Positions 1 to 64,000 of a DNA stretch of 64,000 bases are shown piece after piece; position 1 is the stretch's first letter; each line of letters starts with the position of its first letter. The DNA is taken from the NCBI GenBank assembly GCA_035571835.1, contig DATNBU010000040.1, positions 1 to 64,000 on the forward strand, written 5' to 3'. Below the pieces are notes generated by a model. It saw only the letters and a list, made by a program, of their open reading frames with translations, was not told the DNA's origin and ran no database searches. Position numbers and translations under genes: made by a program. The DNA is from Candidatus Limnocylindrales bacterium (lineage in GTDB: Bacteria > Desulfobacterota > Binatia > UBA1149 > CAITLU01).

Positions 1-238
1 CGTCGCGGTAGAGAAACTGGACGGCGCGGAACTCGAGGTCGGGCTGCTCGAGCCGCTCATTGCCGCGAAAGCTTCGCTCGAAAACCTGCGCGGTCCTGAG
101 GTTACGGACTTTCAGCTTGGTGATCGTGGCCGCGCCGCGAGCCGATGGCGACTGCGCGTGCACATCCAAAATCACGTACGGATCACTGTCGAGAAGGATG
201 CGTAACCCTCGTTTGAAGTCGGCGGTAGTAATGACCAT
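1..238 (-). CDS. efp: Elongation factor P, N-terminal part (truncated by window edge)
   Basis: Only the first 79 codons are present; the gene runs off the left edge. The start is the ATG complementary to 236-238. The reading begins MVITTADFKRGLRILLD, followed by DPY, NLRT, FERSF and VQFLYRD, the KOW-like domain I of EF-P, which rescues ribosomes stalled on polyproline. The loop that normally offers the modified lysine (PGKG in many bacteria) reads SPSARGAA, so an arginine (residue 34) rather than a lysine sits at or next to the tip. Family assignment is firm from the first 80 residues; the modification type is inference. Confidence 0.85.
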   Translation of the reverse strand, partial: MVITTADFKRGLRILLDSDPYVILDVHAQSPSARGAATITKLKVRNLRTAQVFERSFRGNERLEQPDLEFRAVQFLYRD

Positions 239-259
239 CCGCGCTTACTAGCCGGAACG

Positions 260-393
260 GGGCCGGACGTCGATAAGGGCCCATCTGCCGCGTTGGATTC
301 CGGCTTCGTTCGGTCGACGTACGGGAAGTACGACTCCCTCTCTACGCCGGAATCCGCCTTGCATCTGGACCCTTCTCGACGCCCGGCTCGTGT
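260..393. repeat. Long structured intergenic repeat, copy 1
   Basis: A block of about 130 bp lies between the efp start and the stop of the flavoprotein gene. It contains GGGCCCATCTGC, a GGATTCCG...CGGAATCC inverted pair, a central CGTACGGGAAGTACG palindrome and CCTTGCATCTGGACCC. The same block with the same internal inverted pairs recurs at 20047-20180. It can fold into a long imperfect hairpin. No coding function is seen. It resembles gene-end hairpin repeats found in deltaproteobacterial genomes (from general knowledge, not searched). Confidence 0.7.
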
Positions 394-397
394 CCCG

Positions 398-1735
398 TCA
401 GCTCCCGTTTCCGCTATCGACTGAGATTGCGGCTCCTGCGCCTGCTGCCCGCCCGGTCGCCCACGCCCATAAAAAGTTGTACCCGCCGATCGGGCCGAAC
501 GCGTCGAGCATTTCGCCGCATAGGAAGAGGCCGGGGCAGCGGCGGCTTTCCATCGTGCGCGGGTCGATTTCGGCGAGCGCGACGCCTCCGCCGGTGACTT
601 CGGCGGTGCGGTATCCTTCGTGTCCGGTCCACGGCAGCTCGAAGTGCGTGAGCGCATCGATGAGGCGCAGCCGTTCGTCGCGGCGGAGCTCGGCCAGGCT
701 GCGATCGATCGGAACTTCGGCAAGCTCGAGAAGCCGGTCGGCAAGGCGCGCCGGAAGATATGCGCGCATCACGCCCGCTACGCTCGCACGCCGCGGCGCG
801 AGCTCGCGCTCCCACGCGTCGCCGTCGAGCGGCGTCCATTGGGCAAAGATAGGTTGCGGCTTTCTTGCGGACTCGGTGCTCGCCGACGATTCGGCCGGAA
901 CAGCGGAGGGCGCAGAGATGCTGCGCACGGCGAGATGCGAGACGTCGAGCACGGCCGGCCCGCTGAACCCGCGATGCGTGAAGAGAAACCCGCCGACCAC
1001 GCGCAGCTTCTGGCGCCGCGCCGGTGCTTCGAGCGCGACGTCGAGCGATACGCCCGCGAGCGACGCAAATCGCCCGCGGCTGTCGGTCAGCGGAGTCAGC
1101 GCGGCGTAGGTCGGCTGGATCCTGTGTCCGAGGCTTCGCGCAATGCCGAGGCCGGCTCCGTCGCTGCCGGTGTTCGGAACCGAAAGGCCGCCGGTCGCGA
1201 GGACCACTGCAGAGGCATCGATCGAGTCTCCGCCGGCGATCACGACCCGCCAGCGCGCGCCGGTGGCGGAAGCAGTATCGATCGGCTCGACCGCGACCAC
1301 CGCCGACTCGAATCGGAACGCAACGCCGAGCCGGCGCGCTTCGCCGACGAGTGCATCGCGCACGTCGCGCGCACGGTTGCTCGCCGGGAAAAGCTTTCCG
1401 GAGTCCGCTTCGAGCCGAAGCGGAATGCCGAGCTCCTCTTCGAAGAACCGTCGCTGCTCGTGGAGCGGCCACGAGCGTACGATCTTGTTCATCGTGTTGA
1501 CCGACGACTCGGTCACGAACCGCGTCTCGTCGAGCTCGCCCGGCAGGATATTGCAGCGGCCGCCGCCGCTGATCAGGATCTTCTTTCCGCCGTCGCGCGT
1601 GCTCTCGACGACGACAACGTCTTTTCGATCGCCGCGCGAAGCGAGCGTCTTCGCGCAGTGGATCGCGGCCATCAGGCCGGCTGCGCCGGCTCCGACGATC
1701 ACGATCGGCGCAGAATCGGCGGGCGAGGTGCTCAG
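398..1735 (-). CDS. BaiN/HI0933-family NAD(P)/FAD-dependent oxidoreductase
   Basis: Flavoprotein of about 445 residues. It opens with the dinucleotide-binding motif VIVGAGAAGLMAA, then GGKKILISGGGRCN, VLATGGLSVP and the C-terminal GGYNFLWAWATGR typical of the HI0933/YhiN/BaiN family (PF03486). Substrates are mostly unknown for the family; BaiN itself reduces bile-acid intermediates. No ATG is available. A CTG at 1733-1735 overlaps the fabD stop (CTGA) and has GGAA eight bases upstream; a GTG at 1700-1702 would start directly at the Rossmann strand. Coupling to fabD is clear, the exact start is not. Confidence 0.8.
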   Translation of the reverse strand: MSTSPADSAPIVIVGAGAAGLMAAIHCAKTLASRGDRKDVVVVESTRDGGKKILISGGGRCNILPGELDETRFVTESSVNTMNKIVRSWPLHEQRRFFEEELGIPLRLEADSGKLFPASNRARDVRDALVGEARRLGVAFRFESAVVAVEPIDTASATGARWRVVIAGGDSIDASAVVLATGGLSVPNTGSDGAGLGIARSLGHRIQPTYAALTPLTDSRGRFASLAGVSLDVALEAPARRQKLRVVGGFLFTHRGFSGPAVLDVSHLAVRSISAPSAVPAESSASTESARKPQPIFAQWTPLDGDAWERELAPRRASVAGVMRAYLPARLADRLLELAEVPIDRSLAELRRDERLRLIDALTHFELPWTGHEGYRTAEVTGGGVALAEIDPRTMESRRCPGLFLCGEMLDAFGPIGGYNFLWAWATGRAAGAGAAISVDSGNGS

Positions 1736-2664
1736 AGGTTGAGTTCCGTCGTCGTGGCGACGCTCGTCACCGATTCGATTTCGACGCCGAGCGACGAGAA
1801 GAAACCGCGCAGCGGCCGTCCCGGTCCGACCTCGAGAATCCGGCAGTTGCGATCGACGAGCTCGCGCATGCACGAGACCCATTCGACCGTCGACGTCGCC
1901 TGTTCGACGAGGCAGCGCTCGAGGTCGGCGCGCGAGCCGGTATGAAACGCGCCGGTGCGGTTCGACAGCACGTGGACCGCCTTTGCTGCGCCGACGTGCT
2001 CGATGGCGCGCAGCGCTTCGGCCAGCGGGGCCTCGACGCTCTTCATGTGACGCGAGTGAAATGGCGCCGACACGCGCAGCGTGATCGATCGCGCGCGTTT
2101 GCCCGGCGCGGCCTTGACCGCCGCCACCGCCGCGGCAACGTCTTCGGCAAGGCCGCTCAGCGAAGCCTGGTCGAGCGCGTTGTAGTTGCCGACGTCCACT
2201 GCGAATTCCGCAGCGATCTCGCGCAGCCAGTCGACGTCGAGATCGGCATGGATGATCGCCGTCATCGCGCCGTTTCCGGCCGGCACCGCTTCCTGCATGA
2301 GCCTTCCGCGAAGCGCGACGATACGCACTGCATCGGCAAGCGTGAATACGCCCGCCGCAACCAGCGCGGTGTATTCTCCGAGGCTGTGTCCGCCGAAGTA
2401 TTCCGCGACCAGTCCGCGATGAGCCCGCAGTGCGGTGAGCATTGCGATCTCTGCCGTCAGGATTGCCGGCTGCTGGAATTCGGTGAGCGCGAGGCGGGCA
2501 CCGTCCTCGAAGCAGACTTCGGTCAGGTCGTAGCCCGCAGCCTGCGACGCTTCGTCGAAGACCGCGCGGCATTCGAGAAAGTGCTCCCAGAAGTCGCGCG
2601 CCATGCCGAGCTTCTGGGCTCCCTGGCCGGGAAACACGATTGCCAGTGGCTGGTGCGAATCCAT
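1732..2664 (-). CDS. fabD: Malonyl-CoA:ACP transacylase
   Basis: 310 residues, the normal length for FabD, which moves malonate from CoA to acyl carrier protein in type II fatty acid synthesis in the cytosol. The N-terminus has VFPGQGAQ, the nucleophile elbow is GHSLGEY (Ser near 94), and SAPFHSRHM supplies the second catalytic residue. ATG at 2662-2664 starts the conserved LAIVFPGQGAQ strand, so longer readings upstream are rejected. The stop overlaps the presumed start of the downstream flavoprotein. No other fab gene is next to it, which is unusual since fabD commonly sits with fabH/fabG/acpP. Confidence 0.92.
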   Translation of the reverse strand: MDSHQPLAIVFPGQGAQKLGMARDFWEHFLECRAVFDEASQAAGYDLTEVCFEDGARLALTEFQQPAILTAEIAMLTALRAHRGLVAEYFGGHSLGEYTALVAAGVFTLADAVRIVALRGRLMQEAVPAGNGAMTAIIHADLDVDWLREIAAEFAVDVGNYNALDQASLSGLAEDVAAAVAAVKAAPGKRARSITLRVSAPFHSRHMKSVEAPLAEALRAIEHVGAAKAVHVLSNRTGAFHTGSRADLERCLVEQATSTVEWVSCMRELVDRNCRILEVGPGRPLRGFFSSLGVEIESVTSVATTTELNL

Positions 2665-2908
2665 TGCTTGCTCGTCTGTGTCGCATCGAGCGACAAGGTG
2701 CAAGGTGCGGCTAGTGGAGGTTCGGTCTCGCGGCGCCAAACGATGTTCGGCCTCGCGGCCTCGCTCGATGCTCGGCCTCGCGGCCTCGCTTTGCCCCGGT
2801 CGCGCTGTCCTGACAGATAGCGCGACATCGCGAGCGAGGGCGCGAGCCCGAGCATCCGACGGAACCGAGGGCGCGAGCCCCAGCAATTCGATCGACGAGG
2901 TATCCGCA
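2665..2908. promoter_or_regulatory. Divergent intergenic region with short GC repeats
   Basis: This 244-bp region separates fabD (minus) from the serine hydrolase (plus), so it should hold promoters for both. It contains two direct copies of CTCGGCCTCGCGGCCTCGCT-like sequence around 2740-2790 and matching inverted GAGGGCGCGAGCCC units around 2836-2882. I see no convincing sigma-70 boxes. Confidence 0.4.
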
Positions 2909-4075
2909 ATGACCACCAGCACCGCGACTGATCTCGGCTTCGATTCCGAGCGTGTCGAGCGCATCCGCACCGCCATCCGCGCCGATATCGATGCAATGCA
3001 CTACGACGGCTGCGTGCTGCTCGTGGCGCGTCGCGGCCGCATCGCGTTTCACGAAGCGTTCGGATTCGCCGAGCGCGCGACGGCACGCCAGGCGTCGCTC
3101 GACGACGTGTTCTTCTCGATGTCGATCGCCAAGCAGCTCACCAACACGATGGTGATGATGCGCGTCGAGCGCGGCGAGATCAGCCTTCACACCCCGGTTC
3201 GCGAGATCATTCCGGCGTTCGGGCAGAAGGGTAAGCAGCACGTCACGGTCGGCGACCTCATGGTGCACAAGGCGGCGCTTCCGCTCGGCGTGCCGCCGAT
3301 GCCGCCCGAGCTGATCGGCAACATCGACGCGACCACGGAGGCCGCCTGCGCCGTCATTCCGGAGAGTATGCCGGGCACGCGCGTCAGCTATTCGGCGATC
3401 ATCGCGCATTCGGTGCTCGCGGCCATCGTGCGCCGCCTCGACGGCGAGCGCCGGCACTACCGGCAGATGCTCGCCGACGATCTGTTCGCGCCGCTCAGGA
3501 TGACGAACACATCGCTCGGGCTTCGTCCCGATCTTGCGGCCCGCAAGGTTCCCGTGGTCGTGCGCGACCGCACGCCGGATCTGTTCGAGCCCGACCTGCT
3601 CGAAGCGTCGGCCATGCTGCTCGCCGAAGACTTCGAAATGCCTGCCGGCGCGTGCATGACGACCGCGCACGACTTCTTCCGCTTTGCCGAATGCTTCCGG
3701 CGCGGCGGCGAGCTCGACGGCGTGCGCATCCTGTCACCGTCGACGATCAGCCTGATGACGACCAACCAGACCGGCGAGCTGCCGAACGGGCTGTGGGACT
3801 ACGCGCGCGCGGCCAGCGGATGGCCGGTATTCCCGGCGTATCTCGGCTACGGATTCTTCGTGCGCGGCGAAGGCTCGTATTTTCCGACGCCGTTCGGGCT
3901 TTCGACGACGCCGTCGGCGTACGGCGGCTTCGGCGCCGGCTCGAACTGCTTCTGGGTCGATCCGGTGCGCGAGCTCGTTTACGTGTACCTTTCGGCGGGC
4001 CTGATGTGCGAGACGAACAGCGTGCTTCGGCACCAGAAGATCGGCGACCTGGTGCAGGCGGCGATCATCGACTGA
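2909..4075 (+). CDS. Beta-lactamase-family serine hydrolase
   Basis: 388 residues from ATG 2909. The serine beta-lactamase/transpeptidase-like fold (PF00144) is indicated by SMSIAK (SxxK, Ser72 and Lys75), a YSA tyrosine motif after PGTRVSYSA, and late GGFGAG. This resembles EstB/class C-like esterases rather than a true beta-lactamase. No signal peptide is evident, so it is probably cytoplasmic; the substrate cannot be told from sequence. It stands alone, divergent from fabD. Upstream in-frame ATGs lie inside the repeat region and are not favoured. Confidence 0.8.
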   Translation: MTTSTATDLGFDSERVERIRTAIRADIDAMHYDGCVLLVARRGRIAFHEAFGFAERATARQASLDDVFFSMSIAKQLTNTMVMMRVERGEISLHTPVREIIPAFGQKGKQHVTVGDLMVHKAALPLGVPPMPPELIGNIDATTEAACAVIPESMPGTRVSYSAIIAHSVLAAIVRRLDGERRHYRQMLADDLFAPLRMTNTSLGLRPDLAARKVPVVVRDRTPDLFEPDLLEASAMLLAEDFEMPAGACMTTAHDFFRFAECFRRGGELDGVRILSPSTISLMTTNQTGELPNGLWDYARAASGWPVFPAYLGYGFFVRGEGSYFPTPFGLSTTPSAYGGFGAGSNCFWVDPVRELVYVYLSAGLMCETNSVLRHQKIGDLVQAAIID

Positions 4076-4169
4076 GACGGCTACGCGAAAGAGCCCGCGC
4101 CGACCACAAGTACCAACGAGGGTCCTCCGTCAGCACGTCAAGAATGAACGTTGCTGTGCAGTACAGCGA

Positions 4170-4397
4170 TCACTGAACGGCGCGCATCAGAGCCAGGATC
4201 TGCTCGGTCGTCCTGCCACTGGTCGCCTTGCCTCTCAGGTGTCCTACGATGCTGCGGCCGCGTCGGCTTGCGCTGCCTCGAGCTTTTCGAATCCTCACGG
4301 CTGTCCCCTCCACTTCGAACTCCACTTCGCTGTCAGGCAGTAACCCAAGCCGCTCCCGAATCTCCACGGGGATTGTGACCTGTCCATCGCCCGACAT
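4170..4397 (-). CDS. AbrB/MazE/VapB-type DNA-binding protein (orphan antitoxin-like)
   Basis: 75 residues. The N-terminal half, GQVTIPVEIRERLGL...DSEVEFEVEG, is a SpoVT/AbrB swapped-hairpin DNA-binding domain; the C-terminal GHLRGKATSGRTTEQILALMR resembles toxin-binding tails of VapB antitoxins. The ATG (4395-4397) lies inside palindrome P1, and a second palindrome is 43 bp upstream, suggesting autoregulation. The start falls 31 bp after the HNH nuclease stop, same strand, so the two are probably co-transcribed. No PIN-domain toxin follows, the next gene being convergent. Confidence 0.75.
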   Translation of the reverse strand: MSGDGQVTIPVEIRERLGLLPDSEVEFEVEGTAVRIRKARGSASRRGRSIVGHLRGKATSGRTTEQILALMRAVQ

Positions 4398-4410
4398 TCC
4401 GCGGGGAATG
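4395..4410. repeat. Palindrome P1 (asymmetric-centre variant)
   Basis: CATTCCGCGGGGAATG. The left CAT is the start codon of the AbrB-type gene on the minus strand. It is the exact reverse complement of P4 at 6090-6105. Confidence 0.85.
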
Positions 4411-4428
4411 TTCGCGTCGGCGGATTGC

Positions 4429-5736
4429 TCACGGAGCGGCCGCCATCCCCCGACATTCCCCGGGGAATGTTCGCGGATCGGCGAGATTGCCGCGCCGTGC
4501 GTCCATGAAGGCGCGGCCGAAGTCGAGGTCGGCCTGATACTGGTTGTGTGCCGCGCAGCGTAGCTCGATGTTCTCGGAGGTAGGAAGTCCGCCCATCGCG
4601 AACGGAGCTCTGTGGTGGAACTCGATGTTGCTCGTCTCGCGGCAGCGACGTCCTCGGCCGTCCAGGTAGCAGCAGCGCCCCGAGTCGCGTCGCCATACCT
4701 CGCGCCGCACGGCTGCCGGGATGGTTCGGGATCTCTGTCCTCGCTGCGAAGCGGCTGTATCGGCCGCGGGCGCCATTGAATCCGGCCGACCGGTGCATTC
4801 CGCGTTCGTCGGCGTCGTCGACCTCGGTCGATCGGTGCATTTCTCTTTCGTCGGCATCGCCGACTTCGGTCGATCGGTCGAGCCTGCCTTGCGCGCGAGT
4901 GTGCGGATGAGCAGCACGTCGATGGCACGACTGATGATCGCGGCCGGGTCGCGACCGGTCGCCGAGCGGCCGAGCAGATCCTGTAGCGATCGCAGCTTGT
5001 CGTGCGTTGCTTCGTCTACGGTGATCGCGATTTTGTAGCGACGCGGGCTGAGCGGAACGATCGGCTTCGTCGCGCTCGCCGGCTGCGCTGACGGTGGAGC
5101 GATCGCGACGCCGGCGACCTCGGAATCCGGGGAGGCCGGCCGATTACTCGAGCAGCCGGCGGACTCGCGGTCTGCCCAGGTGCGCGGATCGCTCGCACCG
5201 CCAGCCTGATGGCGAACCGGCGAACACCCATCGGCCAACGTTGGCGCTGCCACTATCGGCCCGTTGCTCGCCGCGTTCGCACCGCGACGCCCGGGCATCG
5301 CACGAACACGCGACGCCACATCCGCTCGCGGCGCCAGTTCCGCAACCAGCCGCTCGACCTCGCGCGAGCTCTTGTGCCTGGCGCGCTCGAGCACTCGCAG
5401 GTGGTTCTCGGTGGTCAGATGCCTGGCCAGCAGATGGATCGCGCTGAGATGGATCTCGCCGCGTGCGACCAGATCCAGCACGACCGGAAAGCGGCGCGCC
5501 GTGCGCGCAGCCCAAAGTCGCTTGGCAGTAACCTGTTCCGACATGTGGAAGCGCTCCATGCAGAAAATGAACATGGAGGAGCAGGCATGTCTGGCCCAGA
5601 GCTTGCGCTCATCGATTTCGGCGATCGCGACGAGAAGCGCCGCAGTCGTACGACGATCGCGGGCGACGAGACACTCGAAGTGATCGAGCAGTTCCTTTTC
5701 GGAGAGATTTGCAACACTGTCGAAGGATGTCGTCAT
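4429..5736 (-). CDS. HNH endonuclease with DUF222-like N-terminal region
   Basis: 435 residues. A helical N-terminal region (about 1-130, with LWAARTARRF and HLSAIHLLARHLT) resembles the DUF222 part often fused to HNH nucleases. A low-complexity middle carries three diverged copies of a 15-residue unit (TDRPKSAMPT, TDRPRSTTPT, TGRPDSMAPA). The C-terminus has the HNH domain: RDSGRCCYLD, RCRETSNIEFHHRAPFAMGG, SENIELRCAAHNQYQAD. Paired Cys and HH are intact, so it looks catalytic. Palindrome P2 is coded within the last residues (TFPGECRGM). The following gene is an AbrB-type protein. Role unknown; homing, defence or toxin are possible. Confidence 0.85.
   Translation of the reverse strand: MTTSFDSVANLSEKELLDHFECLVARDRRTTAALLVAIAEIDERKLWARHACSSMFIFCMERFHMSEQVTAKRLWAARTARRFPVVLDLVARGEIHLSAIHLLARHLTTENHLRVLERARHKSSREVERLVAELAPRADVASRVRAMPGRRGANAASNGPIVAAPTLADGCSPVRHQAGGASDPRTWADRESAGCSSNRPASPDSEVAGVAIAPPSAQPASATKPIVPLSPRRYKIAITVDEATHDKLRSLQDLLGRSATGRDPAAIISRAIDVLLIRTLARKAGSTDRPKSAMPTKEKCTDRPRSTTPTNAECTGRPDSMAPAADTAASQRGQRSRTIPAAVRREVWRRDSGRCCYLDGRGRRCRETSNIEFHHRAPFAMGGLPTSENIELRCAAHNQYQADLDFGRAFMDARRGNLADPRTFPGECRGMAAAP
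4453..4470. repeat. Palindrome P2 (perfect 18 bp)
   Basis: ACATTCCCCGGGGAATGT, a perfect palindrome inside the 3' end of the HNH gene. It shares the flank cga...ttcgcg with P1. Confidence 0.9.
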
Positions 5737-6040
5737 GACGACCCTTGTAACACGGGTTTTTCAGGCGTCGTTTTCCGTAAGGATGCGACCACTCGCAGGC
5801 ATGCGCGTTTCACGACAAAGCGCGAGATCTGAGCGGCGCAACGCGCGAAGTGGGCGAAAAAAGCCGTGCGCTCTGTTTCGCTTCGCTACAGGCGACGTGA
5901 AGCGGCGAAAAACCGCGTCAAACGAAATCGACATCGCGACGATGCTTCAATAACAAAAGTTTCATAGCTGCCGTGATCGGCCGCGAACGCCGCGCGCGTA
6001 TTCTGCGACGAAAACGTTCGGACCCGTCGCCGTCGCCCAA

Positions 6041-6056
6041 CATTCCCCGGGGAATG
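6041..6056. repeat. Palindrome P3 (perfect)
   Basis: CATTCCCCGGGGAATG, identical core to P2, about 305 bp upstream of the HNH start. Confidence 0.9.
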
Positions 6057-6089
6057 CTGTGTAGCAGCGACATAGCGCGCTGGTCGCAA

Positions 6090-6105
6090 CATTCCCCGCG
6101 GAATG
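6090..6105. repeat. Palindrome P4 (asymmetric-centre variant)
   Basis: CATTCCCCGCGGAATG, the reverse complement of P1. P3 and P4 share a caa left flank. Order around the HNH gene is variant-perfect-gene-perfect-variant. Confidence 0.85.
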
Positions 6106-6148
6106 TTCGTGCAGCACGGACAGAGCGCGTTGGCCGCGCTCAAAATAC

Positions 6149-6580
6149 TTATGGAGCAGCCGCGGGTGGCGTCGGCGGACCTTCCTCTCCGTCCTCACCC
6201 ACTGCAATCACGCGATAGCGGACGACACCGCTGCCTGCCGACGTATCGCGCCACGAGAAGTCGTGGCGGCGGCGGATCTTGTCCTGATCGGCGACGTCGA
6301 CCGTCGCGATGCGTTCCCACGACTCGTCTCCGTCGCGCTGGCGCTCGACGATGAACGACGCAAGATCGTAGAGCTTCTTTCCGTCGGCGCTCTTCTCCGC
6401 TCGCTTCCAGTGCACGACCGCGACATCGCCGTCGCGCTCGACGGTTGCCGTGCCGGGGATGACGGGCGCCGTGTCTTCGGGAGGCCGCACCGCAGTGCGA
6501 TAGCCGCAGGCGCTGCCGCCCATGCCGAGGATTGCAGCGAGCGCGAGCGCAATCGCCAGCGGCCGTCGGCGGGTCCTCAA
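6149..6580 (-). CDS. Small lipoprotein (LptM-like position) with fibronectin-III-like domain
   Basis: 143 residues. A TTG at 6578-6580 overlaps the argH stop (TTGA) with GGAG nine bases upstream, giving an N-terminus RTRRRPLAIALALAAILGM and then GGSACGY, a lipoprotein-like cleavage site (weak lipobox, Ser-Ala-Cys). After a proline-rich stretch, residues about 45-135 (VHWKR, FIVERQRDG, YRVIAVGEDGEEG) look like one fibronectin type III domain. Small lipoproteins beginning ACGxKGP-like after amino-acid biosynthesis genes are LptM family members; this one keeps the position but has an FN3 body, so the relation is inference. Confidence 0.6.
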   Translation of the reverse strand: MRTRRRPLAIALALAAILGMGGSACGYRTAVRPPEDTAPVIPGTATVERDGDVAVVHWKRAEKSADGKKLYDLASFIVERQRDGDESWERIATVDVADQDKIRRRHDFSWRDTSAGSGVVRYRVIAVGEDGEEGPPTPPAAAP

Positions 6581-8124
6581 GCTTTCGGGCTCCGGGCGGA
6601 GCCGACTCCGTGTTTCTTTGCGAGCGTCTTCACGCGCCGCGATACGAGGCTCGTCGCGGTTCCGCCGTACGACGTGCGGCGCGCGATGGCTTCGTCGAGC
6701 GTCAGCAAGGAGGCGACGGTGCGTCCGGCCTTGCGGTCGGCGGCTTCGCCGAGGGCAGGAGAGAACTCTTCCAACTCGCGGCTGCTGAGCGCCGTGAGCT
6801 CGAGCTTCACCGCGAGGCAATGCCGCACGATGCGGCCGACGACTTCGTGCGCGTCGCGGAACGGGACGCCGCGCGCAACGAGGATCTCCGCGAGATCGGT
6901 GGCGAGCAGGAACGAATCGGACGCGGCGCGCCGCATGGCCGCCTCGTCGAACGTCAGCGAGCGCAGCATCGCGGCGAGCGTGGCGAGACTCGATGTTGCC
7001 GTGTCGAGGCTGTCGAACAGCGGCTCCTTGTCCTCCTGCAGGTCGCTGTTGTACGCGAGCGGAAGCCCTTTGACGGTCGTCAGCAGCGAGACGAGGTTTC
7101 CGGTCACGCGGCCGCTCTTGCCGCGCACGAGCTCGGCGATGTCGGGGTTCTTCTTCTGCGGCATCATCGAGCTGCCCGTCGAATACGCATCGTGAAGCTT
7201 GACGAAGCCGAACTCGCTCGTCGCCCACAGCACGATCTCTCCGGCAAGGCGCGACAGATGCGAGAACAGGATCGCGATGCCGGAGAGCGGCTCGAGCACG
7301 AAGTCGCGTGCGGCGACCGCGTCGATGCTGTTTTCGGCGACGCGCGCGAAGCCGAGCTCTTTGGCCGTGCGAGCGCGGTCGATCGGCAGCGTGGTGCCGG
7401 CGATTGCGCCGGCGCCGAGCGGCAGCTCGTTGACGCGCGCGTGCGCGTCGCAGAGGCGACTGCGGTCGCGGGCGAGCATCTCGTAGTACGCAAGCAGGTG
7501 GTGCGCGAGCAGGATCGGCTGCGCGCGCTGCATGTGCGTGTAGCCGGGCATCACGGCTTTCGGATGTGCGAGGCAGACTTCGATGAGCGCGCGCTGGAGG
7601 TCATCGATGCCGGCATCGACGCTTTTGAGCGCGTCCTTTACGTACAGGCGCACGTCGGTCGCGACCTGGTCGTTGCGCGACCGGGCGGTGTGCAGCTTGG
7701 CGCCGGTGGCGCCGGTTTTCTCGATTAGCCGGCGCTCGATCGCCATGTGCACGTCTTCGTCGGCGACGTCGAAGCGGAAGCGTCCCTCGCGGATCTCGCT
7801 TTCGATCTCGCGCAGGCCGCGCGTGATGGTCTCGCGCTCGGCGGCGGTCAGGATGCCGACCGACGCGAGCATCGTCGCGTGCGCGATGCTGCCGCGGATG
7901 TCGTACGCGTACAGCCGCTGGTCGAACGTGATCGATGCGGTGAACGCCTGCGTTGCGGCGTCGGGCTTTGCGTCGAAGCGGCCGCCCCAGCTCCGGTTCG
8001 ATGCGGCCGCGGCTTTTTTGCCTGCGCCGGCAGCGGGTTTTGCGCCGGCGGCGGATTTCGCGCGCACCGGGGCCGCGGCGCGTGCCGGTGCGGCTTTCGG
8101 TTTTCTGCGCTTGTCCGCGGCCAT
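6577..8124 (-). CDS. argH: Argininosuccinate lyase
   Basis: 515 residues. It splits argininosuccinate into arginine and fumarate, the last step of arginine synthesis. Family signature GSSMMPQKKNP is present, with HTARSRNDQVATD, YTHMQRAQP and a core matching ArgH from WGGRFD onward. An extra N-terminal tail of about 45 residues, almost only Ala, Lys, Arg, Pro and Gly, precedes the usual start; no alternative start codon exists between this tail and WGGRF except the tail itself, so it appears to be made. It lies in the minus-strand arg cluster and is coupled to the lipoprotein. Confidence 0.93.
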   Translation of the reverse strand: MAADKRRKPKAAPARAAAPVRAKSAAGAKPAAGAGKKAAAASNRSWGGRFDAKPDAATQAFTASITFDQRLYAYDIRGSIAHATMLASVGILTAAERETITRGLREIESEIREGRFRFDVADEDVHMAIERRLIEKTGATGAKLHTARSRNDQVATDVRLYVKDALKSVDAGIDDLQRALIEVCLAHPKAVMPGYTHMQRAQPILLAHHLLAYYEMLARDRSRLCDAHARVNELPLGAGAIAGTTLPIDRARTAKELGFARVAENSIDAVAARDFVLEPLSGIAILFSHLSRLAGEIVLWATSEFGFVKLHDAYSTGSSMMPQKKNPDIAELVRGKSGRVTGNLVSLLTTVKGLPLAYNSDLQEDKEPLFDSLDTATSSLATLAAMLRSLTFDEAAMRRAASDSFLLATDLAEILVARGVPFRDAHEVVGRIVRHCLAVKLELTALSSRELEEFSPALGEAADRKAGRTVASLLTLDEAIARRTSYGGTATSLVSRRVKTLAKKHGVGSARSPKA

Positions 8125-8182
8125 GGGTTATCCTCCGTGTTCGTGGCGCCGTCCCGTGTCGTGCGCCGTGGTCGACAGGTAG

Positions 8183-8227
8183 TGATTTCGCGGGTTTGCG
8201 AAATTGTACCTGTCCCTCTTTTTTTTC
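8183..8227. repeat. REP-like element R1 (GTACC type)
   Basis: Contains the hairpin ATTTCGC-n6-GCGAAAT followed by TTGTACCTGTCCCTC and a run of eight T. It ends immediately before the argG stop codon complement at 8229. Relative of R2. Confidence 0.7.
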
Positions 8228-8228
8228 G

Positions 8229-9446
8229 TCAGACTTTTCTGGTGCGGACCATGTTGCGGACTTTCAGGCGAAGGCCCGACAGCCGGATGAAGCCGGTGGC
8301 ATCGGCCTGGGTGTAGACCTCGTCTTCCTCGAACGTCGCGAGCGCGGGCACGTACAGCGAATCGTCCGACTTGCGGCCGGCCACGGTCGCCGAGCCCTTG
8401 TACAGCTTCATGCGCACGGTGCCGTTGACGCAGCGCTGCGACTCGTCGACCGCGGCCTGCAGCATCTCGCGCTCGGGCGCGAACCAGTAGCCGTAGTAGA
8501 CCATCTCGGCGTAGCGCGGAATCAGCGTATCGCGAAGGTGCATCACCTCGCGGTCGAGTGTCAGTGATTCGAGCGCGCGGTGCGCGATCGTGAGCACCGT
8601 TCCGCCGGGCGTCTCGTAGACGCCCCGCGATTTCATGCCGACGTAGCGGTTCTCGACGATGTCGGCGCGGCCGACGCCGTTGCGTCCGGCGATCTTGTTG
8701 AGCTTCGCCAGCAGGTCGAACGGGGCGAGCTTTTCGCCGTCGAGCGCGACCGGATCGCCCGAGATGTACTCGATCTCGACGTATTCGGCCTTGTCGGGAG
8801 CCTGCTCGGGCGAGACCGACAGCACGAACATGTCTTCGCGCGGCATCTGCCAAGGGTCTTCGAGCTCGATGCCCTCGAAGCTGATGTGCAGCACGTTGCG
8901 GTCCATGCTGTAGCCCTTGTCGCGCGTGACCGGCAGCGGGATGTCGTGCTTCTCGGCGAAATCGAACAGCTTGGCGCGCGAGTTGAGATCCCAGAAACGC
9001 CACGGCGCGATGACCTTGAGGTCGGGCGCGAGCGCAGCGTACGTGAGCTCGAATCGCACCTGGTCGTTGCCCTTGCCGGTCGCGCCGTGCGAGACGGAGT
9101 CGCTTCCGGTGCGCCGCGCGACTTCGATGTGGCGCTTGGCGATGACCGGCCGCGCGATCGACGTGCCGAGCAGATACGTGCCCTCGTAGACGGCTCCGGC
9201 GCGCAGCATCGGAAACACGAAGTCGCGCACGAACTCTTCGCGCAGGTCTTCGACGTACGCCTCGACGGCGCCGGTGCGAAATGCTTTCTGCCGCGCAGCC
9301 TCGAGGTCCTCGTCCTGGCCGACGTCGGCGATGTAGGCGACGACCTCGCAGCCGTACTGCTCGATCAGCCATTTGAGGATGACCGACGTGTCGAGCCCGC
9401 CGCTGTAGGCCAGCGCAATCTTCTTTGGCGTATCTTTTAAGCTCAC
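8229..9446 (-). CDS. argG: Argininosuccinate synthase
   Basis: 405 residues, the normal length. It condenses citrulline and aspartate with ATP. Motifs: [13 protein letters not shown] (ATP pyrophosphatase P-loop), [30 protein letters not shown] and [14 protein letters not shown]. It stands between argF and argH, separated from both by REP-like elements rather than by overlap, so it may be read from the same long transcript or from its own promoter. Confidence 0.95.
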
Positions 9447-9460
9447 GTTCTCTTCCTAAG

Positions 9461-9563
9461 AAAAAGGGGACAGGTACATTAAAATTTCGCCTGCAAAATC
9501 ACGACGGGCGAAAGTGGCTCGCCCGATTTTCCACACGTTTTTTAAATGTACCTGTCCCTGTTT
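9461..9563. repeat. REP-like element R2 (GTACC type inverted pair)
   Basis: A 103-bp element with inverted ends GGGGACAGGTACATT (9467-9481) and AATGTACCTGTCCCTG near 9545-9560. Inside is GGGCGA...TCGCCC, so it can fold as a long hairpin. It abuts the argF stop codon (9564-9566). Confidence 0.8.
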
Positions 9564-10486
9564 TCATGCTGCCTCGGGGGCTCCGGCGAGCCATGCGAGG
9601 ATTGCTTTCTGGATATGAAGGCGGTTCTCGGCCTGCTCGAGCACGACGGCGCGCGGGCCTTCGAGCACTTCGGCCGTGATCTCTTCTCCGCGATGCGCCG
9701 GAAGGCAGTGCATCACGAGCGCACCGTCCGCGGCCGTCTCGAGAAGCTTCGCGTTCACCTGGAACTTCGCGAACACCTTGCGGCGCCTTTCGGCCTCGGC
9801 TTCCTGTCCCATGCTCGTCCACACGTCGGTGTACAGCACGTCGGCGCCGCGCGCGGCGTCTTCGACGTCGTGCGTGACGCGGATCCGGCCGGGCGCGGCG
9901 GCCTGGGTCTCGGCCAGGATGTCTGCGTCCGGCTCGTAGCCCTTCGGGCACGCGAGCACGAAATCAAAGCCGATCTTGGCGGCCGCCAGGATCCACGAGT
10001 GCACCATGTTGTTGCCGTCGCCGATGAACGCGAGGCGCATGCCTTCGAGCGACCCGCGCAGCTCGGACAGCGTCATCAGGTCGGCGAGGATCTGGCACGG
10101 ATGGTACAGGTCGGAAAGGCCGTTGATCACCGGCACGGTGGCGCCGCGCGCCAGCTCGACGACCGAATCGTGCGAGAACGTGCGCGCGACGATCAGGTCG
10201 ACCCATCGCGACAGGTTGGCCGCGACGTCGCCGCTGGTCTCGCGCATGCCGAGCTGGATGTCGCCCGGCGCGAGATAGATCGCGCCGCCGCCGAGCTGGT
10301 ACATGCCGGTTTCGAACGTCACGCGCGTCCTCAGGCTCGGCTTCTCGAAGATCATCGCGAGCGTGCGGCCCGACAGCCACGGATGCGGCCGTTTCGCGCG
10401 CACGTCGGCTTTCAGCCTGCGCGCGAGCGCGATCAGGTCCTTGATCTCCTGCTTGGACACGTCGCGCAGGGTGACGAGGTCGCGTT

Positions 10487-10490
<4 letters not shown>
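9564..10490 (-). CDS. argF: Ornithine carbamoyltransferase
   Basis: 308 residues. It makes citrulline from ornithine and carbamoyl phosphate. Carbamoyl-phosphate site FEKPSLRTRVTFE (variant of SxRT), then DLYHPCQILADLMT, GDGNNMVHSW, TDVWTSMGQE and the ornithine-side HCLPAHRGEEIT. ATG 10488-10490 overlaps the argD stop by 4 bp (ATGA), so argD-argF are translationally coupled. Confidence 0.95.
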
Positions 10491-11706
<1,216 letters not shown>

Positions 11707-11710
<4 letters not shown>

Positions 11711-12687
11711 TTCGCTTTTGCCTTCCTGCCGCTGGCAGCGCGCGTCGGTTTTTTCACGGAGCCGGCGGATTTCCGCCGCGACGCCGGCTGGAGCAAGACT
11801 GGCTCCCCGTCGAGCACGATTTCGGTGCCGACGCCTGCGGCCGTGAAGATCTCGAGCAGCACCGCGTGTCGGACGCGCCCGTCGATGATGTGCACCTGTC
11901 CGACGCCGCCGCGCAGCGCATCGATTGCGCACTCGACCTTCGGCACCATGCCGGCCGCGATCGAGCCCGCGTGAATCTGCTTGCGCGCCTCCGGCTCGGA
12001 AAGCCGCGACTGCAGCTCGCCGCCGGCCTTCATGATGCCGGCGACGTCCGTCAGAAGGATCAGCTTCTCGGCCTTGAGGCCGCGTGCGATCTCGGCGGCT
12101 GCAACATCGGCGTTGACGTTGAACGTGCGGCCGTCGGCATCCGTCGCGATCGGCGCGATCACCGGGATGAAGTCGGTTCCGTCGATGTGCTCGAGGATCT
12201 CCGGGTTGATGTGCGTGATGCGGCCGACCATGCCGACGTCGACGAGCTCGGCCTTCTTGCCTTTTTCGGAAATGCGCACGGCAAGCTTCTCGGCAATCAG
12301 CAGGTTGCCGTCCTTGCCGGTCAGGCCGACGGCCTTTCCGCCGTGCTTGTGGATCATCCCGACGATCTCTTTGTTGATCTGCCCGCCGAGGACCATCTCG
12401 ACGATCTCCATCGTGGCTTCGTCGGTGACCCGCATGCCGCGCACGAAGCGCGTGGCGATGCCGTGGCGCTTGAGTGCCTCCTCGATCTGCGGACCGCCTC
12501 CATGCACGATGACCGGCCGCAGCCCGAGCGACTTCAGCAGCACGACGTCTTCGGCGAAGCCGGCCTTGAGCTTGTCGTCGAGCATCGCATGGCCGCCGTA
12601 CTTGATAACGACGACGCGCCCCGCAAAGCGCCGCAGGTACGGAAGCGCTTCGAGCAGGACGTCGGCCTTTGCGATGAGCTCTTTCAC
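11707..12687 (-). CDS. argB: Acetylglutamate kinase
   Basis: 326 residues from GTG 12685-12687, which has GAGAGG nine bases upstream and gives VKELIAKADVLLEALPYLRR, the usual ArgB N-terminus; a GTG at 12711 is less likely because it lies against the repeat. It phosphorylates N-acetylglutamate. Motifs VIKYGGHAM, VIVHGGGPQI, NVNADVAAAEIA and LTDVAGI. After the normal end (about residue 298) a basic tail of nearly 30 residues rich in Lys, Arg, Ala and Ser follows. First gene of the minus-strand arginine cluster; ATGA overlap with argD. Confidence 0.93.
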
Positions 12688-12711
12688 GGCATTGTTCCTC
12701 TCCGAAAACAC

Positions 12712-12788
12712 AAATCGGGGACAGACACCGATTTCGGAAAATCGGGGACAGACACCGATTTCGGGAAATCAGTGTCTGTCCCGGATTT
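12712..12788. repeat. REP-like element R3 (GACACC type, three units)
   Basis: Two direct units of AAATCGGGGACAGACACCG followed by one inverted unit (AGTGTCTGTCCC). It sits just upstream of argB, so it may separate the arg cluster from xerC. The remaining part to 12975 holds nothing I recognise. Confidence 0.8.
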
Positions 12789-12975
12789 TCAGTCGTCGGA
12801 TGGCTGGGCGCTCGACTGCCGCTTTCCGGAGTGACTTGCCTATATCGCGGCCACTGCCGGGCTTCCAACGATCCGCACGCAGAAATTCGAGCTTTGCAGG
12901 AGGTGGCAGCCCCGGAGATCGCAGAGCTCCGGCCGCCGCTGCGCTCGCCGAGACGCTGCGCTGCCGGGCCTGCCG

Positions 12976-13968
12976 TCAGGCTCGCGGGTGCGCCTTGTCG
13001 TAGACGGCGGTGAGCTTGCCGAGCTCGAGATGCGTGTAGCGCTGGGTCGTCGCGATCGATGCGTGCCCGAGCATCTCCTGGATCGCGCGCAGGTCGGCGC
13101 CGTTTTCGAGCAGGTGCGTCGCGAACGAGTGCCGCAGCGAATGGGGCGTGGCGTGGGCGGCGATCGCCGCCGCGGCAAGATGCCGCTCGACGATCCGCCC
13201 GATGCTGCGGGTCGACAGCCGGGTTCCGCGCGCGTTCAGGAAAACGGCCTTTGCATCGCCATGCGCGAGCTTCCAGCTGCGCCGGTATTCGCCGAGCGCG
13301 GCGAGCGCGTCGGCGCCGACCGGCACGATACGCTCCTTGCTTCCCTTGCCGAGCACCCGGACGACGCCGAGCCCCTCATGGATCGACGTCCAGTTCAGGC
13401 CGGCGCACTCGGCCGCGCGAAGCCCGCACGAGTACAGCATCTCGAGCAGCGCCCGGTCGCGCAGGCCGGTCGGCTTTTTGAGATCGGGCGCGGCAAGCAG
13501 GGCAGACATGTCGTCGATCGACAGGTGAACGGGCAGTCGCTTCGGGATCTTCGGTGCCGTGACCGCCGCGCACGGGTCAGTCGGTGACGCCGCTTCGCCG
13601 GTCGACTTCTCCGCGACCGCGGCGCGCTCGCGCGCCAGCCAGCGGAAGAATGCACGCAGGGCGGCGAGCTTGCGGGCCGTCGTCGAGCGCGCACTGTCGC
13701 GAAGTCGCGCGGCGAGGAAGGCCCGGACCGCCGCGACGCCGTTCCCCTCGGAGTCGTCGGGAGCGAGCCTGTTGCCCGACGGCGACGAGACGACTGATAC
13801 ACCGGGTGTCTCACCTCGCTCGACGAGGAAGTCGAGGAACTGGCGAAGGTCGGCCAGGTACGCGCGCCGCGTGTTCGGCGACAGGCCGGACTCGACGGCA
13901 AGCGCGCGCTCGAACAGGTCGAGCAGCTCCAGATGGGACGCGGAGGTTTCGGACACGGCTTCCAGCAT
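12976..13968 (-). CDS. xerC: Tyrosine recombinase, XerC-like
   Basis: 330 residues from ATG 13966-13968. N-terminal SAM-like core-binding domain (SGLSPNTRRAYLADLRQFLDF) and C-terminal catalytic domain with Arg in YSCGLRAAE, Lys in GKGSKER, HSLRHSFATHLL, GHASIATTQRY (nucleophile Tyr). All catalytic residues are present. Chromosome-dimer resolution is the usual role of single chromosomal XerC. A 30-residue insert rich in Ser/Gly between helices near residues 45-65 makes it longer than E. coli XerC. No flanking integrase target or tRNA is visible, so a chromosomal rather than phage function is favoured. Confidence 0.85.
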   Translation of the reverse strand: MLEAVSETSASHLELLDLFERALAVESGLSPNTRRAYLADLRQFLDFLVERGETPGVSVVSSPSGNRLAPDDSEGNGVAAVRAFLAARLRDSARSTTARKLAALRAFFRWLARERAAVAEKSTGEAASPTDPCAAVTAPKIPKRLPVHLSIDDMSALLAAPDLKKPTGLRDRALLEMLYSCGLRAAECAGLNWTSIHEGLGVVRVLGKGSKERIVPVGADALAALGEYRRSWKLAHGDAKAVFLNARGTRLSTRSIGRIVERHLAAAAIAAHATPHSLRHSFATHLLENGADLRAIQEMLGHASIATTQRYTHLELGKLTAVYDKAHPRA

Positions 13969-13984
13969 GGTATCACGCCGGATC

Positions 13985-14779
13985 ATGTCTGCTGCACGAA
14001 ACGAGGCCGCGACGCTGCCGCCGATTCCGAGCGAACGCGTCGAGTTCCCGTCGCGTCGCGGCAACCTTCTGGTCGGCGACATCCATCGCGCTGCGGCCGG
14101 GAGCACCAGATGGCTGGTGCTCTGTCACGGAATGGAGTCGACGCGCGGAGGGACCAAGCAGACGGCCATCGCCGAGCGTTTCGTTCCCGCCGGCTACAAC
14201 GTGCTGCGTTTCGACTTTTCGTTCGTCGGCGATTCGGAAGGCGAGTACGAGGACCTGACGGTCACCGCCGAGGTCGACGACGCGCTCGGCGCGCTCGACT
14301 TCATGCACCAGTTCGGCGGCAGCGAATCCACGCTCATCGGCTCGAGTCTTGGCGGGCTGGTTGCGCTGCTGGCCGCGGCCCAGGCTCCGCATCTCGTCAG
14401 CTCGCTCGCGCTGATCGCCGCGGTCGCCGATGCACGCATTTTCACCGACGGGCTCACCGACAAGGCGATCGCCGACTGGCGTACGCGCGGTCGCCGGCGC
14501 GTCGGTTCGGGATTTCTGCGGCCGGGCTTTTATGACGACGTGCTGCGCATCGATGCGCCCGCGACGATGCGCGCGCTTTCGATGCCGGTGCTCGTGATGC
14601 ACGGCGAGGCCGACACCGTGGTGCCGCCGTCGCATGCCGAGATCATCCGTGCGAACGTGGCCGGGCCATGCACGGTCGAGTACTTCGCCGGCGTCGGTCA
14701 TCGCTTCGAGGAACCCGGTGCGCTCGAGCGACTGCTCGACGTGCTCGGCAGCTGGCTCGCGCGCGTCCAGGGAACGTAA
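13985..14779 (+). CDS. Alpha/beta hydrolase (esterase/acyl-peptidase-like)
   Basis: 264 residues. LVLCHGMESTRGGTK oxyanion region, nucleophile elbow GSSLGG, acid in MHGEADTVVPP and His in GVGHRFEEPG: a complete catalytic triad. The ATG at 13985 faces the xerC start across 16 bp, so the two promoters must overlap; an in-frame ATG at 13967 is possible. It is followed after 3 bp by the zinc-ribbon gene. Substrate unknown. Confidence 0.78.
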   Translation: MSAARNEAATLPPIPSERVEFPSRRGNLLVGDIHRAAAGSTRWLVLCHGMESTRGGTKQTAIAERFVPAGYNVLRFDFSFVGDSEGEYEDLTVTAEVDDALGALDFMHQFGGSESTLIGSSLGGLVALLAAAQAPHLVSSLALIAAVADARIFTDGLTDKAIADWRTRGRRRVGSGFLRPGFYDDVLRIDAPATMRALSMPVLVMHGEADTVVPPSHAEIIRANVAGPCTVEYFAGVGHRFEEPGALERLLDVLGSWLARVQGT

Positions 14780-14782
14780 GCC

Positions 14783-15082
14783 GTGATGTGGCGGGTTCGT
14801 TGCCACGCCTGCTCGTCGGAATTCGACTCCGACGATCCGATCGGTCGCTCCGCGCGCTGCGAAAGGTGCGGGAGCGAGCTGCGCTGCTGCAGGAACTGCC
14901 GCTTCTACGACCTGTCGTCCTATAACGAGTGCGCCGAGCCGTCGGCCGAGCGCGTGCTCGAAAAAGATCGCGCGAACTTCTGCGACTATTTCTCGCCCGC
15001 GAGCGGCGAGCGCGGCGCTGGAATTCCCGCCGCGAAGCCCGACAGCCTGTCCGAGCTCGAAAAGCTCTTCCGCAAAAACTGA
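14783..15082 (+). CDS. Small zinc-ribbon protein
   Basis: 99 residues. Paired cysteines CHAC...CERC and then CCRNC form a rubredoxin/zinc-ribbon-like knuckle, followed by FYDLSSYNECAEPSAERVLEKDRANFCDYF. Conserved hypothetical of the kind seen in deltaproteobacteria; function unknown. Start is GTG 14783 or the adjacent ATG 14786, after GGAACG. Same strand and close to the hydrolase, so likely one transcript. Confidence 0.7.
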   Translation: MMWRVRCHACSSEFDSDDPIGRSARCERCGSELRCCRNCRFYDLSSYNECAEPSAERVLEKDRANFCDYFSPASGERGAGIPAAKPDSLSELEKLFRKN

Positions 15083-15130
15083 CATCGGAAGCGGTCGCCG
15101 TTTCGCGATCCCACGAACTCGGAGTCTGCG

Positions 15131-15184
15131 CGAAATCGGTGTCTGTCCCCGATTTCGCGAAATCAGTGTCTGTCCCCGATTTTC
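15131..15184. repeat. REP-like element R4 (GACACC type inverted tandem)
   Basis: CGAAATCGGTGTCTGTCCCC followed by a second diverged unit in the same direction. It ends exactly before the stop codon complement (15185-15187) of the enoyl-CoA hydratase. Confidence 0.8.
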
Positions 15185-15973
15185 TCAGCGACCGCGGAAG
15201 ACCGGGGGGCGTTTCTCGCGCATTGCGCCGATGCCTTCGGCGGCGTCGGCTGTCGTGAACGTGATGGCCTGTTCGGAGGCTTCGCGGGCGATCGCTTCGT
15301 CGATCGTGTGCGAATCGCCGCAGCGCAGGGTCTGCTTGAGCGAACGCACGGCAAGCGGCGCCGCGCTCGCGATTGCCGAGGCGAGCTCGGCGACGACCGC
15401 ATCGAAGTCGTCACCGGCGATGCGGTTGGCGATGCCGAGCGCGAGGGCTTCGTCGGCGCCGATCATGCGGCCCGTGTAAAGCAGGTCGGCGGCCGCCGAC
15501 GGTCCGATGAGGCGCGGCAGGTTCCAGGTCGCGGCCATGCCCGGATGAATCCCGAGCCGCACGAACGTCATGCCGACGCGCGCATCCTTGTGCATCACAC
15601 GCAGGTCGGCCCCGAGCGCGAAGCAGAATCCTGCACCGACGGCATGCCCGTTGATCGCCGCGATCGAAGGCACACGCAGGTCGCGGATCGAAAGGAACGC
15701 GCGATAGAAGCTCTCTCCTCCGCCAAGACCTTCCTCGGCGTCACCCGAGCCAGCCTCCGCGCCGAGAGTCCTTAAGTCCGCGCCCGAGCAGAACCCCTTT
15801 CCGGCGCCGGTGATCATGACCACTCTGACGTCGTCGTCGCCGTTGAGCGTCTCGACCGCGCGAACCATCTCTCGACCCATCTGCGGCGTCATCGCATTGC
15901 GCTCGGCCGGCCGGTTGAGCGTAATGCGGCCGATCGGACCGTCTCTCGTCACGTCGATCTGTTCGAAAGACAT
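15185..15973 (-). CDS. Enoyl-CoA hydratase/isomerase family protein
   Basis: 262 residues, crotonase fold. ITLNRPAERNAMT, GAGKGFCSGADL (oxyanion hole), NGHAVGAGFCFALGADLRV and GIHPGMAATWNLPRLIG. The acidic residues expected for classical hydratases are not both clear (HPGMAATWN instead of PGxGGT), so isomerase or other crotonase chemistry is possible. Stands alone, convergent with the zinc-ribbon gene. Confidence 0.85.
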   Translation of the reverse strand: MSFEQIDVTRDGPIGRITLNRPAERNAMTPQMGREMVRAVETLNGDDDVRVVMITGAGKGFCSGADLRTLGAEAGSGDAEEGLGGGESFYRAFLSIRDLRVPSIAAINGHAVGAGFCFALGADLRVMHKDARVGMTFVRLGIHPGMAATWNLPRLIGPSAAADLLYTGRMIGADEALALGIANRIAGDDFDAVVAELASAIASAAPLAVRSLKQTLRCGDSHTIDEAIAREASEQAITFTTADAAEGIGAMREKRPPVFRGR

Positions 15974-16089
15974 CGTTGCTCCCTCATGCTCGCGTCAGTA
16001 GAATCCGCGTCCACTAACCCGCCACGAGCATGCAGTCAAAACAGCTTTCCGATCCCGGTTTGAAACATGCCCAGCCTGAAGAGGTTCCT

Positions 16090-18015
16090 GTGAACGATAT
16101 CCGGACCATGCTGCCTCGCGTCGCTCTCGTACTCCTTGCTCTGTCGCTGCCCGTGATGGCGACGGCCCAGCGCGCGCAAAAGCTGGACGAGAAGCAGGAA
16201 AAACAGGCGGAGGCGCAGCAGGCCGAGGCCGCTGCAATCGCTGCGCTCGGCAGCCAGGTGCCGCCGGCCAACGCCATCGGGCTTGCGACGATCCTGCGCT
16301 CCGGCGACCGGTCTGTCTTTGCCGCGCTCTCCAAGTCGAGCGGCGACGCGTTCGAGGCGTCCGGCATCGATGTCGATTTCGTCACGGTCAAGTTCGGTCC
16401 TCTCAAGATTCAGAACGCGCACGTTTCGCTGACGCCTTCGGCCGACGGCCGTTCGTGCCGCTTCGCGATTACCGGAACGCCGTTCGGAGAAGGCTCGACG
16501 CTGGAGGCGTCCGGAACCGCCGAATGGGGCGTCGGTCCGCTCGGCGGCGACAAGCTCGATCTCGTCTATGCGGTCGGCAACGCTCCGGTCGAAGCCGTGC
16601 GCACGTTTCTTCCCGGCCGCATCGATCCGAGCTTCCGGGGCATGGTCGGCTTCCATGGAAAAGCGAGCGGCATCATCAACGAAACGACGACCGAAGATGC
16701 GCCGGCGACGCCGCTGCGCGGCGATTTCGAGGCGATGCTCGACTGGCAGATCCTCGGTCGCACGGCTCCGGCGACGATCAACGGCAATTTTTCTCTCGAC
16801 GACAAGATGGTCAGGATCTCGGGCGGCCACATCAAATGGCAGGATTTCGACCTCGCGCTGCGCGGATGGTTCGAGCCGTTTCCGACCGGAAAAATCGAGC
16901 TGACTGCGCTCTTCAACGACATCGACGCCCACAAGGTCGCCGTCGACTGGAACGTTCCGCCGCCGTGGCAGCCGACCGCCACGCTGACCGGGCAGTTCAA
17001 TCTCACCGGCAAGCAGGGCCAGTCGATGCTCAAGTACGAAGCCAGGGCACCGAGCGCCGACGTGCCCGGGCTCGGCGGCTATAACGTCCACATGGTCAAA
17101 CCGAAGTTCACCGGCAGCATCCTCGTAATCAATGCGGATGCCTCGGTGACGTTCCTGCCGGAGCAGTGGAGCGTCGGCGGAATCGATCTCGGATCGCTGC
17201 CGTCGGGAATCCTGTGGTTCCGCGACAAGGTCATGTACAACGCGTCGAACTCGCCGCTGTGGGGCGGTGAAAACGACGCGACGATCTCGTACAAACCGGC
17301 CGAGCATCCGGCGTTCACGATGTCGGGACGGATCAAGGGCGCAGACGGGCGCATCATGGCGCAACGCCTCTTGCCGCAGCTCGGACTCGACGCCGAGGGA
17401 TACGGATCGGTCTCGTACATCTTCGGGCAGGATGTCGAGCGCAAGCCCCAGTGGTCCGTGCACGGCTCGCTGCTGACCGGCCGCATCGGCAACGTCGATC
17501 TGTTCGCGCGCACGCTCGATGCGCTCGGGGCGGCCGATCCTTCGATCAAGGTTGCCGATGCAGCCGCCGATATGCCGAAGCCGCGCCATGGAACCGGCAC
17601 CCGCATCGACAAGTTCTTCTTCGAAGCCGAGAAAAACGCCGACGCATATTCGCTCGGCGGAATGTTCCTTCGCGCCGAGGAATTCCAGCTCGATGCGGAT
17701 GGCGAATATTCCGAGGCGTCCGGCCTCAATCTCGACGGTACCGTGATGTTCCCGCCCGCCGCGGTCGACAAGCTCGCCGCGTCGGCGCCGTGGATCAAGG
17801 CCCTGCGGGTCGAAGGCGGGCCGATGTACGTTCCGGTCGCCATTACCGGCAAGACGCAGAGCCCGGCGGTCGCGCTCGCGCCCGGTTACGCAGAGCTGCT
17901 CGCCAGTACCAAGCGCGGCGAGCCGGTGACTGCGCCGGGCATCAAGCATGCGCGCAAAGTCGGAGCGGAAAACGTTGCGAGCATTCCCGGCGATCCGAAC
18001 GCGATCAACGAGTAA
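16090..18015 (+). CDS. Secreted/inner-membrane AsmA/TamB-like protein
   Basis: About 641 residues from GTG 16090, which follows GAAGAGG; an upstream ATG at 16030 has no such site. A signal sequence (MLPRVALVLLALSLPVMATAQ) is followed by a short Gln/Ala coiled segment, then repeated beta-rich stretches (NGNFSLDDKMVRISGG, LTGQFNLTGK, VHGSLLTGRIGNVDLFA) like AsmA/DUF3971 proteins that span the periplasm and move lipids. No clear Pfam-type hallmark is visible, so the assignment rests on general pattern. Followed by two small genes on the same strand. Confidence 0.5.
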   Translation: MNDIRTMLPRVALVLLALSLPVMATAQRAQKLDEKQEKQAEAQQAEAAAIAALGSQVPPANAIGLATILRSGDRSVFAALSKSSGDAFEASGIDVDFVTVKFGPLKIQNAHVSLTPSADGRSCRFAITGTPFGEGSTLEASGTAEWGVGPLGGDKLDLVYAVGNAPVEAVRTFLPGRIDPSFRGMVGFHGKASGIINETTTEDAPATPLRGDFEAMLDWQILGRTAPATINGNFSLDDKMVRISGGHIKWQDFDLALRGWFEPFPTGKIELTALFNDIDAHKVAVDWNVPPPWQPTATLTGQFNLTGKQGQSMLKYEARAPSADVPGLGGYNVHMVKPKFTGSILVINADASVTFLPEQWSVGGIDLGSLPSGILWFRDKVMYNASNSPLWGGENDATISYKPAEHPAFTMSGRIKGADGRIMAQRLLPQLGLDAEGYGSVSYIFGQDVERKPQWSVHGSLLTGRIGNVDLFARTLDALGAADPSIKVADAAADMPKPRHGTGTRIDKFFFEAEKNADAYSLGGMFLRAEEFQLDADGEYSEASGLNLDGTVMFPPAAVDKLAASAPWIKALRVEGGPMYVPVAITGKTQSPAVALAPGYAELLASTKRGEPVTAPGIKHARKVGAENVASIPGDPNAINE

Positions 18016-18036
18016 GAGGCCGGGCGCGGCCTCGCC

Positions 18037-18357
18037 ATGCTCTGGCTCGCGCTGACGACTGCGCTGCTGCTTGCCCTGGCCTTCACCGGTTATCGGAAGG
18101 TCAGGCGGCTTCGCTTCCGGCGTGCTCTCGCAGCGCTCGAGGGCGGCTCGCGCGCGACCGCGCTCGAGATCGATGCGTTCTCCGAGATCGAAGATCATCT
18201 CGCGATACGCGAGTGCCCGTGCGGCGGGCTGCTCGCGAGTCTTGGCGAACGCAGCGAGCCCGACGGCAAGCGCATCTTTCGAGTAGTGCGCGTCGAGTGC
18301 CGCCGCTGCGAGGAGCTCGCCGAGATCTGGTTCGACGCAACCCGTGCGTATCATTGA
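18037..18357 (+). CDS. Small single-pass membrane protein with CPC/CRRC cysteines
   Basis: 106 residues. An N-terminal hydrophobic helix (MLWLALTTALLLALAFTGY) is followed by a basic stretch and a soluble part with IRECPCGGLLASLG and VECRRCEELAEIWF, a likely zinc knuckle. I do not recognise the family. It lies 21 bp after the AsmA-like gene. Confidence 0.6.
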   Translation: MLWLALTTALLLALAFTGYRKVRRLRFRRALAALEGGSRATALEIDAFSEIEDHLAIRECPCGGLLASLGERSEPDGKRIFRVVRVECRRCEELAEIWFDATRAYH

Positions 18358-18403
18358 GCCCGGGGGCGTGCCGGTGCATCGTACCCATCACCTGCCTGCG
18401 AAG

Positions 18404-18754
18404 ATGAACATGGAAATCCGCCCCATCGATACCGCAGAGAACGAGTACGACAGCGTGCTCGGAGTCTACACGCTTTTCGTCTCGCTGCCGCGCGCCGAGA
18501 CGGTGTACTTCCGGCTCGTTGCCGAAGCGTGGGAAGACTATGCGGTAGTGCGTACGATGGAGCGCTTCCATGGTCCGCAGCGCACCGAGACGCTGGTCGT
18601 CGCAATGGCCGTTCCGGACTATCTCGAGCCTTGCTCGCGCAGCCTCGCGCGTCTGGTCGCCGAAGTCGACGGCCGCCAGGTGCCGACGACTCCTGCGCTT
18701 CGCGCGGCGCTGCGCCGCGATCTGCTTGGACCGGATGCCGACCGTCCGGACTAA
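18404..18754 (+). CDS. DUF4911-like small protein
   Basis: 116 residues from ATG 18404 (a GTG at 18344 would overlap the previous gene by 14 bp). The core YTLFVSLPRAETVYFRLVAE, AWEDYAVVRTME and VVAMAVPDYLE resembles DUF4911 proteins of deltaproteobacteria, whose function is unknown. The stop is 28 bp from the convergent tatC stop. Confidence 0.55.
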   Translation: MNMEIRPIDTAENEYDSVLGVYTLFVSLPRAETVYFRLVAEAWEDYAVVRTMERFHGPQRTETLVVAMAVPDYLEPCSRSLARLVAEVDGRQVPTTPALRAALRRDLLGPDADRPD

Positions 18755-18782
18755 TCTTCGCAGGATGACGCCGGCGGAATGA

Positions 18783-19568
18783 TCACGCAGGCTCGATATC
18801 GGTGCCTGTCTCTTCCTCCGCCTGCTCGCGCCTGTCCTTGCCGAACACGTACGCCACGCCGATCGAGATGGCGTAGAGGAACATCAGCGGCACGGCCATC
18901 ATCAGCTGATTCGCCGCATCGGGCGTCGGTGTCAGCACGGCCGCCACGATGAAGATGACGACCACTGCGTAGCGCGAGAACGACAGAAGCTGGCGCCACG
19001 TGACGAAGCCGATGCGCGCAAGGAAGAAGATGATGACCGGCAGCTCGAACGTCACCCCGAACGCCAGCATCATGTGCGACGTGAACGAGCGGTATTCGCT
19101 CATGCTGAGCATCGCGTCGATACCGATGTCGGCGTACTCCGAGAGAAAGAACGGAATGCCCATCGGAAATACGAAGAAGTAACAGAAGCTCGCGCCGCCA
19201 AGGAAGAACAACGTTCCGAACAGCACGAACCATTTCGCGTAGCGGGCTTCGCGATCCTCGAGCCCCGGCACGATGAAGCGCCACAGCTGATAAAGGATCA
19301 CCGGCAGCGCAAGAAAAACGGCGCCGATCAGCGATACGCTGAACTTCGTGAAGAATGCCTCGGCAAGCCCGGTGCCGATGATCTGGTACTTGAGCCCGTT
19401 GGCTTCCGCCGAGCTGCGCAGCGGATGGATGAGGATGTCGAAAAGGTAGTGGACGTTCGGGTACGTGACGACGAAGGCGACGGCGACTGCGCCGATGGCG
19501 CGGGCGAGCCGGCGGCGCAGCTCGGCCAGGTGGCCGGTCAGAGGCAGCTCGACGTCCGGCACGGTCAC
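18783..19568 (-). CDS. tatC: Sec-independent protein translocase TatC
   Basis: 261 residues, six hydrophobic helices. LTGHLAELRRRLARA at the N-terminus, the conserved glutamate region FEPPVIIF-like (FELPVIIFFLARIGFVT), RYAVVVIFIVAAVLTPTPD and a charged C-terminal tail (KDRREQAEEETG). It is the docking subunit for twin-arginine signal peptides. The tatA/B gene lies 13 bp upstream, so the pair forms one operon. Confidence 0.95.
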   Translation of the reverse strand: MTVPDVELPLTGHLAELRRRLARAIGAVAVAFVVTYPNVHYLFDILIHPLRSSAEANGLKYQIIGTGLAEAFFTKFSVSLIGAVFLALPVILYQLWRFIVPGLEDREARYAKWFVLFGTLFFLGGASFCYFFVFPMGIPFFLSEYADIGIDAMLSMSEYRSFTSHMMLAFGVTFELPVIIFFLARIGFVTWRQLLSFSRYAVVVIFIVAAVLTPTPDAANQLMMAVPLMFLYAISIGVAYVFGKDRREQAEEETGTDIEPA

Positions 19569-19581
19569 GCCGATCGATCGT

Positions 19582-19944
19582 TCAGGCCGAAGCCTTCGGA
19601 TCCGGATCGGTCTTTTCCTTGGCCGTGTCTTTTGCCAGCTCCTCTTCGGATTCCAGCTCGGCTTCGTCGGCGACGTCGCTCGCTTTGACAGTCGGGATTG
19701 CGCCTCGCGGCGTCGTTCGCTGCGTGCGCGAGACCTTGCCCGCCTGGCGCGACGCTTCGCGCGACTGCTCCTCGAGCGAACGGCGCGCTTCGTCGAGCTC
19801 GGCGTTGATGTCGGAGGTTGCGCGGCGGAATTCGGCGAGGCCTTTGCCGAGGCCGGCCGCCAGCTCGGGCAGGCGCTTCGGGCCGAGTACGAGCAGCGCG
19901 ATCACGAGAATGAAGATGAGCTCGCTTGGGCCGATGCCGAACAT
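19582..19944 (-). CDS. TatA/TatB family translocase subunit
   Basis: 120 residues from ATG 19942-19944. [28 protein letters not shown] is the short N-terminal helix plus hinge, followed by an amphipathic helix ([14 protein letters not shown]) and a long charged tail ([17 protein letters not shown]). The Glu at position 8 and the Arg-rich amphipathic helix fit TatB, but a single-gene TatA/B cannot be separated by eye. It precedes tatC by 13 bp. Confidence 0.85.
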
Positions 19945-20443
19945 GCGTGGGAGGCTAGGAGTCGGGTTGTTCTCAGTCAAGTTCGCTCTGCCGGACGGCG
20001 ATAAGGGCCCATCTGCTTCGTTGTCGCCGCGCGCCTCCGCTCGTAGTGGGGCCGGACGTCGATACGGGCCCATCTGCCGCGTTGGATTCCGCTTCGTTCG
20101 CTACGACGTACGGGAAGTACGCCTCCGCTCACTACGCGGAATCCGCCTTGCATCTGGACCCGTCTCGCCGCCCGGCGCGTGAAACGGCACTCCCAACACG
20201 GAGTTTGACGGCGGCGGCGTTCCGGCTTGGAGGTTTTGGCGCTTCGTCTCGTTGCGCGGGTGCTCCCATCCCGGGATTCAAGGGTGGAGATCTCGTCTCG
20301 GAGTGCGGTCGTCTTTGGTTGTGGCCGCTTCGCTTCGCGCGAAAGGCTTTGACGGCCTCGGCTTGGGCTGGTGTCGGGGCTTATCCTCGCTTCGCTCGGC
20401 TTTATTCTTGTCGGTCTTTGGTTGTCTGGGTTAAACACGAGGG
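19945..20443. other. 499-bp intergenic region with repeat copies
   Basis: No gene seen. It holds a partial repeat copy (about 19990-20046), the full copy at 20047-20180, and then about 260 bp that is more G/T-rich than the surroundings, with GTCTTTGGTTGT occurring twice (near 20310 and 20415). The promoter of the downstream deacetylase-like gene must lie at its right end. Confidence 0.5.
20047..20180. repeat. Long structured intergenic repeat, copy 2
   Basis: Matches copy 1 (260-393): same order of GGGCCCATCTGC, GGATTCCG, CGTACGGGAAGTACG, CGGAATCC and CTTGCATCTGGACCC, with scattered base changes concentrated outside the paired arms. Same orientation as copy 1. A truncated third copy lies just before it. 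Confidence 0.75.
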
Positions 20444-21466
20444 ATGCGACGGACTGGGCTGCTTTATGATCGGCGGTTTCTCGAGCATCGGACCGGGGTG
20501 CGGCATCCGGAGGCGCCGGAGAGGATGGCGGTGCTTTGCGAGTTGTTCGAGGGGGGTGGGTACTCGGGGTTTGAGCGGGTCGCGGCGCGGCTTGCGACGG
20601 AGGAGGAGCTGCGGCGGGTGCACGAGCACGGGCATGTGGCGGCGGTCGCCCACAGCGCAGGGCGGGCGCATACGCAGTTCGATGCGGATACTCCGGCATC
20701 GGCAGGGTCGTTCGAGGCTGCGCGTCTGGCGGCGGGCGGGGCGATCGACATGGCGGACGCGATTGCGCGTGGAGATCTCGACAATGGTTTTGCGGCGCTG
20801 CGGCCGCCCGGGCATCACGCGGAAGCGGATCGGCCGATGGGGTTCTGCCTGTTCAACAACGTCGCGGTGGTGGCGCGGCATCTGCTCGACGTGCGCGGGA
20901 TCGAGCGCGTGCTGATCGTCGACTGGGACGTGCACCACGGCAACGGCACCCAGCACTCGTTCTACGATTCATCACGCGTGCTCTACGCGTCGACTCATCA
21001 GTATCCGTTCTATCCTGGAACCGGCGCGCCGGACGAGATCGGTCGCGGAGAAGGGGCGGGCTACACGCTCAACGTTCCGATGCCGGCAGGCGCGGGCAAC
21101 AGCGAGTTCGGTGCGGCGTTTCGCGATCTGCTGCTGCCGGTGGCGCGCGAATTTGCACCGCAGTTCGTGCTGGTCTCGGCGGGATTCGATGCGCATCGCG
21201 ACGATCCGCTCGCGTCGCTTTCCCTGACGACGAACGCGTTCGCCGAGATGACCGACGCGCTCGTCTCGGTCGCCGATGCGAGCGCGGGAGGAAAGATCCT
21301 GCTGCTGCTCGAAGGCGGTTACGACCTCGACGCGCTCAGCGGCTCGGTGGCGACGAGCGTCGCGCACCTTCGAGATCCGCAACCGCTCGCGGAAAGCGCG
21401 GGCGAAGCGACGGCATGGACGCGCCTCAGTCGCGACGCGCTTGGCCCGTATTGGGAAACAATCTGA
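20444..21466 (+). CDS. Histone-deacetylase-like amidohydrolase (class II type)
   Basis: 340 residues. Zinc-site and active-site motifs are intact: RPPGHHAEAD (tandem His), VLIVDWDVHHGNGTQH (Asp/His zinc ligands), VLVSAGFDAHRDDPL and LLLEGGYD. Bacterial members deacetylate acetylpolyamines or other small amides, or proteins; which applies cannot be told. Its 3' end overlaps the 3' end of the convergent PBP1A gene by 41 bp. Confidence 0.88.
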   Translation: MRRTGLLYDRRFLEHRTGVRHPEAPERMAVLCELFEGGGYSGFERVAARLATEEELRRVHEHGHVAAVAHSAGRAHTQFDADTPASAGSFEAARLAAGGAIDMADAIARGDLDNGFAALRPPGHHAEADRPMGFCLFNNVAVVARHLLDVRGIERVLIVDWDVHHGNGTQHSFYDSSRVLYASTHQYPFYPGTGAPDEIGRGEGAGYTLNVPMPAGAGNSEFGAAFRDLLLPVAREFAPQFVLVSAGFDAHRDDPLASLSLTTNAFAEMTDALVSVADASAGGKILLLLEGGYDLDALSGSVATSVAHLRDPQPLAESAGEATAWTRLSRDALGPYWETI

Positions 21467-24400
21467 TTCCGTTGTCCTCGCGCGCAGCGGGCGGAGGTTC
21501 GATCGGCGCGGTTCCCCAAAGACGACCGGACGGTCGCGCGCTCTCTTCGGATGGCGGCGGTGGCGGTGGCGCTTCGTCGGTCGCCGGGTCGCGACCTTCC
21601 GAATCGCGATAGAGCCGCACTTCGGTCCCGGATCGGGTCTCGACGGGCCGCGCACTCAGATGTTCGGGCATCGGGCGGCCGTACGGATCGGTCCGTACGC
21701 GCGGAAGCGGACGGCCATCCGCATCGGTCGGAACGCCGGCTCCGCGCAGCGGGCGGCCGTCGGCATCTCTGGGCAATGCCCGGCCGTACGGCTCCGTCGC
21801 AGCGCCATCACCGGGGAGCGCGCGGCCATACGGATCAGTCGCGGCACCCGGCAGCGGGCGGCCATACGGATCGGTCGCCGGTTCAGGCAGCGGGCGGCCA
21901 TACGGATCGGTCGCCGGTTCCGGCGGCAGCGGACGGCCATACGGATCCGTCGCGACGCCGCCGGGCAGGGGTCGGCCGTACGGATCGGTCGGAACGGGAG
22001 CTGGTGATGACGCCCATCGATCGCGTGTGGGCGTTTCCGGGTTGCGCTCGGACGGCCAACGCGGATCGCCCGCGTTCGGCGGCGTTCTTTCGATCGGAAA
22101 ACCATCTTCGTCGAGCGGCACGGCGCCGAGCGGATCGCCGGCGCCGGTGGCCGGCGGGGAGCCAGCGTCGCCAGGCGGGCGATACACGCGCACTTCCGAC
22201 GGTGACGCTGGCGGCGTCGAGTCTTCCTCGCCCGGACTGCCGGGCTCGGTGCCTTCCTTGAAGCATTCGAGGAACGGAGCGGCGGTCCACTCGGCGGCGC
22301 GCTTGCCCGAATCCGGATCGATGTTCACGCAATTGATGTCTTCGGGCATCTCGAAGTCGCGCACCGGTGTGCCGGCCAGCGCGGGCTTCATGAAGTCGAG
22401 CCAGATCGGCGCAGCGACGCGTCCGCCGGTTCCCATCTTGCCCATCGTCTGGTTGGGATCGTCGAAACCGACCCACACGCCGACCGCGAGATTCGGCGTG
22501 TAACCGATGAACCATGCATCGCGCTGCTCGTTGGTCGTACCGGTCTTTCCCGCGACCGGGCGCTCGAGGGCCTTGATGCTCGTCGCAGTGCCGCGTTCGA
22601 CGACGCCGCGCAGGATGTACGTCATCAGTGAGGCGGTTTCCGGCGAGAGCGCTTCACGCCGGCGCGGCTCGTCGGTGAAGAACGACTTTCCGTCCTTGTC
22701 CTCGATGCTGCGGATCAGCACCGGCTCGACCTTGACGCCGCCGTTGGCGAACGCGGTGTAGCCTTCGGTCAGATCCCGCAGCGTCATCTCGGTGGTTCCG
22801 AGCCCGAGAGAGAGGTTCGCGCCGAAGTGTCCGGACAGATGAAAGCGTGACAGGTAGTCGACGACGGTCTTGGGCCCCATGGCGTCGACGAGCTTGACGG
22901 AAACGACGTTGCGCGACTGTTCGAGCGCGGTGCGCAGCCGGATCGGGCCCTTGTAGTCGCGCGTGTAGTTGCGCGGCTGCCAGAGCTTGTCGTTGTCCAT
23001 GAACTCGACCGGCGTGTCCTGGAGAATGCTTGCGGCCGTGAATCCGTGATCGAGCGCCGCGGCATAGACGAACGGCTTGAATGCCGAGCCCGGCTGGCGC
23101 TCGGCCTGCAGCGCGCGGTTGAACTGGCTCGCGAGGAAATCGTATCCGCCGACCAGTGCGGCGATGCCGCCGTCCTGCATGTCGATCACGATCAGCGCCG
23201 CTTCGATCTCCGGCGTCTGGGCGAGGTAGAAATGCGGAGGCTCGACGGTTTTCTCCGCAACCGGCAGCGTGGCGCCGCCGGCCTGCGCTGCGGCAGGCGT
23301 TGCCGCCGCGTCCGGCTTTTTTGCGGCCTCCGCGCTCGCGGTTTTGGCCAGCGCAGCCTTCGCTGTCTTCGCCGACACGACGTGAGCAGGCTCGCGCGTG
23401 CGGACCTCGATGACGTCGCCGGCGCGGAACGTCCGGCTCTTCGCCCGGCCGCTCCAGTGTACGGCGGACACATCGACGGTGGAGCTGAACGGGCCCACCG
23501 TTACGTCGAGCTTTCCGGGCGCGACGCGCGTGACGACGGCCTCGTAGATCCGCTCGGGATCGAGCGGGTCGTCGCCGATGTCGCCCTTCGTGCGCGCGAC
23601 CGTGTCACGGGCTTCCTGGTCGCTCGGGTGCGACTTCGGTCCGCGATAGCCGAGCGCGCCGTCGATGCGCTCGATGCCGTTGCGCACGGCCAGCTCGGCC
23701 AGCGACTGCAGGCGCGGCTGCATCGACGTGTGCACGGTGTATCCCTGGTTGTACGGAGCTTCGGCGCCGAACATCGTCTCGAGCTGCAGGCGCACCGTCT
23801 CGGTGTAGTAGTTGCGCACCGAGCTCACTTTCTGGTGCCGCGCCAGCACCTGCACGGTCTCGCGCATCGCGGCCTGGTATTCGCCGGCGCTCAGGAAATG
23901 CTCTTCGAGCATGCGGCGCAGCACGTAATGCTGGCGCGTGGTCGCCGCTTCCGGATCGCGGTTGGGCGAATAGCGGCTCGGCGCGGCGGGAAGCCCGGCC
24001 AGCAGCGCTGCTTCGGCGGCGGTCAGCTCCTGCACGGATTTTCCGAAGTAGTTGCGCGCGGCGGCGCCGACTCCGTGGTTGCCGTCGCCGAAGTAGATCT
24101 GGTTCAGGTAGAGCTCGAGGATCTGCTCCTTGGTCAGGTGCTGCTCGAGACGCAGCGACAGCAGGATTTCCTTCGCCTTGCGCTCGTAGCTGCGCTCGGG
24201 CGTCAGCAGCAGCGCCTTGACGACCTGCTGCGTGATGGTGCTCGCGCCCTGGACGACGTCGCCGGCGCGCAGGTTGGCGACCATCGCGCGAAGAATCCCG
24301 ATGAAATCGACTCCGCGATGCGCGAAGAAGTCGGAATCCTCGGCGGCCAGGAACGCATTGCGCACGAGCGGCGGGATCTCGGCGATCGGAACCCGGTAGC

Positions 24401-24608
24401 GTCGCTCGCGGTAGAATTCCTCGATCAGCGAGCCGTCGGCGGCGTAGACTCGTGTGGCGACCGGGGGGTCGTATTCGAGAAGGCGATCGATCGTGGGCAG
24501 CGTTTTGGTGAGCTCGTCGTACATCGTCAGCAGGACGACGGCGCCGAACCCCACGGTGACCGTAAGGATCAGCGCGACCAGCCACTTGAGAACACGCAAC
24601 ACCCGCAA
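21426..24608 (-). CDS. Penicillin-binding protein 1A (bifunctional transglycosylase/transpeptidase) with repeat tail
   Basis: 1060 residues. Single N-terminal membrane helix (about 5-30); glycosyltransferase 51 domain with AAEDSDFFAHRG and GASTITQQ; OB-like linker with an Ala/Lys-rich insert (about 395-440); transpeptidase domain with SAFKP (catalytic Ser), SRN and KTGTT. After the catalytic part, from about residue 800, the tail is Pro/Asp-rich, and about 873-983 holds eight units of the TDPYGRPLP type, then PPPPPPSEE. The tail is periplasmic if the topology is as usual. Makes and cross-links peptidoglycan; ponA/mrcA class. Confidence 0.92.
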   Translation of the reverse strand: MRVLRVLKWLVALILTVTVGFGAVVLLTMYDELTKTLPTIDRLLEYDPPVATRVYAADGSLIEEFYRERRYRVPIAEIPPLVRNAFLAAEDSDFFAHRGVDFIGILRAMVANLRAGDVVQGASTITQQVVKALLLTPERSYERKAKEILLSLRLEQHLTKEQILELYLNQIYFGDGNHGVGAAARNYFGKSVQELTAAEAALLAGLPAAPSRYSPNRDPEAATTRQHYVLRRMLEEHFLSAGEYQAAMRETVQVLARHQKVSSVRNYYTETVRLQLETMFGAEAPYNQGYTVHTSMQPRLQSLAELAVRNGIERIDGALGYRGPKSHPSDQEARDTVARTKGDIGDDPLDPERIYEAVVTRVAPGKLDVTVGPFSSTVDVSAVHWSGRAKSRTFRAGDVIEVRTREPAHVVSAKTAKAALAKTASAEAAKKPDAAATPAAAQAGGATLPVAEKTVEPPHFYLAQTPEIEAALIVIDMQDGGIAALVGGYDFLASQFNRALQAERQPGSAFKPFVYAAALDHGFTAASILQDTPVEFMDNDKLWQPRNYTRDYKGPIRLRTALEQSRNVVSVKLVDAMGPKTVVDYLSRFHLSGHFGANLSLGLGTTEMTLRDLTEGYTAFANGGVKVEPVLIRSIEDKDGKSFFTDEPRRREALSPETASLMTYILRGVVERGTATSIKALERPVAGKTGTTNEQRDAWFIGYTPNLAVGVWVGFDDPNQTMGKMGTGGRVAAPIWLDFMKPALAGTPVRDFEMPEDINCVNIDPDSGKRAAEWTAAPFLECFKEGTEPGSPGEEDSTPPASPSEVRVYRPPGDAGSPPATGAGDPLGAVPLDEDGFPIERTPPNAGDPRWPSERNPETPTRDRWASSPAPVPTDPYGRPLPGGVATDPYGRPLPPEPATDPYGRPLPEPATDPYGRPLPGAATDPYGRALPGDGAATEPYGRALPRDADGRPLRGAGVPTDADGRPLPRVRTDPYGRPMPEHLSARPVETRSGTEVRLYRDSEGRDPATDEAPPPPPPSEESARPSGRLWGTAPIEPPPAAREDNGIRLFPNTGQARRD
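21660..21990 (-). repeat. Coding repeat: eight TDPYGRPLP-type units in the PBP1A tail
   Basis: Consensus T-[DE]-[PA]-[YD]-G-R-x-[LM]-P separated by 2-6 residue Gly/Ala/Pro/Glu spacers. At DNA level the core GGCCGTACGGATC recurs on the plus strand. Confidence 0.9.
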
Positions 24609-24728
24609 TCACCGTCGCCGCAGTGCGGTGACGAACAAGATCTACAGAAGGATTGCGAAGTTTGCACGCGAGCGTGCGCACGCGTGCATGTTTGAGGCCA
24701 GTCCGGGAGACCGTTATAGCGACGTCAC

Positions 24729-25577
24729 GTGGGTTCGAGCGACCGAACGAGCATCGATGCAGAACGAGAAGGCGCATCCGCCGATTCGCCGGTGCGCGAA
24801 GCGGCTCGCCTGCTCGCGCGTGCGCAGTCGGTCGTTTTCCTTACCGGCGCAGGCATCTCGACCGAATCGGGGATTCCGGATTTCCGCTCTCCCGGCGGTC
24901 TCTGGACCAGGTACGACCCGAGAAAGCTGACCTTCGATCTTTTCTGCGCGCACGAGAGCACCCGGCGCGACTACTGGAAGCTCGCGACCGAGTCGTATCC
25001 GGTGCTCAGGCGTGCCGAGCCGAACGCGGCGCATCGCGCGATCGTTGCCGTGGAGCGTGCCGGCAAGCTTTCCTGCCTCGTCACGCAGAACATCGACGGG
25101 CTGCACTGCAGGGCGGGGAGCTCGCGGGAACGCGTCATCGAGATCCATGGCTCTTCGCTTGCGGCCTCCTGCATTGAATGCGGCGCCGCCCACGACCGCG
25201 AGCAGATCCACGAGGACCTCGTCCGCCAGCTCGCGGAAGCCGGTGAGGACGGCGAGATCGCCGTGCCGTACTGCGACCGCTGCGGCGGGCCGGTCAAGCC
25301 GGCGACGGTCTCGTTCGGACAGGCGATGCCGGTGGCCGAGACCGAACGCGCATTCGCCGCGGCGTCGGCGTGCGATCTGTTCATCGTCGTCGGCTCGTCG
25401 CTGGTCGTCTATCCGGCCGCCGGCCTTCCCGAGGTTGCCGTGCGCGCCGGCGCGCCTCTGGTGATCGTGAACAACGAGGAGACGCCACTCGACCGCCTGG
25501 CCGACGTCGTCCTTCGCGGCTCAGCGGGCGAGTCGATGTCGCTTCTCGTGCGCGCGGCCGGTATTCGTTTTCCTTGA
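24729..25577 (+). CDS. NAD-dependent protein deacylase, sirtuin family
   Basis: 282 residues from GTG 24729. NAD-binding VVFLTGAGISTESGIPDFRS, catalytic IEIHGSS with TQNIDGLH, and four zinc cysteines (CIECG and CDRCGG). Removes acyl groups from lysine using NAD. A class II or III bacterial-type sirtuin with a longer helical insert (RRDYWKLATESYPVLRR). Divergent from PBP1A; the stop overlaps the TTG start of the aminotransferase. Confidence 0.9.
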   Translation: MGSSDRTSIDAEREGASADSPVREAARLLARAQSVVFLTGAGISTESGIPDFRSPGGLWTRYDPRKLTFDLFCAHESTRRDYWKLATESYPVLRRAEPNAAHRAIVAVERAGKLSCLVTQNIDGLHCRAGSSRERVIEIHGSSLAASCIECGAAHDREQIHEDLVRQLAEAGEDGEIAVPYCDRCGGPVKPATVSFGQAMPVAETERAFAAASACDLFIVVGSSLVVYPAAGLPEVAVRAGAPLVIVNNEETPLDRLADVVLRGSAGESMSLLVRAAGIRFP

Positions 25578-26770
25578 TCCCGTTTCTCGACCTCGTCCGC
25601 GATTTTCAAGAAGTCGAAGCCGATGCCCGCCGCCGCATCGACTCGGTGCTGGCGAGCGCACACTACGTTCTCGGGGCGCAGACCGAATGGCTCGAGAACC
25701 AAGTGCGCGTGCGGCTCGGAGCGGCGGCGGCGGTCGCCGTCAGCTCGGGCAGCGACGCGCTTTCGCTTGCGCTGCTCGCGCTCGGCATCGGTGCGGGCGA
25801 CGCGGTCGTGGTGCCGTCGTTCACGTTCTTCGCCACCGCCGGCGCCGTGCTCCACGCCGGAGCGACGCCGGTGTTCTGCGACATCGATCCGGCAACGTTC
25901 CTGGCCGGTGAGCGCGAGATGCGCGCCGCGATCGAACGCGACTTCCAGAACGGGCAGGGAACGCTGCGCCATCGCCGCACGGGCGCACGCCTTGCGGCGC
26001 TGCTCCCGGTGCATCTTTACGGGCAGGCCTCGGCGATGGACGCGATCATGCGGCTGGCGCGCGAAACCGGTGCACGCGTCGTCGAGGACGCTGCGCAGGC
26101 GTTCGATTGCCGCTTGCACGGCACGCCCGTCGGACGTTTCGGCGACGTCGGGTGCTTTTCGTTCTATCCGACCAAGAACCTGGGCGGCGCCGGCGACGGC
26201 GGGCTCGTGGTCTCGGACGATCGCGCGCTCGGCGCGCGCATTGCTCGCCTTCGCAGTCACGGAGGAGACGAGGGCAGCTACCTGCACACCGAAGCCGGGA
26301 TCAATGCGCGCATGTCCGAGCTGGTCGCGGCGGTGATCAATGCGAAGCTCGCGCGCCTCGATGCGTGGACCGCAAGAAGGCGAGAGATCGCCGCGCTCTA
26401 TTCGTCGAGTCTCGGCGTCGCGGCAGCGGACGGCATCGGGATCCCGCAGCCGTGCGCGCCCGAGTCGCATGTCTGGCACCAATATACGGTGAGAATCGAC
26501 GGCCGCTCTTCCACGGCATCGAGCGGCGCATCGCGCCGCGACCGGATCCGCGCGCGCCTCGAAGACGCCGGCGTCGCGACACGCGTGTTCTATCCGCTGC
26601 CGCTTCACCGCCAGCCGTGCTTTGCCGCGGGCGGCGACGGCGCGCCGGAGCTGCCGCACGCCGATGCGGCGTCGGCCGAAGTGCTGTGCCTGCCGGTCTA
26701 TCCGTCGCTCGGCGACGATGCGGTGCTTCGCGTCGCCGATGCGCTTTGCACGGCCGCCCGCCTCGAATGA
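25574..26770 (+). CDS. DegT/DnrJ/EryC1/StrS-family aminotransferase
   Basis: 398 residues. IPFLDLVRDF start, AVAVSSGSDALSLALLALGIG, VPSFTFFATAGAVLHAG, PVHLYGQ, VVEDAAQAF and FSFYPTKNLGGAGDGG (the lysine that binds PLP). These enzymes aminate keto-sugars for surface polysaccharides or antibiotics. The TTG at 25574-25576 overlaps the sirtuin stop and gives the family's usual N-terminus. A Ser/Ala-rich insert precedes the C-terminal part. No sugar-nucleotide genes are nearby, so the substrate is open. Confidence 0.88.
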   Translation: MIPFLDLVRDFQEVEADARRRIDSVLASAHYVLGAQTEWLENQVRVRLGAAAAVAVSSGSDALSLALLALGIGAGDAVVVPSFTFFATAGAVLHAGATPVFCDIDPATFLAGEREMRAAIERDFQNGQGTLRHRRTGARLAALLPVHLYGQASAMDAIMRLARETGARVVEDAAQAFDCRLHGTPVGRFGDVGCFSFYPTKNLGGAGDGGLVVSDDRALGARIARLRSHGGDEGSYLHTEAGINARMSELVAAVINAKLARLDAWTARRREIAALYSSSLGVAAADGIGIPQPCAPESHVWHQYTVRIDGRSSTASSGASRRDRIRARLEDAGVATRVFYPLPLHRQPCFAAGGDGAPELPHADAASAEVLCLPVYPSLGDDAVLRVADALCTAARLE

Positions 26771-27573
26771 TCAGATCCTCGCGCGCAGGGTCCGGCTCAC
26801 GGCGACTGCCGTGTGTGGTCGCGATCGGAGGGTTCGATCCGTCGTGCGGCGCCGGCGTGGTCGCCGATGCGCGCTCGATCGAAGCGATGGGAGCAGTACC
26901 GCTCGCCGTCGCGACCGCGCTCACCGTGCAATCGGGCAGCGGCGTGCGTTCCTCCTCGGCCGTGCGGCCGGCGCTCGTCGTCGCGCAGCTCGAAGAGCTC
27001 CTCCGGCATCTTCCGGTTCGTGCGATCAAGATCGGACAGGTTCCGAGCGGCGGCGTCGCACGCGCGCTTGCCCGCAGCCTTTCGGGATCCGCGTTGCCGC
27101 TGGTTCTCGATCCGGTTCTGCGCGCGACCGGCGGCGGCGAGCTCGCGAGCGCATCGGCTGTGTCTGCAATCGCCAGGCATCTCGTCCCGCTTTCGACGCT
27201 GCTGACGGTCAATCTGCGTGAAGCATCGGTGCTGACCGGGCGGCGTGTGACCAGTATCGCATCGATGGAACGTGCAGCAGTCGATCTTGCGGAGCTCGGC
27301 GCCCGGGCAGTGCTCGTCAAGGGCGGTCATCTGAGCGGAGATCCGCTCGACGTGCTGCTGGCGGGCGGCGACCACATCGTGCTTCGCAGCCGGCGAATCG
27401 CCGCATCCATGCACGGAACGGGCTGCGCGCTGGCCTCTGCGGTGGCAGCGAGACTTGCCTGCGGTGATGAGCTCGAAATCGCAGTGCGTCGTGGGCGTGA
27501 GCACGTGCGCCGGCTGCTCACGGCATCGCAAAAGACCGGAAGAAGCCGCCTTCGCGCTCCCGAACCATATTGA
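26767..27573 (+). CDS. thiD: Hydroxymethylpyrimidine/phosphomethylpyrimidine kinase
   Basis: 268 residues. ATG 26767 overlaps the aminotransferase stop (ATGA). Ribokinase-like fold with VAIGGFDPSCGAGVVADARSI, VQSGSGV, KIGQVPS, VLDPVLRATGG, VNLREASVLTG, VLVKGGHL and HGTGCALASAVAA. ThiD phosphorylates HMP and HMP-P in thiamine synthesis. Some key glycines differ from E. coli ThiD (for example the DxSGGAG equivalent reads DPSCGAG, with Cys for Gly), so a related vitamin kinase is possible. No other thi gene is present. Confidence 0.75.
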   Translation: MIRSSRAGSGSRRLPCVVAIGGFDPSCGAGVVADARSIEAMGAVPLAVATALTVQSGSGVRSSSAVRPALVVAQLEELLRHLPVRAIKIGQVPSGGVARALARSLSGSALPLVLDPVLRATGGGELASASAVSAIARHLVPLSTLLTVNLREASVLTGRRVTSIASMERAAVDLAELGARAVLVKGGHLSGDPLDVLLAGGDHIVLRSRRIAASMHGTGCALASAVAARLACGDELEIAVRRGREHVRRLLTASQKTGRSRLRAPEPY

Positions 27574-27688
27574 GCGCCCCGATTTCGCTGATATAAGCTC
27601 CCGCATCATCGACGAGACTCCACCATCCGAAGCGCCGGTCCGGGCTTCGACTACGGCCGGCCCTCGCGGGGCGAGCCGCCATCTGCGT

Positions 27689-30034
27689 TTGCTCGAGGAC
27701 CTGACGGTTCTGCTCGGCCGCAGCATCGATGCCGGCGACGCGCTCGAGGGGCTCGTGCGCATGGTCGCGTCGGCTTTCGATTGCGAGGTGTGCTCGCTCT
27801 ACAGCTTCGATCCCGACACCGGTCTTCTCAGCCTGGCGGCAACGCACGGCCTTCCTGCACGCAGTATCGGCCGCGTCACGATGAGCAAGAGCGAAGGTCT
27901 CGTCGGACTCGTCGTCGAGCAGCAGGAGCCCGTCATCGTCGACGACGCGCTCGCGCATCCGCGTTTCAAATTCTTTCCGGAGACGGGTGAGGAAAAATAC
28001 CATTCGTTTCTCGGTGTGCCGGTCGGCGAGGGCGGCGGCACGCGCGGCGTGCTCGTCGTGCAGAGCCGGCGCCGCCGCCGCTTCGTGCCCGAAGACATCA
28101 GCCTCGCGCGTTCGGTCGCCGGCCAGATCCGCGCATTCATGGTCAACGCGCATCTGTCCGAACGACTCCAGCGCCAGGAAGAAGAACGCGAGCGCTACCG
28201 GCGCGAGATGCAGAAGGCCGTCCAGCGCCTGGAGACGCTCGAGACCGCAAGGTCGAGAAGCGAGCGCAAGGTCGACGACACCGACACCGTCATGCGCTCG
28301 GGCCTCGGCGCATCGCCGGGCATCGGCATCGGCCGCGCGCACAAGCTCGAACCTCCTGCGGATCTTGCCGACGTCGAGATCACCCCCGGCATCGGCATCC
28401 TCGAGGAGCGCGCGCGTTTCGAGTCGGCGCTCGCCGACGCGGTCCGCGAAGTCGAAGAGGCGCGCGTTCGCATGCGCGAGCTCGTGCCCGAAGTCGGCGG
28501 AGCGATCTTCGAAGCGCTGCGCATGATGATCGAGGACAGCTCGTTCTCGTCGCGCGTCGGCGAAGAGATCGACAAGGGCATCTCGGCCGAAGGCGCGCTC
28601 AAGACGGTCGTACACGACTACGTCCAGCGCTTCGAGGCGATGACCGACGACTACCTTCGCGAGCGTGCGGCCGACGTGCGCGAGGCCGGCCAGAGAATCC
28701 TGTGGTTCCTGCTCGGCATCGAAGCCAAGGTGCCGCAGGTTCGTGACAATGCGGTGCTGATTGCGAACGAGCTTTCGGTGACCGACCTGGCCAGCGTCGA
28801 CCACGACAAGCTGTGCGGCATCGTCTCGTCGACGGGCGGTGTGACGTCGCACGCGGTGATCCTGGCAAAGTCGCTCGGGATCCCGACCGTCGTCGGAGTC
28901 GACGGCATTCTGGACGCGGTTCGCGAAGGCGCCGACATCGTCGTCGACGGCAACTCGGGTACCGTCTACCTGCGTCCGGGAGCGGACGTGCTGGCCGAAT
29001 ACCGCAGGCTCGACGTCGAATACCGCGAGTTCCAGCGCGGCCTCGAGCACCTGCGCGAGCTTCCCGCCGAAACCCTCGACGGCCATCGCGTGAGCCTGCT
29101 GACCAACGTCGGGCTGATCGGCGAGATCGACCTGATCGACAAGTACGGCGCCGAAGGCGTGGGCCTCTACCGCACCGAGTTCCCGTTTCTTTCGTGGCGC
29201 GATTTTCCGAACGAGGACGAGCAGAGGAATCTCTACCGCCGCGTGTTCAAGCGCATGGAAGGGCGGCCGCTGACGATCCGCACGCTCGATCTCGGTGCCG
29301 ACAAGCATCCGCTGTTCGGCCCGCAGTTCCGCGAGCGCAATCCGTTTCTCGGCCTGCGCTCGATCCGCCTGTCGCTCGAGTCGCCGGACTTTTTCTGCGA
29401 GCAGATCCGCGCCGTGCTGCGCGCCGCCGACGGTGCGCCGGTTCGGATCCTGTTCCCGATGATCACCAACGTCGAAGAGATGCGGCGCGTGCGCGAGATC
29501 TATTCGGAGTGCCTGCTCGACCTCGAAAGCGAAGGCATGGAGACCGCGCCGTGCGTCGAGCTCGGCGCCATGATCGAAGTGCCGTCGGCGGTGCTGCAGG
29601 CGCGCCAGCTCATGCGCGAGGTCGACTTCGTCTCGATCGGCACCAACGACCTCATCCAGTACACGCTCGCCGTCGACCGCGACAACCTGCGCGTGGCCTC
29701 GCTGTACGAGCCGCTGCATCCGGCCGTGCTGCAGTCGATCAAGATGACGGTCGACGCTGCGCACGACGCCGGCCGCCGCGTCGGCATGTGCGGCGAGATG
29801 GCCGGCAACCCGCTGTGCACCCTTGTCCTGATCGGCATGGGGCTCGACGAGCTCAGCATGGGCGCGCGGTCGGTCCCGGTGATCAAGCAGATCGTACGCA
29901 AGGCGAACTACGACGATGCCGTGCGGGTGGCGGCCGACGTGCTTCGCTGCGACACGATCGAAGAGGTCAAGGGAACGGTCTTTGCCGCGCTTCGCGAGCG
30001 CGACCTGATCGAGCTCGTGGATTCGGTGAGCTGA
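27689..30034 (+). CDS. ptsP: Phosphoenolpyruvate-protein phosphotransferase PtsP (GAF-EI, nitrogen PTS)
   Basis: About 781 residues. N-terminal GAF domain (LGRSIDAGD, CEVCSLYSFDPDTGLLSLAATHGL) followed by a coiled linker, the EI N-terminal part with the phosphohistidine in GGVTSHAVILAKSLGIP, and the TIM-barrel PEP-binding part with LYRTEFPFL, RTLDLGADK, FPMITNVEE and CGEMAGNP. First enzyme of the PTS-Ntr relay. No ATG or GTG exists near the thiD stop; TTG 27689 is the first canonical in-frame start downstream, while an ATG at 27455 would overlap thiD by 119 bp. Confidence 0.9.
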   Translation: MLEDLTVLLGRSIDAGDALEGLVRMVASAFDCEVCSLYSFDPDTGLLSLAATHGLPARSIGRVTMSKSEGLVGLVVEQQEPVIVDDALAHPRFKFFPETGEEKYHSFLGVPVGEGGGTRGVLVVQSRRRRRFVPEDISLARSVAGQIRAFMVNAHLSERLQRQEEERERYRREMQKAVQRLETLETARSRSERKVDDTDTVMRSGLGASPGIGIGRAHKLEPPADLADVEITPGIGILEERARFESALADAVREVEEARVRMRELVPEVGGAIFEALRMMIEDSSFSSRVGEEIDKGISAEGALKTVVHDYVQRFEAMTDDYLRERAADVREAGQRILWFLLGIEAKVPQVRDNAVLIANELSVTDLASVDHDKLCGIVSSTGGVTSHAVILAKSLGIPTVVGVDGILDAVREGADIVVDGNSGTVYLRPGADVLAEYRRLDVEYREFQRGLEHLRELPAETLDGHRVSLLTNVGLIGEIDLIDKYGAEGVGLYRTEFPFLSWRDFPNEDEQRNLYRRVFKRMEGRPLTIRTLDLGADKHPLFGPQFRERNPFLGLRSIRLSLESPDFFCEQIRAVLRAADGAPVRILFPMITNVEEMRRVREIYSECLLDLESEGMETAPCVELGAMIEVPSAVLQARQLMREVDFVSIGTNDLIQYTLAVDRDNLRVASLYEPLHPAVLQSIKMTVDAAHDAGRRVGMCGEMAGNPLCTLVLIGMGLDELSMGARSVPVIKQIVRKANYDDAVRVAADVLRCDTIEEVKGTVFAALRERDLIELVDSVS

Positions 30035-30038
30035 TTCC

Positions 30039-31178
30039 GTGGCAACCGCATCAATGAACGGAAGCACGCTGCTGCCGACGGCGATCGTCCCTAGCGTCGA
30101 GCCGTCTGCGCTTTCCGCAGCCGAAGTGCGCGCCGAGCTCGCGCGAATTCTGGCGGCCGGTGCAGTCCTGCGGCCCGCCGGGCTTGCCCGCGAGAACCCG
30201 GCACCGCTCGCCAGGGGTCGCTACGCGCCGACCACGCTCATCGAGCTGTTCAACACGCGGTTTTTTCTTTCCGATTATTTCCAGACGCCGCAGCTGCGCT
30301 TCTTCGTCGCGTTCCTCGTGCAGCCGGAGCCGGACGGGCGCGTGCGTTCGGTGTGGCCGCGCATCATCTACAAGGATGGATCGCTGGTCTGGCGCACCGC
30401 TTCGCACATGGTCTCGAGCGACGACGATTTCTGGATCGGCAAAGGCGACATCCGCAGCGAGATCATCGGCGACGAAGAGCACTACGAATCGGTCGAATCG
30501 ACGACGGACCTTCCGTTCGAGATGCAGACGGCGCTCGAGATCGCAGCCCGGCGCACGATCAAGGTTCGCAACGAGCGGCGAGCGCTCGACCTGGTGCTGC
30601 GCAACGCGCCGCCGTCGCGCGTTCGCGCGTACAGCGATTTTATCGGCCCGCGCGAGCGCGCCGCCGCCGATCCGCGCAACCTGATCAACGGCGGGCGGCC
30701 GATTGCGAAATTTCGCACGCACCGCGGCCGCAAGGACCCGGCGAGCCTGACGTTCGTCAAGGGATTCGAGCCGGATTTCAGGAAGGGCGTGCTCGAGACC
30801 GCAGCGTCGTCGAGCGTGCTGTACGGCGGCAAGCTCATGCGCTACCGCGTGCTGTCGGTGAACCGCAAGGTCCAATACCTGTTCTTCTCGGGGCCGAAAC
30901 AGGTCTGGATCATTCCGCCGCAGGCAACGACGTCGGTGCTGTCGACGTTCGGCGTGCGCACCGTCGACGTGGTCGTCGACGACGATCTGTGCTGCCCCGG
31001 CTACGAGTACCATTTCCTCGACGACACCGTCGATCCGCCCGAGTTCTACAGCCAGATTCCCGAAGGCTATGCCGGCGAAGTCGGCCCCCACGATCCGTCG
31101 CGAGCCGACGCGTCGCCATGGCTCGACAAGCTCTCGGTCATTCAGCAGTTTCGCAGACAGGTTCTCGGCCCGGCATGA
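30039..31178 (+). CDS. Conserved-looking hypothetical protein
   Basis: 379 residues, starting GTG 30039 or ATG 30054, 4 bp or 19 bp after ptsP. Not recognised. It has no signal peptide or membrane helix and is rich in aromatic and charged segments (FFLSDYFQTPQLRFFVAFLVQ, RIIYKDGSLVWRTASHM, YLFFSGPKQVWIIPPQ, DDDLCCPGYEYHFLDD). The even codon use and long open frame support a real gene. The neighbouring ptsP suggests, weakly, a link to PTS-Ntr control. Confidence 0.7.
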   Translation: MATASMNGSTLLPTAIVPSVEPSALSAAEVRAELARILAAGAVLRPAGLARENPAPLARGRYAPTTLIELFNTRFFLSDYFQTPQLRFFVAFLVQPEPDGRVRSVWPRIIYKDGSLVWRTASHMVSSDDDFWIGKGDIRSEIIGDEEHYESVESTTDLPFEMQTALEIAARRTIKVRNERRALDLVLRNAPPSRVRAYSDFIGPRERAAADPRNLINGGRPIAKFRTHRGRKDPASLTFVKGFEPDFRKGVLETAASSSVLYGGKLMRYRVLSVNRKVQYLFFSGPKQVWIIPPQATTSVLSTFGVRTVDVVVDDDLCCPGYEYHFLDDTVDPPEFYSQIPEGYAGEVGPHDPSRADASPWLDKLSVIQQFRRQVLGPA

Positions 31179-31180
31179 CA

Positions 31181-31236
31181 GAAATCGGGGACAGACACTG
31201 ATTTCGCGAAATCGGTGTCTGTCCCCGATTTTCGCA
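31181..31236. repeat. REP-like element R5 (GACACC type inverted pair)
   Basis: GAAATCGGGGACAGACACTG and its inverted partner (CGGTGTCTGTCCCCGATTTT) around a TTTCGCGAAA centre, making one long hairpin. It begins 3 bp after the stop of the preceding gene. Confidence 0.85.
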
Positions 31237-31278
31237 TCGGGTTGACAGCGGTGGCCATTGACGCGCACGGTTGCGGTC

Positions 31279-32532
31279 ATGAAATCTTCCAGCAGCCGTC
31301 TGCGAACCGTCGTCTTCCTGTCCGCGTCAGCCTGTATCGTCGTTCCGGCCGGGCCTGCGGCAGCAATCACGCACTGCAAAGCCAAGGTTCTCTCCGACGG
31401 CACCATCGCAATCAGCGGCCGCGACATCGTCGGCGTGCCGGTCTGGGGAGTCCGCTACGGCCAGGAAACGACCGGATTCGACAACGAGGGCACCTGTGTC
31501 GCCGACGGCAGGGCGAAGAACTGCGCGCTGGCCGCGGTCGGAATGCCCGAGCGCACCGAGGCCCCGCCAAGCTGCACGATTTTCGTCGCCGACGGTGGCA
31601 GCGAGAGTTGCAGCGCATGGGTCAAGCACTGCTACGCGTCCTCGGAGCCGCTTCCGTGCAATGTGCTGCCGGCAGACAACATCTGGAATCGCGACATCTC
31701 CGCGCTGCCCGTCCATTCGATGTCGGCCGCGTGGATCGCGAGCATGGGAGCGACGACGGCGGTGCATCCCGATTTCGGCGCGGGACCATATCTGAACCGC
31801 ATCATCGGCATCCCGTACATGGTCGTATCGTCGGCCCAGCCCGACGTCGCGACGTCGTTTCTCTACTCGGACGAAAGCGACCCGGGACCGTATCCGGTCC
31901 CGTTCAACGTTCCGGTCGAAGGCGGCGGCAGCAAGGCGAGCAAAGGGCGCGGCGACGCGCACGTGCTGCTCGTCCAGGAAGACACGTGCCGGCTCTACGA
32001 AGTCTACGCGTCGAAACGTGCGAGCGACGGATCGTGGAGCGGCGGCAGCGGCGCAGTCTTCGACCTCAACTCGAATGCGCTCCGCGATGACACATGGACG
32101 TCGGCCGACGCCGCGGGCCTGCCGATCCTTCCGGGTCTTGCCCGCTACGACGAAGTGGCCGGCGGCGTTATCACGCATGCGCTGCGGTTTACCGCGAGCA
32201 TCACGCAGAAAGCGTACGTCTGGCCGGCAAGGCACTACGCGAGCAGCAACACCGATCCGAACGTTCCGCCGTTGGGCATCCGCGTGCGGCTCAAGGCTTC
32301 GGTCGACATCTCCGGGTTCTCGACTGCGAACCAGGTGATCCTCACGGCGCTCAAGACGTATGGGATGATGCTCGCCGACAACGGCTCGTCGTGGTTCGTC
32401 TCCGGCGCGCCCGACCGGCGCTGGGACGACGACGACCTTCACGCGCTGCAGACGCTTCACGGCAGCGACTTCGAAGTGGTCGATGTCTCATCGCTGCAGA
32501 TCAGCGCCGACTCCGGCCAGGCCGCGCCTTGA
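31279..32532 (+). CDS. Secreted protein of unknown function
   Basis: 417 residues from ATG 31279; the basic start, hydrophobic FLSASACIVVPAGPAAA and following ITHC fit a Sec signal peptide. After a Cys-bearing N-terminal region (six Cys within about 35-135) comes DNIWNRDISALPV, AVHPDFG, HVLLVQEDTCRLYE, GGVITHALRFT, WPARHYAS and DNGSSWFVSG. The same order of motifs occurs in secreted proteins of other phyla (from memory, unnamed family), some annotated only as hypothetical. A carbohydrate- or polymer-binding role is speculation. Confidence 0.7.
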   Translation: MKSSSSRLRTVVFLSASACIVVPAGPAAAITHCKAKVLSDGTIAISGRDIVGVPVWGVRYGQETTGFDNEGTCVADGRAKNCALAAVGMPERTEAPPSCTIFVADGGSESCSAWVKHCYASSEPLPCNVLPADNIWNRDISALPVHSMSAAWIASMGATTAVHPDFGAGPYLNRIIGIPYMVVSSAQPDVATSFLYSDESDPGPYPVPFNVPVEGGGSKASKGRGDAHVLLVQEDTCRLYEVYASKRASDGSWSGGSGAVFDLNSNALRDDTWTSADAAGLPILPGLARYDEVAGGVITHALRFTASITQKAYVWPARHYASSNTDPNVPPLGIRVRLKASVDISGFSTANQVILTALKTYGMMLADNGSSWFVSGAPDRRWDDDDLHALQTLHGSDFEVVDVSSLQISADSGQAAP

Positions 32533-32601
32533 CGGCGTGACGGTGCGCGACCAGCCGGCATCGGAGGTTGTCGGTCGCTGTCGCGTGCGATAGACGCGCG
32601 C

Positions 32602-33486
32602 ATGCCGGACTCGCGCAGGAGCTGGAGCCCTCGTCAGGAGATCGACGTCGTCGGCAGCCGCACGTCGGCCGCGAGCGATCTGTACAATCTCTTCCTGCGC
32701 CTTCCGTGGTGGATCGACCTGCTGGTGCTGTCGGTCATCTTCCTCGTCATTAATCTTCTCTTCGCGATTGCGTATGACTTCGCCGGCGGTGTCGTCGGAG
32801 CCCACCACGGCTCGCTGCTCGATCATTTCTTCTTCAGCGTGCAGACGATGGCCACGATCGGCTACGGTGAGATGCATCCGGTCAGCGTGCTCGCCGAGGC
32901 GCTGGTCACGATCGAGGTCATCGTCGGGGTTTCGCTGATCGCGATCGCGACCGGAATCATGTTCGCGAAATTCAGCGTGCCGCGGGCACGCATGCAGTTT
33001 GCGACGCGCGCGACGATCTCTCCGTTCAACGGCGCGCCGATGCTGATGTTCCGCCTCGGCAACGAGCGAGCCTCGCAGATCCTCGAAGCCACGGTGCGCG
33101 TCGTGATGCTGCGCACCGAGCGGACAGCCGAGGGCGTCACGTACTATCGCATGCGCGATCTCGTGCTCGAGCGCGACCGTTCGCCTGCACTGTCGAGATC
33201 ATGGACGGTGATGCATCCCATCGACCAGTCGAGCCCGCTCTACGGTGCGACGCCGGAGACGCTCGTGCGCGACGAGGTCGAGCTCATGCTGACGGTCGTC
33301 GGCATCGACGAGACCTCGCTGCAGAACCTGCATGCGCGCTACACGTACCAGGCCGACGAAGTGACGTGGGGCGCGCGCCATGCCGACATGCTTTCCGAGA
33401 AGGCCGACGGCAGTCTGCAGCTCGACATGGGCGAGTTCGACCGCCTCGTCGCAACGGTGCCGACGCCGGAATTTCCGTATCCTTAA
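32602..33486 (+). CDS. KirBac-type inward-rectifier potassium channel
   Basis: 294 residues. Two membrane helices (about 36-60 and 95-120) flank the pore helix and selectivity filter MATIGYGE (85-90). The C-terminal half (ARMQFATRATISPFNGAPMLMFRLGNER, VVMLRTERTAEGVTYYRMRDLVLERDR, WTVMHPIDQSSPL) is the cytoplasmic IRK immunoglobulin-like domain. Full length for KirBac. No regulatory neighbour. Confidence 0.92.
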   Translation: MPDSRRSWSPRQEIDVVGSRTSAASDLYNLFLRLPWWIDLLVLSVIFLVINLLFAIAYDFAGGVVGAHHGSLLDHFFFSVQTMATIGYGEMHPVSVLAEALVTIEVIVGVSLIAIATGIMFAKFSVPRARMQFATRATISPFNGAPMLMFRLGNERASQILEATVRVVMLRTERTAEGVTYYRMRDLVLERDRSPALSRSWTVMHPIDQSSPLYGATPETLVRDEVELMLTVVGIDETSLQNLHARYTYQADEVTWGARHADMLSEKADGSLQLDMGEFDRLVATVPTPEFPYP

Positions 33487-33563
33487 AGACCGAGGGCAGA
33501 AAAGACTCAGGGCAGAAGACCGGGCAGCGCGGTCCCTGAAAAGGCGGAATGGGTTCCCGGCTC

Positions 33564-34418
33564 CTAGCTCTTGATGGGCAGGCCGACCTTGCCTTTCAGC
33601 CATTCGAGCACGGCATCGACCGCGCGCGGCTCGATCGAATAGATCTTGCCGCCACCGCTCTTGTCGATGGGGCTCAGCATCGTCTCCTCGGCGCCGGGCA
33701 GCACGACGAGCGACGTTTCCAGCTTCTTCGTGACGCGCGCATCCCTTGGGAACTGGCCGTGCTGGTAGATCTCGTCCGGTGTCTTGTCGCTTACGATGAT
33801 GAGCGTCGGCGCAGCGACGCCGACGATCTCGGTCTCGCCGACGATGTTCGCGAGCAGCACGACGCCGGCGAGCGGCCGCACCGCGGCATAGCGCGGATAG
33901 ATTCCGACGACGGTGTCGGTGCTCGCGCTGTGGCCGATCAGGAAGACGTGCTCGCCGTCCACCTTCGGATGGTCGACGGCGCGCGTGTAGGCCTCGAGCG
34001 CGGTCGATCGCACGGTGCAGAACTGTCCGGGACCGCTGCGCCCCGTTCCGGGCGAGTCGTAGCGAAACACCGCGAACCCGGCGGCGAGGAGCTTGCGTGC
34101 GAACTGCGCGTAGATCCCGGTTGCGGGATCTTCGCCGTAGCCGGGCGGCAGGCCGTCGCGGTCGACTGCCTCGGATGCCGGAATCAGCACGACGAGCGGG
34201 GCAGGCGTGTGCGCGGGGAACTCCCACTGCGCGGAAACCGTCGCGTCGACGCTCTCGAACGTGGTCTCGACTTTTTCGATTCCCTGCGGTGCGGCCGCAG
34301 GCGCGTCAGCCAGTGCATGGGCGGTTGCCGGCGCGAGCAGGACTGCGGTCAGCGCGCACGCGGCGGAAGCGATCGCAGAGAGATGGCCAAGCGGGCTCCG
34401 GGCGGTTCGTTGCGTCAT
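33564..34418 (-). CDS. Exported alpha/beta hydrolase-like protein
   Basis: 284 residues from ATG 34416-34418, which gives a signal peptide ending ATAHA. Body: PLVVLIPASEAVDRDG, FAVFRYDSPGTGRSG, the elbow VFLIGHSASTDT and IIVSDKTPDE. The nucleophile motif is GHSAS rather than GxSxG, with the second glycine replaced by serine. Probably periplasmic. Substrate unknown. Confidence 0.7.
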   Translation of the reverse strand: MTQRTARSPLGHLSAIASAACALTAVLLAPATAHALADAPAAAPQGIEKVETTFESVDATVSAQWEFPAHTPAPLVVLIPASEAVDRDGLPPGYGEDPATGIYAQFARKLLAAGFAVFRYDSPGTGRSGPGQFCTVRSTALEAYTRAVDHPKVDGEHVFLIGHSASTDTVVGIYPRYAAVRPLAGVVLLANIVGETEIVGVAAPTLIIVSDKTPDEIYQHGQFPRDARVTKKLETSLVVLPGAEETMLSPIDKSGGGKIYSIEPRAVDAVLEWLKGKVGLPIKS

Positions 34419-34534
34419 CTCGTCCGTTGCGGCGACGGAAGCTCCGCGCGCTCCGCGGAAGTCTCCCCGGTGACCGGGCGATGTCAAGCCAGGGGCCGGA
34501 CACCGCGGAGGCGGCAGGCGGGTCGCGAACGGGA

Positions 34535-37510
34535 TCAGCGAAGCGGCGGCGATCGACGTTCAGCCTTCGAGCTGACGCTCCCCGAAGGGGCGTTCGCGCT
34601 GCAGCGTGCCAGGACTTCGCGCGCCCGAACGATGGCGGCCAGCTGCGACTGACCTGCAACTGCCGCGAGCGCAGGCTCCAGCAGCGCGCGCGCTTCGGCT
34701 GTGCGACCGTCCTCGGCAAGGATCCCGGCAAGATCGGCGGCTGCCAGCATCGCGTGCCAGCGGATGCCGCGAAGCTGCGCAAGATCGAGCGCGCGGCGAA
34801 GCAGCGGCTCGCGATCTGCCGCGGATGCACCATCGAGCCCGACCAGTCTCGCACGCAGGCGATACACCTCGCTCTCGGAATAAAGCTCGCCGGTCTGCGC
34901 GCAGAAGTCGGCCGCTTCGTCGAGGAACGTTTCCGCGCCGCCGAGACCGGCGTTCATCAATGATTCGGCAACCAGACAGCACATTGCGCTGTGGTCGCAG
35001 AGCTGGCCTTCGTGCTTGCGACCGTCCATGCCGGTACGGATCTCCTGCATTCCTTCGTCGATCCTGCCGTCGGCCATCGCCAGCAGGCCGACGACGACCT
35101 GCTGCCTCGTGGTCCAGGTCGGGAAATTGTCGGCGTTCGCGATTTCCATCGCGCGCAGCGCGATCGGCGTGGCGGCCTCGTGGTCGCCCAGCAGCACCAG
35201 CGCCCACGACACCATCGCTGCGGTCGTGCATTCGCTGTAGTGGCTGTGTACGCGCGCGCGTGCCAGTGAGACCTCCGCCATGTGCCGAACTTCGTCCGGC
35301 TTTCCGGCCAGGGCCACCGCCGGTGCATATTGCGAGATCAGCAACGCATCGAGGTCTGCGCCGGGAAGCGCGTCGCCTTCGTGCGTCATCGCGAGAGCGC
35401 GCTCGAAGATCGCGCACGAGTCGGCCATCATCGCCATGCGATAGAGCAGTGTGCCGGCGGCGAAGAAAAAGGTCTTGAGCGCGCCGGCATCCGCCACGCG
35501 CTCCACCATCGGCAGGGCTGCGCGCACGATTGCTTCCGCCTCGGCGTAGCGCCCCGACACGCAACCCGAAACGATGCTGCCGGCATCGGCAACCAGGCGC
35601 TCCTGAAAGTTCTCGCTCGACGCGGCAAGCTCACTGGTGCGCGACCAGAGCTCGCGCACTTTCGGATCGGCAAATCCGAAAGCGAGCTGGCGCGCATGCG
35701 TGAGATACTTGAGCACCAGCACGCGCTCATCCTCGAGAGTCGCGCCGTGGCTCGCGTCCATCAGAACGAGCGCGCCTTCGAGCATCGCGATGCCGTCGCG
35801 CGGCGCGTCGCGGTGCATGGCGAGCTTTGCGGCCGCGAGATGGCTTTCGACGGCTTTCCTGACGTCGCCGGCAGCTTCGTAGTGCACCGCGAGCAGAGCC
35901 GCCACCGATGCGGTGCCTCCGGCATGTTCGCGCTCGATCTGCTCGGCCGCAGCGAGATGGAGTCGCCGCCTGCGAGACGCCGGAAGACCGGCGACGACCA
36001 CGTTCTGCACGGTCGCGTGAAGAAACGCGTACTGTCCGGCCAGGCGACCGTCTGCGGCCGCGGCCTCGCCGGCGTCGCGCAGAAGGCCTCCGCGGCGGGC
36101 GATGCTTTCGCAGAGCTCTTCGGCGTCGTCGGTATCGACTCCAGCGGCTGCGGCGACCGATGCGGGGGCAAACGCGCCGACGCGCACGCTTGCCGCCTCG
36201 AGCACTGCGCGCTCGGCGGTGCCGAGGCGCGCGACCTGCCGGTCGAGCAGCGCGCGCAGGCTGTCGGGTACGGTCCTGCGCATCTCGTCCGCGTCGCCCT
36301 GCGGAGACCATGCCCCATTGCTGCCTTCGGCAATGAGACGCCGCGCGATCCATTCGTCGAGAACGAGACGAACGAACAGCGGGTTGCCGGCGGTCTGCGA
36401 CAACAGCCAGTCCACGGTTTCGCCGCGCTGCTCGAGACCGCGGCAGCGCGATTCGAGGTAATCGCGCAGATCGCCGGCGGCAAACGGGACAAGATCGATG
36501 ACCTCACCGGCAGTGCGCGCAACGAGATCCTGCCGCAGCGCCACGATCGGATGCTCGGACAGCATCGCTTCGGCGGTGCGCATGGTGACGATCACGACGA
36601 GCTGCGCGGGATCGCGTCTTCTTGCCATCGCCGCGCACGCATCGGTGGTCGCGAGGTCGGCCCAGTGCGCGTCTTCGAGCGCAAGGACGACCGGGCGCGT
36701 GCGCGCGATCTCGTCGAACACGGCAATGAGCTCGCGCAGCATGCTGCCCGGCATCGGCGCTGCGCCGGACGCGTCGCCGCGCACGAGTGTCGGCATCTGC
36801 GCGACCCAGGTCGGCGCGCAGCGGCGAAGCACGCCGGTCACCGTGTCGCCGACGTGCACGTCACGCGTAAGCCGCTCGAGCGCATCCAGCAGAGGAAGGT
36901 ATGGTTCGTGGAGGCCCGAGGTTTCGAGGCACTGCGCATGCGCTACGATCGGGGCGGCACCCGAGCCGCTCGCCGCCGCACCGTCGAGGAAATGGTCGAC
37001 CAGCGTGGTTTTTCCTGCGCCGGCTTCACCGGCGATGAAGACGACCTGGCGCTTGCCGGTGCGCGCACGGGCGAGCGCGGCATCCAGCCGCGCAACTTCG
37101 GCGCTTCGTGCGACGAGGCGGCCCGGAGAGCCCGCAACGATCGGCGCCTCGGCCGGCAACTCGGCGAACGGCGCTGAGATTCCTGCCGCTGCGAGGATGC
37201 GCGCCTCACCGATCCATCGAAATCCGCGACGGGAGACGGTCTCGATGCATCGCGGGGACTCGCGGCTGTCGTCGAACGCCGCCCGCAGCTCGCCGATCGA
37301 CTTGTTGAGCGTTCCCTCGCTGACGGCGGTGTCCGCCCACACACGATCGAGCAGCTCGGTCTTGGTGATGAGCTGGCCCGGCCGCTCGACGAGCGCGCGC
37401 AGCACTTCCCATGTCTTCGGTCGCAGGCCGACCGCGCGGTCGTCGATTTTCAGCCGTCCCGCGGCGAGATCGACGAGGATCGCCGGAGAGACTGTCGAAG
37501 GAGCGGACAC
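34535..37510 (-). CDS. Large transcriptional regulator: winged helix, AAA-type ATPase, TPR (paralog 1)
   Basis: 991 residues. Residues about 10-105 are an OmpR/PhoB-type winged helix (LRPKTWEVLRALVERPGQLIT, VSRRGFRWIG). Walker A is GEAGAGKTT (161-169) and Walker B LALEDAHW near 290; the rest is a TPR-like solenoid (about 520-980). Domain order matches CadC/MalT-like STAND regulators. Divergent from the ECF sigma gene with 125 bp between starts, so it may control it. A second protein with the same architecture lies at 55664. Confidence 0.88.
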   Translation of the reverse strand: MSAPSTVSPAILVDLAAGRLKIDDRAVGLRPKTWEVLRALVERPGQLITKTELLDRVWADTAVSEGTLNKSIGELRAAFDDSRESPRCIETVSRRGFRWIGEARILAAAGISAPFAELPAEAPIVAGSPGRLVARSAEVARLDAALARARTGKRQVVFIAGEAGAGKTTLVDHFLDGAAASGSGAAPIVAHAQCLETSGLHEPYLPLLDALERLTRDVHVGDTVTGVLRRCAPTWVAQMPTLVRGDASGAAPMPGSMLRELIAVFDEIARTRPVVLALEDAHWADLATTDACAAMARRRDPAQLVVIVTMRTAEAMLSEHPIVALRQDLVARTAGEVIDLVPFAAGDLRDYLESRCRGLEQRGETVDWLLSQTAGNPLFVRLVLDEWIARRLIAEGSNGAWSPQGDADEMRRTVPDSLRALLDRQVARLGTAERAVLEAASVRVGAFAPASVAAAAGVDTDDAEELCESIARRGGLLRDAGEAAAADGRLAGQYAFLHATVQNVVVAGLPASRRRRLHLAAAEQIEREHAGGTASVAALLAVHYEAAGDVRKAVESHLAAAKLAMHRDAPRDGIAMLEGALVLMDASHGATLEDERVLVLKYLTHARQLAFGFADPKVRELWSRTSELAASSENFQERLVADAGSIVSGCVSGRYAEAEAIVRAALPMVERVADAGALKTFFFAAGTLLYRMAMMADSCAIFERALAMTHEGDALPGADLDALLISQYAPAVALAGKPDEVRHMAEVSLARARVHSHYSECTTAAMVSWALVLLGDHEAATPIALRAMEIANADNFPTWTTRQQVVVGLLAMADGRIDEGMQEIRTGMDGRKHEGQLCDHSAMCCLVAESLMNAGLGGAETFLDEAADFCAQTGELYSESEVYRLRARLVGLDGASAADREPLLRRALDLAQLRGIRWHAMLAAADLAGILAEDGRTAEARALLEPALAAVAGQSQLAAIVRAREVLARCSANAPSGSVSSKAERRSPPLR

Positions 37511-37635
37511 GGGAGCCGCATTTGCCGCGCAAGGGTGGGGCAGTCAAGGGCCGCCGGGTTCCGCGCAGGCACGAGCCGCAGACAACGTCGACATCGTTGT
37601 CCATTCCGGGAATGTTCGGCCGATCGAGGAAGCGC

Positions 37636-38852
37636 ATGAAAAGGACGCGCGCCGCGCCGTCGAAAGGGTCGCGCGCGAATCGTACGGACGGCTCGTGGCG
37701 TACCTGTCCGCGCGCACGCGCGACGTGGCGGCTGCCGAAGATGCAATGGCCGACGCGCTGGTGGCTGCGCTGGCGACGTGGCCTCGCGACGGCGTACCTC
37801 GTGAGCCGCGCGCGTGGCTGCTTACGGCCGCACGCCGGCTGCTGATCGATCGTGCACGTCACGAACAGGTGCGAAAGTCGGTCGCGGCGACGATCGAGCT
37901 CGTCGCCGAAGCGGCCCGCGAGGCCGCGGAGTCGGCCGACCCCGACGAACGGCTGAAGCTCTTGTTCGTGTGCGCTCATCCGGCCATCGATCCCGATGTC
38001 CACACGCCGCTCATGCTGCAGGCCGTGCTCGGCATGGACGCCGCGAAGATCGCGCGCGCGTTTCTGGTCTCGCCGTCGGCGATGTCACAGCGGCTTGTGC
38101 GTGCAAAGGCAAAGATCCGTGACGCCGGCATCGCGTTCGAAGTACCCGAGGCACGCGAGCTTGCCGCGCGGCTCGACGCCGTGCTGTCGGCGATTTACGC
38201 CGCGTACGGGAGCGGCTGGGAAGACGCGACCGGCGTTGACGCGAAGACCCGAGGACTTGCGGACGAAGCCATCTGGCTCGCACGCCTTCTGGTCCTGCGC
38301 ATGCCGGAAGAAGCCGAAGCACACGGGCTTCTCGCGCTGATGCTCTACTGCGAAGCGCGGCGAAACGCGCGGCGCGCAGGCGACGGCCGCTTCGTACCGT
38401 TGTCCGAGCAGGATCCGGACAGCTGGGACGCTGCGATGATCGACGATGCGGAGAAGCATCTTGCGATCGCTGCCGGCATCGGCCGCTCGGCGCGCTTCCA
38501 GCTCGAGGCGGCGATCCAGTCCGCGCACGTCGAGCGCGCCAGGTCGGGCCGCGCGGACTGGGAAGCGATCCTGTGGTTTCACGATCGGCTCGTGGAGATT
38601 TCGCCGGCCATCGGAGCGCGCGTGGCGCGTGCGGCAGCGAGCGGCGAAGCCCGCGGTGCCGCGGCCGGCCTTCGGCTGCTCGACGAAATCGATGCGGAGG
38701 CGGCGTCGGGCTACCAGCCCTACTGGGCATTGCGGGCGCACCTGTCGAGGCAGGCGGGCCGTGCCGACGATGCCCGGCGCGCGCTGGACCGCGCGATCGA
38801 TCTCGCCGATGACGAGGCCGTGCGCCGTTTCCTTGCCGACCAGCGCACGTGA
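37636..38852 (+). CDS. ECF42-type RNA polymerase sigma factor with TPR-like C-terminus (apparent frameshift at start)
   Basis: About 405 residues if a single base is restored. Sigma-2 YGRLVAYLSARTRDVAAAEDAMADALVAALATWP, then WLLTAARRLLIDRARH, sigma-4 LMLQAVLGMDAAKIARAFLVSPSAMSQRLVRAK, then the long DUF6596 helical part (GLADEAIWLARLLVLRMPEEAEAHGLLALMLY). No ATG, GTG or TTG is in frame upstream of residue YGRL for 250 nt, yet GAGGA plus ATG at 37636 sits one base out of frame beside AAAA (37639-37642); one more A would give MKKDARRAV. Next gene is a DGPF protein, as in the ECF42 family. Confidence 0.85.
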
Positions 38853-38860
38853 TTTTTTTT
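38819..38860 (+). terminator. Possible terminator at the sigma gene stop
   Basis: CGTGCGC and GCGCACG pair around a 17-nt loop and are followed by TGA and eight T. The hairpin overlaps the last codons. It may separate the sigma gene from the DGPF gene. Confidence 0.4.
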
Positions 38861-38951
38861 CGTTCCGGGCCCGGGCGATGTCGATCGGCCCTCTGCTCGA
38901 TCGTCTTCAGCTCGAGAACACCGGCGCCGCCAGGCGCGACAAGGAGAAACC

Positions 38952-39344
38952 ATGCAGTATTCACTTCTGATCTATGAAACACCGAAGACTTTTGCCGAGC
39001 GCAACGACGAGACCGAAGAGCGGCGCGCGTACGTCGGAGCGTGGCGCTCGTTCTACAATTCGATGGTCGAGGCCGGCATCTATCTGGGAGGAAATCCGCT
39101 GCAGGGCCCCGAAACCGGAACCACCGTGCGGGTAAACGGCCGCGGGCGCGAGATCCAGGACGGACCGTACGCCGACACCAAGGAACAGCTCGGAGGCTTC
39201 GTGCTGCTCGAGCTGCCGTCGCTCGATGCCGCACTCGACTGGGCCGCGCGCTGTCCGGCCGCGGCGGTCGGGGCCGTCGAAGTGCGTCCGGTCGCAACCA
39301 TCATGCACGACACCATCGTCAGCGAGGAGAGGGCAGCGTCATGA
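38952..39344 (+). CDS. YCII/DGPF-domain protein
   Basis: 130 residues, good AAGGAGA site seven bases before ATG. YCII-related fold (PF03795) with the diagnostic IQDGPYADTKEQLGGF motif and an N-terminal MQYSLLIYET. Such proteins accompany ECF42 sigma factors; their biochemical job is unknown, possibly a small-molecule or dehalogenase-like enzyme. Stop overlaps the GST start (ATGA). Confidence 0.92.
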   Translation: MQYSLLIYETPKTFAERNDETEERRAYVGAWRSFYNSMVEAGIYLGGNPLQGPETGTTVRVNGRGREIQDGPYADTKEQLGGFVLLELPSLDAALDWAARCPAAAVGAVEVRPVATIMHDTIVSEERAAS

Positions 39345-39985
39345 TCAACGTATACGCCTTTGCATCCGTGCCTCCATTTGCCGAAGGCCTCGTACGCGAT
39401 CTTCGCGTACGCTGGGCGCTCGAAGAAGCCGGCATTCCATACCGTGCAACGCTCGTCGGCGACGGCGGCAGCATCTCGCGCGAGGACTACTCGAAGATCC
39501 AGCCGTTCGGCCAGATTCCGGCGATCGAAGACGGTCAGCTCAAGCTCTTCGAATCGGGCGCGATCGTCCAGTACATCGCCGAACGGTCGACGAAGCTGCT
39601 GCCGTCGGATCCCGCTCGGCGCGCCGAGGTCGTGCAGTGGATGTTCACTGCGCTCAATACGATCGAGATGCCGGTGCAGAACCTCGCTTCGATCGATCTG
39701 TTCTATGCGAATGAAGACTGGGCGAAGCAGCGCCGGCCGGGAGCAGAGGAGATGGTTCGCAAGCGGCTCGGCGAGCTCGCGGGCTGTCTCGGCGAGCGTC
39801 CGTATCTTGCCGGCGAATTCTCTGCGGCGGACGTCCTCATGGCGTCGGTGCTGCGAATCCTCCGGCATACCGATCTCGTCGGCGAGCAGCCGAAGCTCGC
39901 AGCGTATCTGAAGCGCTGCGAAGCGCGGCCGGCATTCGCGAGGGCGCTCGCCGGACAGATGGAGGCGTTCCAGAAAGCTGCATAG
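39341..39985 (+). CDS. Glutathione S-transferase family protein
   Basis: 214 residues. Thioredoxin-like N-terminal half with PFGQIPAIEDGQLKLFESGAIVQYIAE, where the ES pair binds glutathione, and a helical C-terminal half (GERPYLAGEFSAADVLMASVLRI). ATGA overlap with the DGPF gene means coupled translation. The catalytic Ser/Cys of the first helix cannot be assigned. Presumably part of the ECF42 regulon. Confidence 0.88.
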   Translation: MINVYAFASVPPFAEGLVRDLRVRWALEEAGIPYRATLVGDGGSISREDYSKIQPFGQIPAIEDGQLKLFESGAIVQYIAERSTKLLPSDPARRAEVVQWMFTALNTIEMPVQNLASIDLFYANEDWAKQRRPGAEEMVRKRLGELAGCLGERPYLAGEFSAADVLMASVLRILRHTDLVGEQPKLAAYLKRCEARPAFARALAGQMEAFQKAA

Positions 39986-40018
39986 TGGCCGCGACGCGTG
40001 CGCGCCATGGCGTGTCTG

Positions 40019-40045
40019 CCCGTCAGCAGTTGCGCTGCTGACGGG
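40019..40045 (+). terminator. Hairpin after the GST gene
   Basis: CCCGTCAGCAG and CTGCTGACGGG form a perfect 11-bp stem with a 5-nt loop. No T-run follows, so it could be a pause or an operator. Confidence 0.45.
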
Positions 40046-40194
40046 TGGGCAGCCGGTGCGCACGTGCCACGATCGGGTCCTCCGCCGGTGCACGGTGCTC
40101 GAATAATGCGCAATTCGACCCGTCGCACGGGAAAAAGATGTGACCCGGCGACGCAGCCGCATTCGAGGGAGGGTCACGTCGAGGAGCAAATCAA

Positions 40195-40701
40195 ATGGAA
40201 AGCCGGGCAAAGCTACTCGGACATCCGATTCATCCGATGCTCATTCCGTTTCCCCTCGGATTGCTCGCGACAGCAGTGATCTTCGACATCGTCTATCTGG
40301 TGATGCACGCGCCGGCGATTGCGACGTCTGCGTACTACATCATTGCGGCGGGCATCATCGGCGGGCTGCTCGCTGCGCCCTTCGGCCTGATGGACTGGCT
40401 GGCGATTCCAGCGAAGACGCGAGCCAAATCGATTGGTCTCGCTCACGGTCTCGGAAACGTCGTCGTGCTGGCGGCGTTTGCCGCGAGCTGGTGGCTCAGG
40501 CGCAAGGCGGCGACTGCCGCTGTTCCTTTCGATCCGAGCTCGCTTGCGCTGGTCTTCTCGTTTGCCGGTTTTGCGCTCGCGGGAGTGACCGGCTGGCTCG
40601 GCGGCGAGCTCGTCGACCGGCTTGGCGTCGGAGTCGACGACGGCGCGCACCTGGACGCACCGAACTCTCTGACACGGCGTCCCGCCGGCGGCCGTTCGTA
40701 G
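40195..40701 (+). CDS. DUF2231 membrane protein
   Basis: 168 residues. N-terminal LGHPIHPMLIPFPLGLLATAVIFD is the DUF2231 hallmark; four hydrophobic segments follow. Function unknown; related proteins sit with cytochromes or electron-transfer genes. Downstream of the GST gene but separated by about 210 bp. Confidence 0.88.
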   Translation: MESRAKLLGHPIHPMLIPFPLGLLATAVIFDIVYLVMHAPAIATSAYYIIAAGIIGGLLAAPFGLMDWLAIPAKTRAKSIGLAHGLGNVVVLAAFAASWWLRRKAATAAVPFDPSSLALVFSFAGFALAGVTGWLGGELVDRLGVGVDDGAHLDAPNSLTRRPAGGRS

Positions 40702-40777
40702 CCGGAACGTCAACGCGCGGCAGCGGCGGCAAGCCCGCCGCGGCCGCGCGGCCACGGCGGCGCGCACCGTTACTCCG

Positions 40778-43700
40778 CTATTCGCACGGCAGGCACGGCG
40801 GGGCACCGGTCTGCCCGACCGCGTAACGCAGAATCGCGAGCGCATCGGTTACATTGATCGTGTCGTTGCCGTTGGCGTCGCACGCGCACGGCACACACAC
40901 CACCGAGCCGACACTGGCTCGAAGCGTGAACAGCGCATCGCCGGCCGTCGTCGCGCCGTCCGCGTTGGGATCGGCGCAGCTCGGATCGATGGCGGCGACT
41001 TCGGACGCGACGACGAACGTGTCGAAGTAACCGTCGTACGGAGCAGTGAGCGTGTGCTGGACCTTGTCGAGCTGGGAGTCGAGAACTTCGAGCTCGTGGC
41101 TCTTCGGGTTCACGCCCGCCAGCACCAGCGTGTCCTCGTCGAATCGCGGGTTGGCCGGGAAATCCGAAGCCGGTTTGTAGGTGACCGTGATCGACGCGCT
41201 GAACGAGTTGTCGGCGAGATCATCGTACACCGACCAGTAGCGCTTGATCGGAATCAGCGCCTGCCGGGTGTCGGCCGCGCGAAGCTCTGCGCGCCCGCTC
41301 GTTGCCACCGCTGCCGCAGCTGCGAACGTGGAACCGTACTCTTCCGCGTACGCAGGAGCTTCGCCGGCATTCGACGTGAACGCGAGCTTCACCGGAATGC
41401 CGGCGAACGCGACCACCGACGGCCCGGCGGCGACGTCGAGCTGGGCGGTCTTCGTCGGAGCGGGGCGTACCGGAATGTCGCCGAAAGTTTTCGCGACGGT
41501 CACGTTGTCGCTGGGCGCGAAAAGACTCGCATACAGGCGCAGCGATCGTGCTTCGGCCGGAAGGTTCGTGTCGATCTGAAGGAACTTCTGTCTCTCGTCC
41601 AATGCGGTCGTGGTCGTGAGCCCCTGGAAGCGCGGGCCGGCGCTCGAGTTGTATTTCTTGATGACCTTGCCGGAAGCGTCGCGCGTTTCGGCAGGGCTCA
41701 TGAAGAGCTGCCAGTTGGTGACGTCCGGAGTTTCGATGCGGTGCTTCGTGCTCATCGAGAACAGCGGAGTCTCGCCGGTCAGGAACCACCCCGGCACCGT
41801 GCCGCGCAGGCTGAATTCATTGCCGTTCTCGCGCAGGATCGCGAACAGCAGGCTGATCGAGATCGAGTTCGCGCTGTCGCGTACGGCGAGGTGCGCCGAA
41901 TCCTTCGTGATCAGCTGGCTCGAATCGTCGGTGGCCTCATACGTGACATACAGCTCGCTGGCCTTGATCGTCTCGATGTCGCGCAGCGGGAACCGGATCG
42001 TGACGGGTTCCTCGTACAGCTGCTGGAATCCGGCCGGCGCCGTAAACGTGCGATCGGCAATCGATGCGAGGACGGTTCCAGTGCCGGTTTCGCGCTCGAC
42101 GACTGTGACATGCGCATGCACCGAAGAGTTCGGCGACGTGTAGACGAAACGCAGCTTCGCGTTGATGTCGGTGCCGCGAATCAGAGCTGCAGGAGTGCAG
42201 CCGGAAACGTCTCCCTTGCCGATGCATTCGAGCTGGAACTTGCCGCGCGCGGGGTTCACCGCGAACGCGACGGTGTTGGAGGTCGCAGGCAGGATGTCGC
42301 CCGGCGGGACGATGCGCGCCTCGACGGTGATCGCGTCCGTGTACTCCGGCACCACGACCTGGATCGGCGGAATGTTGACATCGTGTGACGCCGCACCGAT
42401 CGCAACGTTCGTACCCGGTGGATTGAGGATCTGCCCGTCCTGGTCGCGCACGAGCACTTGAAGGGTTCCCGTCGGCGTCGAAAGCAGGTCGTAACGGACG
42501 ATGTCGACCGTGATCGTCACATTGCTCTTCGCCGCAAGCGGCGGAGGGACGTCCGTCGTGGCGCTGATCTCGAGCGAGTCGATCACCTTGACCGACGCTC
42601 CGACAAACGGCTCGTAGTCGATGCCGTTGCCGACGTTGAGGCCCTGGCCGCGCGCATTCGTGAACCCGTCGGCGTTCGTGGACGTGTCGTGCGGTCCGCT
42701 CTCGTGGCCCCAGTAGTTGCCCTCCGCGTTGACGCGGATTCCGGCCGTGTTCCACAGAGGGTCGCTCAGCTCCGGGCCGGAACCGAGGCCGACGCCCTCC
42801 AGCGAAAAGCGGTTGTTGTTGATCCGCAGCTTCGCCAGCGCAGCAACGGACGGCTCCGGCAGGCTGAACGGCGCGGAGACGATGATCGGATGGGCAAAGT
42901 TGCCGACGACGTTGTCCTGGAACGCCACGTCGGCAAGCAGCGGAAGCACGACGCCGACGCCCTCGGCGTGCCCGGTGCCGTGCATGCGGTTGCGGACGAT
43001 CTGCACTTTGTACGGAACCCTCTCGAGCAGCCGCGCACCGAAGAACGTGTCCTGGTACAGAAACCCCTTGCGCGACATCACGTTGTTGTCCGCAATCACC
43101 GTGACGCCGCCGGCCGGTGCAGGAACCTCCTTGTGATCTGCAGTGTAGGGGATCTGTCCCCAGTCCGGCCCGAACACGACGGCCGTTCCGTCGCCGGTGA
43201 ACGTGTTGCGCACGACGGTCGGCGACGTGCCGCGCAGGTCGAGGGCACCGGGGCCGCCGGTGACGATCTCGAACCGATTGTCTGCAATCTCGGTCGTGGC
43301 GCCGGCCACCAGCGGCGTCGTGTTGTACGTGAACGGTCCGGTCTGGTTGCTGCTGATGCCGCCGAACTGGACGAAGTCGTTGCCGGTGATTTTGATCGAG
43401 CCGACGTGCCCGATCATCGCGATGTAGCGCAGCGTGCTGTTGCTCAGCACGTCGCGGTTCGACCCGGAAAGGCGCAGCCAGATTCCGGGTTTCGGCGTGG
43501 CCGCCACACCATCGGTATCGTCGCCGACATCGTCGCGGACGTCGGTGATGAGCGCCCCGTCCACGAGCAGCGTCGCGTTATCGGCCACCTGGATCGCAGT
43601 TCCGCCGAAGGCCGGTGGCACGCAGGCGGTCGGAGGCTCGCTGCCGTTGTCCGTGCAGGACTGGGCAATCTTGACGATCGCTCCCGGATCGATCCGCAGC

Positions 43701-44032
43701 GTGATTGGTTCGTACTTGTTGGTCGTGAAGTTGAACGGCCCGGCGACGGTGTAGTTCCCGTCAGTCACGTGGACGTCGCTGCCGCTCCAGACCACGACGC
43801 CGTTCTTCACCCCGTCGCTGTCTTTCCCCTGCACGCCGTCTTCGTCGCCGGCGGAAATCCGATGCAGGATCCGCGCCGCGCGTACGGTGACCGGCGACGC
43901 GGCCACAAGTGCCAGCGAAGTGAGAAGATGCGCCAGCGCCGTGAGAAGGCACGCACGCGCAGCGAGAGGGCAGGCCAGCACGGCGACAGGCCGCGCGCAT
44001 GTCGAGAAAAGGTACCGGATCCGGCGGAGCAT
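40778..44032 (-). CDS. Large secreted protein with parallel beta-helix region and dockerin-like Cys doublet
   Basis: 1084 residues. N-terminal hydrophobic signal region; residues about 85-480 carry repeated short strands with NNRF/NNV turns (DNRFEIVTGG, RNTFTGDG, DNNVMSRKGF, RNRMHGTG, NNNRFSLEG), typical of right-handed beta-helix/pectate-lyase-like proteins; then Ig-like repeats. The C-terminal 65 residues have two EF-hand-like loops bracketed by Cys: DPNADGATTAGDALFTLRASVG, then CDANGNDTINVTDALAILRYAVG. Likely surface or secreted polymer-acting protein; substrate unknown. Confidence 0.8.
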   Translation of the reverse strand: MLRRIRYLFSTCARPVAVLACPLAARACLLTALAHLLTSLALVAASPVTVRAARILHRISAGDEDGVQGKDSDGVKNGVVVWSGSDVHVTDGNYTVAGPFNFTTNKYEPITLRIDPGAIVKIAQSCTDNGSEPPTACVPPAFGGTAIQVADNATLLVDGALITDVRDDVGDDTDGVAATPKPGIWLRLSGSNRDVLSNSTLRYIAMIGHVGSIKITGNDFVQFGGISSNQTGPFTYNTTPLVAGATTEIADNRFEIVTGGPGALDLRGTSPTVVRNTFTGDGTAVVFGPDWGQIPYTADHKEVPAPAGGVTVIADNNVMSRKGFLYQDTFFGARLLERVPYKVQIVRNRMHGTGHAEGVGVVLPLLADVAFQDNVVGNFAHPIIVSAPFSLPEPSVAALAKLRINNNRFSLEGVGLGSGPELSDPLWNTAGIRVNAEGNYWGHESGPHDTSTNADGFTNARGQGLNVGNGIDYEPFVGASVKVIDSLEISATTDVPPPLAAKSNVTITVDIVRYDLLSTPTGTLQVLVRDQDGQILNPPGTNVAIGAASHDVNIPPIQVVVPEYTDAITVEARIVPPGDILPATSNTVAFAVNPARGKFQLECIGKGDVSGCTPAALIRGTDINAKLRFVYTSPNSSVHAHVTVVERETGTGTVLASIADRTFTAPAGFQQLYEEPVTIRFPLRDIETIKASELYVTYEATDDSSQLITKDSAHLAVRDSANSISISLLFAILRENGNEFSLRGTVPGWFLTGETPLFSMSTKHRIETPDVTNWQLFMSPAETRDASGKVIKKYNSSAGPRFQGLTTTTALDERQKFLQIDTNLPAEARSLRLYASLFAPSDNVTVAKTFGDIPVRPAPTKTAQLDVAAGPSVVAFAGIPVKLAFTSNAGEAPAYAEEYGSTFAAAAAVATSGRAELRAADTRQALIPIKRYWSVYDDLADNSFSASITVTYKPASDFPANPRFDEDTLVLAGVNPKSHELEVLDSQLDKVQHTLTAPYDGYFDTFVVASEVAAIDPSCADPNADGATTAGDALFTLRASVGSVVCVPCACDANGNDTINVTDALAILRYAVGQTGAPPCLPCE

Positions 44033-44192
44033 CGGCGTTTTCTAGCCAGCCGCACGGCGCCAAACCAGAGGGAATCGCAAGTTTCTGTCGCGGGGGGCAA
44101 GCGGTTCGGGCGATCTCGACACATCCCGGGATTGCTGGCAGGAGTCGCACGCTCAGTGTGGTGCCCTGGGATTCCGCTGCAGCCGCCGCAAT

Positions 44193-44816
44193 ATGTCGCG
44201 TAAAGCAATCGGCATTGTTCTGCTGATGATCGTTGCCTTCACCGGCTGCGCAGATACCGGCGGACGCTATCGCCTGCGCGTCGATCCCGCGTCACGCTAT
44301 AACTTCCGGTACGTGCAGGACCCGGGCAGCGGCCTGTGGGTGCATCGCGAGTGCGAAGTCCGCGTCAGCGTGAAGCGGCGACTGCCCGATCCGATCAGCA
44401 GCCCCGAACATGGGGATCTGCTCCACAGCTCCCGGTTCGAACCTGGATCGGTCGGCACCGGGAACCTGAGCCCCACGAAATTCGTGATCGAGAACGGCTA
44501 TCGCGTGTGGCGATTCCAGGAGCTGCTTGGCGAACACGACTTCACCGGCAAAGCCGCCTTCGGGATCCAGGTGGAGTGGCCGGTCAAGGACGGTCCGTCG
44601 CGCGAGGAACCGCTGGAGCTGTTCGCGCTGCCGCCGCCCGACAGCATCCCTCCCGATCAGTGGTCAACGTGGCGGACAGCGGACCACAGCCGGCTCGACG
44701 CATTCGGCTGGTGGAACGAGGTGAGCGGCGCGCCGCCGGAAGCGATGCCCGAGATCCCGTTTCCGTTCGAGCTGCGCTTCCGGCTGCTGCTGAAGGATCA
44801 TCTCTACGTCGACTGA
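44193..44816 (+). CDS. Lipoprotein of unknown family
   Basis: 207 residues. KAIGIVLLMIVAFTGCADTGG has a lipobox (FTGC). The body has aromatic-rich segments (FRYVQDPGSGLWVHRECEVRVSV, YRVWRFQELLGEHDFTGK, FPFELRFRLLLKDHLYVD) suggesting a beta-sandwich. Divergent from the beta-helix gene with 160 bp between starts. Confidence 0.75.
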   Translation: MSRKAIGIVLLMIVAFTGCADTGGRYRLRVDPASRYNFRYVQDPGSGLWVHRECEVRVSVKRRLPDPISSPEHGDLLHSSRFEPGSVGTGNLSPTKFVIENGYRVWRFQELLGEHDFTGKAAFGIQVEWPVKDGPSREEPLELFALPPPDSIPPDQWSTWRTADHSRLDAFGWWNEVSGAPPEAMPEIPFPFELRFRLLLKDHLYVD

Positions 44817-45130
44817 CCGACCTGGCCTGTCTGGCTCAATGCAGCTCGCAATCCTTCGTCGGGCGCGAGCGGCTCGCGTGCATCTCGTCTGACGTCCAGC
44901 GGTTGCCGTGCGCGGTCACGGCACGATCCGGTACGTCGTCATCATTCCTGCTTTGATGTGATCCGAGACGTGGCAGTGCAGCATCCGCAACTGAGGGCAC
45001 CAGATTTCCCCCGCCGGAGCGAGTACGGAACATCGAGTCCCGCACCCGCTCAAAGTTCGCCGTTCGTGTTGACCCCGCTTGAACTTGGGCGCTACGCCGG
45101 AGTCGAACCTACGAGCGACAGGAGGTCACA
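44817..45130. other. 314-bp intergenic stretch
   Basis: Contains the multicopper-oxidase remnant described separately; otherwise no gene. The right end has the AGGAGG site used by the Cys-rich secreted protein. Confidence 0.6.
44916..45030 (-). pseudogene. Remnant of a multicopper oxidase C-terminus (ceruloplasmin/hephaestin-like)
   Basis: On the minus strand a frame ending at TGA 44916-44918 reads GEIWCPQLRMLHCHVSDHIK, then AGMMTTYRIVP. HCHVxDHIxAGM is the copper-binding C-terminal signature of multicopper ferroxidases. Nothing upstream continues the domain, and CPQLR interrupts the expected Trp-to-His spacing, so only a fragment survives. Confidence 0.6.
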
Positions 45131-45625
45131 ATGAAATTCCTCATGACCGGAGCTTTCACACTGTTGGGCGTTCTCTTCTCCGCGCAGATCGCGTTCGCCG
45201 GATGCACAGCCGATGACCCGGACGGAACCAAGCTCGCCGCTGCCCGCGCGCAGGTCGCGGCGGACTGCGTGTGCGATCAGTCCGATCCTCCCGCGGTCAA
45301 CCACGGCGACTACGTCAGTTGTGCGGCCGGCATTGCCAATGATCGCTCTTCGCTGGATCGGGCGGATCCGAATTACCTGCCGCCGACCTGCAAGGGTCCG
45401 GTCAAGAAATGCGCGGCGAAATCGGCGTGCGGCAAGCCGGGATTCGTGAGCTGCTGCAGAAGCGACGGCAGCAGCGGCTTCAAGTGCAGCGCGAAGAGCA
45501 GCGCAGCGGCGTGCACCGACAAGGGCGGCGTCGCGGACGCATGTTCGAGCTGCTGCGACGCGTGCGGCGCGAATCGGACCGGCCCGTCATGTCCGGTGCC
45601 GACGACGACCACGACGGTACCGTAA
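45131..45625 (+). CDS. Secreted Cys-rich protein
   Basis: 164 residues with GGAGG nine bases before ATG. Signal peptide ends near IAFAGC. The mature part has about 18 cysteines with pairs CVCD, CCRS, SSCCDACG and CKGPVKKCAAKSACGKPG, suggesting disulfide-rich extracellular folding. It ends in PTTTTTVP, a Thr-rich tail like the Thr linker in the partial protein at the right edge. No family recognised. Confidence 0.78.
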   Translation: MKFLMTGAFTLLGVLFSAQIAFAGCTADDPDGTKLAAARAQVAADCVCDQSDPPAVNHGDYVSCAAGIANDRSSLDRADPNYLPPTCKGPVKKCAAKSACGKPGFVSCCRSDGSSGFKCSAKSSAAACTDKGGVADACSSCCDACGANRTGPSCPVPTTTTTVP

Positions 45626-45642
45626 GGTCGACAGCGCTTTTG

Positions 45643-45679
45643 CATCAGCCCTTCGCGCGCAATGCGAGGAGGGCTGATG
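45643..45679. terminator. Convergent hairpin between two secreted-protein genes
   Basis: CATCAGCCCT and AGGGCTGATG pair around a 17-nt loop between convergent genes, fitting a bidirectional terminator. Confidence 0.55.
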
Positions 45680-45697
45680 GCCAGGACCAGGGCGATA

Positions 45698-46168
45698 CTA
45701 CGGGCAGGCCGCGACGGCCGGATTCGCCACGTTCGTCCGCTTGACGGAAAACTTGCAGACCGTCACGCCTTCTTCGATGCTGTGCGAGATGTACGTGATC
45801 CGGCCCTTGAGCTTGCCCGAGCCATCGGTCGGGTCGGTCTTGACGACGAACGCGCCGGCTTCTCCGAAGTTCAAGCTCGAGCTGCACGGATGCAGTCCGA
45901 CCTGTCCGGCAATGGGATCGTCGATGTCGGCAACCGCCACGCCGTTCCAGTTACCGGCGAGAAATCCGCCGGCGAGATTAAAATTCAGATCGGTTCCTGT
46001 CTGCGTGATGCTGATCGTCACGTCATACTTGTCCGAGAATGCCGTGCCGGTAAAGAATGCGCACTTCTCCTTTCCGGCCCACGTGCCAGTCACATCGAGC
46101 GCGTAGGACGTACTGGCTGCAAGCGTCGACGCAACAACGGCGAGAGCAAATAAAGACCTCAGTTTCAT
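45698..46168 (-). CDS. Small secreted protein of unknown function
   Basis: 156 residues. Signal peptide MKLRSLFALAVVASTLAAS...SYA, then DVTGTWAGKEKCAFFTGTAF, DVTISITQTGTDLNFNLAGG and TYISHSIEEGVTVCKFSVKR, a beta-barrel-like pattern with three cysteines. Family not recognised. Alone on the minus strand. Confidence 0.7.
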   Translation of the reverse strand: MKLRSLFALAVVASTLAASTSYALDVTGTWAGKEKCAFFTGTAFSDKYDVTISITQTGTDLNFNLAGGFLAGNWNGVAVADIDDPIAGQVGLHPCSSSLNFGEAGAFVVKTDPTDGSGKLKGRITYISHSIEEGVTVCKFSVKRTNVANPAVAACP

Positions 46169-46228
46169 TTCGGAACCTCTCCTCGGGCCTGTCCGGCTGA
46201 CGACTGATCACCTCCCGTCCGGGATGTG

Positions 46229-47119
46229 TCAAGGCAAGTGCCGAAGCTCGTGGTGCCGGGGCTGTGCAGGCACCGTGCGGCCGTGAGTGATCTGCGCTCG
46301 GGCCCGATATCCCTCCGATGCCGGCAGCAGTGCGAGTCGCATCAGCCGCACGGCGCTCTGCTCGCGATCGGCGGATTCGGGAATGGAGTCGATGCCGAAG
46401 ACTACTTCATCCGTGTCGAGCGTGCGGAAGGTTCCGAACAACCGGTCCCACACCGAGAAAATGGTGCCGTAATTCGTGTCGGTATACGGCAGCGCCTTGT
46501 GATGATGGACGCGATGCATGCCCGGAGAGACCCAGACCCGCGAAAGCAGGCTGTCCACGGCGCGCGGCAGATGAATGTCCGAGTGAATCCACTGCGCACT
46601 CCACAGGGCAACGGCCTGGTACGCGACGAGCACGCCCGGCGATACTCCGAGCACAATGACTCCGCCGAGCGTGAAGCCGGAGCGGATCACGGCTTCGACC
46701 GGGCTGTGACGCAGCGCCGTCGTCGAATCCACGTGCGGATCGGAGTGGTGAACGAGGTGGAACTTCCACAGCACCGGCACCGCGTGAACCATGCGGTGGT
46801 GGACGTAAGCCGCGACAAAATCCAGGAGCGCGATCGACAGCACGACATTCAGCCAGAGCGGCAGCTCGACCAGATTCAGGATTCCAAACTTCTCCCTGGT
46901 CACGGTGAAGCTGGCCCCGAGCGTAAGACCCGACACGCAAAGATTGATCACCAGGCTGCTGATCCAGAAGACCAGGTTGGTGCGGGCGTGAAGCACCCTT
47001 GCGTATCGCGACGCGCCGAATGCCGACTCGAGCATCCACAGCAAAGCGAAGCCGCCGACGATGAGGATCGCCCGATCCATCGTCGAAATGTGAGTGAAGT
47101 ATTCGATCACGGCGCTCAC
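46229..47119 (-). CDS. Fatty acid hydroxylase / sterol desaturase family membrane enzyme
   Basis: 296 residues. Four or more membrane helices and the three di-iron histidine boxes: HHRMVH, HLVHHSDPH and HRVHHH. The family hydroxylates or desaturates lipids. Bacterial members act on sterols, hopanoids or alkylglycerols; which applies is not evident. Confidence 0.9.
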   Translation of the reverse strand: MSAVIEYFTHISTMDRAILIVGGFALLWMLESAFGASRYARVLHARTNLVFWISSLVINLCVSGLTLGASFTVTREKFGILNLVELPLWLNVVLSIALLDFVAAYVHHRMVHAVPVLWKFHLVHHSDPHVDSTTALRHSPVEAVIRSGFTLGGVIVLGVSPGVLVAYQAVALWSAQWIHSDIHLPRAVDSLLSRVWVSPGMHRVHHHKALPYTDTNYGTIFSVWDRLFGTFRTLDTDEVVFGIDSIPESADREQSAVRLMRLALLPASEGYRARAQITHGRTVPAQPRHHELRHLP

Positions 47120-47165
47120 GACAGAATCTCCATTGCCGGCGGTCCGGACTGCATGGTGGAAAGCA

Positions 47166-47789
47166 TCACGATGCGGACTGGCGCCGGCGCGCAGGCCGGC
47201 TCTTCGGTGCGGCGCCAGTCATCGTGTCGATGAGCGTCTCGACGGCCCGCGCATAAGCGTGGACGTCGAGCGCAGGGTCCCAGACCTGCTGCAGGATCAG
47301 ACCCTGGAACAGCGACACGACCAGGCGTGCGGTCGCGGCCCCGTCGATGCCGGGAATGCGGCCGAGCAGGGCGGAGAGCGCAGCAAGAGGCTCATCGAGC
47401 CCTTCGTGAACCACACGCATGACGCGCGGGCTGCGAAGGGCCTCGCTCCATAACTGAACCGTTACGCGCCGCCACGCCTGTTCTGCCGGATCCGTCAGTC
47501 GCTGCAGGAATGCATGCACGAGATCGTGCAGCGCGTCGCCGACGTCTTCGCGGGCGGCTGCGTCGCGCAGCGCCGCCAGCTCCGCGGCGTGATGGCGCGT
47601 CGCAATGGCTGCGATCAGGTCTTCCTTGGTGGCGAAATAGCGATAGAGCGCGCCCGGCGACATCTCCGATTCGGCGACGATGTCCTGCATCGTCGTTCGG
47701 TGGAATCCCTCGCGCGCGAAGCAGCGCATCGACGCGGCCAGGATCTGCTCGCGCCTGCGGTCGAGATATTCGCGGCTTACGCGCGGCAT
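47166..47789 (-). CDS. TetR-family transcriptional regulator
   Basis: 207 residues from ATG 47787-47789. N-terminal HTH: RREQILAASMRCFAREGFHRTTMQDIVAESEMSPGALYRYFATKEDL. Its start overlaps the end of the upstream methyltransferase by 13 bp, so both are one operon, and an operator-like inverted repeat lies in front of it (48622-48648). The ligand-binding part has no named match. Confidence 0.88.
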   Translation of the reverse strand: MPRVSREYLDRRREQILAASMRCFAREGFHRTTMQDIVAESEMSPGALYRYFATKEDLIAAIATRHHAAELAALRDAAAREDVGDALHDLVHAFLQRLTDPAEQAWRRVTVQLWSEALRSPRVMRVVHEGLDEPLAALSALLGRIPGIDGAATARLVVSLFQGLILQQVWDPALDVHAYARAVETLIDTMTGAAPKSRPARRRQSAS

Positions 47790-48613
47790 GCGGCCGAGAC
47801 CACGTGGTAGTAGGCGGACACTGGCGGGCATCCTTGCGGGTAGTATTGCCGAGCCGCTTGCGACAGCGGCAGATCCTGCTCGAGCTCGAGCCCGCGCGCG
47901 TCGAGGTACTCGCGGAGTGCGGCCGGGTCGAGACCGAACGTGAACGGCTCGCTGAGCCGCGCCACGTGCGCAACCGACTCGCGCCCGCCCTGGAACGCGG
48001 CCGGGTTGTCCAGCACGGCGCGGTCCACATACGTGAACAGAAGACGCTGACCTGCGCTGGCGACGAAACGCAGCGTGGCGTCGACCGAGGTTTCATCGAG
48101 GTAGTTGGTCACGCCTTCCCAGATCCACAGCGTGCGCGCATCCCTGCGCAGCTTCGCCCGCCCGAGCGCATCGGCGAGCGAGTCGCTTCTGAAATCCAGC
48201 GGTACGTAGTGAACGTGCGGAGGAGCTTCGCCGACCATCCGCCGTTTCATCGCCTGGGTTGCAGGATGATCGACTTCGAAGACCTGCACGCGGTCGATCC
48301 CGGCAAGACGATACGCCCGCGTATCGAATCCCGCGCCGAGCAGCACGATCTGGTCGAGTCCGCTCGCCAGCGACGCCGTAACGGCATCGTCGATCCAGCG
48401 CGTGCGCACGCTGACGGCCGCTCGCGGCCCCGGCCAGCGCGCATCGATCGCGCGCGCCACGAGCGCGGCCGGGAGAAGCGAGGCCAGGCGATAGCGGCCG
48501 CTCAGGAACCGGCGGGCCAGCGGGTCTGTGAACAGCGGGTTTTTCAGGCGCTGCTCGAGCGCGCGGAAGAGCGCGTTGTGCTGGGCGGTCTGGCTGGGGC
48601 GATCGGCGTGCAT
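47777..48613 (-). CDS. Class I SAM-dependent methyltransferase (leucine carboxyl methyltransferase-like)
   Basis: 278 residues. PF04072-type motifs: FTDPLARRFL, SVRTRWIDDAV, IVLLGAGFDTRAYRL (SAM site), VFEVDHPATQAMKRR and WIWEGVTNYLDE. Actinobacterial and proteobacterial relatives methylate small acids; substrate unknown. First gene of the TetR-regulated unit; AGGA lies five bases before the ATG. Confidence 0.88.
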   Translation of the reverse strand: MHADRPSQTAQHNALFRALEQRLKNPLFTDPLARRFLSGRYRLASLLPAALVARAIDARWPGPRAAVSVRTRWIDDAVTASLASGLDQIVLLGAGFDTRAYRLAGIDRVQVFEVDHPATQAMKRRMVGEAPPHVHYVPLDFRSDSLADALGRAKLRRDARTLWIWEGVTNYLDETSVDATLRFVASAGQRLLFTYVDRAVLDNPAAFQGGRESVAHVARLSEPFTFGLDPAALREYLDARGLELEQDLPLSQAARQYYPQGCPPVSAYYHVVSAACRA

Positions 48614-48621
48614 CGGTTCCT

Positions 48622-48648
48622 AAAAAGAACGGACGTTCGCTTTATATA
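48622..48648 (-). promoter_or_regulatory. Promoter and TetR-type operator for the methyltransferase-tetR unit
   Basis: On the minus strand TATATAAA (48641-48648) is a good -10-like box. Just downstream is GAACG-GA-CGTTC (48627-48638), a short perfect inverted repeat flanked by A/T runs. The start codon is at 48613. Position between -10 and start suits repression. Confidence 0.55.
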
Positions 48649-48775
48649 GATCGGGAGGCCGGCTGTCCAGAACGAATCCCGATTTTTTTCGGCCCCTCGC
48701 GGATCGTGGAGGCGGCCTGCTGGCCGGGCGCGACCTTCGATCCCGCTCCGATCCCTATTAAGGTACGACGCTCTC

Positions 48776-50149
48776 ATGACGACACACCTCTCCGCCCTCG
48801 CGGAGCTGATCGGCGCGCCCAACGTCCTTACCGGCGATGCCATCAGCGACGATTACAGCCACGACGAAGCGCTCGCACCGCCTCACCAGATGCCGCTTGC
48901 GGTCGCGCGTCCGGCAAACACCGACGACGTCGTCAAGATCGTCCACTGGGCGAGTGAGCACCGGGTTCCGCTGACACCGCGTGGTGCCGGGACCGGCCTG
49001 TCCGGCGCATGCATTCCGCGCGCGAACGGAGTGGTCGTCAGCTTCGAACGCATGAAGCGCATCGTCGAGATCGATACGCAGAATCACATGGCGGTCGTCG
49101 AGCCGGGCGTGACGCTGGAAGAGATCAACGCGGCGGCCGCGGAGCACAGTCTCGTCTACCCGGTTTTTCCCGGTGAGCTCAGCGCCAGCCTCGGCGGCAA
49201 CGTGGCGACCAACGCCGGCGGCATGCGCGCAGTGAAATACGGCGTGACCCGTCATCACGTCGTCGGGCTGGAGGCAGTGCTCGCGACGGGCGAAGTGATC
49301 CGCAGCGGCGGCAAGCTCGTCAAGACTGCGACCGGGTACGACCTGACGCAGCTGATCATCGGCTCGGAAGGGACGCTCGCGGTGATCACCGAGGTCACGC
49401 TCAAGCTCGTCCCGCTGCTGAAGCACAGCGCGACGCTGCTGGCTCCGTTCGAGACGCTGAGCGACGCCGTCGGATCGATTCCGTCGCTGCTGGAGAGCGG
49501 CGCCGCGCCGTTGCTGGTCGAATATCTCGACCAGATGACGATGATGGCCATCACGATGCAGAGCGGTGTCTCGCTCGGGATCCGGGAGGACATGCAGCAG
49601 AAGACCCAGGCCTATCTGCTCGTCGTGATCGAGGGCCGCACGCAGCAGCGCGTGGACGAAGACGTCGAGCTTGCCGGCGGCGTGCTTGCCGAGCGCGGCG
49701 CGATGGACGTTTTCGTGCTGCCGGGAAGCTCCGGGTCACAACTGGTGGAAGCGCGCGAGCAGAGCTTCTGGGCTGCCAAGCGCGCCGGCGCAAGCGACGT
49801 GATCGACATCGTCGTGCCGCGCGCGTCGCTGCCCGAATACATGCAGAGCGTACGCGAGATTGCGATGAGCCACGGCACGATGATTCCCGGCTGCGGCCAC
49901 GCCGGCGACGGCAACGTGCACCTGGCGGTGTTCGAGCAGGACCACGACAAGCGTCACGCGCTGATGCACGAGCTCTTCGATGCGGGCCGCAAGGTCGGCG
50001 GCGTGATCAGCGGCGAGCACGGCATCGGGATCGAGAAGAAACAGCACTTCATGGAGCTCGAGGATCCGGTCAAGCTCGAGCTCCTGCGCCGCATCAAGCA
50101 GGCATTCGACCCGGCGAACATCCTCAACCCGGGCGCGATCTTCGACTGA
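48776..50149 (+). CDS. FAD-linked oxidase (GlcD / D-lactate dehydrogenase-like)
   Basis: 457 residues. FAD_binding_4 domain with RGAGTGLSGACIPRANGVVVSF, NVATNAGGMRAVKYG and IGSEGTLAVITEVTLKL; C-terminal FAD oxidase part with GCGHAGDGNVH, SGEHGIGIEKKQ and FDPANILNPG. Oxidises a 2-hydroxy acid such as glycolate or D-lactate. No GlcE/GlcF partner is next to it. Confidence 0.92.
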   Translation: MTTHLSALAELIGAPNVLTGDAISDDYSHDEALAPPHQMPLAVARPANTDDVVKIVHWASEHRVPLTPRGAGTGLSGACIPRANGVVVSFERMKRIVEIDTQNHMAVVEPGVTLEEINAAAAEHSLVYPVFPGELSASLGGNVATNAGGMRAVKYGVTRHHVVGLEAVLATGEVIRSGGKLVKTATGYDLTQLIIGSEGTLAVITEVTLKLVPLLKHSATLLAPFETLSDAVGSIPSLLESGAAPLLVEYLDQMTMMAITMQSGVSLGIREDMQQKTQAYLLVVIEGRTQQRVDEDVELAGGVLAERGAMDVFVLPGSSGSQLVEAREQSFWAAKRAGASDVIDIVVPRASLPEYMQSVREIAMSHGTMIPGCGHAGDGNVHLAVFEQDHDKRHALMHELFDAGRKVGGVISGEHGIGIEKKQHFMELEDPVKLELLRRIKQAFDPANILNPGAIFD

Positions 50150-50186
50150 TTGAGCTTAACGTCCCCGCCCGGTCGGATGGACATCG

Positions 50187-50765
50187 ATGCCCCGAATTGC
50201 CCGCCGCTCGCTTCCCATCAACACGGTCGACCTCGCGCGCTACCTCATCGGCAAGCAGCTCGTCCACGCAATCGCGGCCGGACGGATCGCAGGCCGAATC
50301 GTCGAAACCGAAGCGTATCCACCGGGAGACCCTACCGGTTACGCACGCCCCGGACTGACGGCCAATAACGCGCCGTTGTTCGCTGTGCGCGGGACGGCCT
50401 ACGTGCGCATGGTCTACGGCGCATGCCTCACGCTGAACATTGCCGCGGAAACGACCGGTGTCGGCGCGGCGGTACTCATTCGCGCGCTCGAGCCGTGCGA
50501 AGGCGTCGAGCTCATGCAGCGCAATCGCCCGGCGTCACGGCTGCGCGACCTGGCGCGCGGTCCCGGCCGCGTATGCGCGGCGCTCGGAATCGAACGCGTG
50601 CTGTCGGGCGTCGATCTGTGCGGCAATGGCGCGCTGTGGCTCGAGCGCAGCCGCGGCCCGGAGCCGGTCATCCAGGTCGCCACGCGCATCGGACTGTCGC
50701 GCGACCAGCATCGCCGGCTGCGCTTTGTCGAACGCGGCAGCTCGTTCGTCAGCGTTGCTCCATAG
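50187..50765 (+). CDS. DNA-3-methyladenine glycosylase (AAG/MPG type)
   Basis: 192 residues. RIAGRIVETEAYPPGDP holds the catalytic Glu of the family, followed by NNAPLFAVRGTAYVRMVYGACLTLNIAAE, AAVLIRALEP and GPGRVCAALGIE. It removes alkylated purines. The usual AYVYxxYG is AYVRMVYG here, a small change next to the substrate pocket. Confidence 0.9.
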   Translation: MPRIARRSLPINTVDLARYLIGKQLVHAIAAGRIAGRIVETEAYPPGDPTGYARPGLTANNAPLFAVRGTAYVRMVYGACLTLNIAAETTGVGAAVLIRALEPCEGVELMQRNRPASRLRDLARGPGRVCAALGIERVLSGVDLCGNGALWLERSRGPEPVIQVATRIGLSRDQHRRLRFVERGSSFVSVAP

Positions 50766-50875
50766 GCACTCGCCCGGCGAGATTGTGACTCGCCATCGGG
50801 CGAGCGTGCATTGGCCGGTTGTTGACGCGGCGGCGATATTCGTGGCAGTTCCGGCGTCGAGCAAGCCGTCCGTCG

Positions 50876-52507
50876 ATGGAAATCCAGGCAGCATCGCCGC
50901 CTCGGCCGAACTTTTCCGAGCTCGTCCGTTCCGGTTGCGAGGACTACGTCCTCAAAGGCATCGGGCTGCCGGCTGCGGCCTACATCTTTCACGCCGTCAA
51001 GCTCGTGCTCTACGTCGCCGCGTGGATGTATTTCTGCAGCTTCACGCCGGGCCTCGGCTCGCCGTCGAAGATCGGCTCGTGGTGGACCGAGGGCATCGCG
51101 TTCCAGAAAGCATTTCTCTGGGCATGCCTGGTCGAGGTGCTCGGGTTCGGCTGCATGAGCGGGCCGCTCGGCTTCCGCGTAATGCCGCCGTTTACGGCGT
51201 TCCTTCATTTCCTCAGGCCGGGAACGATCAAGCTGGCGCCGTTTCCGAATCTTCCCGTCTTCGGTGGGCTGACTCGCACATGGCTCGACGTGGCGCTGTA
51301 TGCCGCCTTCGTGCTGTCGCTGCTGCGTGCGCTCGTCGCACCGGCGATCGATGCGTCCGTCCTCGTGCCGATCGTCGTGCTGCTGCCGCTCTGCGGGCTC
51401 GGCGACAAGACCGTGCTGCTCGCGGCGCGCTTCGAGCACCACTTCGCGATGATCGTCTGCTTTACGTTCGCCGGTAACTGGATCGCCGCCTGCAAGGCGG
51501 TGCAGCTCGCGGTCTGGTTCTGGGCCGGCGTGTCGAAGCTGACGGTCGCGTTCGGCTACGTGGTGCCGATCATGACGGTCAACAATCCGCTGCTGCGAAG
51601 CCCTGCGCTTCGCCGCCGCATGTTCGTGTCGTATCCGGACGACCTTACGCCGTCGCTGCTCGGCAAGGCGATGGCCCACATGGGCACGTTCCTCGAGTTC
51701 GGCGCGCCGCTCACGCTTCTGTTCGTGACCGGACCGGGGCCGCTCCAGGTCGTCGGCATCTGCCTCGCCGTGATGCTGCACGGATTCATCCTGAGCAACG
51801 TGCCGGCGGGAGCCGTGTTCGAATGGAACCTGGTGAGCCTGTTCGCCGCGTTCTTCCTGTTCGTCGGGCATCCGACGGTTTCGATCCTCGACATCGGCTC
51901 TGCGCCGCTTGCGCTCTATCTGTTCGTGATGCTCGTCGTGGTGCCGCTGGTCGGCAATTTCTTCCCGGCGAAGGTCTCGTTCCTGCTGGCGATGCGCTAC
52001 TACGCCGGCAACTGGGCCTGGAGCGCGTGGATGTTTCGCGGCGAGAGCCACCGCAAGCTCGACCGCATCCGGCGCGTCGCACCGCTGCTGCGCGAGCAGC
52101 TCGAGCGCTACTCGCCGGCCGACGTCGACGGAATGGATTCCAGAGGCACCGCGTTCCGGTCGCTGCACCTGCAGGGCAGGGCGCTCGGCCTGCTGCTGCC
52201 GCGCACCATCGACGGAAAGCCGTTCCGCGACTACCACTACTACGACGGCGAGATCATCGCGGCGTCAGTGCTCGGCTGGAACTTCGGCGAAGGCCACCTT
52301 TGCGACGAGCAGCTTCTGGCCGGCGTGCAGGCGCAGTGCGACTACGAAGAGGGCGAGCTGCGCGCGCTGATGGTCGAGTCGCAGCCGCTGTTCGGCTCGA
52401 CGCTGCACTGGCGGATCTTCGACGCGAAGCGAGGCCTGCTCGACCAGGGATACGTCGAGCTGGCGGAGCTCAAGCGGCGCGCGCCGTGGGATTACGGTTC
52501 GGTGTGA
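50876..52507 (+). CDS. DUF3556 multi-pass membrane protein
   Basis: 543 residues from ATG 50876. About eight hydrophobic segments, with family blocks GSWWTEGIAFQKAFLW, LRPGTIKLAPFPNLP, GLGDKTVLLAARFEHH, NNPLLRSPALRRRMF, YPDDLTPSLLGK and EFGAPLTLLF, matching mycobacterial DUF3556 proteins; the C-terminal 150 residues are soluble. Function unknown. Confidence 0.8.
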   Translation: MEIQAASPPRPNFSELVRSGCEDYVLKGIGLPAAAYIFHAVKLVLYVAAWMYFCSFTPGLGSPSKIGSWWTEGIAFQKAFLWACLVEVLGFGCMSGPLGFRVMPPFTAFLHFLRPGTIKLAPFPNLPVFGGLTRTWLDVALYAAFVLSLLRALVAPAIDASVLVPIVVLLPLCGLGDKTVLLAARFEHHFAMIVCFTFAGNWIAACKAVQLAVWFWAGVSKLTVAFGYVVPIMTVNNPLLRSPALRRRMFVSYPDDLTPSLLGKAMAHMGTFLEFGAPLTLLFVTGPGPLQVVGICLAVMLHGFILSNVPAGAVFEWNLVSLFAAFFLFVGHPTVSILDIGSAPLALYLFVMLVVVPLVGNFFPAKVSFLLAMRYYAGNWAWSAWMFRGESHRKLDRIRRVAPLLREQLERYSPADVDGMDSRGTAFRSLHLQGRALGLLLPRTIDGKPFRDYHYYDGEIIAASVLGWNFGEGHLCDEQLLAGVQAQCDYEEGELRALMVESQPLFGSTLHWRIFDAKRGLLDQGYVELAELKRRAPWDYGSV

Positions 52508-52529
52508 GCAAACCGCCAGTCGGATCCCG

Positions 52530-53174
52530 CTACTGTCCCGGCAGAAGTCCCATGATCGCGAGCGGCAATCCGTTGGCACAATCCGCGTCGTTCAGCCGGG
52601 CACTGAGATCTTCAGGCGAGTTGGTGCCGGGACAGTCGGCCGGGACGTCGGGTGGCGTGAACAGGATGACGCTCATGACGTTGATCGGCGAGTCGCCCGT
52701 GATGACATTGCCAAGGTCCACGTCCACCTTGCCCTTGCCGCCCTTGAAATCGATCTTCATGACCGGAACGGCGTAGACGTCGTAGCCGACGAAGATGGCG
52801 ACGACGAGATAGTCGTCTGCCGAACCGAGGACGCCGTCGGTCGTCAGCAACTGCCCGTCGGCGCCGGTGACACCCGTAAGCGAGGCCTTGAAGCGGCCAT
52901 TGCCGGAGATCTGGACTTTGGATTTCGGAGAGACCGTGCCGCGGATGCAGTCGGCATTGGTGTCGCAATGCTCGAGTGATCCGGCGCCGCAGATGTTGCA
53001 GTCGGAGTTCGTCGAGCAGGAGGCGCCTCCCTCCAGGCAGTTCCCCGACTGACACGGATTGGCAGTGTCGCAACTGAACGCTGCCGAGACGAGCGAGCCC
53101 TTGATGCTGGTCCCACCGGCCCAGGCCGGAGATGCGAACAGTGCTGCAAGCGCAGCGGCGAGGATGATCTTCAT
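52530..53174 (-). CDS. Secreted Cys-containing protein of unknown function
   Basis: 214 residues from ATG 53172-53174. Signal peptide ends near SPAWA. A Cys-rich middle (CDTANPCQSGNCLEGGASCS, CNICGAGSLEHC, CDTNADC) resembles Myxococcota-type surface cysteine knots; the rest is beta-rich (SGNGRFKASLTGV, VVAIFVGYDVYAV). Transcribed away from the sulfatase with a shared motif between. Confidence 0.7.
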   Translation of the reverse strand: MKIILAAALAALFASPAWAGGTSIKGSLVSAAFSCDTANPCQSGNCLEGGASCSTNSDCNICGAGSLEHCDTNADCIRGTVSPKSKVQISGNGRFKASLTGVTGADGQLLTTDGVLGSADDYLVVAIFVGYDVYAVPVMKIDFKGGKGKVDVDLGNVITGDSPINVMSVILFTPPDVPADCPGTNSPEDLSARLNDADCANGLPLAIMGLLPGQ

Positions 53175-53259
53175 GGCTTGTATTCCCTCCGTGGATTCCG
53201 GGACCGTAGAAGCGGCCCGGATCGTGGGGTGAACGTAGCCGGGAAGTGCCGTCCGAATC

Positions 53260-53353
53260 TCCCAACACTTTCCCAATTCGCCGCGCGTTCTCCGGAAACC
53301 GGCGCCAATATCGCCGGCGCTGCGGCGAGGCAGGAATTGGGAAAGTTCTGGGA
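53260..53353. promoter_or_regulatory. Pair of inverted 20-nt motifs between divergent genes
   Basis: TCCCAACACTTTCCCAATTC at 53260-53279 and its near-perfect reverse complement at 53334-53353 (18 of 20 match). Each copy faces the gene on its side: one toward the secreted protein, one toward the sulfatase. A regulator-binding or promoter motif fits this placement. Confidence 0.6.
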
Positions 53354-53407
53354 TACCCGGAAGGCCTCGTCGGTCTAGCCTCTGTCCAGTTCGAGGAGGA
53401 GGCACCC

Positions 53408-55570
53408 ATGAAACTCTGGCATCCGTCCGCATCTGTCGGTCTTGCGCTCGCGATGGCGATCACGCCGGCCCACGCGGAAAAGAAGGCGCCGGCAACGCCG
53501 CACACGCCGAACATCCTGCTCATCGTCATGGACGACGTCGGGATCGACCAGATGAAGACCTTCGGTTACGGCGGCGATTCGCCTCCGGCCACGCCGAACA
53601 TCGAGAACATCGCCGATGCCGGCATTCGCTTCCGCAATGCGTGGGCGATGCCGGCCTGCACGACGAGCCGCGCCGTCATGTACGACGCCCGCTTTCCGTT
53701 CCGCACCAACGTGCTCGGCGCGCTCGGACCGGACGACCTCGCGAACTCGATGGTCTCTCCGTACGAGGTCACGACACCGAAGCTGCTCGCGACGCGCGGC
53801 TATGACAGCGCACTGTTCGGCAAGAGCCACACGACACTTCAAGGCCACGATCCCGCCGGCCTTGCCGGTCCGCACGTGCTCGGCTGGAACTACTTCGCCG
53901 GCTGGCTCGATGAGACCGGCGACCCGGCTTCGATCGACGTCACGGCCGGCGGCGTCGCTTCACCCGGCAAGATTTATCCGTGCGGCTACGTGCCGAGCTC
54001 GAAAGTCGGCGGCGCCGACAGCGGCGCATGCTACATGGCCGACGGCTCGTGCAGCGAGCTCACGACCGAGGGCGGCGTGCCTCCCGGAAGGATCTGCCGC
54101 GACCGCGGCGGCATCCTCGATCCGGACAAGAGCTGCGCAGTGCCCATGCCGGCCTACGTCGACTTCAGCCTGCTGAGCGGGCACTACGTTTCGCCAGTCA
54201 CGTACAACCAGCCCGATGGTCGAGTCGACGACATCCCGTCGACCGATCCGCGCGCGCGCCAGTTCCGAGCCGACTTCGTCGTCGACGAGGCGGTGCGGTG
54301 GATCAACTCGCGACCGAAGAACAAGCCGTGGATTGCGTCGGTCAACTTTGCGTCCGATCACACGCCGCTGATGCAGCCGCCTTACGATGCACCGGTGGAA
54401 GGAAACGCCGCGAGCAGCGACATGAACTGCCTCGCGCCGCAGGCGCAGCAGCCACTGTCGGACATGCTGATCGAATCGATGGACGGCGAGATCGGACGCC
54501 TGCTTGTCGACACCGGCCTCGCGCGTCGCGACAAGAACGGCGGGCTCGTCTACCAGCCGCACGCAACCGACACGATGGTGATCATTCTCGGCGACAACGG
54601 AAGCCTTGGCGCAACCGTCAAGACTCCGTTCAACGTCGTGCGGTCGAAGGGCACCGCGTACCAGACCGGCGTCTGGGTTCCACTGATCGTCTCCGGCCCG
54701 CTGATGCGAGGGCCGGCGCGCAGCAACTCGCACATGATCAACGTGGCCGATCTCTATTCCCTGTTCGGCGAGATCGCCGGAATCGACGACGTGCAGGCGG
54801 AAGTGCCCCGGCCGCTCGATTCGGAGCGGATGCTTCCTTACATCATCAACCCGAAGCAGAAGGCGATCCGCAAGTTCAACTTCACGCAGGTCGGCGTGAA
54901 TCTTCAGGCCAACGGCTCGATCAACGGCCCGTGCACGATTTCCGGCACATGCACGCAGATTCCCGTCACCAAAGGCGTGTGCGAAGACAACGGCGGCATC
55001 TGGTGGGGCAAGGGGCACGATCCGTCGATCACGCACAATCCGGATCCGGACGGGTTCAAGCTGTGCTGCGAGGTCAACAAGTTCGTAATCGACCAGGGCT
55101 GCGATCCGCAGGCGCCCGGCTGTCCGTACGGAATCACGCCGCTGGTCTCGATCGGAATCCGCGACAAGCATTTCAAGATCGTCAAGAATTCCGTGACGAG
55201 CTACGTCTCGCAGGAAGAACCGTGCCGCGACGACACCCAGACCGAGTTCTACACGATCGATGAAGCCGCACCGGCGCCCGATCTCGACGATCCTGGCGAC
55301 GATCTTCTGACCGGCGTTCTGACGCCGCGCCAGCAGGCGAGCTACGATGCGCTCTCCGCGAAGCTGACCGAGCTGCTGGCGTCCGAGCCGGCCTGTCCGG
55401 GCGACGGCAACATCGATTACGTCGTCGACCAGGACGATCTCGACGGCTGGAGCCAGTACAGCCAGGCAGGTCAGTCGAGCGTCTTCGATTTCACGCTCGA
55501 CGGGCTGACGGACGGTGACGACCAGGCCGTCATCCAGGCAAATCTCGGAACCGATTGCCGGTTGCCGTAG
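53408..55570 (+). CDS. Secreted sulfatase-family protein with dockerin-like tail
   Basis: 720 residues from ATG 53408, six bases after GGAGGAGG. Signal peptide (ITPAHA), NILLIVMDDVGIDQMK metal site, and CTTSRAVMYDARFPFRTN at the formylglycine position (usual core CxPSR; here Thr replaces Pro). IILGDNGSLG and HMINVADLYSLFGEIAGI follow. Several Cys-rich inserts (YPCGYVPSS, GGVCEDNGGIWWGKG) are atypical. The end (GDGNIDYVVDQDDLDGW...DGLTDGDDQAVIQANLG) resembles two dockerin EF loops. Family clear, substrate unknown. Confidence 0.82.
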   Translation: MKLWHPSASVGLALAMAITPAHAEKKAPATPHTPNILLIVMDDVGIDQMKTFGYGGDSPPATPNIENIADAGIRFRNAWAMPACTTSRAVMYDARFPFRTNVLGALGPDDLANSMVSPYEVTTPKLLATRGYDSALFGKSHTTLQGHDPAGLAGPHVLGWNYFAGWLDETGDPASIDVTAGGVASPGKIYPCGYVPSSKVGGADSGACYMADGSCSELTTEGGVPPGRICRDRGGILDPDKSCAVPMPAYVDFSLLSGHYVSPVTYNQPDGRVDDIPSTDPRARQFRADFVVDEAVRWINSRPKNKPWIASVNFASDHTPLMQPPYDAPVEGNAASSDMNCLAPQAQQPLSDMLIESMDGEIGRLLVDTGLARRDKNGGLVYQPHATDTMVIILGDNGSLGATVKTPFNVVRSKGTAYQTGVWVPLIVSGPLMRGPARSNSHMINVADLYSLFGEIAGIDDVQAEVPRPLDSERMLPYIINPKQKAIRKFNFTQVGVNLQANGSINGPCTISGTCTQIPVTKGVCEDNGGIWWGKGHDPSITHNPDPDGFKLCCEVNKFVIDQGCDPQAPGCPYGITPLVSIGIRDKHFKIVKNSVTSYVSQEEPCRDDTQTEFYTIDEAAPAPDLDDPGDDLLTGVLTPRQQASYDALSAKLTELLASEPACPGDGNIDYVVDQDDLDGWSQYSQAGQSSVFDFTLDGLTDGDDQAVIQANLGTDCRLP

Positions 55571-55663
55571 CGATGTTCGCGCCGAAGCGGTCGCGGCGGA
55601 GCCGGGGCAGCAACGCCCGCACGTTGCCTGGCCTTGTGGCGGGTGCGATACGCTACGGCTCGC

Positions 55664-58600
55664 ATGCCGCCGCAGCCTGGTCAGAGCGTCGTTCGCTTCG
55701 GTTCGTTTCGCGTCGACATGGCGAACGAGCGGCTCTGGAACGGCTCCGACCCCGTCACGCTTCGGCCGAAAACCTGGCAGGTTCTGCGACATCTCGTCGA
55801 ACATGCCGACCGGCTCGTCAGCAAGCATGAGCTTCTCGACGCGGTGTGGACCGACGTGGCCGTCGAAGAGAAAGCCGTCAATACCTGCATCGGCGAGATT
55901 CGTACGGCGCTAGGCGACAGCTCGCGCCGCCCGCGGTTCATCGAGACGGTGCAGCGGCGCGGCTTTCGTTTCCTTGCGTCGCCGAGCGTGGATGCGGCCG
56001 ACGGAACGGGGACGGGGCAACACGTGCGGCCGGCGTTCATCGGGCGCTCGCACGAGCTCGGATCACTGCTGGCGCGACTTCGCGGCGGCGCGGGAAATGC
56101 GACGGTCACCGTGGTTCGCGGAGCAGCGGGCATCGGCAAGAGCCGCCTCGTCCGCGAGGCGACGGAGCGCGCCGGCGTGCGCACCCTGGTCGGGCAATGC
56201 ATCGAAGGCGGCGGCATTCCGTATCTGCCGTGGGTCGAGATGATCCATCAGCATCTGCGCACGCGTTCGTCGACGGAGACGGCAGTAACCCCGGCGGCTG
56301 CCGAGCTCCAGCGCCTGATCCCGGGACTGCAGCCGGATTCGGGCGATCCGCTGCCGGCGACGACGGATCCGGAGCTCGCGCGGCTGCGATTGTTCGAAGC
56401 GCTCGCGGCATTCTTCGAGTCTGCTTCGCGCGACGGCCCCGTGGTGCTCGTGCTCGAAGACGTCCACTGGATCGACGCGTCTTCGCTGCATGCGCTGCAG
56501 GCGCTGGTGCCTCGGCTCGCCGCGAGCACCGTGCAACTGGTCGCAACGCTGCGTGACGAGGACGCCGAGCCCGGGTCCGCGGTGCGAAACGCCCTCGAAG
56601 CGTTGCGCCGGCGCGCCATCGTCGTCGAGGTGCCGCTGCGCGGGCTGGCCGCGAGCGAGACGCGTGAGCTGGTCGCCGATCTTGCCGGCCCACTGATTCC
56701 TCCTGCATTTGTCGCGCGGATTGCCGACAGCAGCGAAGGCAGTCCGTTCTTCGTCGAGGAGATCCTCCGTCACTATGGCCAGGACGCGACGCGCGAGGCC
56801 GGCGATGGTGATGCGGGCCCTGCCGACCTCCACCTTCCCGACAATGTCATCGAGATTTTCGAGCGCAGGATTCGCCACCTTTCGCCCGCGGCCCGGCGTC
56901 TCGTCGACGCAATCGCCGTCTGCGGTCGCGACTGCGAGGAGCCGCTGCTCGAGCTTGCCCTCGACATGCAGGACGCCCGGCTTGCCGCTGCGGCCAGCGA
57001 AGCCATCGATCTCAGGATCCTGCGTGAAAATCCCGGGAGCCCCGGCCGTTACGGATTCGTGCATGCGCTGATGTCGGTGGCGCTGCGCCAGCGTCTCGCA
57101 CCGCCTCGTCTTCGCGAGCTTCACGCGAGCATCGCGGACGCCGTGATCGCGACCAGGGCCGACGCCGGCGAGCGTGCCGCCGAAGTCGCCCGTCATCTCG
57201 AGCGCGCCGTGCCGAAAGTGCCGGCCATGCGCGCGATCGGCGCACTCCTCGAGGCTTCCGAGCATGCGGCGCACGGGCTCGCTTACGAAGACGCCATCGA
57301 GCATTGCGAGCGGGCGCTGTCGCTCGCACGTGCGGCAGCAACCGGAACGAACGAGCATCGCTGTCTGCCCGAGCTCCTGGTGCGTTACGCTGAGGCACTT
57401 CAGAAAATTGGCCAGGCCGAAAACGTGGCGGCAGCGTTTCGTGATGCTGCCGCCGTCGCCCGTCAGGCCGCAGAGCCGCAGTGGCTCGCGCGTGCGGCGC
57501 TCGGCATGGCGACGATCTGGGACTTCGAGGCCCCGGACGTTCGCGGTTACCTCGAGGACGCACTCGAATGTCTCGGCAACGACGCCGCGCCGCTGCGCGC
57601 GCGTCTGCTCGCGCGGCTGTCCGTCGTGCTCTACCCGCACGCCGGCACGCGGCCGCGATGCGAATCGTTGAGTACGCAGGCCGTCGAGCTCGCACGAAGC
57701 GTCGGCGATGCCACGCTGCTCGCGCAGACTCTCGTCGATTGGCTCGCGGGGCAGTGGTATCTCGACAACCTCGCCGCGCAGGACGCCGTCAGCGAGGAGC
57801 TGATCGATGTAGCAGGGCGCAGCGGGGACGGTGCGCTGCTGGCCACGGCGCACGGCTGGCGCGTGGTGATCGCGCTGTGCCGCGGAGAGATCGACCGTGC
57901 CGAAGCGCACTGCGAGGCGCTGTGCGATCTCGCGCAGCGCCTCGGACAGCCGACCTATCGATGGTGCGGCCTGTATCTGTCGGCGACGCTGGCGCTGCTG
58001 CATGGCCGGCTCGACGCTGCAGAGCGCTTCGCGACCGAGGCATTCGACATCGGACGCACCGCCAGCCCGCAATCGGCAACCATCGTCTATTTCACGCAGA
58101 TGGTCTCGATCCGTCGCGAGCAGAACCGGATCGGCGAGCTGCTCCCGATGCTGGAACAGAACCCGGCGAGCATGAGCAGCGACGCGCTCGCCTGGAATCT
58201 TCCGCACTTCTACATGGAAGCCGATCGCGTCGAAGACGCGGCTTCGGCATTCGCGCGTGCGTGTTCACTCGGCTTCGACGCGATGCCGGGCGAGAATTCG
58301 CGCAATCGCCGGCTGCTCACGCTCGGCGCCATGTCGCTGGCGTGCGCCGCGCTCGGCGACAAGGCCGCGGCGGCCCCTCTGTACGAGATCGTGCGCCTGG
58401 AGTCGCATCGATGGGCCGTGGCCGGTTTCGGTGCGGTCAACTACGGGATGGTCGAGAACGGCGCCGGAGCGCTTGCGGCGTGCCTCGGCGATTACGAAGC
58501 GGCGGTCGGACATTTCGAACGCGCCATTGCCGAGTATGAGCGCAAGAACGTCCCGATCGCGCTTGCGCGGGCATGCTGTCTTTACGCCGATGCATTGCTG

Positions 58601-58735
58601 CGCCGCGGATCGCCGGGCGACCCGCAGCAGGCGTCAGCGCTGCTTCAGCGTGCAGAGCTGCTTGCCGACGAGCTCGGGCTCGTTCGCGTGCGCGAGATGG
58701 CAAGGCGCGTGCGCGACGGCGCTTCGCGTCCGTAG
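55664..58735 (+). CDS. Large transcriptional regulator: winged helix, AAA-type ATPase, TPR (paralog 2)
   Basis: 1023 residues from ATG 55664. Winged helix about 10-105 (LRPKTWQVLRHLVEHADRLV, VQRRGFRFL), Walker A GAAGIGKS (153-160), Walker B LVLEDVHW, then a long TPR-type solenoid. Domain order and the PKTW motif match the 34535-37510 gene, but the two diverge beyond the N-terminal third. It follows the sulfatase by about 90 bp on the same strand. Confidence 0.85.
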   Translation: MPPQPGQSVVRFGSFRVDMANERLWNGSDPVTLRPKTWQVLRHLVEHADRLVSKHELLDAVWTDVAVEEKAVNTCIGEIRTALGDSSRRPRFIETVQRRGFRFLASPSVDAADGTGTGQHVRPAFIGRSHELGSLLARLRGGAGNATVTVVRGAAGIGKSRLVREATERAGVRTLVGQCIEGGGIPYLPWVEMIHQHLRTRSSTETAVTPAAAELQRLIPGLQPDSGDPLPATTDPELARLRLFEALAAFFESASRDGPVVLVLEDVHWIDASSLHALQALVPRLAASTVQLVATLRDEDAEPGSAVRNALEALRRRAIVVEVPLRGLAASETRELVADLAGPLIPPAFVARIADSSEGSPFFVEEILRHYGQDATREAGDGDAGPADLHLPDNVIEIFERRIRHLSPAARRLVDAIAVCGRDCEEPLLELALDMQDARLAAAASEAIDLRILRENPGSPGRYGFVHALMSVALRQRLAPPRLRELHASIADAVIATRADAGERAAEVARHLERAVPKVPAMRAIGALLEASEHAAHGLAYEDAIEHCERALSLARAAATGTNEHRCLPELLVRYAEALQKIGQAENVAAAFRDAAAVARQAAEPQWLARAALGMATIWDFEAPDVRGYLEDALECLGNDAAPLRARLLARLSVVLYPHAGTRPRCESLSTQAVELARSVGDATLLAQTLVDWLAGQWYLDNLAAQDAVSEELIDVAGRSGDGALLATAHGWRVVIALCRGEIDRAEAHCEALCDLAQRLGQPTYRWCGLYLSATLALLHGRLDAAERFATEAFDIGRTASPQSATIVYFTQMVSIRREQNRIGELLPMLEQNPASMSSDALAWNLPHFYMEADRVEDAASAFARACSLGFDAMPGENSRNRRLLTLGAMSLACAALGDKAAAAPLYEIVRLESHRWAVAGFGAVNYGMVENGAGALAACLGDYEAAVGHFERAIAEYERKNVPIALARACCLYADALLRRGSPGDPQQASALLQRAELLADELGLVRVREMARRVRDGASRP

Positions 58736-59141
58736 CGGATCCAGCAGTCCACGCGATCGGCGTACCGACCGGTCGATGGCGCACGATGTCGATCTGATGC
58801 TTGCGCAGGACGTCCATCGTGACCTTGCGCGTGTTCTCGTTCGTGCCCGCCCGTCTGCGTGGTGCGGGAAGAAATCCTCTGTAAATGGAGCACAAGCGTG
58901 GGAAAGGGTGCGGGATGATTTCCCGCATACTGCGGTAACTTCGCGCACCACTTGAAACACGGCCCAACCCGTACGGGTAGGCCGCGAGGTCACTCCATTG
59001 CATCTGTGAAGCCAAATGCCCACTTCGATGAGGGGTGTGCTTGTCGAATTCGCCCCCGGACGCTCTTTTGGCCTCGCAATGGCGCACGATTTGCAATGTC
59101 GGGAACGGGGAACGCGACTCAACTGCTGGGGGAACGGAAAG
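58736..59141. other. 406-bp intergenic region
   Basis: No gene I can support. A minus-strand frame reads MDVLRKHQIDIVRHRPVG near 58780-58830 but has no family resemblance and its downstream part is degraded. The right end leads to the Hsp20 ribosome site. Confidence 0.45.
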
Positions 59142-59657
59142 ATGAGCAGCAAGATCGACACGACCGGAACGATGGAAGGTGCGCAGGAGCTGGCGCTTCA
59201 GGAAGTGGAGAGGACGGCGGGGGATCGTCCGGTCGCTGTGCATGACGAATTGCTGCTCGAGTCGCAGGGCGCTTCGCTCGACGGACGCGAAGGGGATCGC
59301 GTCCGGCCGAGCGACTGCTCGAGCATCGCTGCGATTGTCTCGCCGCCTGCGGACATCGCAGAGACCGACGAGGTGGTGCTGTTCAGCATCGAGCTGCCGG
59401 GGATGAGCGAGAAAGATGTCGAGGTCCAGATCAGTCCCGACCTGCTGGTGATTCGCGGGGTGCGGCGGTCAGACGATCCGGGGATCACGCTCTGGCACCT
59501 GCGCGAACGCTCGACCGCCATCGTCGAGCGAATGATCCTCATTCCGGACGGCGTCGATACCGAGGACTGGTCGATGCAGTTCCGCGACGGCGTTCTTACC
59601 GTGCGCATGGCGAAATCCTGCCGGCAGAGAAAGAAGCGGCGCGTTTACGCTTCGTAA
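59142..59657 (+). CDS. Small heat-shock protein, Hsp20/alpha-crystallin family
   Basis: 171 residues from ATG 59142, preceded by GGAACGGAAAG; an in-frame ATG at 59016 lies in the untranslated-looking region. N-terminal acidic/Gln part, then an alpha-crystallin domain from about 65: IAETDEVVLFSIELPGMSEKD, LLVIRGVRRSD, and FRDGVLTVRMAK, with the Asp-Gly-Val-Leu-x-Val pattern intact. ATP-independent holdase. Confidence 0.9.
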   Translation: MSSKIDTTGTMEGAQELALQEVERTAGDRPVAVHDELLLESQGASLDGREGDRVRPSDCSSIAAIVSPPADIAETDEVVLFSIELPGMSEKDVEVQISPDLLVIRGVRRSDDPGITLWHLRERSTAIVERMILIPDGVDTEDWSMQFRDGVLTVRMAKSCRQRKKRRVYAS

Positions 59658-59670
59658 ACACCTTCGGTTT

Positions 59671-59713
59671 CGAACGCGGGCGTCCGGCCAAGGGGGGCGG
59701 ACGCCCGCGTTCG
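59671..59713 (+). terminator. Strong hairpin after hsp20
   Basis: CGAACGCGGGCGTCCG and CGGACGCCCGCGTTCG form a perfect 16-bp stem with an 11-nt loop 14 bp after the stop. No T-run is visible. Confidence 0.65.
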
Positions 59714-59952
59714 AGCCGCAAGCCGACGAGCGCTGCGTGTCATGACGCTGCCTCGGCGCGGGACTATCGTTGCGCGCCGGCATCTCCTGCGATAGCTCCG
59801 AGCCATCGATCCGGGCCTCGCGGCCTTCGTCTGCGTGACTTCCATCGAAGCGCTGCGCAGACGGCGGTTGCGCATCGCCCGGACGTACTCTCGGACAAAG
59901 CGGTGGGAATGCTCGTCGACGAAGCCACGCGCCTGGTAGTCGGGTATCCGCG

Positions 59953-60288
59953 ATGAAGGGTAGCCTGGGGATTTGTCTCGTTGCTGCCCTGCTGCTTGCC
60001 GGCTGTACAGCGACCGTTGCGCAAAAGCCGGTCCGCCCGGAAAGCAGCCGCGTCGAAAAAGCCCCGATCAAACCGGCGCCGGTGATTCCGCGCGCCGAGC
60101 ACTGCGGGCCGGCGATGGATACGAAGGTGTGGAAGGTCCAGTGCTCGCAAGGAGACCTCGCCATGATGTGCCGGAAGTCGGATCCGACCGACCGCCGCTG
60201 CGCCTACAAGCGGTCGGGCAAGTATCGATGGACTTACGGCTCCTACTGCCACCGATCGCTGGCCTGCTACAAGCGGGCTTGCCGCTGA
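59953..60288 (+). CDS. Small lipoprotein
   Basis: 111 residues. LVAALLLAGCTATVA has a clean lipobox (LAGC). A Cys-containing C-terminal part: HCGPAMDTKVWKVQCSQG, MMCRKSDPTDRRCAYKR, SYCHRSLACYKRACR, seven Cys that may pair. Family not recognised; outer-membrane or periplasmic by signal. Confidence 0.78.
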   Translation: MKGSLGICLVAALLLAGCTATVAQKPVRPESSRVEKAPIKPAPVIPRAEHCGPAMDTKVWKVQCSQGDLAMMCRKSDPTDRRCAYKRSGKYRWTYGSYCHRSLACYKRACR

Positions 60289-60335
60289 GCGGCGATCCTT
60301 CGCCTCGAGCGCGCGCCCGTCCTAGATTTCGCCGC

Positions 60336-61007
60336 GTGGAACAACAGAAGAAGAGTCTTTACTTCGAAGCGGCGACGATGCCGGCATCCGGCGCGTGGGC
60401 GCAGAAACGACGCCTCGCCGCCAATCTGCGAATCATCATCGACCGGCTGGTTACGAGCGATGCGCCCGAGGAACAGCTTGCCCGCGCCGCCGATGCCGCC
60501 GCGAGCTTTGCCGAATCGCTCGCCGGGCATCCGCATCGCCAGCGAATGTGGGGTTTTGCCGAAAGCGCGAACGCCGGCGTGGGAGCGTTCTTCGACCAGA
60601 GCCCGCTCATCGGCCTGTCGAACCCATTGGCACCGCCGATGACACTCGAAGCCCGGGGAGATCGCGTGTACGGAGAAGTCTGCTTCGGTTCTGCCTACGA
60701 GGGGCCGCCCGGCCATGTGCACGGCGGCTTCGTTGCGGCTGCGTTCGATGAGCTTCTTGGCTTCACGCAGTCGCTCACCGGCAATCCCGGCATGACGGCG
60801 AGTCTCACCGTGCGTTATCGCCGGCCGACGCCTTTGCACGTGACCCTTCGTTTCGATGCGGGAGTCGATCGCGTGGACGGTCGCAAGATCTACGCGTCCG
60901 GTCGAGTCCTCTCCGGCGAAACCGTCACGGCGGAGGCCGACGCCCTGTTCGTTTCTGTCGATCCCGAACGTTTCCAGGCGCTGATCGACGAGGTCCGGAC
61001 GCGATGA
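60336..61007 (+). CDS. PaaI-type hotdog-fold thioesterase
   Basis: 223 residues from GTG 60336. Residues about 115-210 are a 4HBT hotdog domain: GPPGHVHGGFVAAAFDELLG (substrate pocket with HGG and Asp) and MTASLTVRYRRPTPLHV. A helical N-terminal extension of about 100 residues precedes it. Probably hydrolyses an acyl-CoA; substrate unknown. Overlaps the next gene by 4 bp. Confidence 0.8.
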   Translation: MEQQKKSLYFEAATMPASGAWAQKRRLAANLRIIIDRLVTSDAPEEQLARAADAAASFAESLAGHPHRQRMWGFAESANAGVGAFFDQSPLIGLSNPLAPPMTLEARGDRVYGEVCFGSAYEGPPGHVHGGFVAAAFDELLGFTQSLTGNPGMTASLTVRYRRPTPLHVTLRFDAGVDRVDGRKIYASGRVLSGETVTAEADALFVSVDPERFQALIDEVRTR

Positions 61008-61636
61008 GCCAGCCGCTCCATTTCCCGCCCGACTACTCCGAGACGCGCGTGGTCAAGGACGGCACCGAGATCGGCCTTCGCCTGCTGCGACCGCATGATC
61101 GCGATGTGCTCGCGAAGGGCTTCGAGGAGCTCTCTGCCGAGTCGCGCTACACGCGCTTCTTCTCACCGATGAGCAAACTGCCGGAGAAGATCCTCGAGAA
61201 GATGCTGGAGACCGACGACTGGAATCACCTGGCGATCGTCGCGTTCCGCAAGGAAGACGGCAAAGGGCTCGCCACCGGAAGATTCATCCGTCTTGCCGGC
61301 GAGCCGGAGGTCGCGGAGTTCGCCGTCGCGGTCATCGATTCGATGCAGGGTCGCGGGCTCGGCAAGCTGCTGCTCGGCCTGGTTGCGCGAGCTGCTCGCG
61401 AGCGCGGCATCACGCGCTTTCGCGCGCACGTGCTCGCGGGCAACGACGCGATGATCACGCTGCTGCGCGAGCTCGATCCGACGCTCGACGCGACCAGCGA
61501 CGGCCGTTCCATCACGTACGACCTCGACCTGCCGGAGATGACCGACGAAGCCTCTTCCAGTGGTCCGATCTTCGATCTGCTGCGCGCCGCCGGTCGCGGC
61601 CTGGACGTTCTACTTCAGAGCCTGCGGTCGGGCTGA
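61004..61636 (+). CDS. GNAT-family N-acetyltransferase
   Basis: 210 residues. ATGA overlap with the thioesterase. Acetyl-CoA site VIDSMQGRGLGKLLLGLVARAARERGI (Q/RxxGxG/A), DGTEIGLRLLRPHDRD at the N-terminus and FRAHVLAGNDAMITLLRELD after it. The substrate is unknown; the coupled thioesterase suggests a shared acyl-CoA role, as inference. Confidence 0.88.
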   Translation: MSQPLHFPPDYSETRVVKDGTEIGLRLLRPHDRDVLAKGFEELSAESRYTRFFSPMSKLPEKILEKMLETDDWNHLAIVAFRKEDGKGLATGRFIRLAGEPEVAEFAVAVIDSMQGRGLGKLLLGLVARAARERGITRFRAHVLAGNDAMITLLRELDPTLDATSDGRSITYDLDLPEMTDEASSSGPIFDLLRAAGRGLDVLLQSLRSG

Positions 61637-61688
61637 GAGCACTGGCCCGCGCAGACGACCAAGCCGCCGGGCGTCCGGTGCCCGCGCG

Positions 61689-64000
61689 TCATTCCGCGAC
61701 CACGGTCACGACCGGGCTCGGCTGGATCTGGTCGCCCTGATTGTCGGTGGCATCGACGATCGTCACGTGGAAGTCGGCGCTTGCCGGAGTCGCCAATCCG
61801 TAGAACGTGCAGCGCGCAAGCGTCACAGGGCCATGGAACGGGTTCAGGCTGATGATGCCTACCGACAGCAATGCTCTGCCCTGCTGCACATGCGTCGCGG
61901 ACACCACCTGCGGAATCAGGATCTCGCAGTCGGCGGTCTCTCCGATCGGGACGAGATCGCCTGCGGCATCCATGTAGTCGACGTCGAATTGCAGCGCGCC
62001 AAGGCTTTCGTCCGACGTGAGCACGAGATCGATTTTGCGCGCAACGCTGCACGCATCAACGGCCAGCCCGACCGCCACCCGCAGCGTGCCGAGCGCGTCG
62101 ATTGCCGTCACGCGTCCGTCGCCGTTGCGATCGCAGCGCTGCCTGGGGCAGCGCGCGGCAAGCCCGACGGCCTTGCGCAGCACGACCAGTGCGCTGGTGG
62201 CGGTGACTCTCTCGCCATCGCCGGCGGGGCAGACAAGATCGAGTCGGCAGCGGCGCGTGCAGCGGTCGCCGCCGTCGAGGTTGCCGTCGTCGCACTCTTC
62301 TACTCCGGCCCAGACGTAGCCGTCTCCGCAGCGTGCAACTCGGCAACTGGCCAGGCAGGCCGCGTCCCAGTGGCGATCCTCGCCGTCGTCGCATTCTTCG
62401 ACGGTGTTCTGGACGAAGCCGTCGCCGCAGACCGCGATGCGGCAATTGCTCAGGCAACCGTCGTTCTCGTTGGAATTGCCGTCGTCGCACTCCTCGAGGT
62501 CACCGTGCTTTGCGCCGTCGCCGCAAACGGCGTTGCGACAGTCGGACAGGCAGTCATCGGTATCGTCTTCGTTGCCGTCGTCGCACTGCTCCGCACCGGT
62601 GACGGCCTCGCTGCCGCACCCGGTCGGACGGCACGTCGAATCGCATCCGTCGCCGTCGACCGCATTGCCGTCGTCGCAGGTCTCGCCGACGTCGCCGGTG
62701 CCGTTGCCGCAGCCGCCGATTGTGCGTGCCAGCCGGACAGGACCGATGAGTCCTTCGTATGGCGAAAGCATCGTATCGGCGAGCCACAGCACGGCCCACG
62801 TGTTCGCGCCTGCATGCTGAATTTTCGGGTTGCGGTCGACCAGCGCATCGACGGCCTCGGCGGGATCCACCAGCGCCGGCATCGTCCACGTCGCCCCGCT
62901 GTCGCTGGAAAAGGACGTGACGACATCGGCGTCGAAGCCGCCGCCGCTCGAGTAGCTGCTCCACGCGATGGCGAACTCGCCGTTGTCGCCTGCGGCGACG
63001 CTCGGCGAGAAGTCGCCTCCGCCCGTGTCCTCGTGCCACGGCGCGAGCGCGGAAGGCACGGTCCATTCGGACAGAACCGACGGCGACCGCGAGACGAACA
63101 CGCTGAGCTTGCGCTCTTCGAGCGGGTCCGCAACCCAGCCGACGTACGCAAGCAGCCAGCTACCGTCGCGGTTGGCTGCCACGCTGAGCTGCTGCGGCGA
63201 ACGGTGACGTGTGCGAAACAACTTCGCGGCGGCCGACCACGTCGAAGCGTTGTCGATCGAATGCGCAGCCGAGATGCCGTCACCGCTCCACGCCACCAGC
63301 CAGTTGCCGGAATGGTCGGTCGCGACAGTCACGGCGTTGACGGTGTAGCAGGGCACCTCGTCCAGCGTGGATGCCGGCGACCAGGTCCTGCCGGAATCGA
63401 CGGAAACCGACGAACGAATCGCGCAGAACGACGTGTACTTGTACTCGTCCGGAGAATCGATGTAGCGCGCGCCGAAAAATCCTTCTGACCACGCCGCCAC
63501 CCAGCGTCCGCCGGCGCCGCCTGCGACCGCAACGTTGGAAAGCTTGTACTGCTGCTGATCGAAATCCGGTTTGTGCTCGACGGCATAAAGAACCTGTCGG
63601 TCGCCCCAGTTCTGACCGGCATCCGTCGAGCGATTGAACTGCAGATGCTCGTCGCGATAGTCGGCGCCCGCCTGGATCCAGACGCCGTTGCCATCGGTGG
63701 CGACGGTTGCTTCGTAGACATCGTCGAACGCGACCGGTCCCGGTTGCAACGGCCGCGCCGGCGGCGACAGCCATCGCCGCGCGTCGTCGAGCGAGGTCGC
63801 GACAACCGGCTGGTAGGACTTCTCGTCGACGTAGGCGGTCCATCCGGCGGCCCACCGCCCTTCGGCATCCCCTGCAAGGCTGAAATATGGTGGTGCGGAG
63901 CTGGACAGCGAAAAGAGCTGGCGAGTCGAGACGAAGCGAAGCGCATCGGGATCGAGAGTAGTTGTGGTCGTCGTGGTGGTCGTAATGCTGTCGTCGAGGC
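61689..64000 (-). CDS. Secreted protein: BNR-like region, five DUF4215-type Cys repeats, dockerin-like module, cohesin-like C-terminus (5' end outside window)
   Basis: At least 769 residues; the frame is open to the right edge, where a Thr-rich linker (eight Thr) is read. About 110-380 has sialidase/BNR-like strands (TDAGQNWGDRQVLYAV, SVDSGRTWSPAS, IDNASTWSAAA). Then five Cys repeats of the CGDG...EECDDGN type, a dockerin-like doublet (VTATSALVVLRKAVGL...CDRNGDGRVTAIDALGTLRVAVG), and a final about 115 residues (KIDLVLTSDESLGALQFDVDY ... ARCTFYGLATPASADFHVTI) resembling a cohesin domain. Surface or secreted. Confidence 0.75.
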   Translation of the reverse strand, partial: LDDSITTTTTTTTTLDPDALRFVSTRQLFSLSSSAPPYFSLAGDAEGRWAAGWTAYVDEKSYQPVVATSLDDARRWLSPPARPLQPGPVAFDDVYEATVATDGNGVWIQAGADYRDEHLQFNRSTDAGQNWGDRQVLYAVEHKPDFDQQQYKLSNVAVAGGAGGRWVAAWSEGFFGARYIDSPDEYKYTSFCAIRSSVSVDSGRTWSPASTLDEVPCYTVNAVTVATDHSGNWLVAWSGDGISAAHSIDNASTWSAAAKLFRTRHRSPQQLSVAANRDGSWLLAYVGWVADPLEERKLSVFVSRSPSVLSEWTVPSALAPWHEDTGGGDFSPSVAAGDNGEFAIAWSSYSSGGGFDADVVTSFSSDSGATWTMPALVDPAEAVDALVDRNPKIQHAGANTWAVLWLADTMLSPYEGLIGPVRLARTIGGCGNGTGDVGETCDDGNAVDGDGCDSTCRPTGCGSEAVTGAEQCDDGNEDDTDDCLSDCRNAVCGDGAKHGDLEECDDGNSNENDGCLSNCRIAVCGDGFVQNTVEECDDGEDRHWDAACLASCRVARCGDGYVWAGVEECDDGNLDGGDRCTRRCRLDLVCPAGDGERVTATSALVVLRKAVGLAARCPRQRCDRNGDGRVTAIDALGTLRVAVGLAVDACSVARKIDLVLTSDESLGALQFDVDYMDAAGDLVPIGETADCEILIPQVVSATHVQQGRALLSVGIISLNPFHGPVTLARCTFYGLATPASADFHVTIVDATDNQGDQIQPSPVVTVVAE

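Follow-up and report, generated by a model that had tools for sequence, protein, structure and literature searches.

A candidate non-cellulosomal cohesin–dockerin assembly system with Cys-bracketed modules and lipoprotein-type anchors in a bacterium of the Binatia

The window, a stretch of 64,000 nucleotides at the start of contig DATNBU010000040.1 from an assembly named Candidatus Limnocylindrales bacterium (GCA_035571835.1; Binatia in GTDB), encodes three apparently secreted proteins with EF-hand-like doublets near their C-termini. In one of them, a cohesin-like domain follows the doublet in the same chain. A preliminary description read all three doublets as dockerin-like and suggested a non-cellulosomal adhesion or assembly system on the cell surface. 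Do the three tails belong to one module family, is the neighboring domain a cohesin, and what kind of system would the two modules form?

The first protein, labeled a beta-helix protein in the earlier work (40778–44032, minus strand; 1084 aa), yielded a sub-threshold dockerin as its only Pfam match. Its C-terminal module (40793–40978, minus strand) comprises two loop-helix repeats with four bracketing Cys residues and matched the own-genome profile with E = 6.9e-24. The second protein (61689–64000, minus strand) runs off the window and is complete in the contig, with 1071 aa from the listed ATG (C40:61689–64904). It consists of a BNR-like body, DUF4215/myxo_disulf_rpt repeats in five stretches, a dockerin module and, right behind the latter, a cohesin-fold domain (61692–62042, minus strand; A3 profile E = 4.8e-40). 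The dockerin module (62049–62231, minus strand), whose limits are those of the profile match (62052–62225, E = 1.1e-20) widened to the first and last Cys of the translation, has a degenerate first calcium loop. Scored alone, the two window dockerins reach 16.8 and 15.1 bits, compared to a Pfam dockerin cut-off of 22.9. With both window copies removed from the profile, the module of the beta-helix protein was recovered with E = 1.2e-19 and that of the second carrier with E = 3.2e-17. The cohesin-fold domain matched a profile of the other cohesin-like domains, itself removed, with E = 1.2e-33. By profile, the doublet in both proteins is a dockerin, and the Cys-bracketed doublets and the cohesin-like domain proposed for these two proteins were thus upheld.

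The third protein is a sulfatase (53408–55570, plus strand) with an EF-hand-like tail, in which a doublet is flanked by two outer Cys residues (55391–55567, plus strand). Against the module profile, this tail gave no match at E ≤ 100 even with the filters switched off. Pfam dockerin had none at E ≤ 1, and when the tail was used as a query against the 7 family genomes at E ≤ 0.01, it found itself alone. The assignment of the sulfatase to the dockerin module family, as made in the preliminary description, was ruled out by these searches.

The module was then defined from an alignment of 20 copies, made up of 18 of the 24 Pfam matches in the genome (L007, L011, L014, L015, L019 and L022 being omitted) and the 2 window copies. 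It spans 62 positions, with the pattern CGDANxDGxxTAxDALxxLRxAVGxxxCxxxxCDxNGxGxVTAxDALAILRxAVGxxxxxxC. The two calcium-loop and helix repeats that characterize the Pfam dockerin family (PF00404) are present in the module family, and the module profile matched the solved dockerins of CelS (E = 1.5e-5) and XynY (E = 1.3e-4 and 2.6e-4). With Pfam Dockerin_1 itself, 24 genomic places matched at E ≤ 0.001, each exceeding the cut-off either by itself or in combination with its neighbors. The genome-wide count proposed in the preliminary description gave at least 136 dockerin places at E ≤ 0.01 in the 5.46 Mb source genome, where the best 150 of 232 candidates were scored; none of 5885 reversed ORFs matched at this level in the control run alongside the profile without the window copies. 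More than 100 other proteins thus carry the module, contrary to the possibility, also raised there, that none would.

The stretches analyzed contain 127 dockerin matches in 124 ORFs, corresponding to 126 places, since the stretch C29_115880 (from residue 109) was matched twice. Where the respective positions were aligned, Cys was found at C1 in 100% of 62 copies, at C28 in 92% of 111, at C33 in 93% of 124 and at C62 in 100% of 115. All four Cys residues were aligned in 53 of the 127 matches. A further 39 lacked the aligned first position alone, and several of these have a CGQP-type start further upstream. A structure model of the dockerin reached a pLDDT of 58, with two helices at the expected places only, and the dockerin part of the dockerin–cohesin tandem model likewise had a low pLDDT.

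Twenty-three of the dockerin matches are shorter. Of these, 22 fit a pattern in which one repeat lies between two Cys residues, with no third Cys inside. (As the pattern itself forbids an intervening Cys, the fit of 22 copies out of 23 is all that this result conveys; the 23rd is a frame-cut copy.) Twenty of the 22 stand behind a signal-like hydrophobic run. Two additional single-repeat copies outside the 23, C26_22450 (27–54) and C39_17382 (139–169), were aligned across the middle of the model. Because the single-repeat copies have one Cys at either end, each dockerin repeat most likely has its own disulfide, C1–C28 and C33–C62. If so, the dockerin would be braced against unfolding, and might find use as a protein tag. 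We also considered a clasp disulfide between C1 and C62, which was dropped, since the single-repeat copies with a Cys at both ends point to pairing within the repeat. Such half-dockerins occur in 22 ORFs of the source genome (e.g., C8_219493_220401 and C45_214941_215702), mostly behind a signal-like start. In one carrier cluster, 12 of 13 members are half-module carriers, in frames of 248–474 aa.

A first, two-row profile of the cohesin-like domain gave 31 places at E ≤ 1 in the source genome, and a 26-row profile, for which all 74 candidates were scored, recovered 33 domains at E ≤ 1e-4. The 26 rows represent 25 of 29 cohesin domains (C6_8953, C6_10170, C16_56003 and C24_27635 were omitted) together with the second copy of C13_71461, which had been under an earlier score limit. 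Two Cys residues, the two of the window domain, are invariant across the 26 aligned domains and would provide the cohesin with one disulfide of its own. Pfam Cohesin (PF00963) had no match in the source genome or in any of the three family genomes drawn. When the cohesin profile was compared with solved chains by sequence, no cohesin was found, and two chains of an unrelated RNA-binding protein appeared at E = 1 and 1.3.

An AF2 model of the window dockerin–cohesin tandem, made with a 16-row alignment from the window and three named loci, had block means of 88–98 pLDDT in residues 71–185. In a Foldseek search with the model of the cohesin domain, 2xdh, a non-cellulosomal cohesin from Archaeoglobus fulgidus, ranked first (probability 1.00, E = 1.8e-3); no match reached E ≤ 0.001, and the lower ranks included non-cohesins such as YcnI and p53. 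With VIA-align, 2xdh was the closest solved fold among the chains compared (Z 11.3, rmsd 2.7 over 102 residues), yet with a sequence identity of 14%. Of the 50 entries listed, 47 have a cohesin in the title; two of the remainder are Clostridium thermocellum scaffoldin complexes and one is a GH84 interaction module. The table covers the chains ranked by Foldseek, and other folds may lie outside it. Another family of the same class provided a bridge: in genome G056, three of five cohesins tested exceed the Pfam cut-off, and alignment of the G056 cohesin profile to the new domain, in which both Cys residues are in register, reached E = 1.4e-5 (the reversed control gave E = 0.098, and 60 column shuffles gave E = 0.0051 at best).

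From the model, we are confident in the prediction of a cohesin fold for the final domain of the second carrier, and we take the new domain to be a cohesin that has diverged too far to match the Pfam profile. As it has no Pfam Cohesin match and is linked to this family by the bridge alone, we class it as a cohesin-fold domain and not as a member of PF00963. The structure and profile checks suggested in the preliminary description thereby gave a predicted cohesin fold on the one hand and a doublet that matches solved dockerins on the other. One G056 locus, L236 (G056:C2:132286–135162), contains near-identical tandem cohesins with frame changes between the copies, which may reflect recent amplification or assembly trouble.

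The stretches analyzed from the source genome comprise 138 ORFs with either module: dockerin is the sole module in 112 of these and cohesin in 14, and the remaining 12 carry both. They include 35 cohesin matches in 26 ORFs, and the genome has about four dockerins for every cohesin. Seven of the 12 two-module ORFs, among them that of the window, end in dockerin–cohesin, four are cohesin–dockerin and one is cohesin–cohesin–dockerin. More elaborate chains were seen in relatives. L220 has four cohesins and a dockerin, and in L218 a dockerin stands between the second and the third of three cohesins. At 5263–11034 of L219, from a lake genome, three ORFs with at least two cohesin matches each surround one dockerin ORF.

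A strict lipobox pattern was present in 11 of 14 cohesin-only ORFs vs. 8 of 109 single-dockerin ORFs (Fisher p = 1.5e-8), the pattern being home-made and indifferent to inner or outer membrane. By eye, two more of the 14 are plausible lipoproteins, one of the 11 (C24_27635) is doubtful, and one ORF has lost its start at a contig end. The lipoprotein-type ORFs have up to three cohesin matches each, and a run of at least three Thr residues was found in 8 of the 14 cohesin-only ORFs. To our knowledge, neither lipoprotein anchors nor a Cys pair in each dockerin repeat is a feature of cellulosomes.

Both modules were present in 7 of 7 family genomes, with 11–33 cohesins and from 22 to at least 134 dockerins (at most the best 150 dockerin candidates per genome were scored). 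The two counts are correlated in these seven related genomes (rho = 0.90, p = 0.006), and their correlations with genome size were not significant (rho = 0.61 and 0.68, n = 7). In an even draw of 198 genomes from the phylum, the cohesin profile matched in three, all of this family, and there was no match in four other genomes listed for the same class. At E ≤ 1e-8, the dockerin profile matched in the same three genomes, with a single additional match in G153 (E = 5.5e-9). Pfam cohesin, by comparison, occurred in 16 of the 198 genomes, none of this family, and Pfam dockerin in 24, including three family genomes. These draws were used for presence and not for number, as at most the best 22 to 32 candidates were scored in rich genomes. 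The lengths of the ORFs in L218–L220 (905 aa, 507/290/448 aa and 885 aa, respectively) were found again in G198, G174 and G201. These loci were not counted as extra genomes, because their probable source is three of the seven. Since the new profiles match almost exclusively within the family, while Pfam cohesin and dockerin occur elsewhere in the phylum, the braced pair appears to have branched off, at the level of the family, from an older cohesin–dockerin stock that Pfam recognizes. In another family of the same phylum, L247 (G025:C19:96981–97292) and L250 (G153:C22:198260–198565) each have a Pfam-positive cohesin at the C-terminus of a protein that appears secretin-like by eye.

The nearly identical, narrow distribution of the two modules bears on the question of whether they meet at all. 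The doublets might be no more than small caps or spacers of exported proteins, stabilized by disulfides and calcium, with the cohesin-like beta-sandwiches binding something else. DUF4215 and other Cys-rich repeats are already used as disulfide-rich spacers in these proteins, the dockerin model was poor, and the genes showed no neighbor enrichment, with 2 of 14 cohesin-only genes within 1 kb of a dockerin gene (1.45 expected, p = 0.44) and 5 of 14 within 5 kb (3.3 expected, p = 0.22), all of which would suit this explanation. It sits badly with the shared distribution, with the 12 ORFs that carry both modules in one chain, with layouts that resemble those of scaffoldins, and with listed fold matches that are cohesins and not beta-sandwiches in general. 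We consider it unlikely.

The position of the dockerin within its carriers speaks to another alternative, that the doublet tags its carrier for sorting by a machine for secretion or envelope attachment. The C-terminal domain of type IX secretion (T9SS) substrates is a tag of this kind. Our own signal pattern identified a start in 76 of the 109 single-dockerin ORFs and none in 33. The module is followed by no more than 20 residues in 54 of the 109, as would be expected for a tag, but by more than 80 residues in 51, and the single-repeat copies, 20 of 22, come after a signal-like start. Because its position is free, a binding module suits the doublet better, and we regard a sorting tag as very improbable.

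With the module masked, the 112 carriers fell into 65 clusters, 53 of them singletons. In the 69 shorter carriers (25 of 29 Pfam families listed), the commonest match was Lcl_C, in 12, followed by PD40 and Laminin_G_3 in three each, with single matches that included a secretin, GSDH, a CAP domain and Pectate_lyase22 (E = 2.1e-7). The 43 longer carriers (25 of 36 families listed) included RCC1_2 in six, Disintegrin in five, FG-GAP_2 in three, an MtrC/MtrF-type domain in two, one subtilase and one PETase-like match. NCBIfam, applied to the 43 longer carriers alone, identified two OmcA/MtrC decaheme cytochromes (best E = 8.8e-110).

This inventory is difficult to reconcile with a true relative of the cellulosome, dedicated to the breakdown of polysaccharides. 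Such a relative would share the module pair and the scaffold layouts, and a multi-cohesin scaffoldin is indeed represented by L220; three carriers match Laminin_G_3, a model from the concanavalin A-like lectin/glucanase superfamily. However, neither a glycoside hydrolase nor a CBM is among the Pfam families listed for the 112 carriers (25 of 29 and 25 of 36), and among the same families the combination of dockerin-borne plant-fiber enzymes with a cellulose-binding module is missing, the Pectate_lyase22 match being the sole counter-lead. This match may itself be a propeller, since the propeller models PD40 and DPPIV_N match in the same set. A cellulosome relative is therefore, in our judgment, the most remote of the explanations.

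The best reading is a non-cellulosomal cohesin–dockerin assembly system with lipoprotein anchors, in which dockerins would bind cohesins, and we consider it likely. It retains the core of the earlier suggestion for two of the three window proteins and leaves the sulfatase outside. In this system, more than 100 mostly exported proteins bear a dockerin, either C-terminally, internally or behind a signal-like start. Lipoprotein-type proteins with one to three cohesins, several of them with Thr-rich linkers, would act as anchors, and proteins with one or more cohesins followed by a dockerin as scaffolds or adaptors. Large BNR/DUF4215 proteins that end in dockerin–cohesin, one of them in the window, would serve as chain-extending adaptors. 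The dockerins would plug into the cohesins through Ca2+-dependent binding, and the lipoprotein base would thereby carry a layer composed of many kinds of protein, including adhesin-like ones, beta-propellers, cytochromes and hydrolases. A large part of the proteins that the bacterium exports is thus probably attached to its own envelope by means of a cellulosome-like kit. The Ca2+ dependence, the surface exposure and the biological use of the layer are what we infer from these modules, and placement on the cell surface is suggested by the lipoprotein-type signals and the types of carrier. Adhesion, as proposed in the preliminary description, is a plausible function, and the window dockerins may bind the window cohesin.

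Non-cellulosomal cohesin–dockerin pairs have so far mostly been proposals from genomes (PMC6461901, PMC8542988, PMC9012536, PMC10553843). The planctosome was proposed from genomes for the Nemodlikiaceae, a group of freshwater Planctomycetes (PMC6461901). There, as here, no link to cellulose was found, and the proposal comprises a cohesin anchor, an adaptor with dockerin and cohesin, and peptidases that would be held by cohesin–dockerin contacts. Its complexity was likened to that of simple cellulosome systems, and its anchoring was ascribed to a lamin-tail domain (PMC6461901), whereas the source genome has at least 136 dockerin places, 33 cohesins, lipoprotein-type anchors, conserved Cys residues in both modules and single-repeat dockerins. 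In Candidatus Stygibacter (Cloacimonadota), a scaffoldin-like protein with tandem cohesins is accompanied by dockerins on exported enzymes (PMC8542988). That system, as described, has one scaffoldin of 3755 aa with CBMs and a C-terminal surface domain, and the enzymes named as bearing dockerins are GH18, GH57 and peptidases (PMC8542988). In the source genome, several anchors of the lipoprotein type, all small, take the place of one large scaffoldin, and most carriers are of other kinds. A non-cellulosomal system has been proposed for ANME archaea, in which a protein can combine a dockerin with as many as five cohesins and for which a role in cell–cell contact was suggested; the usual carriers are ABC substrate-binding proteins and some S-layer proteins (PMC9012536). 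The ANME domains were detected by standard libraries (PMC9012536), in contrast to the lack of any Pfam Cohesin match in the source genome. For the sulfate-reducing partners of ANME, a genome-based non-cellulosomal system has also been proposed (PMC10553843).

Cellulosomes share the module pair, the scaffold layouts and a repertoire size of the same order, and differ in that their carriers are plant-fiber enzymes. Among the largest, as reported, that of Ruminococcus flavefaciens FD-1 has 222 dockerin proteins (PMC2930009), and P. cellulosolvens combines 78 cohesins with dockerin ORFs that number over 200 (PMC5590126). With at least 136 dockerins, a single lineage thus has more than half as many, and anchors, adaptors and carriers are all visible in it. 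Similar, smaller systems, the planctosome and others, have already been proposed in the accounts cited; the one here would be a large, Cys-braced and lipoprotein-anchored variant. Among the matches listed in the full-text literature (titles and abstract openings, with most subscription journals outside), none concerned a Cys-bracketed dockerin family or a comparable lipoprotein-anchored set of cohesins. As the cohesin half of the pair escapes Pfam, apparently orphan dockerins elsewhere may have hidden partners.

A more far-reaching possibility, which we put forward tentatively and hold to be somewhat improbable as a whole, is that the pair provides the general envelope coat of the entire family. 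This coat would be a calcium-switched layer of exchangeable proteins, built on one set of lipoprotein sockets that are invisible to standard domain libraries, with more than 100 disulfide-braced plugs in the richest genome, including half-dockerins and decaheme cytochromes. The lineage presumably has an outer membrane, given the lipoprotein-type signals, the secretin match and the MtrC-type cytochromes. The OmcA/MtrC-type carriers are, judged from their sequences, electron-transfer proteins that bear a docking tag. Two dockerin carriers, G000:C41:21637–24438 (L079) and G000:C28:39907–42639 (L098), have 10 CXXCH motifs each.
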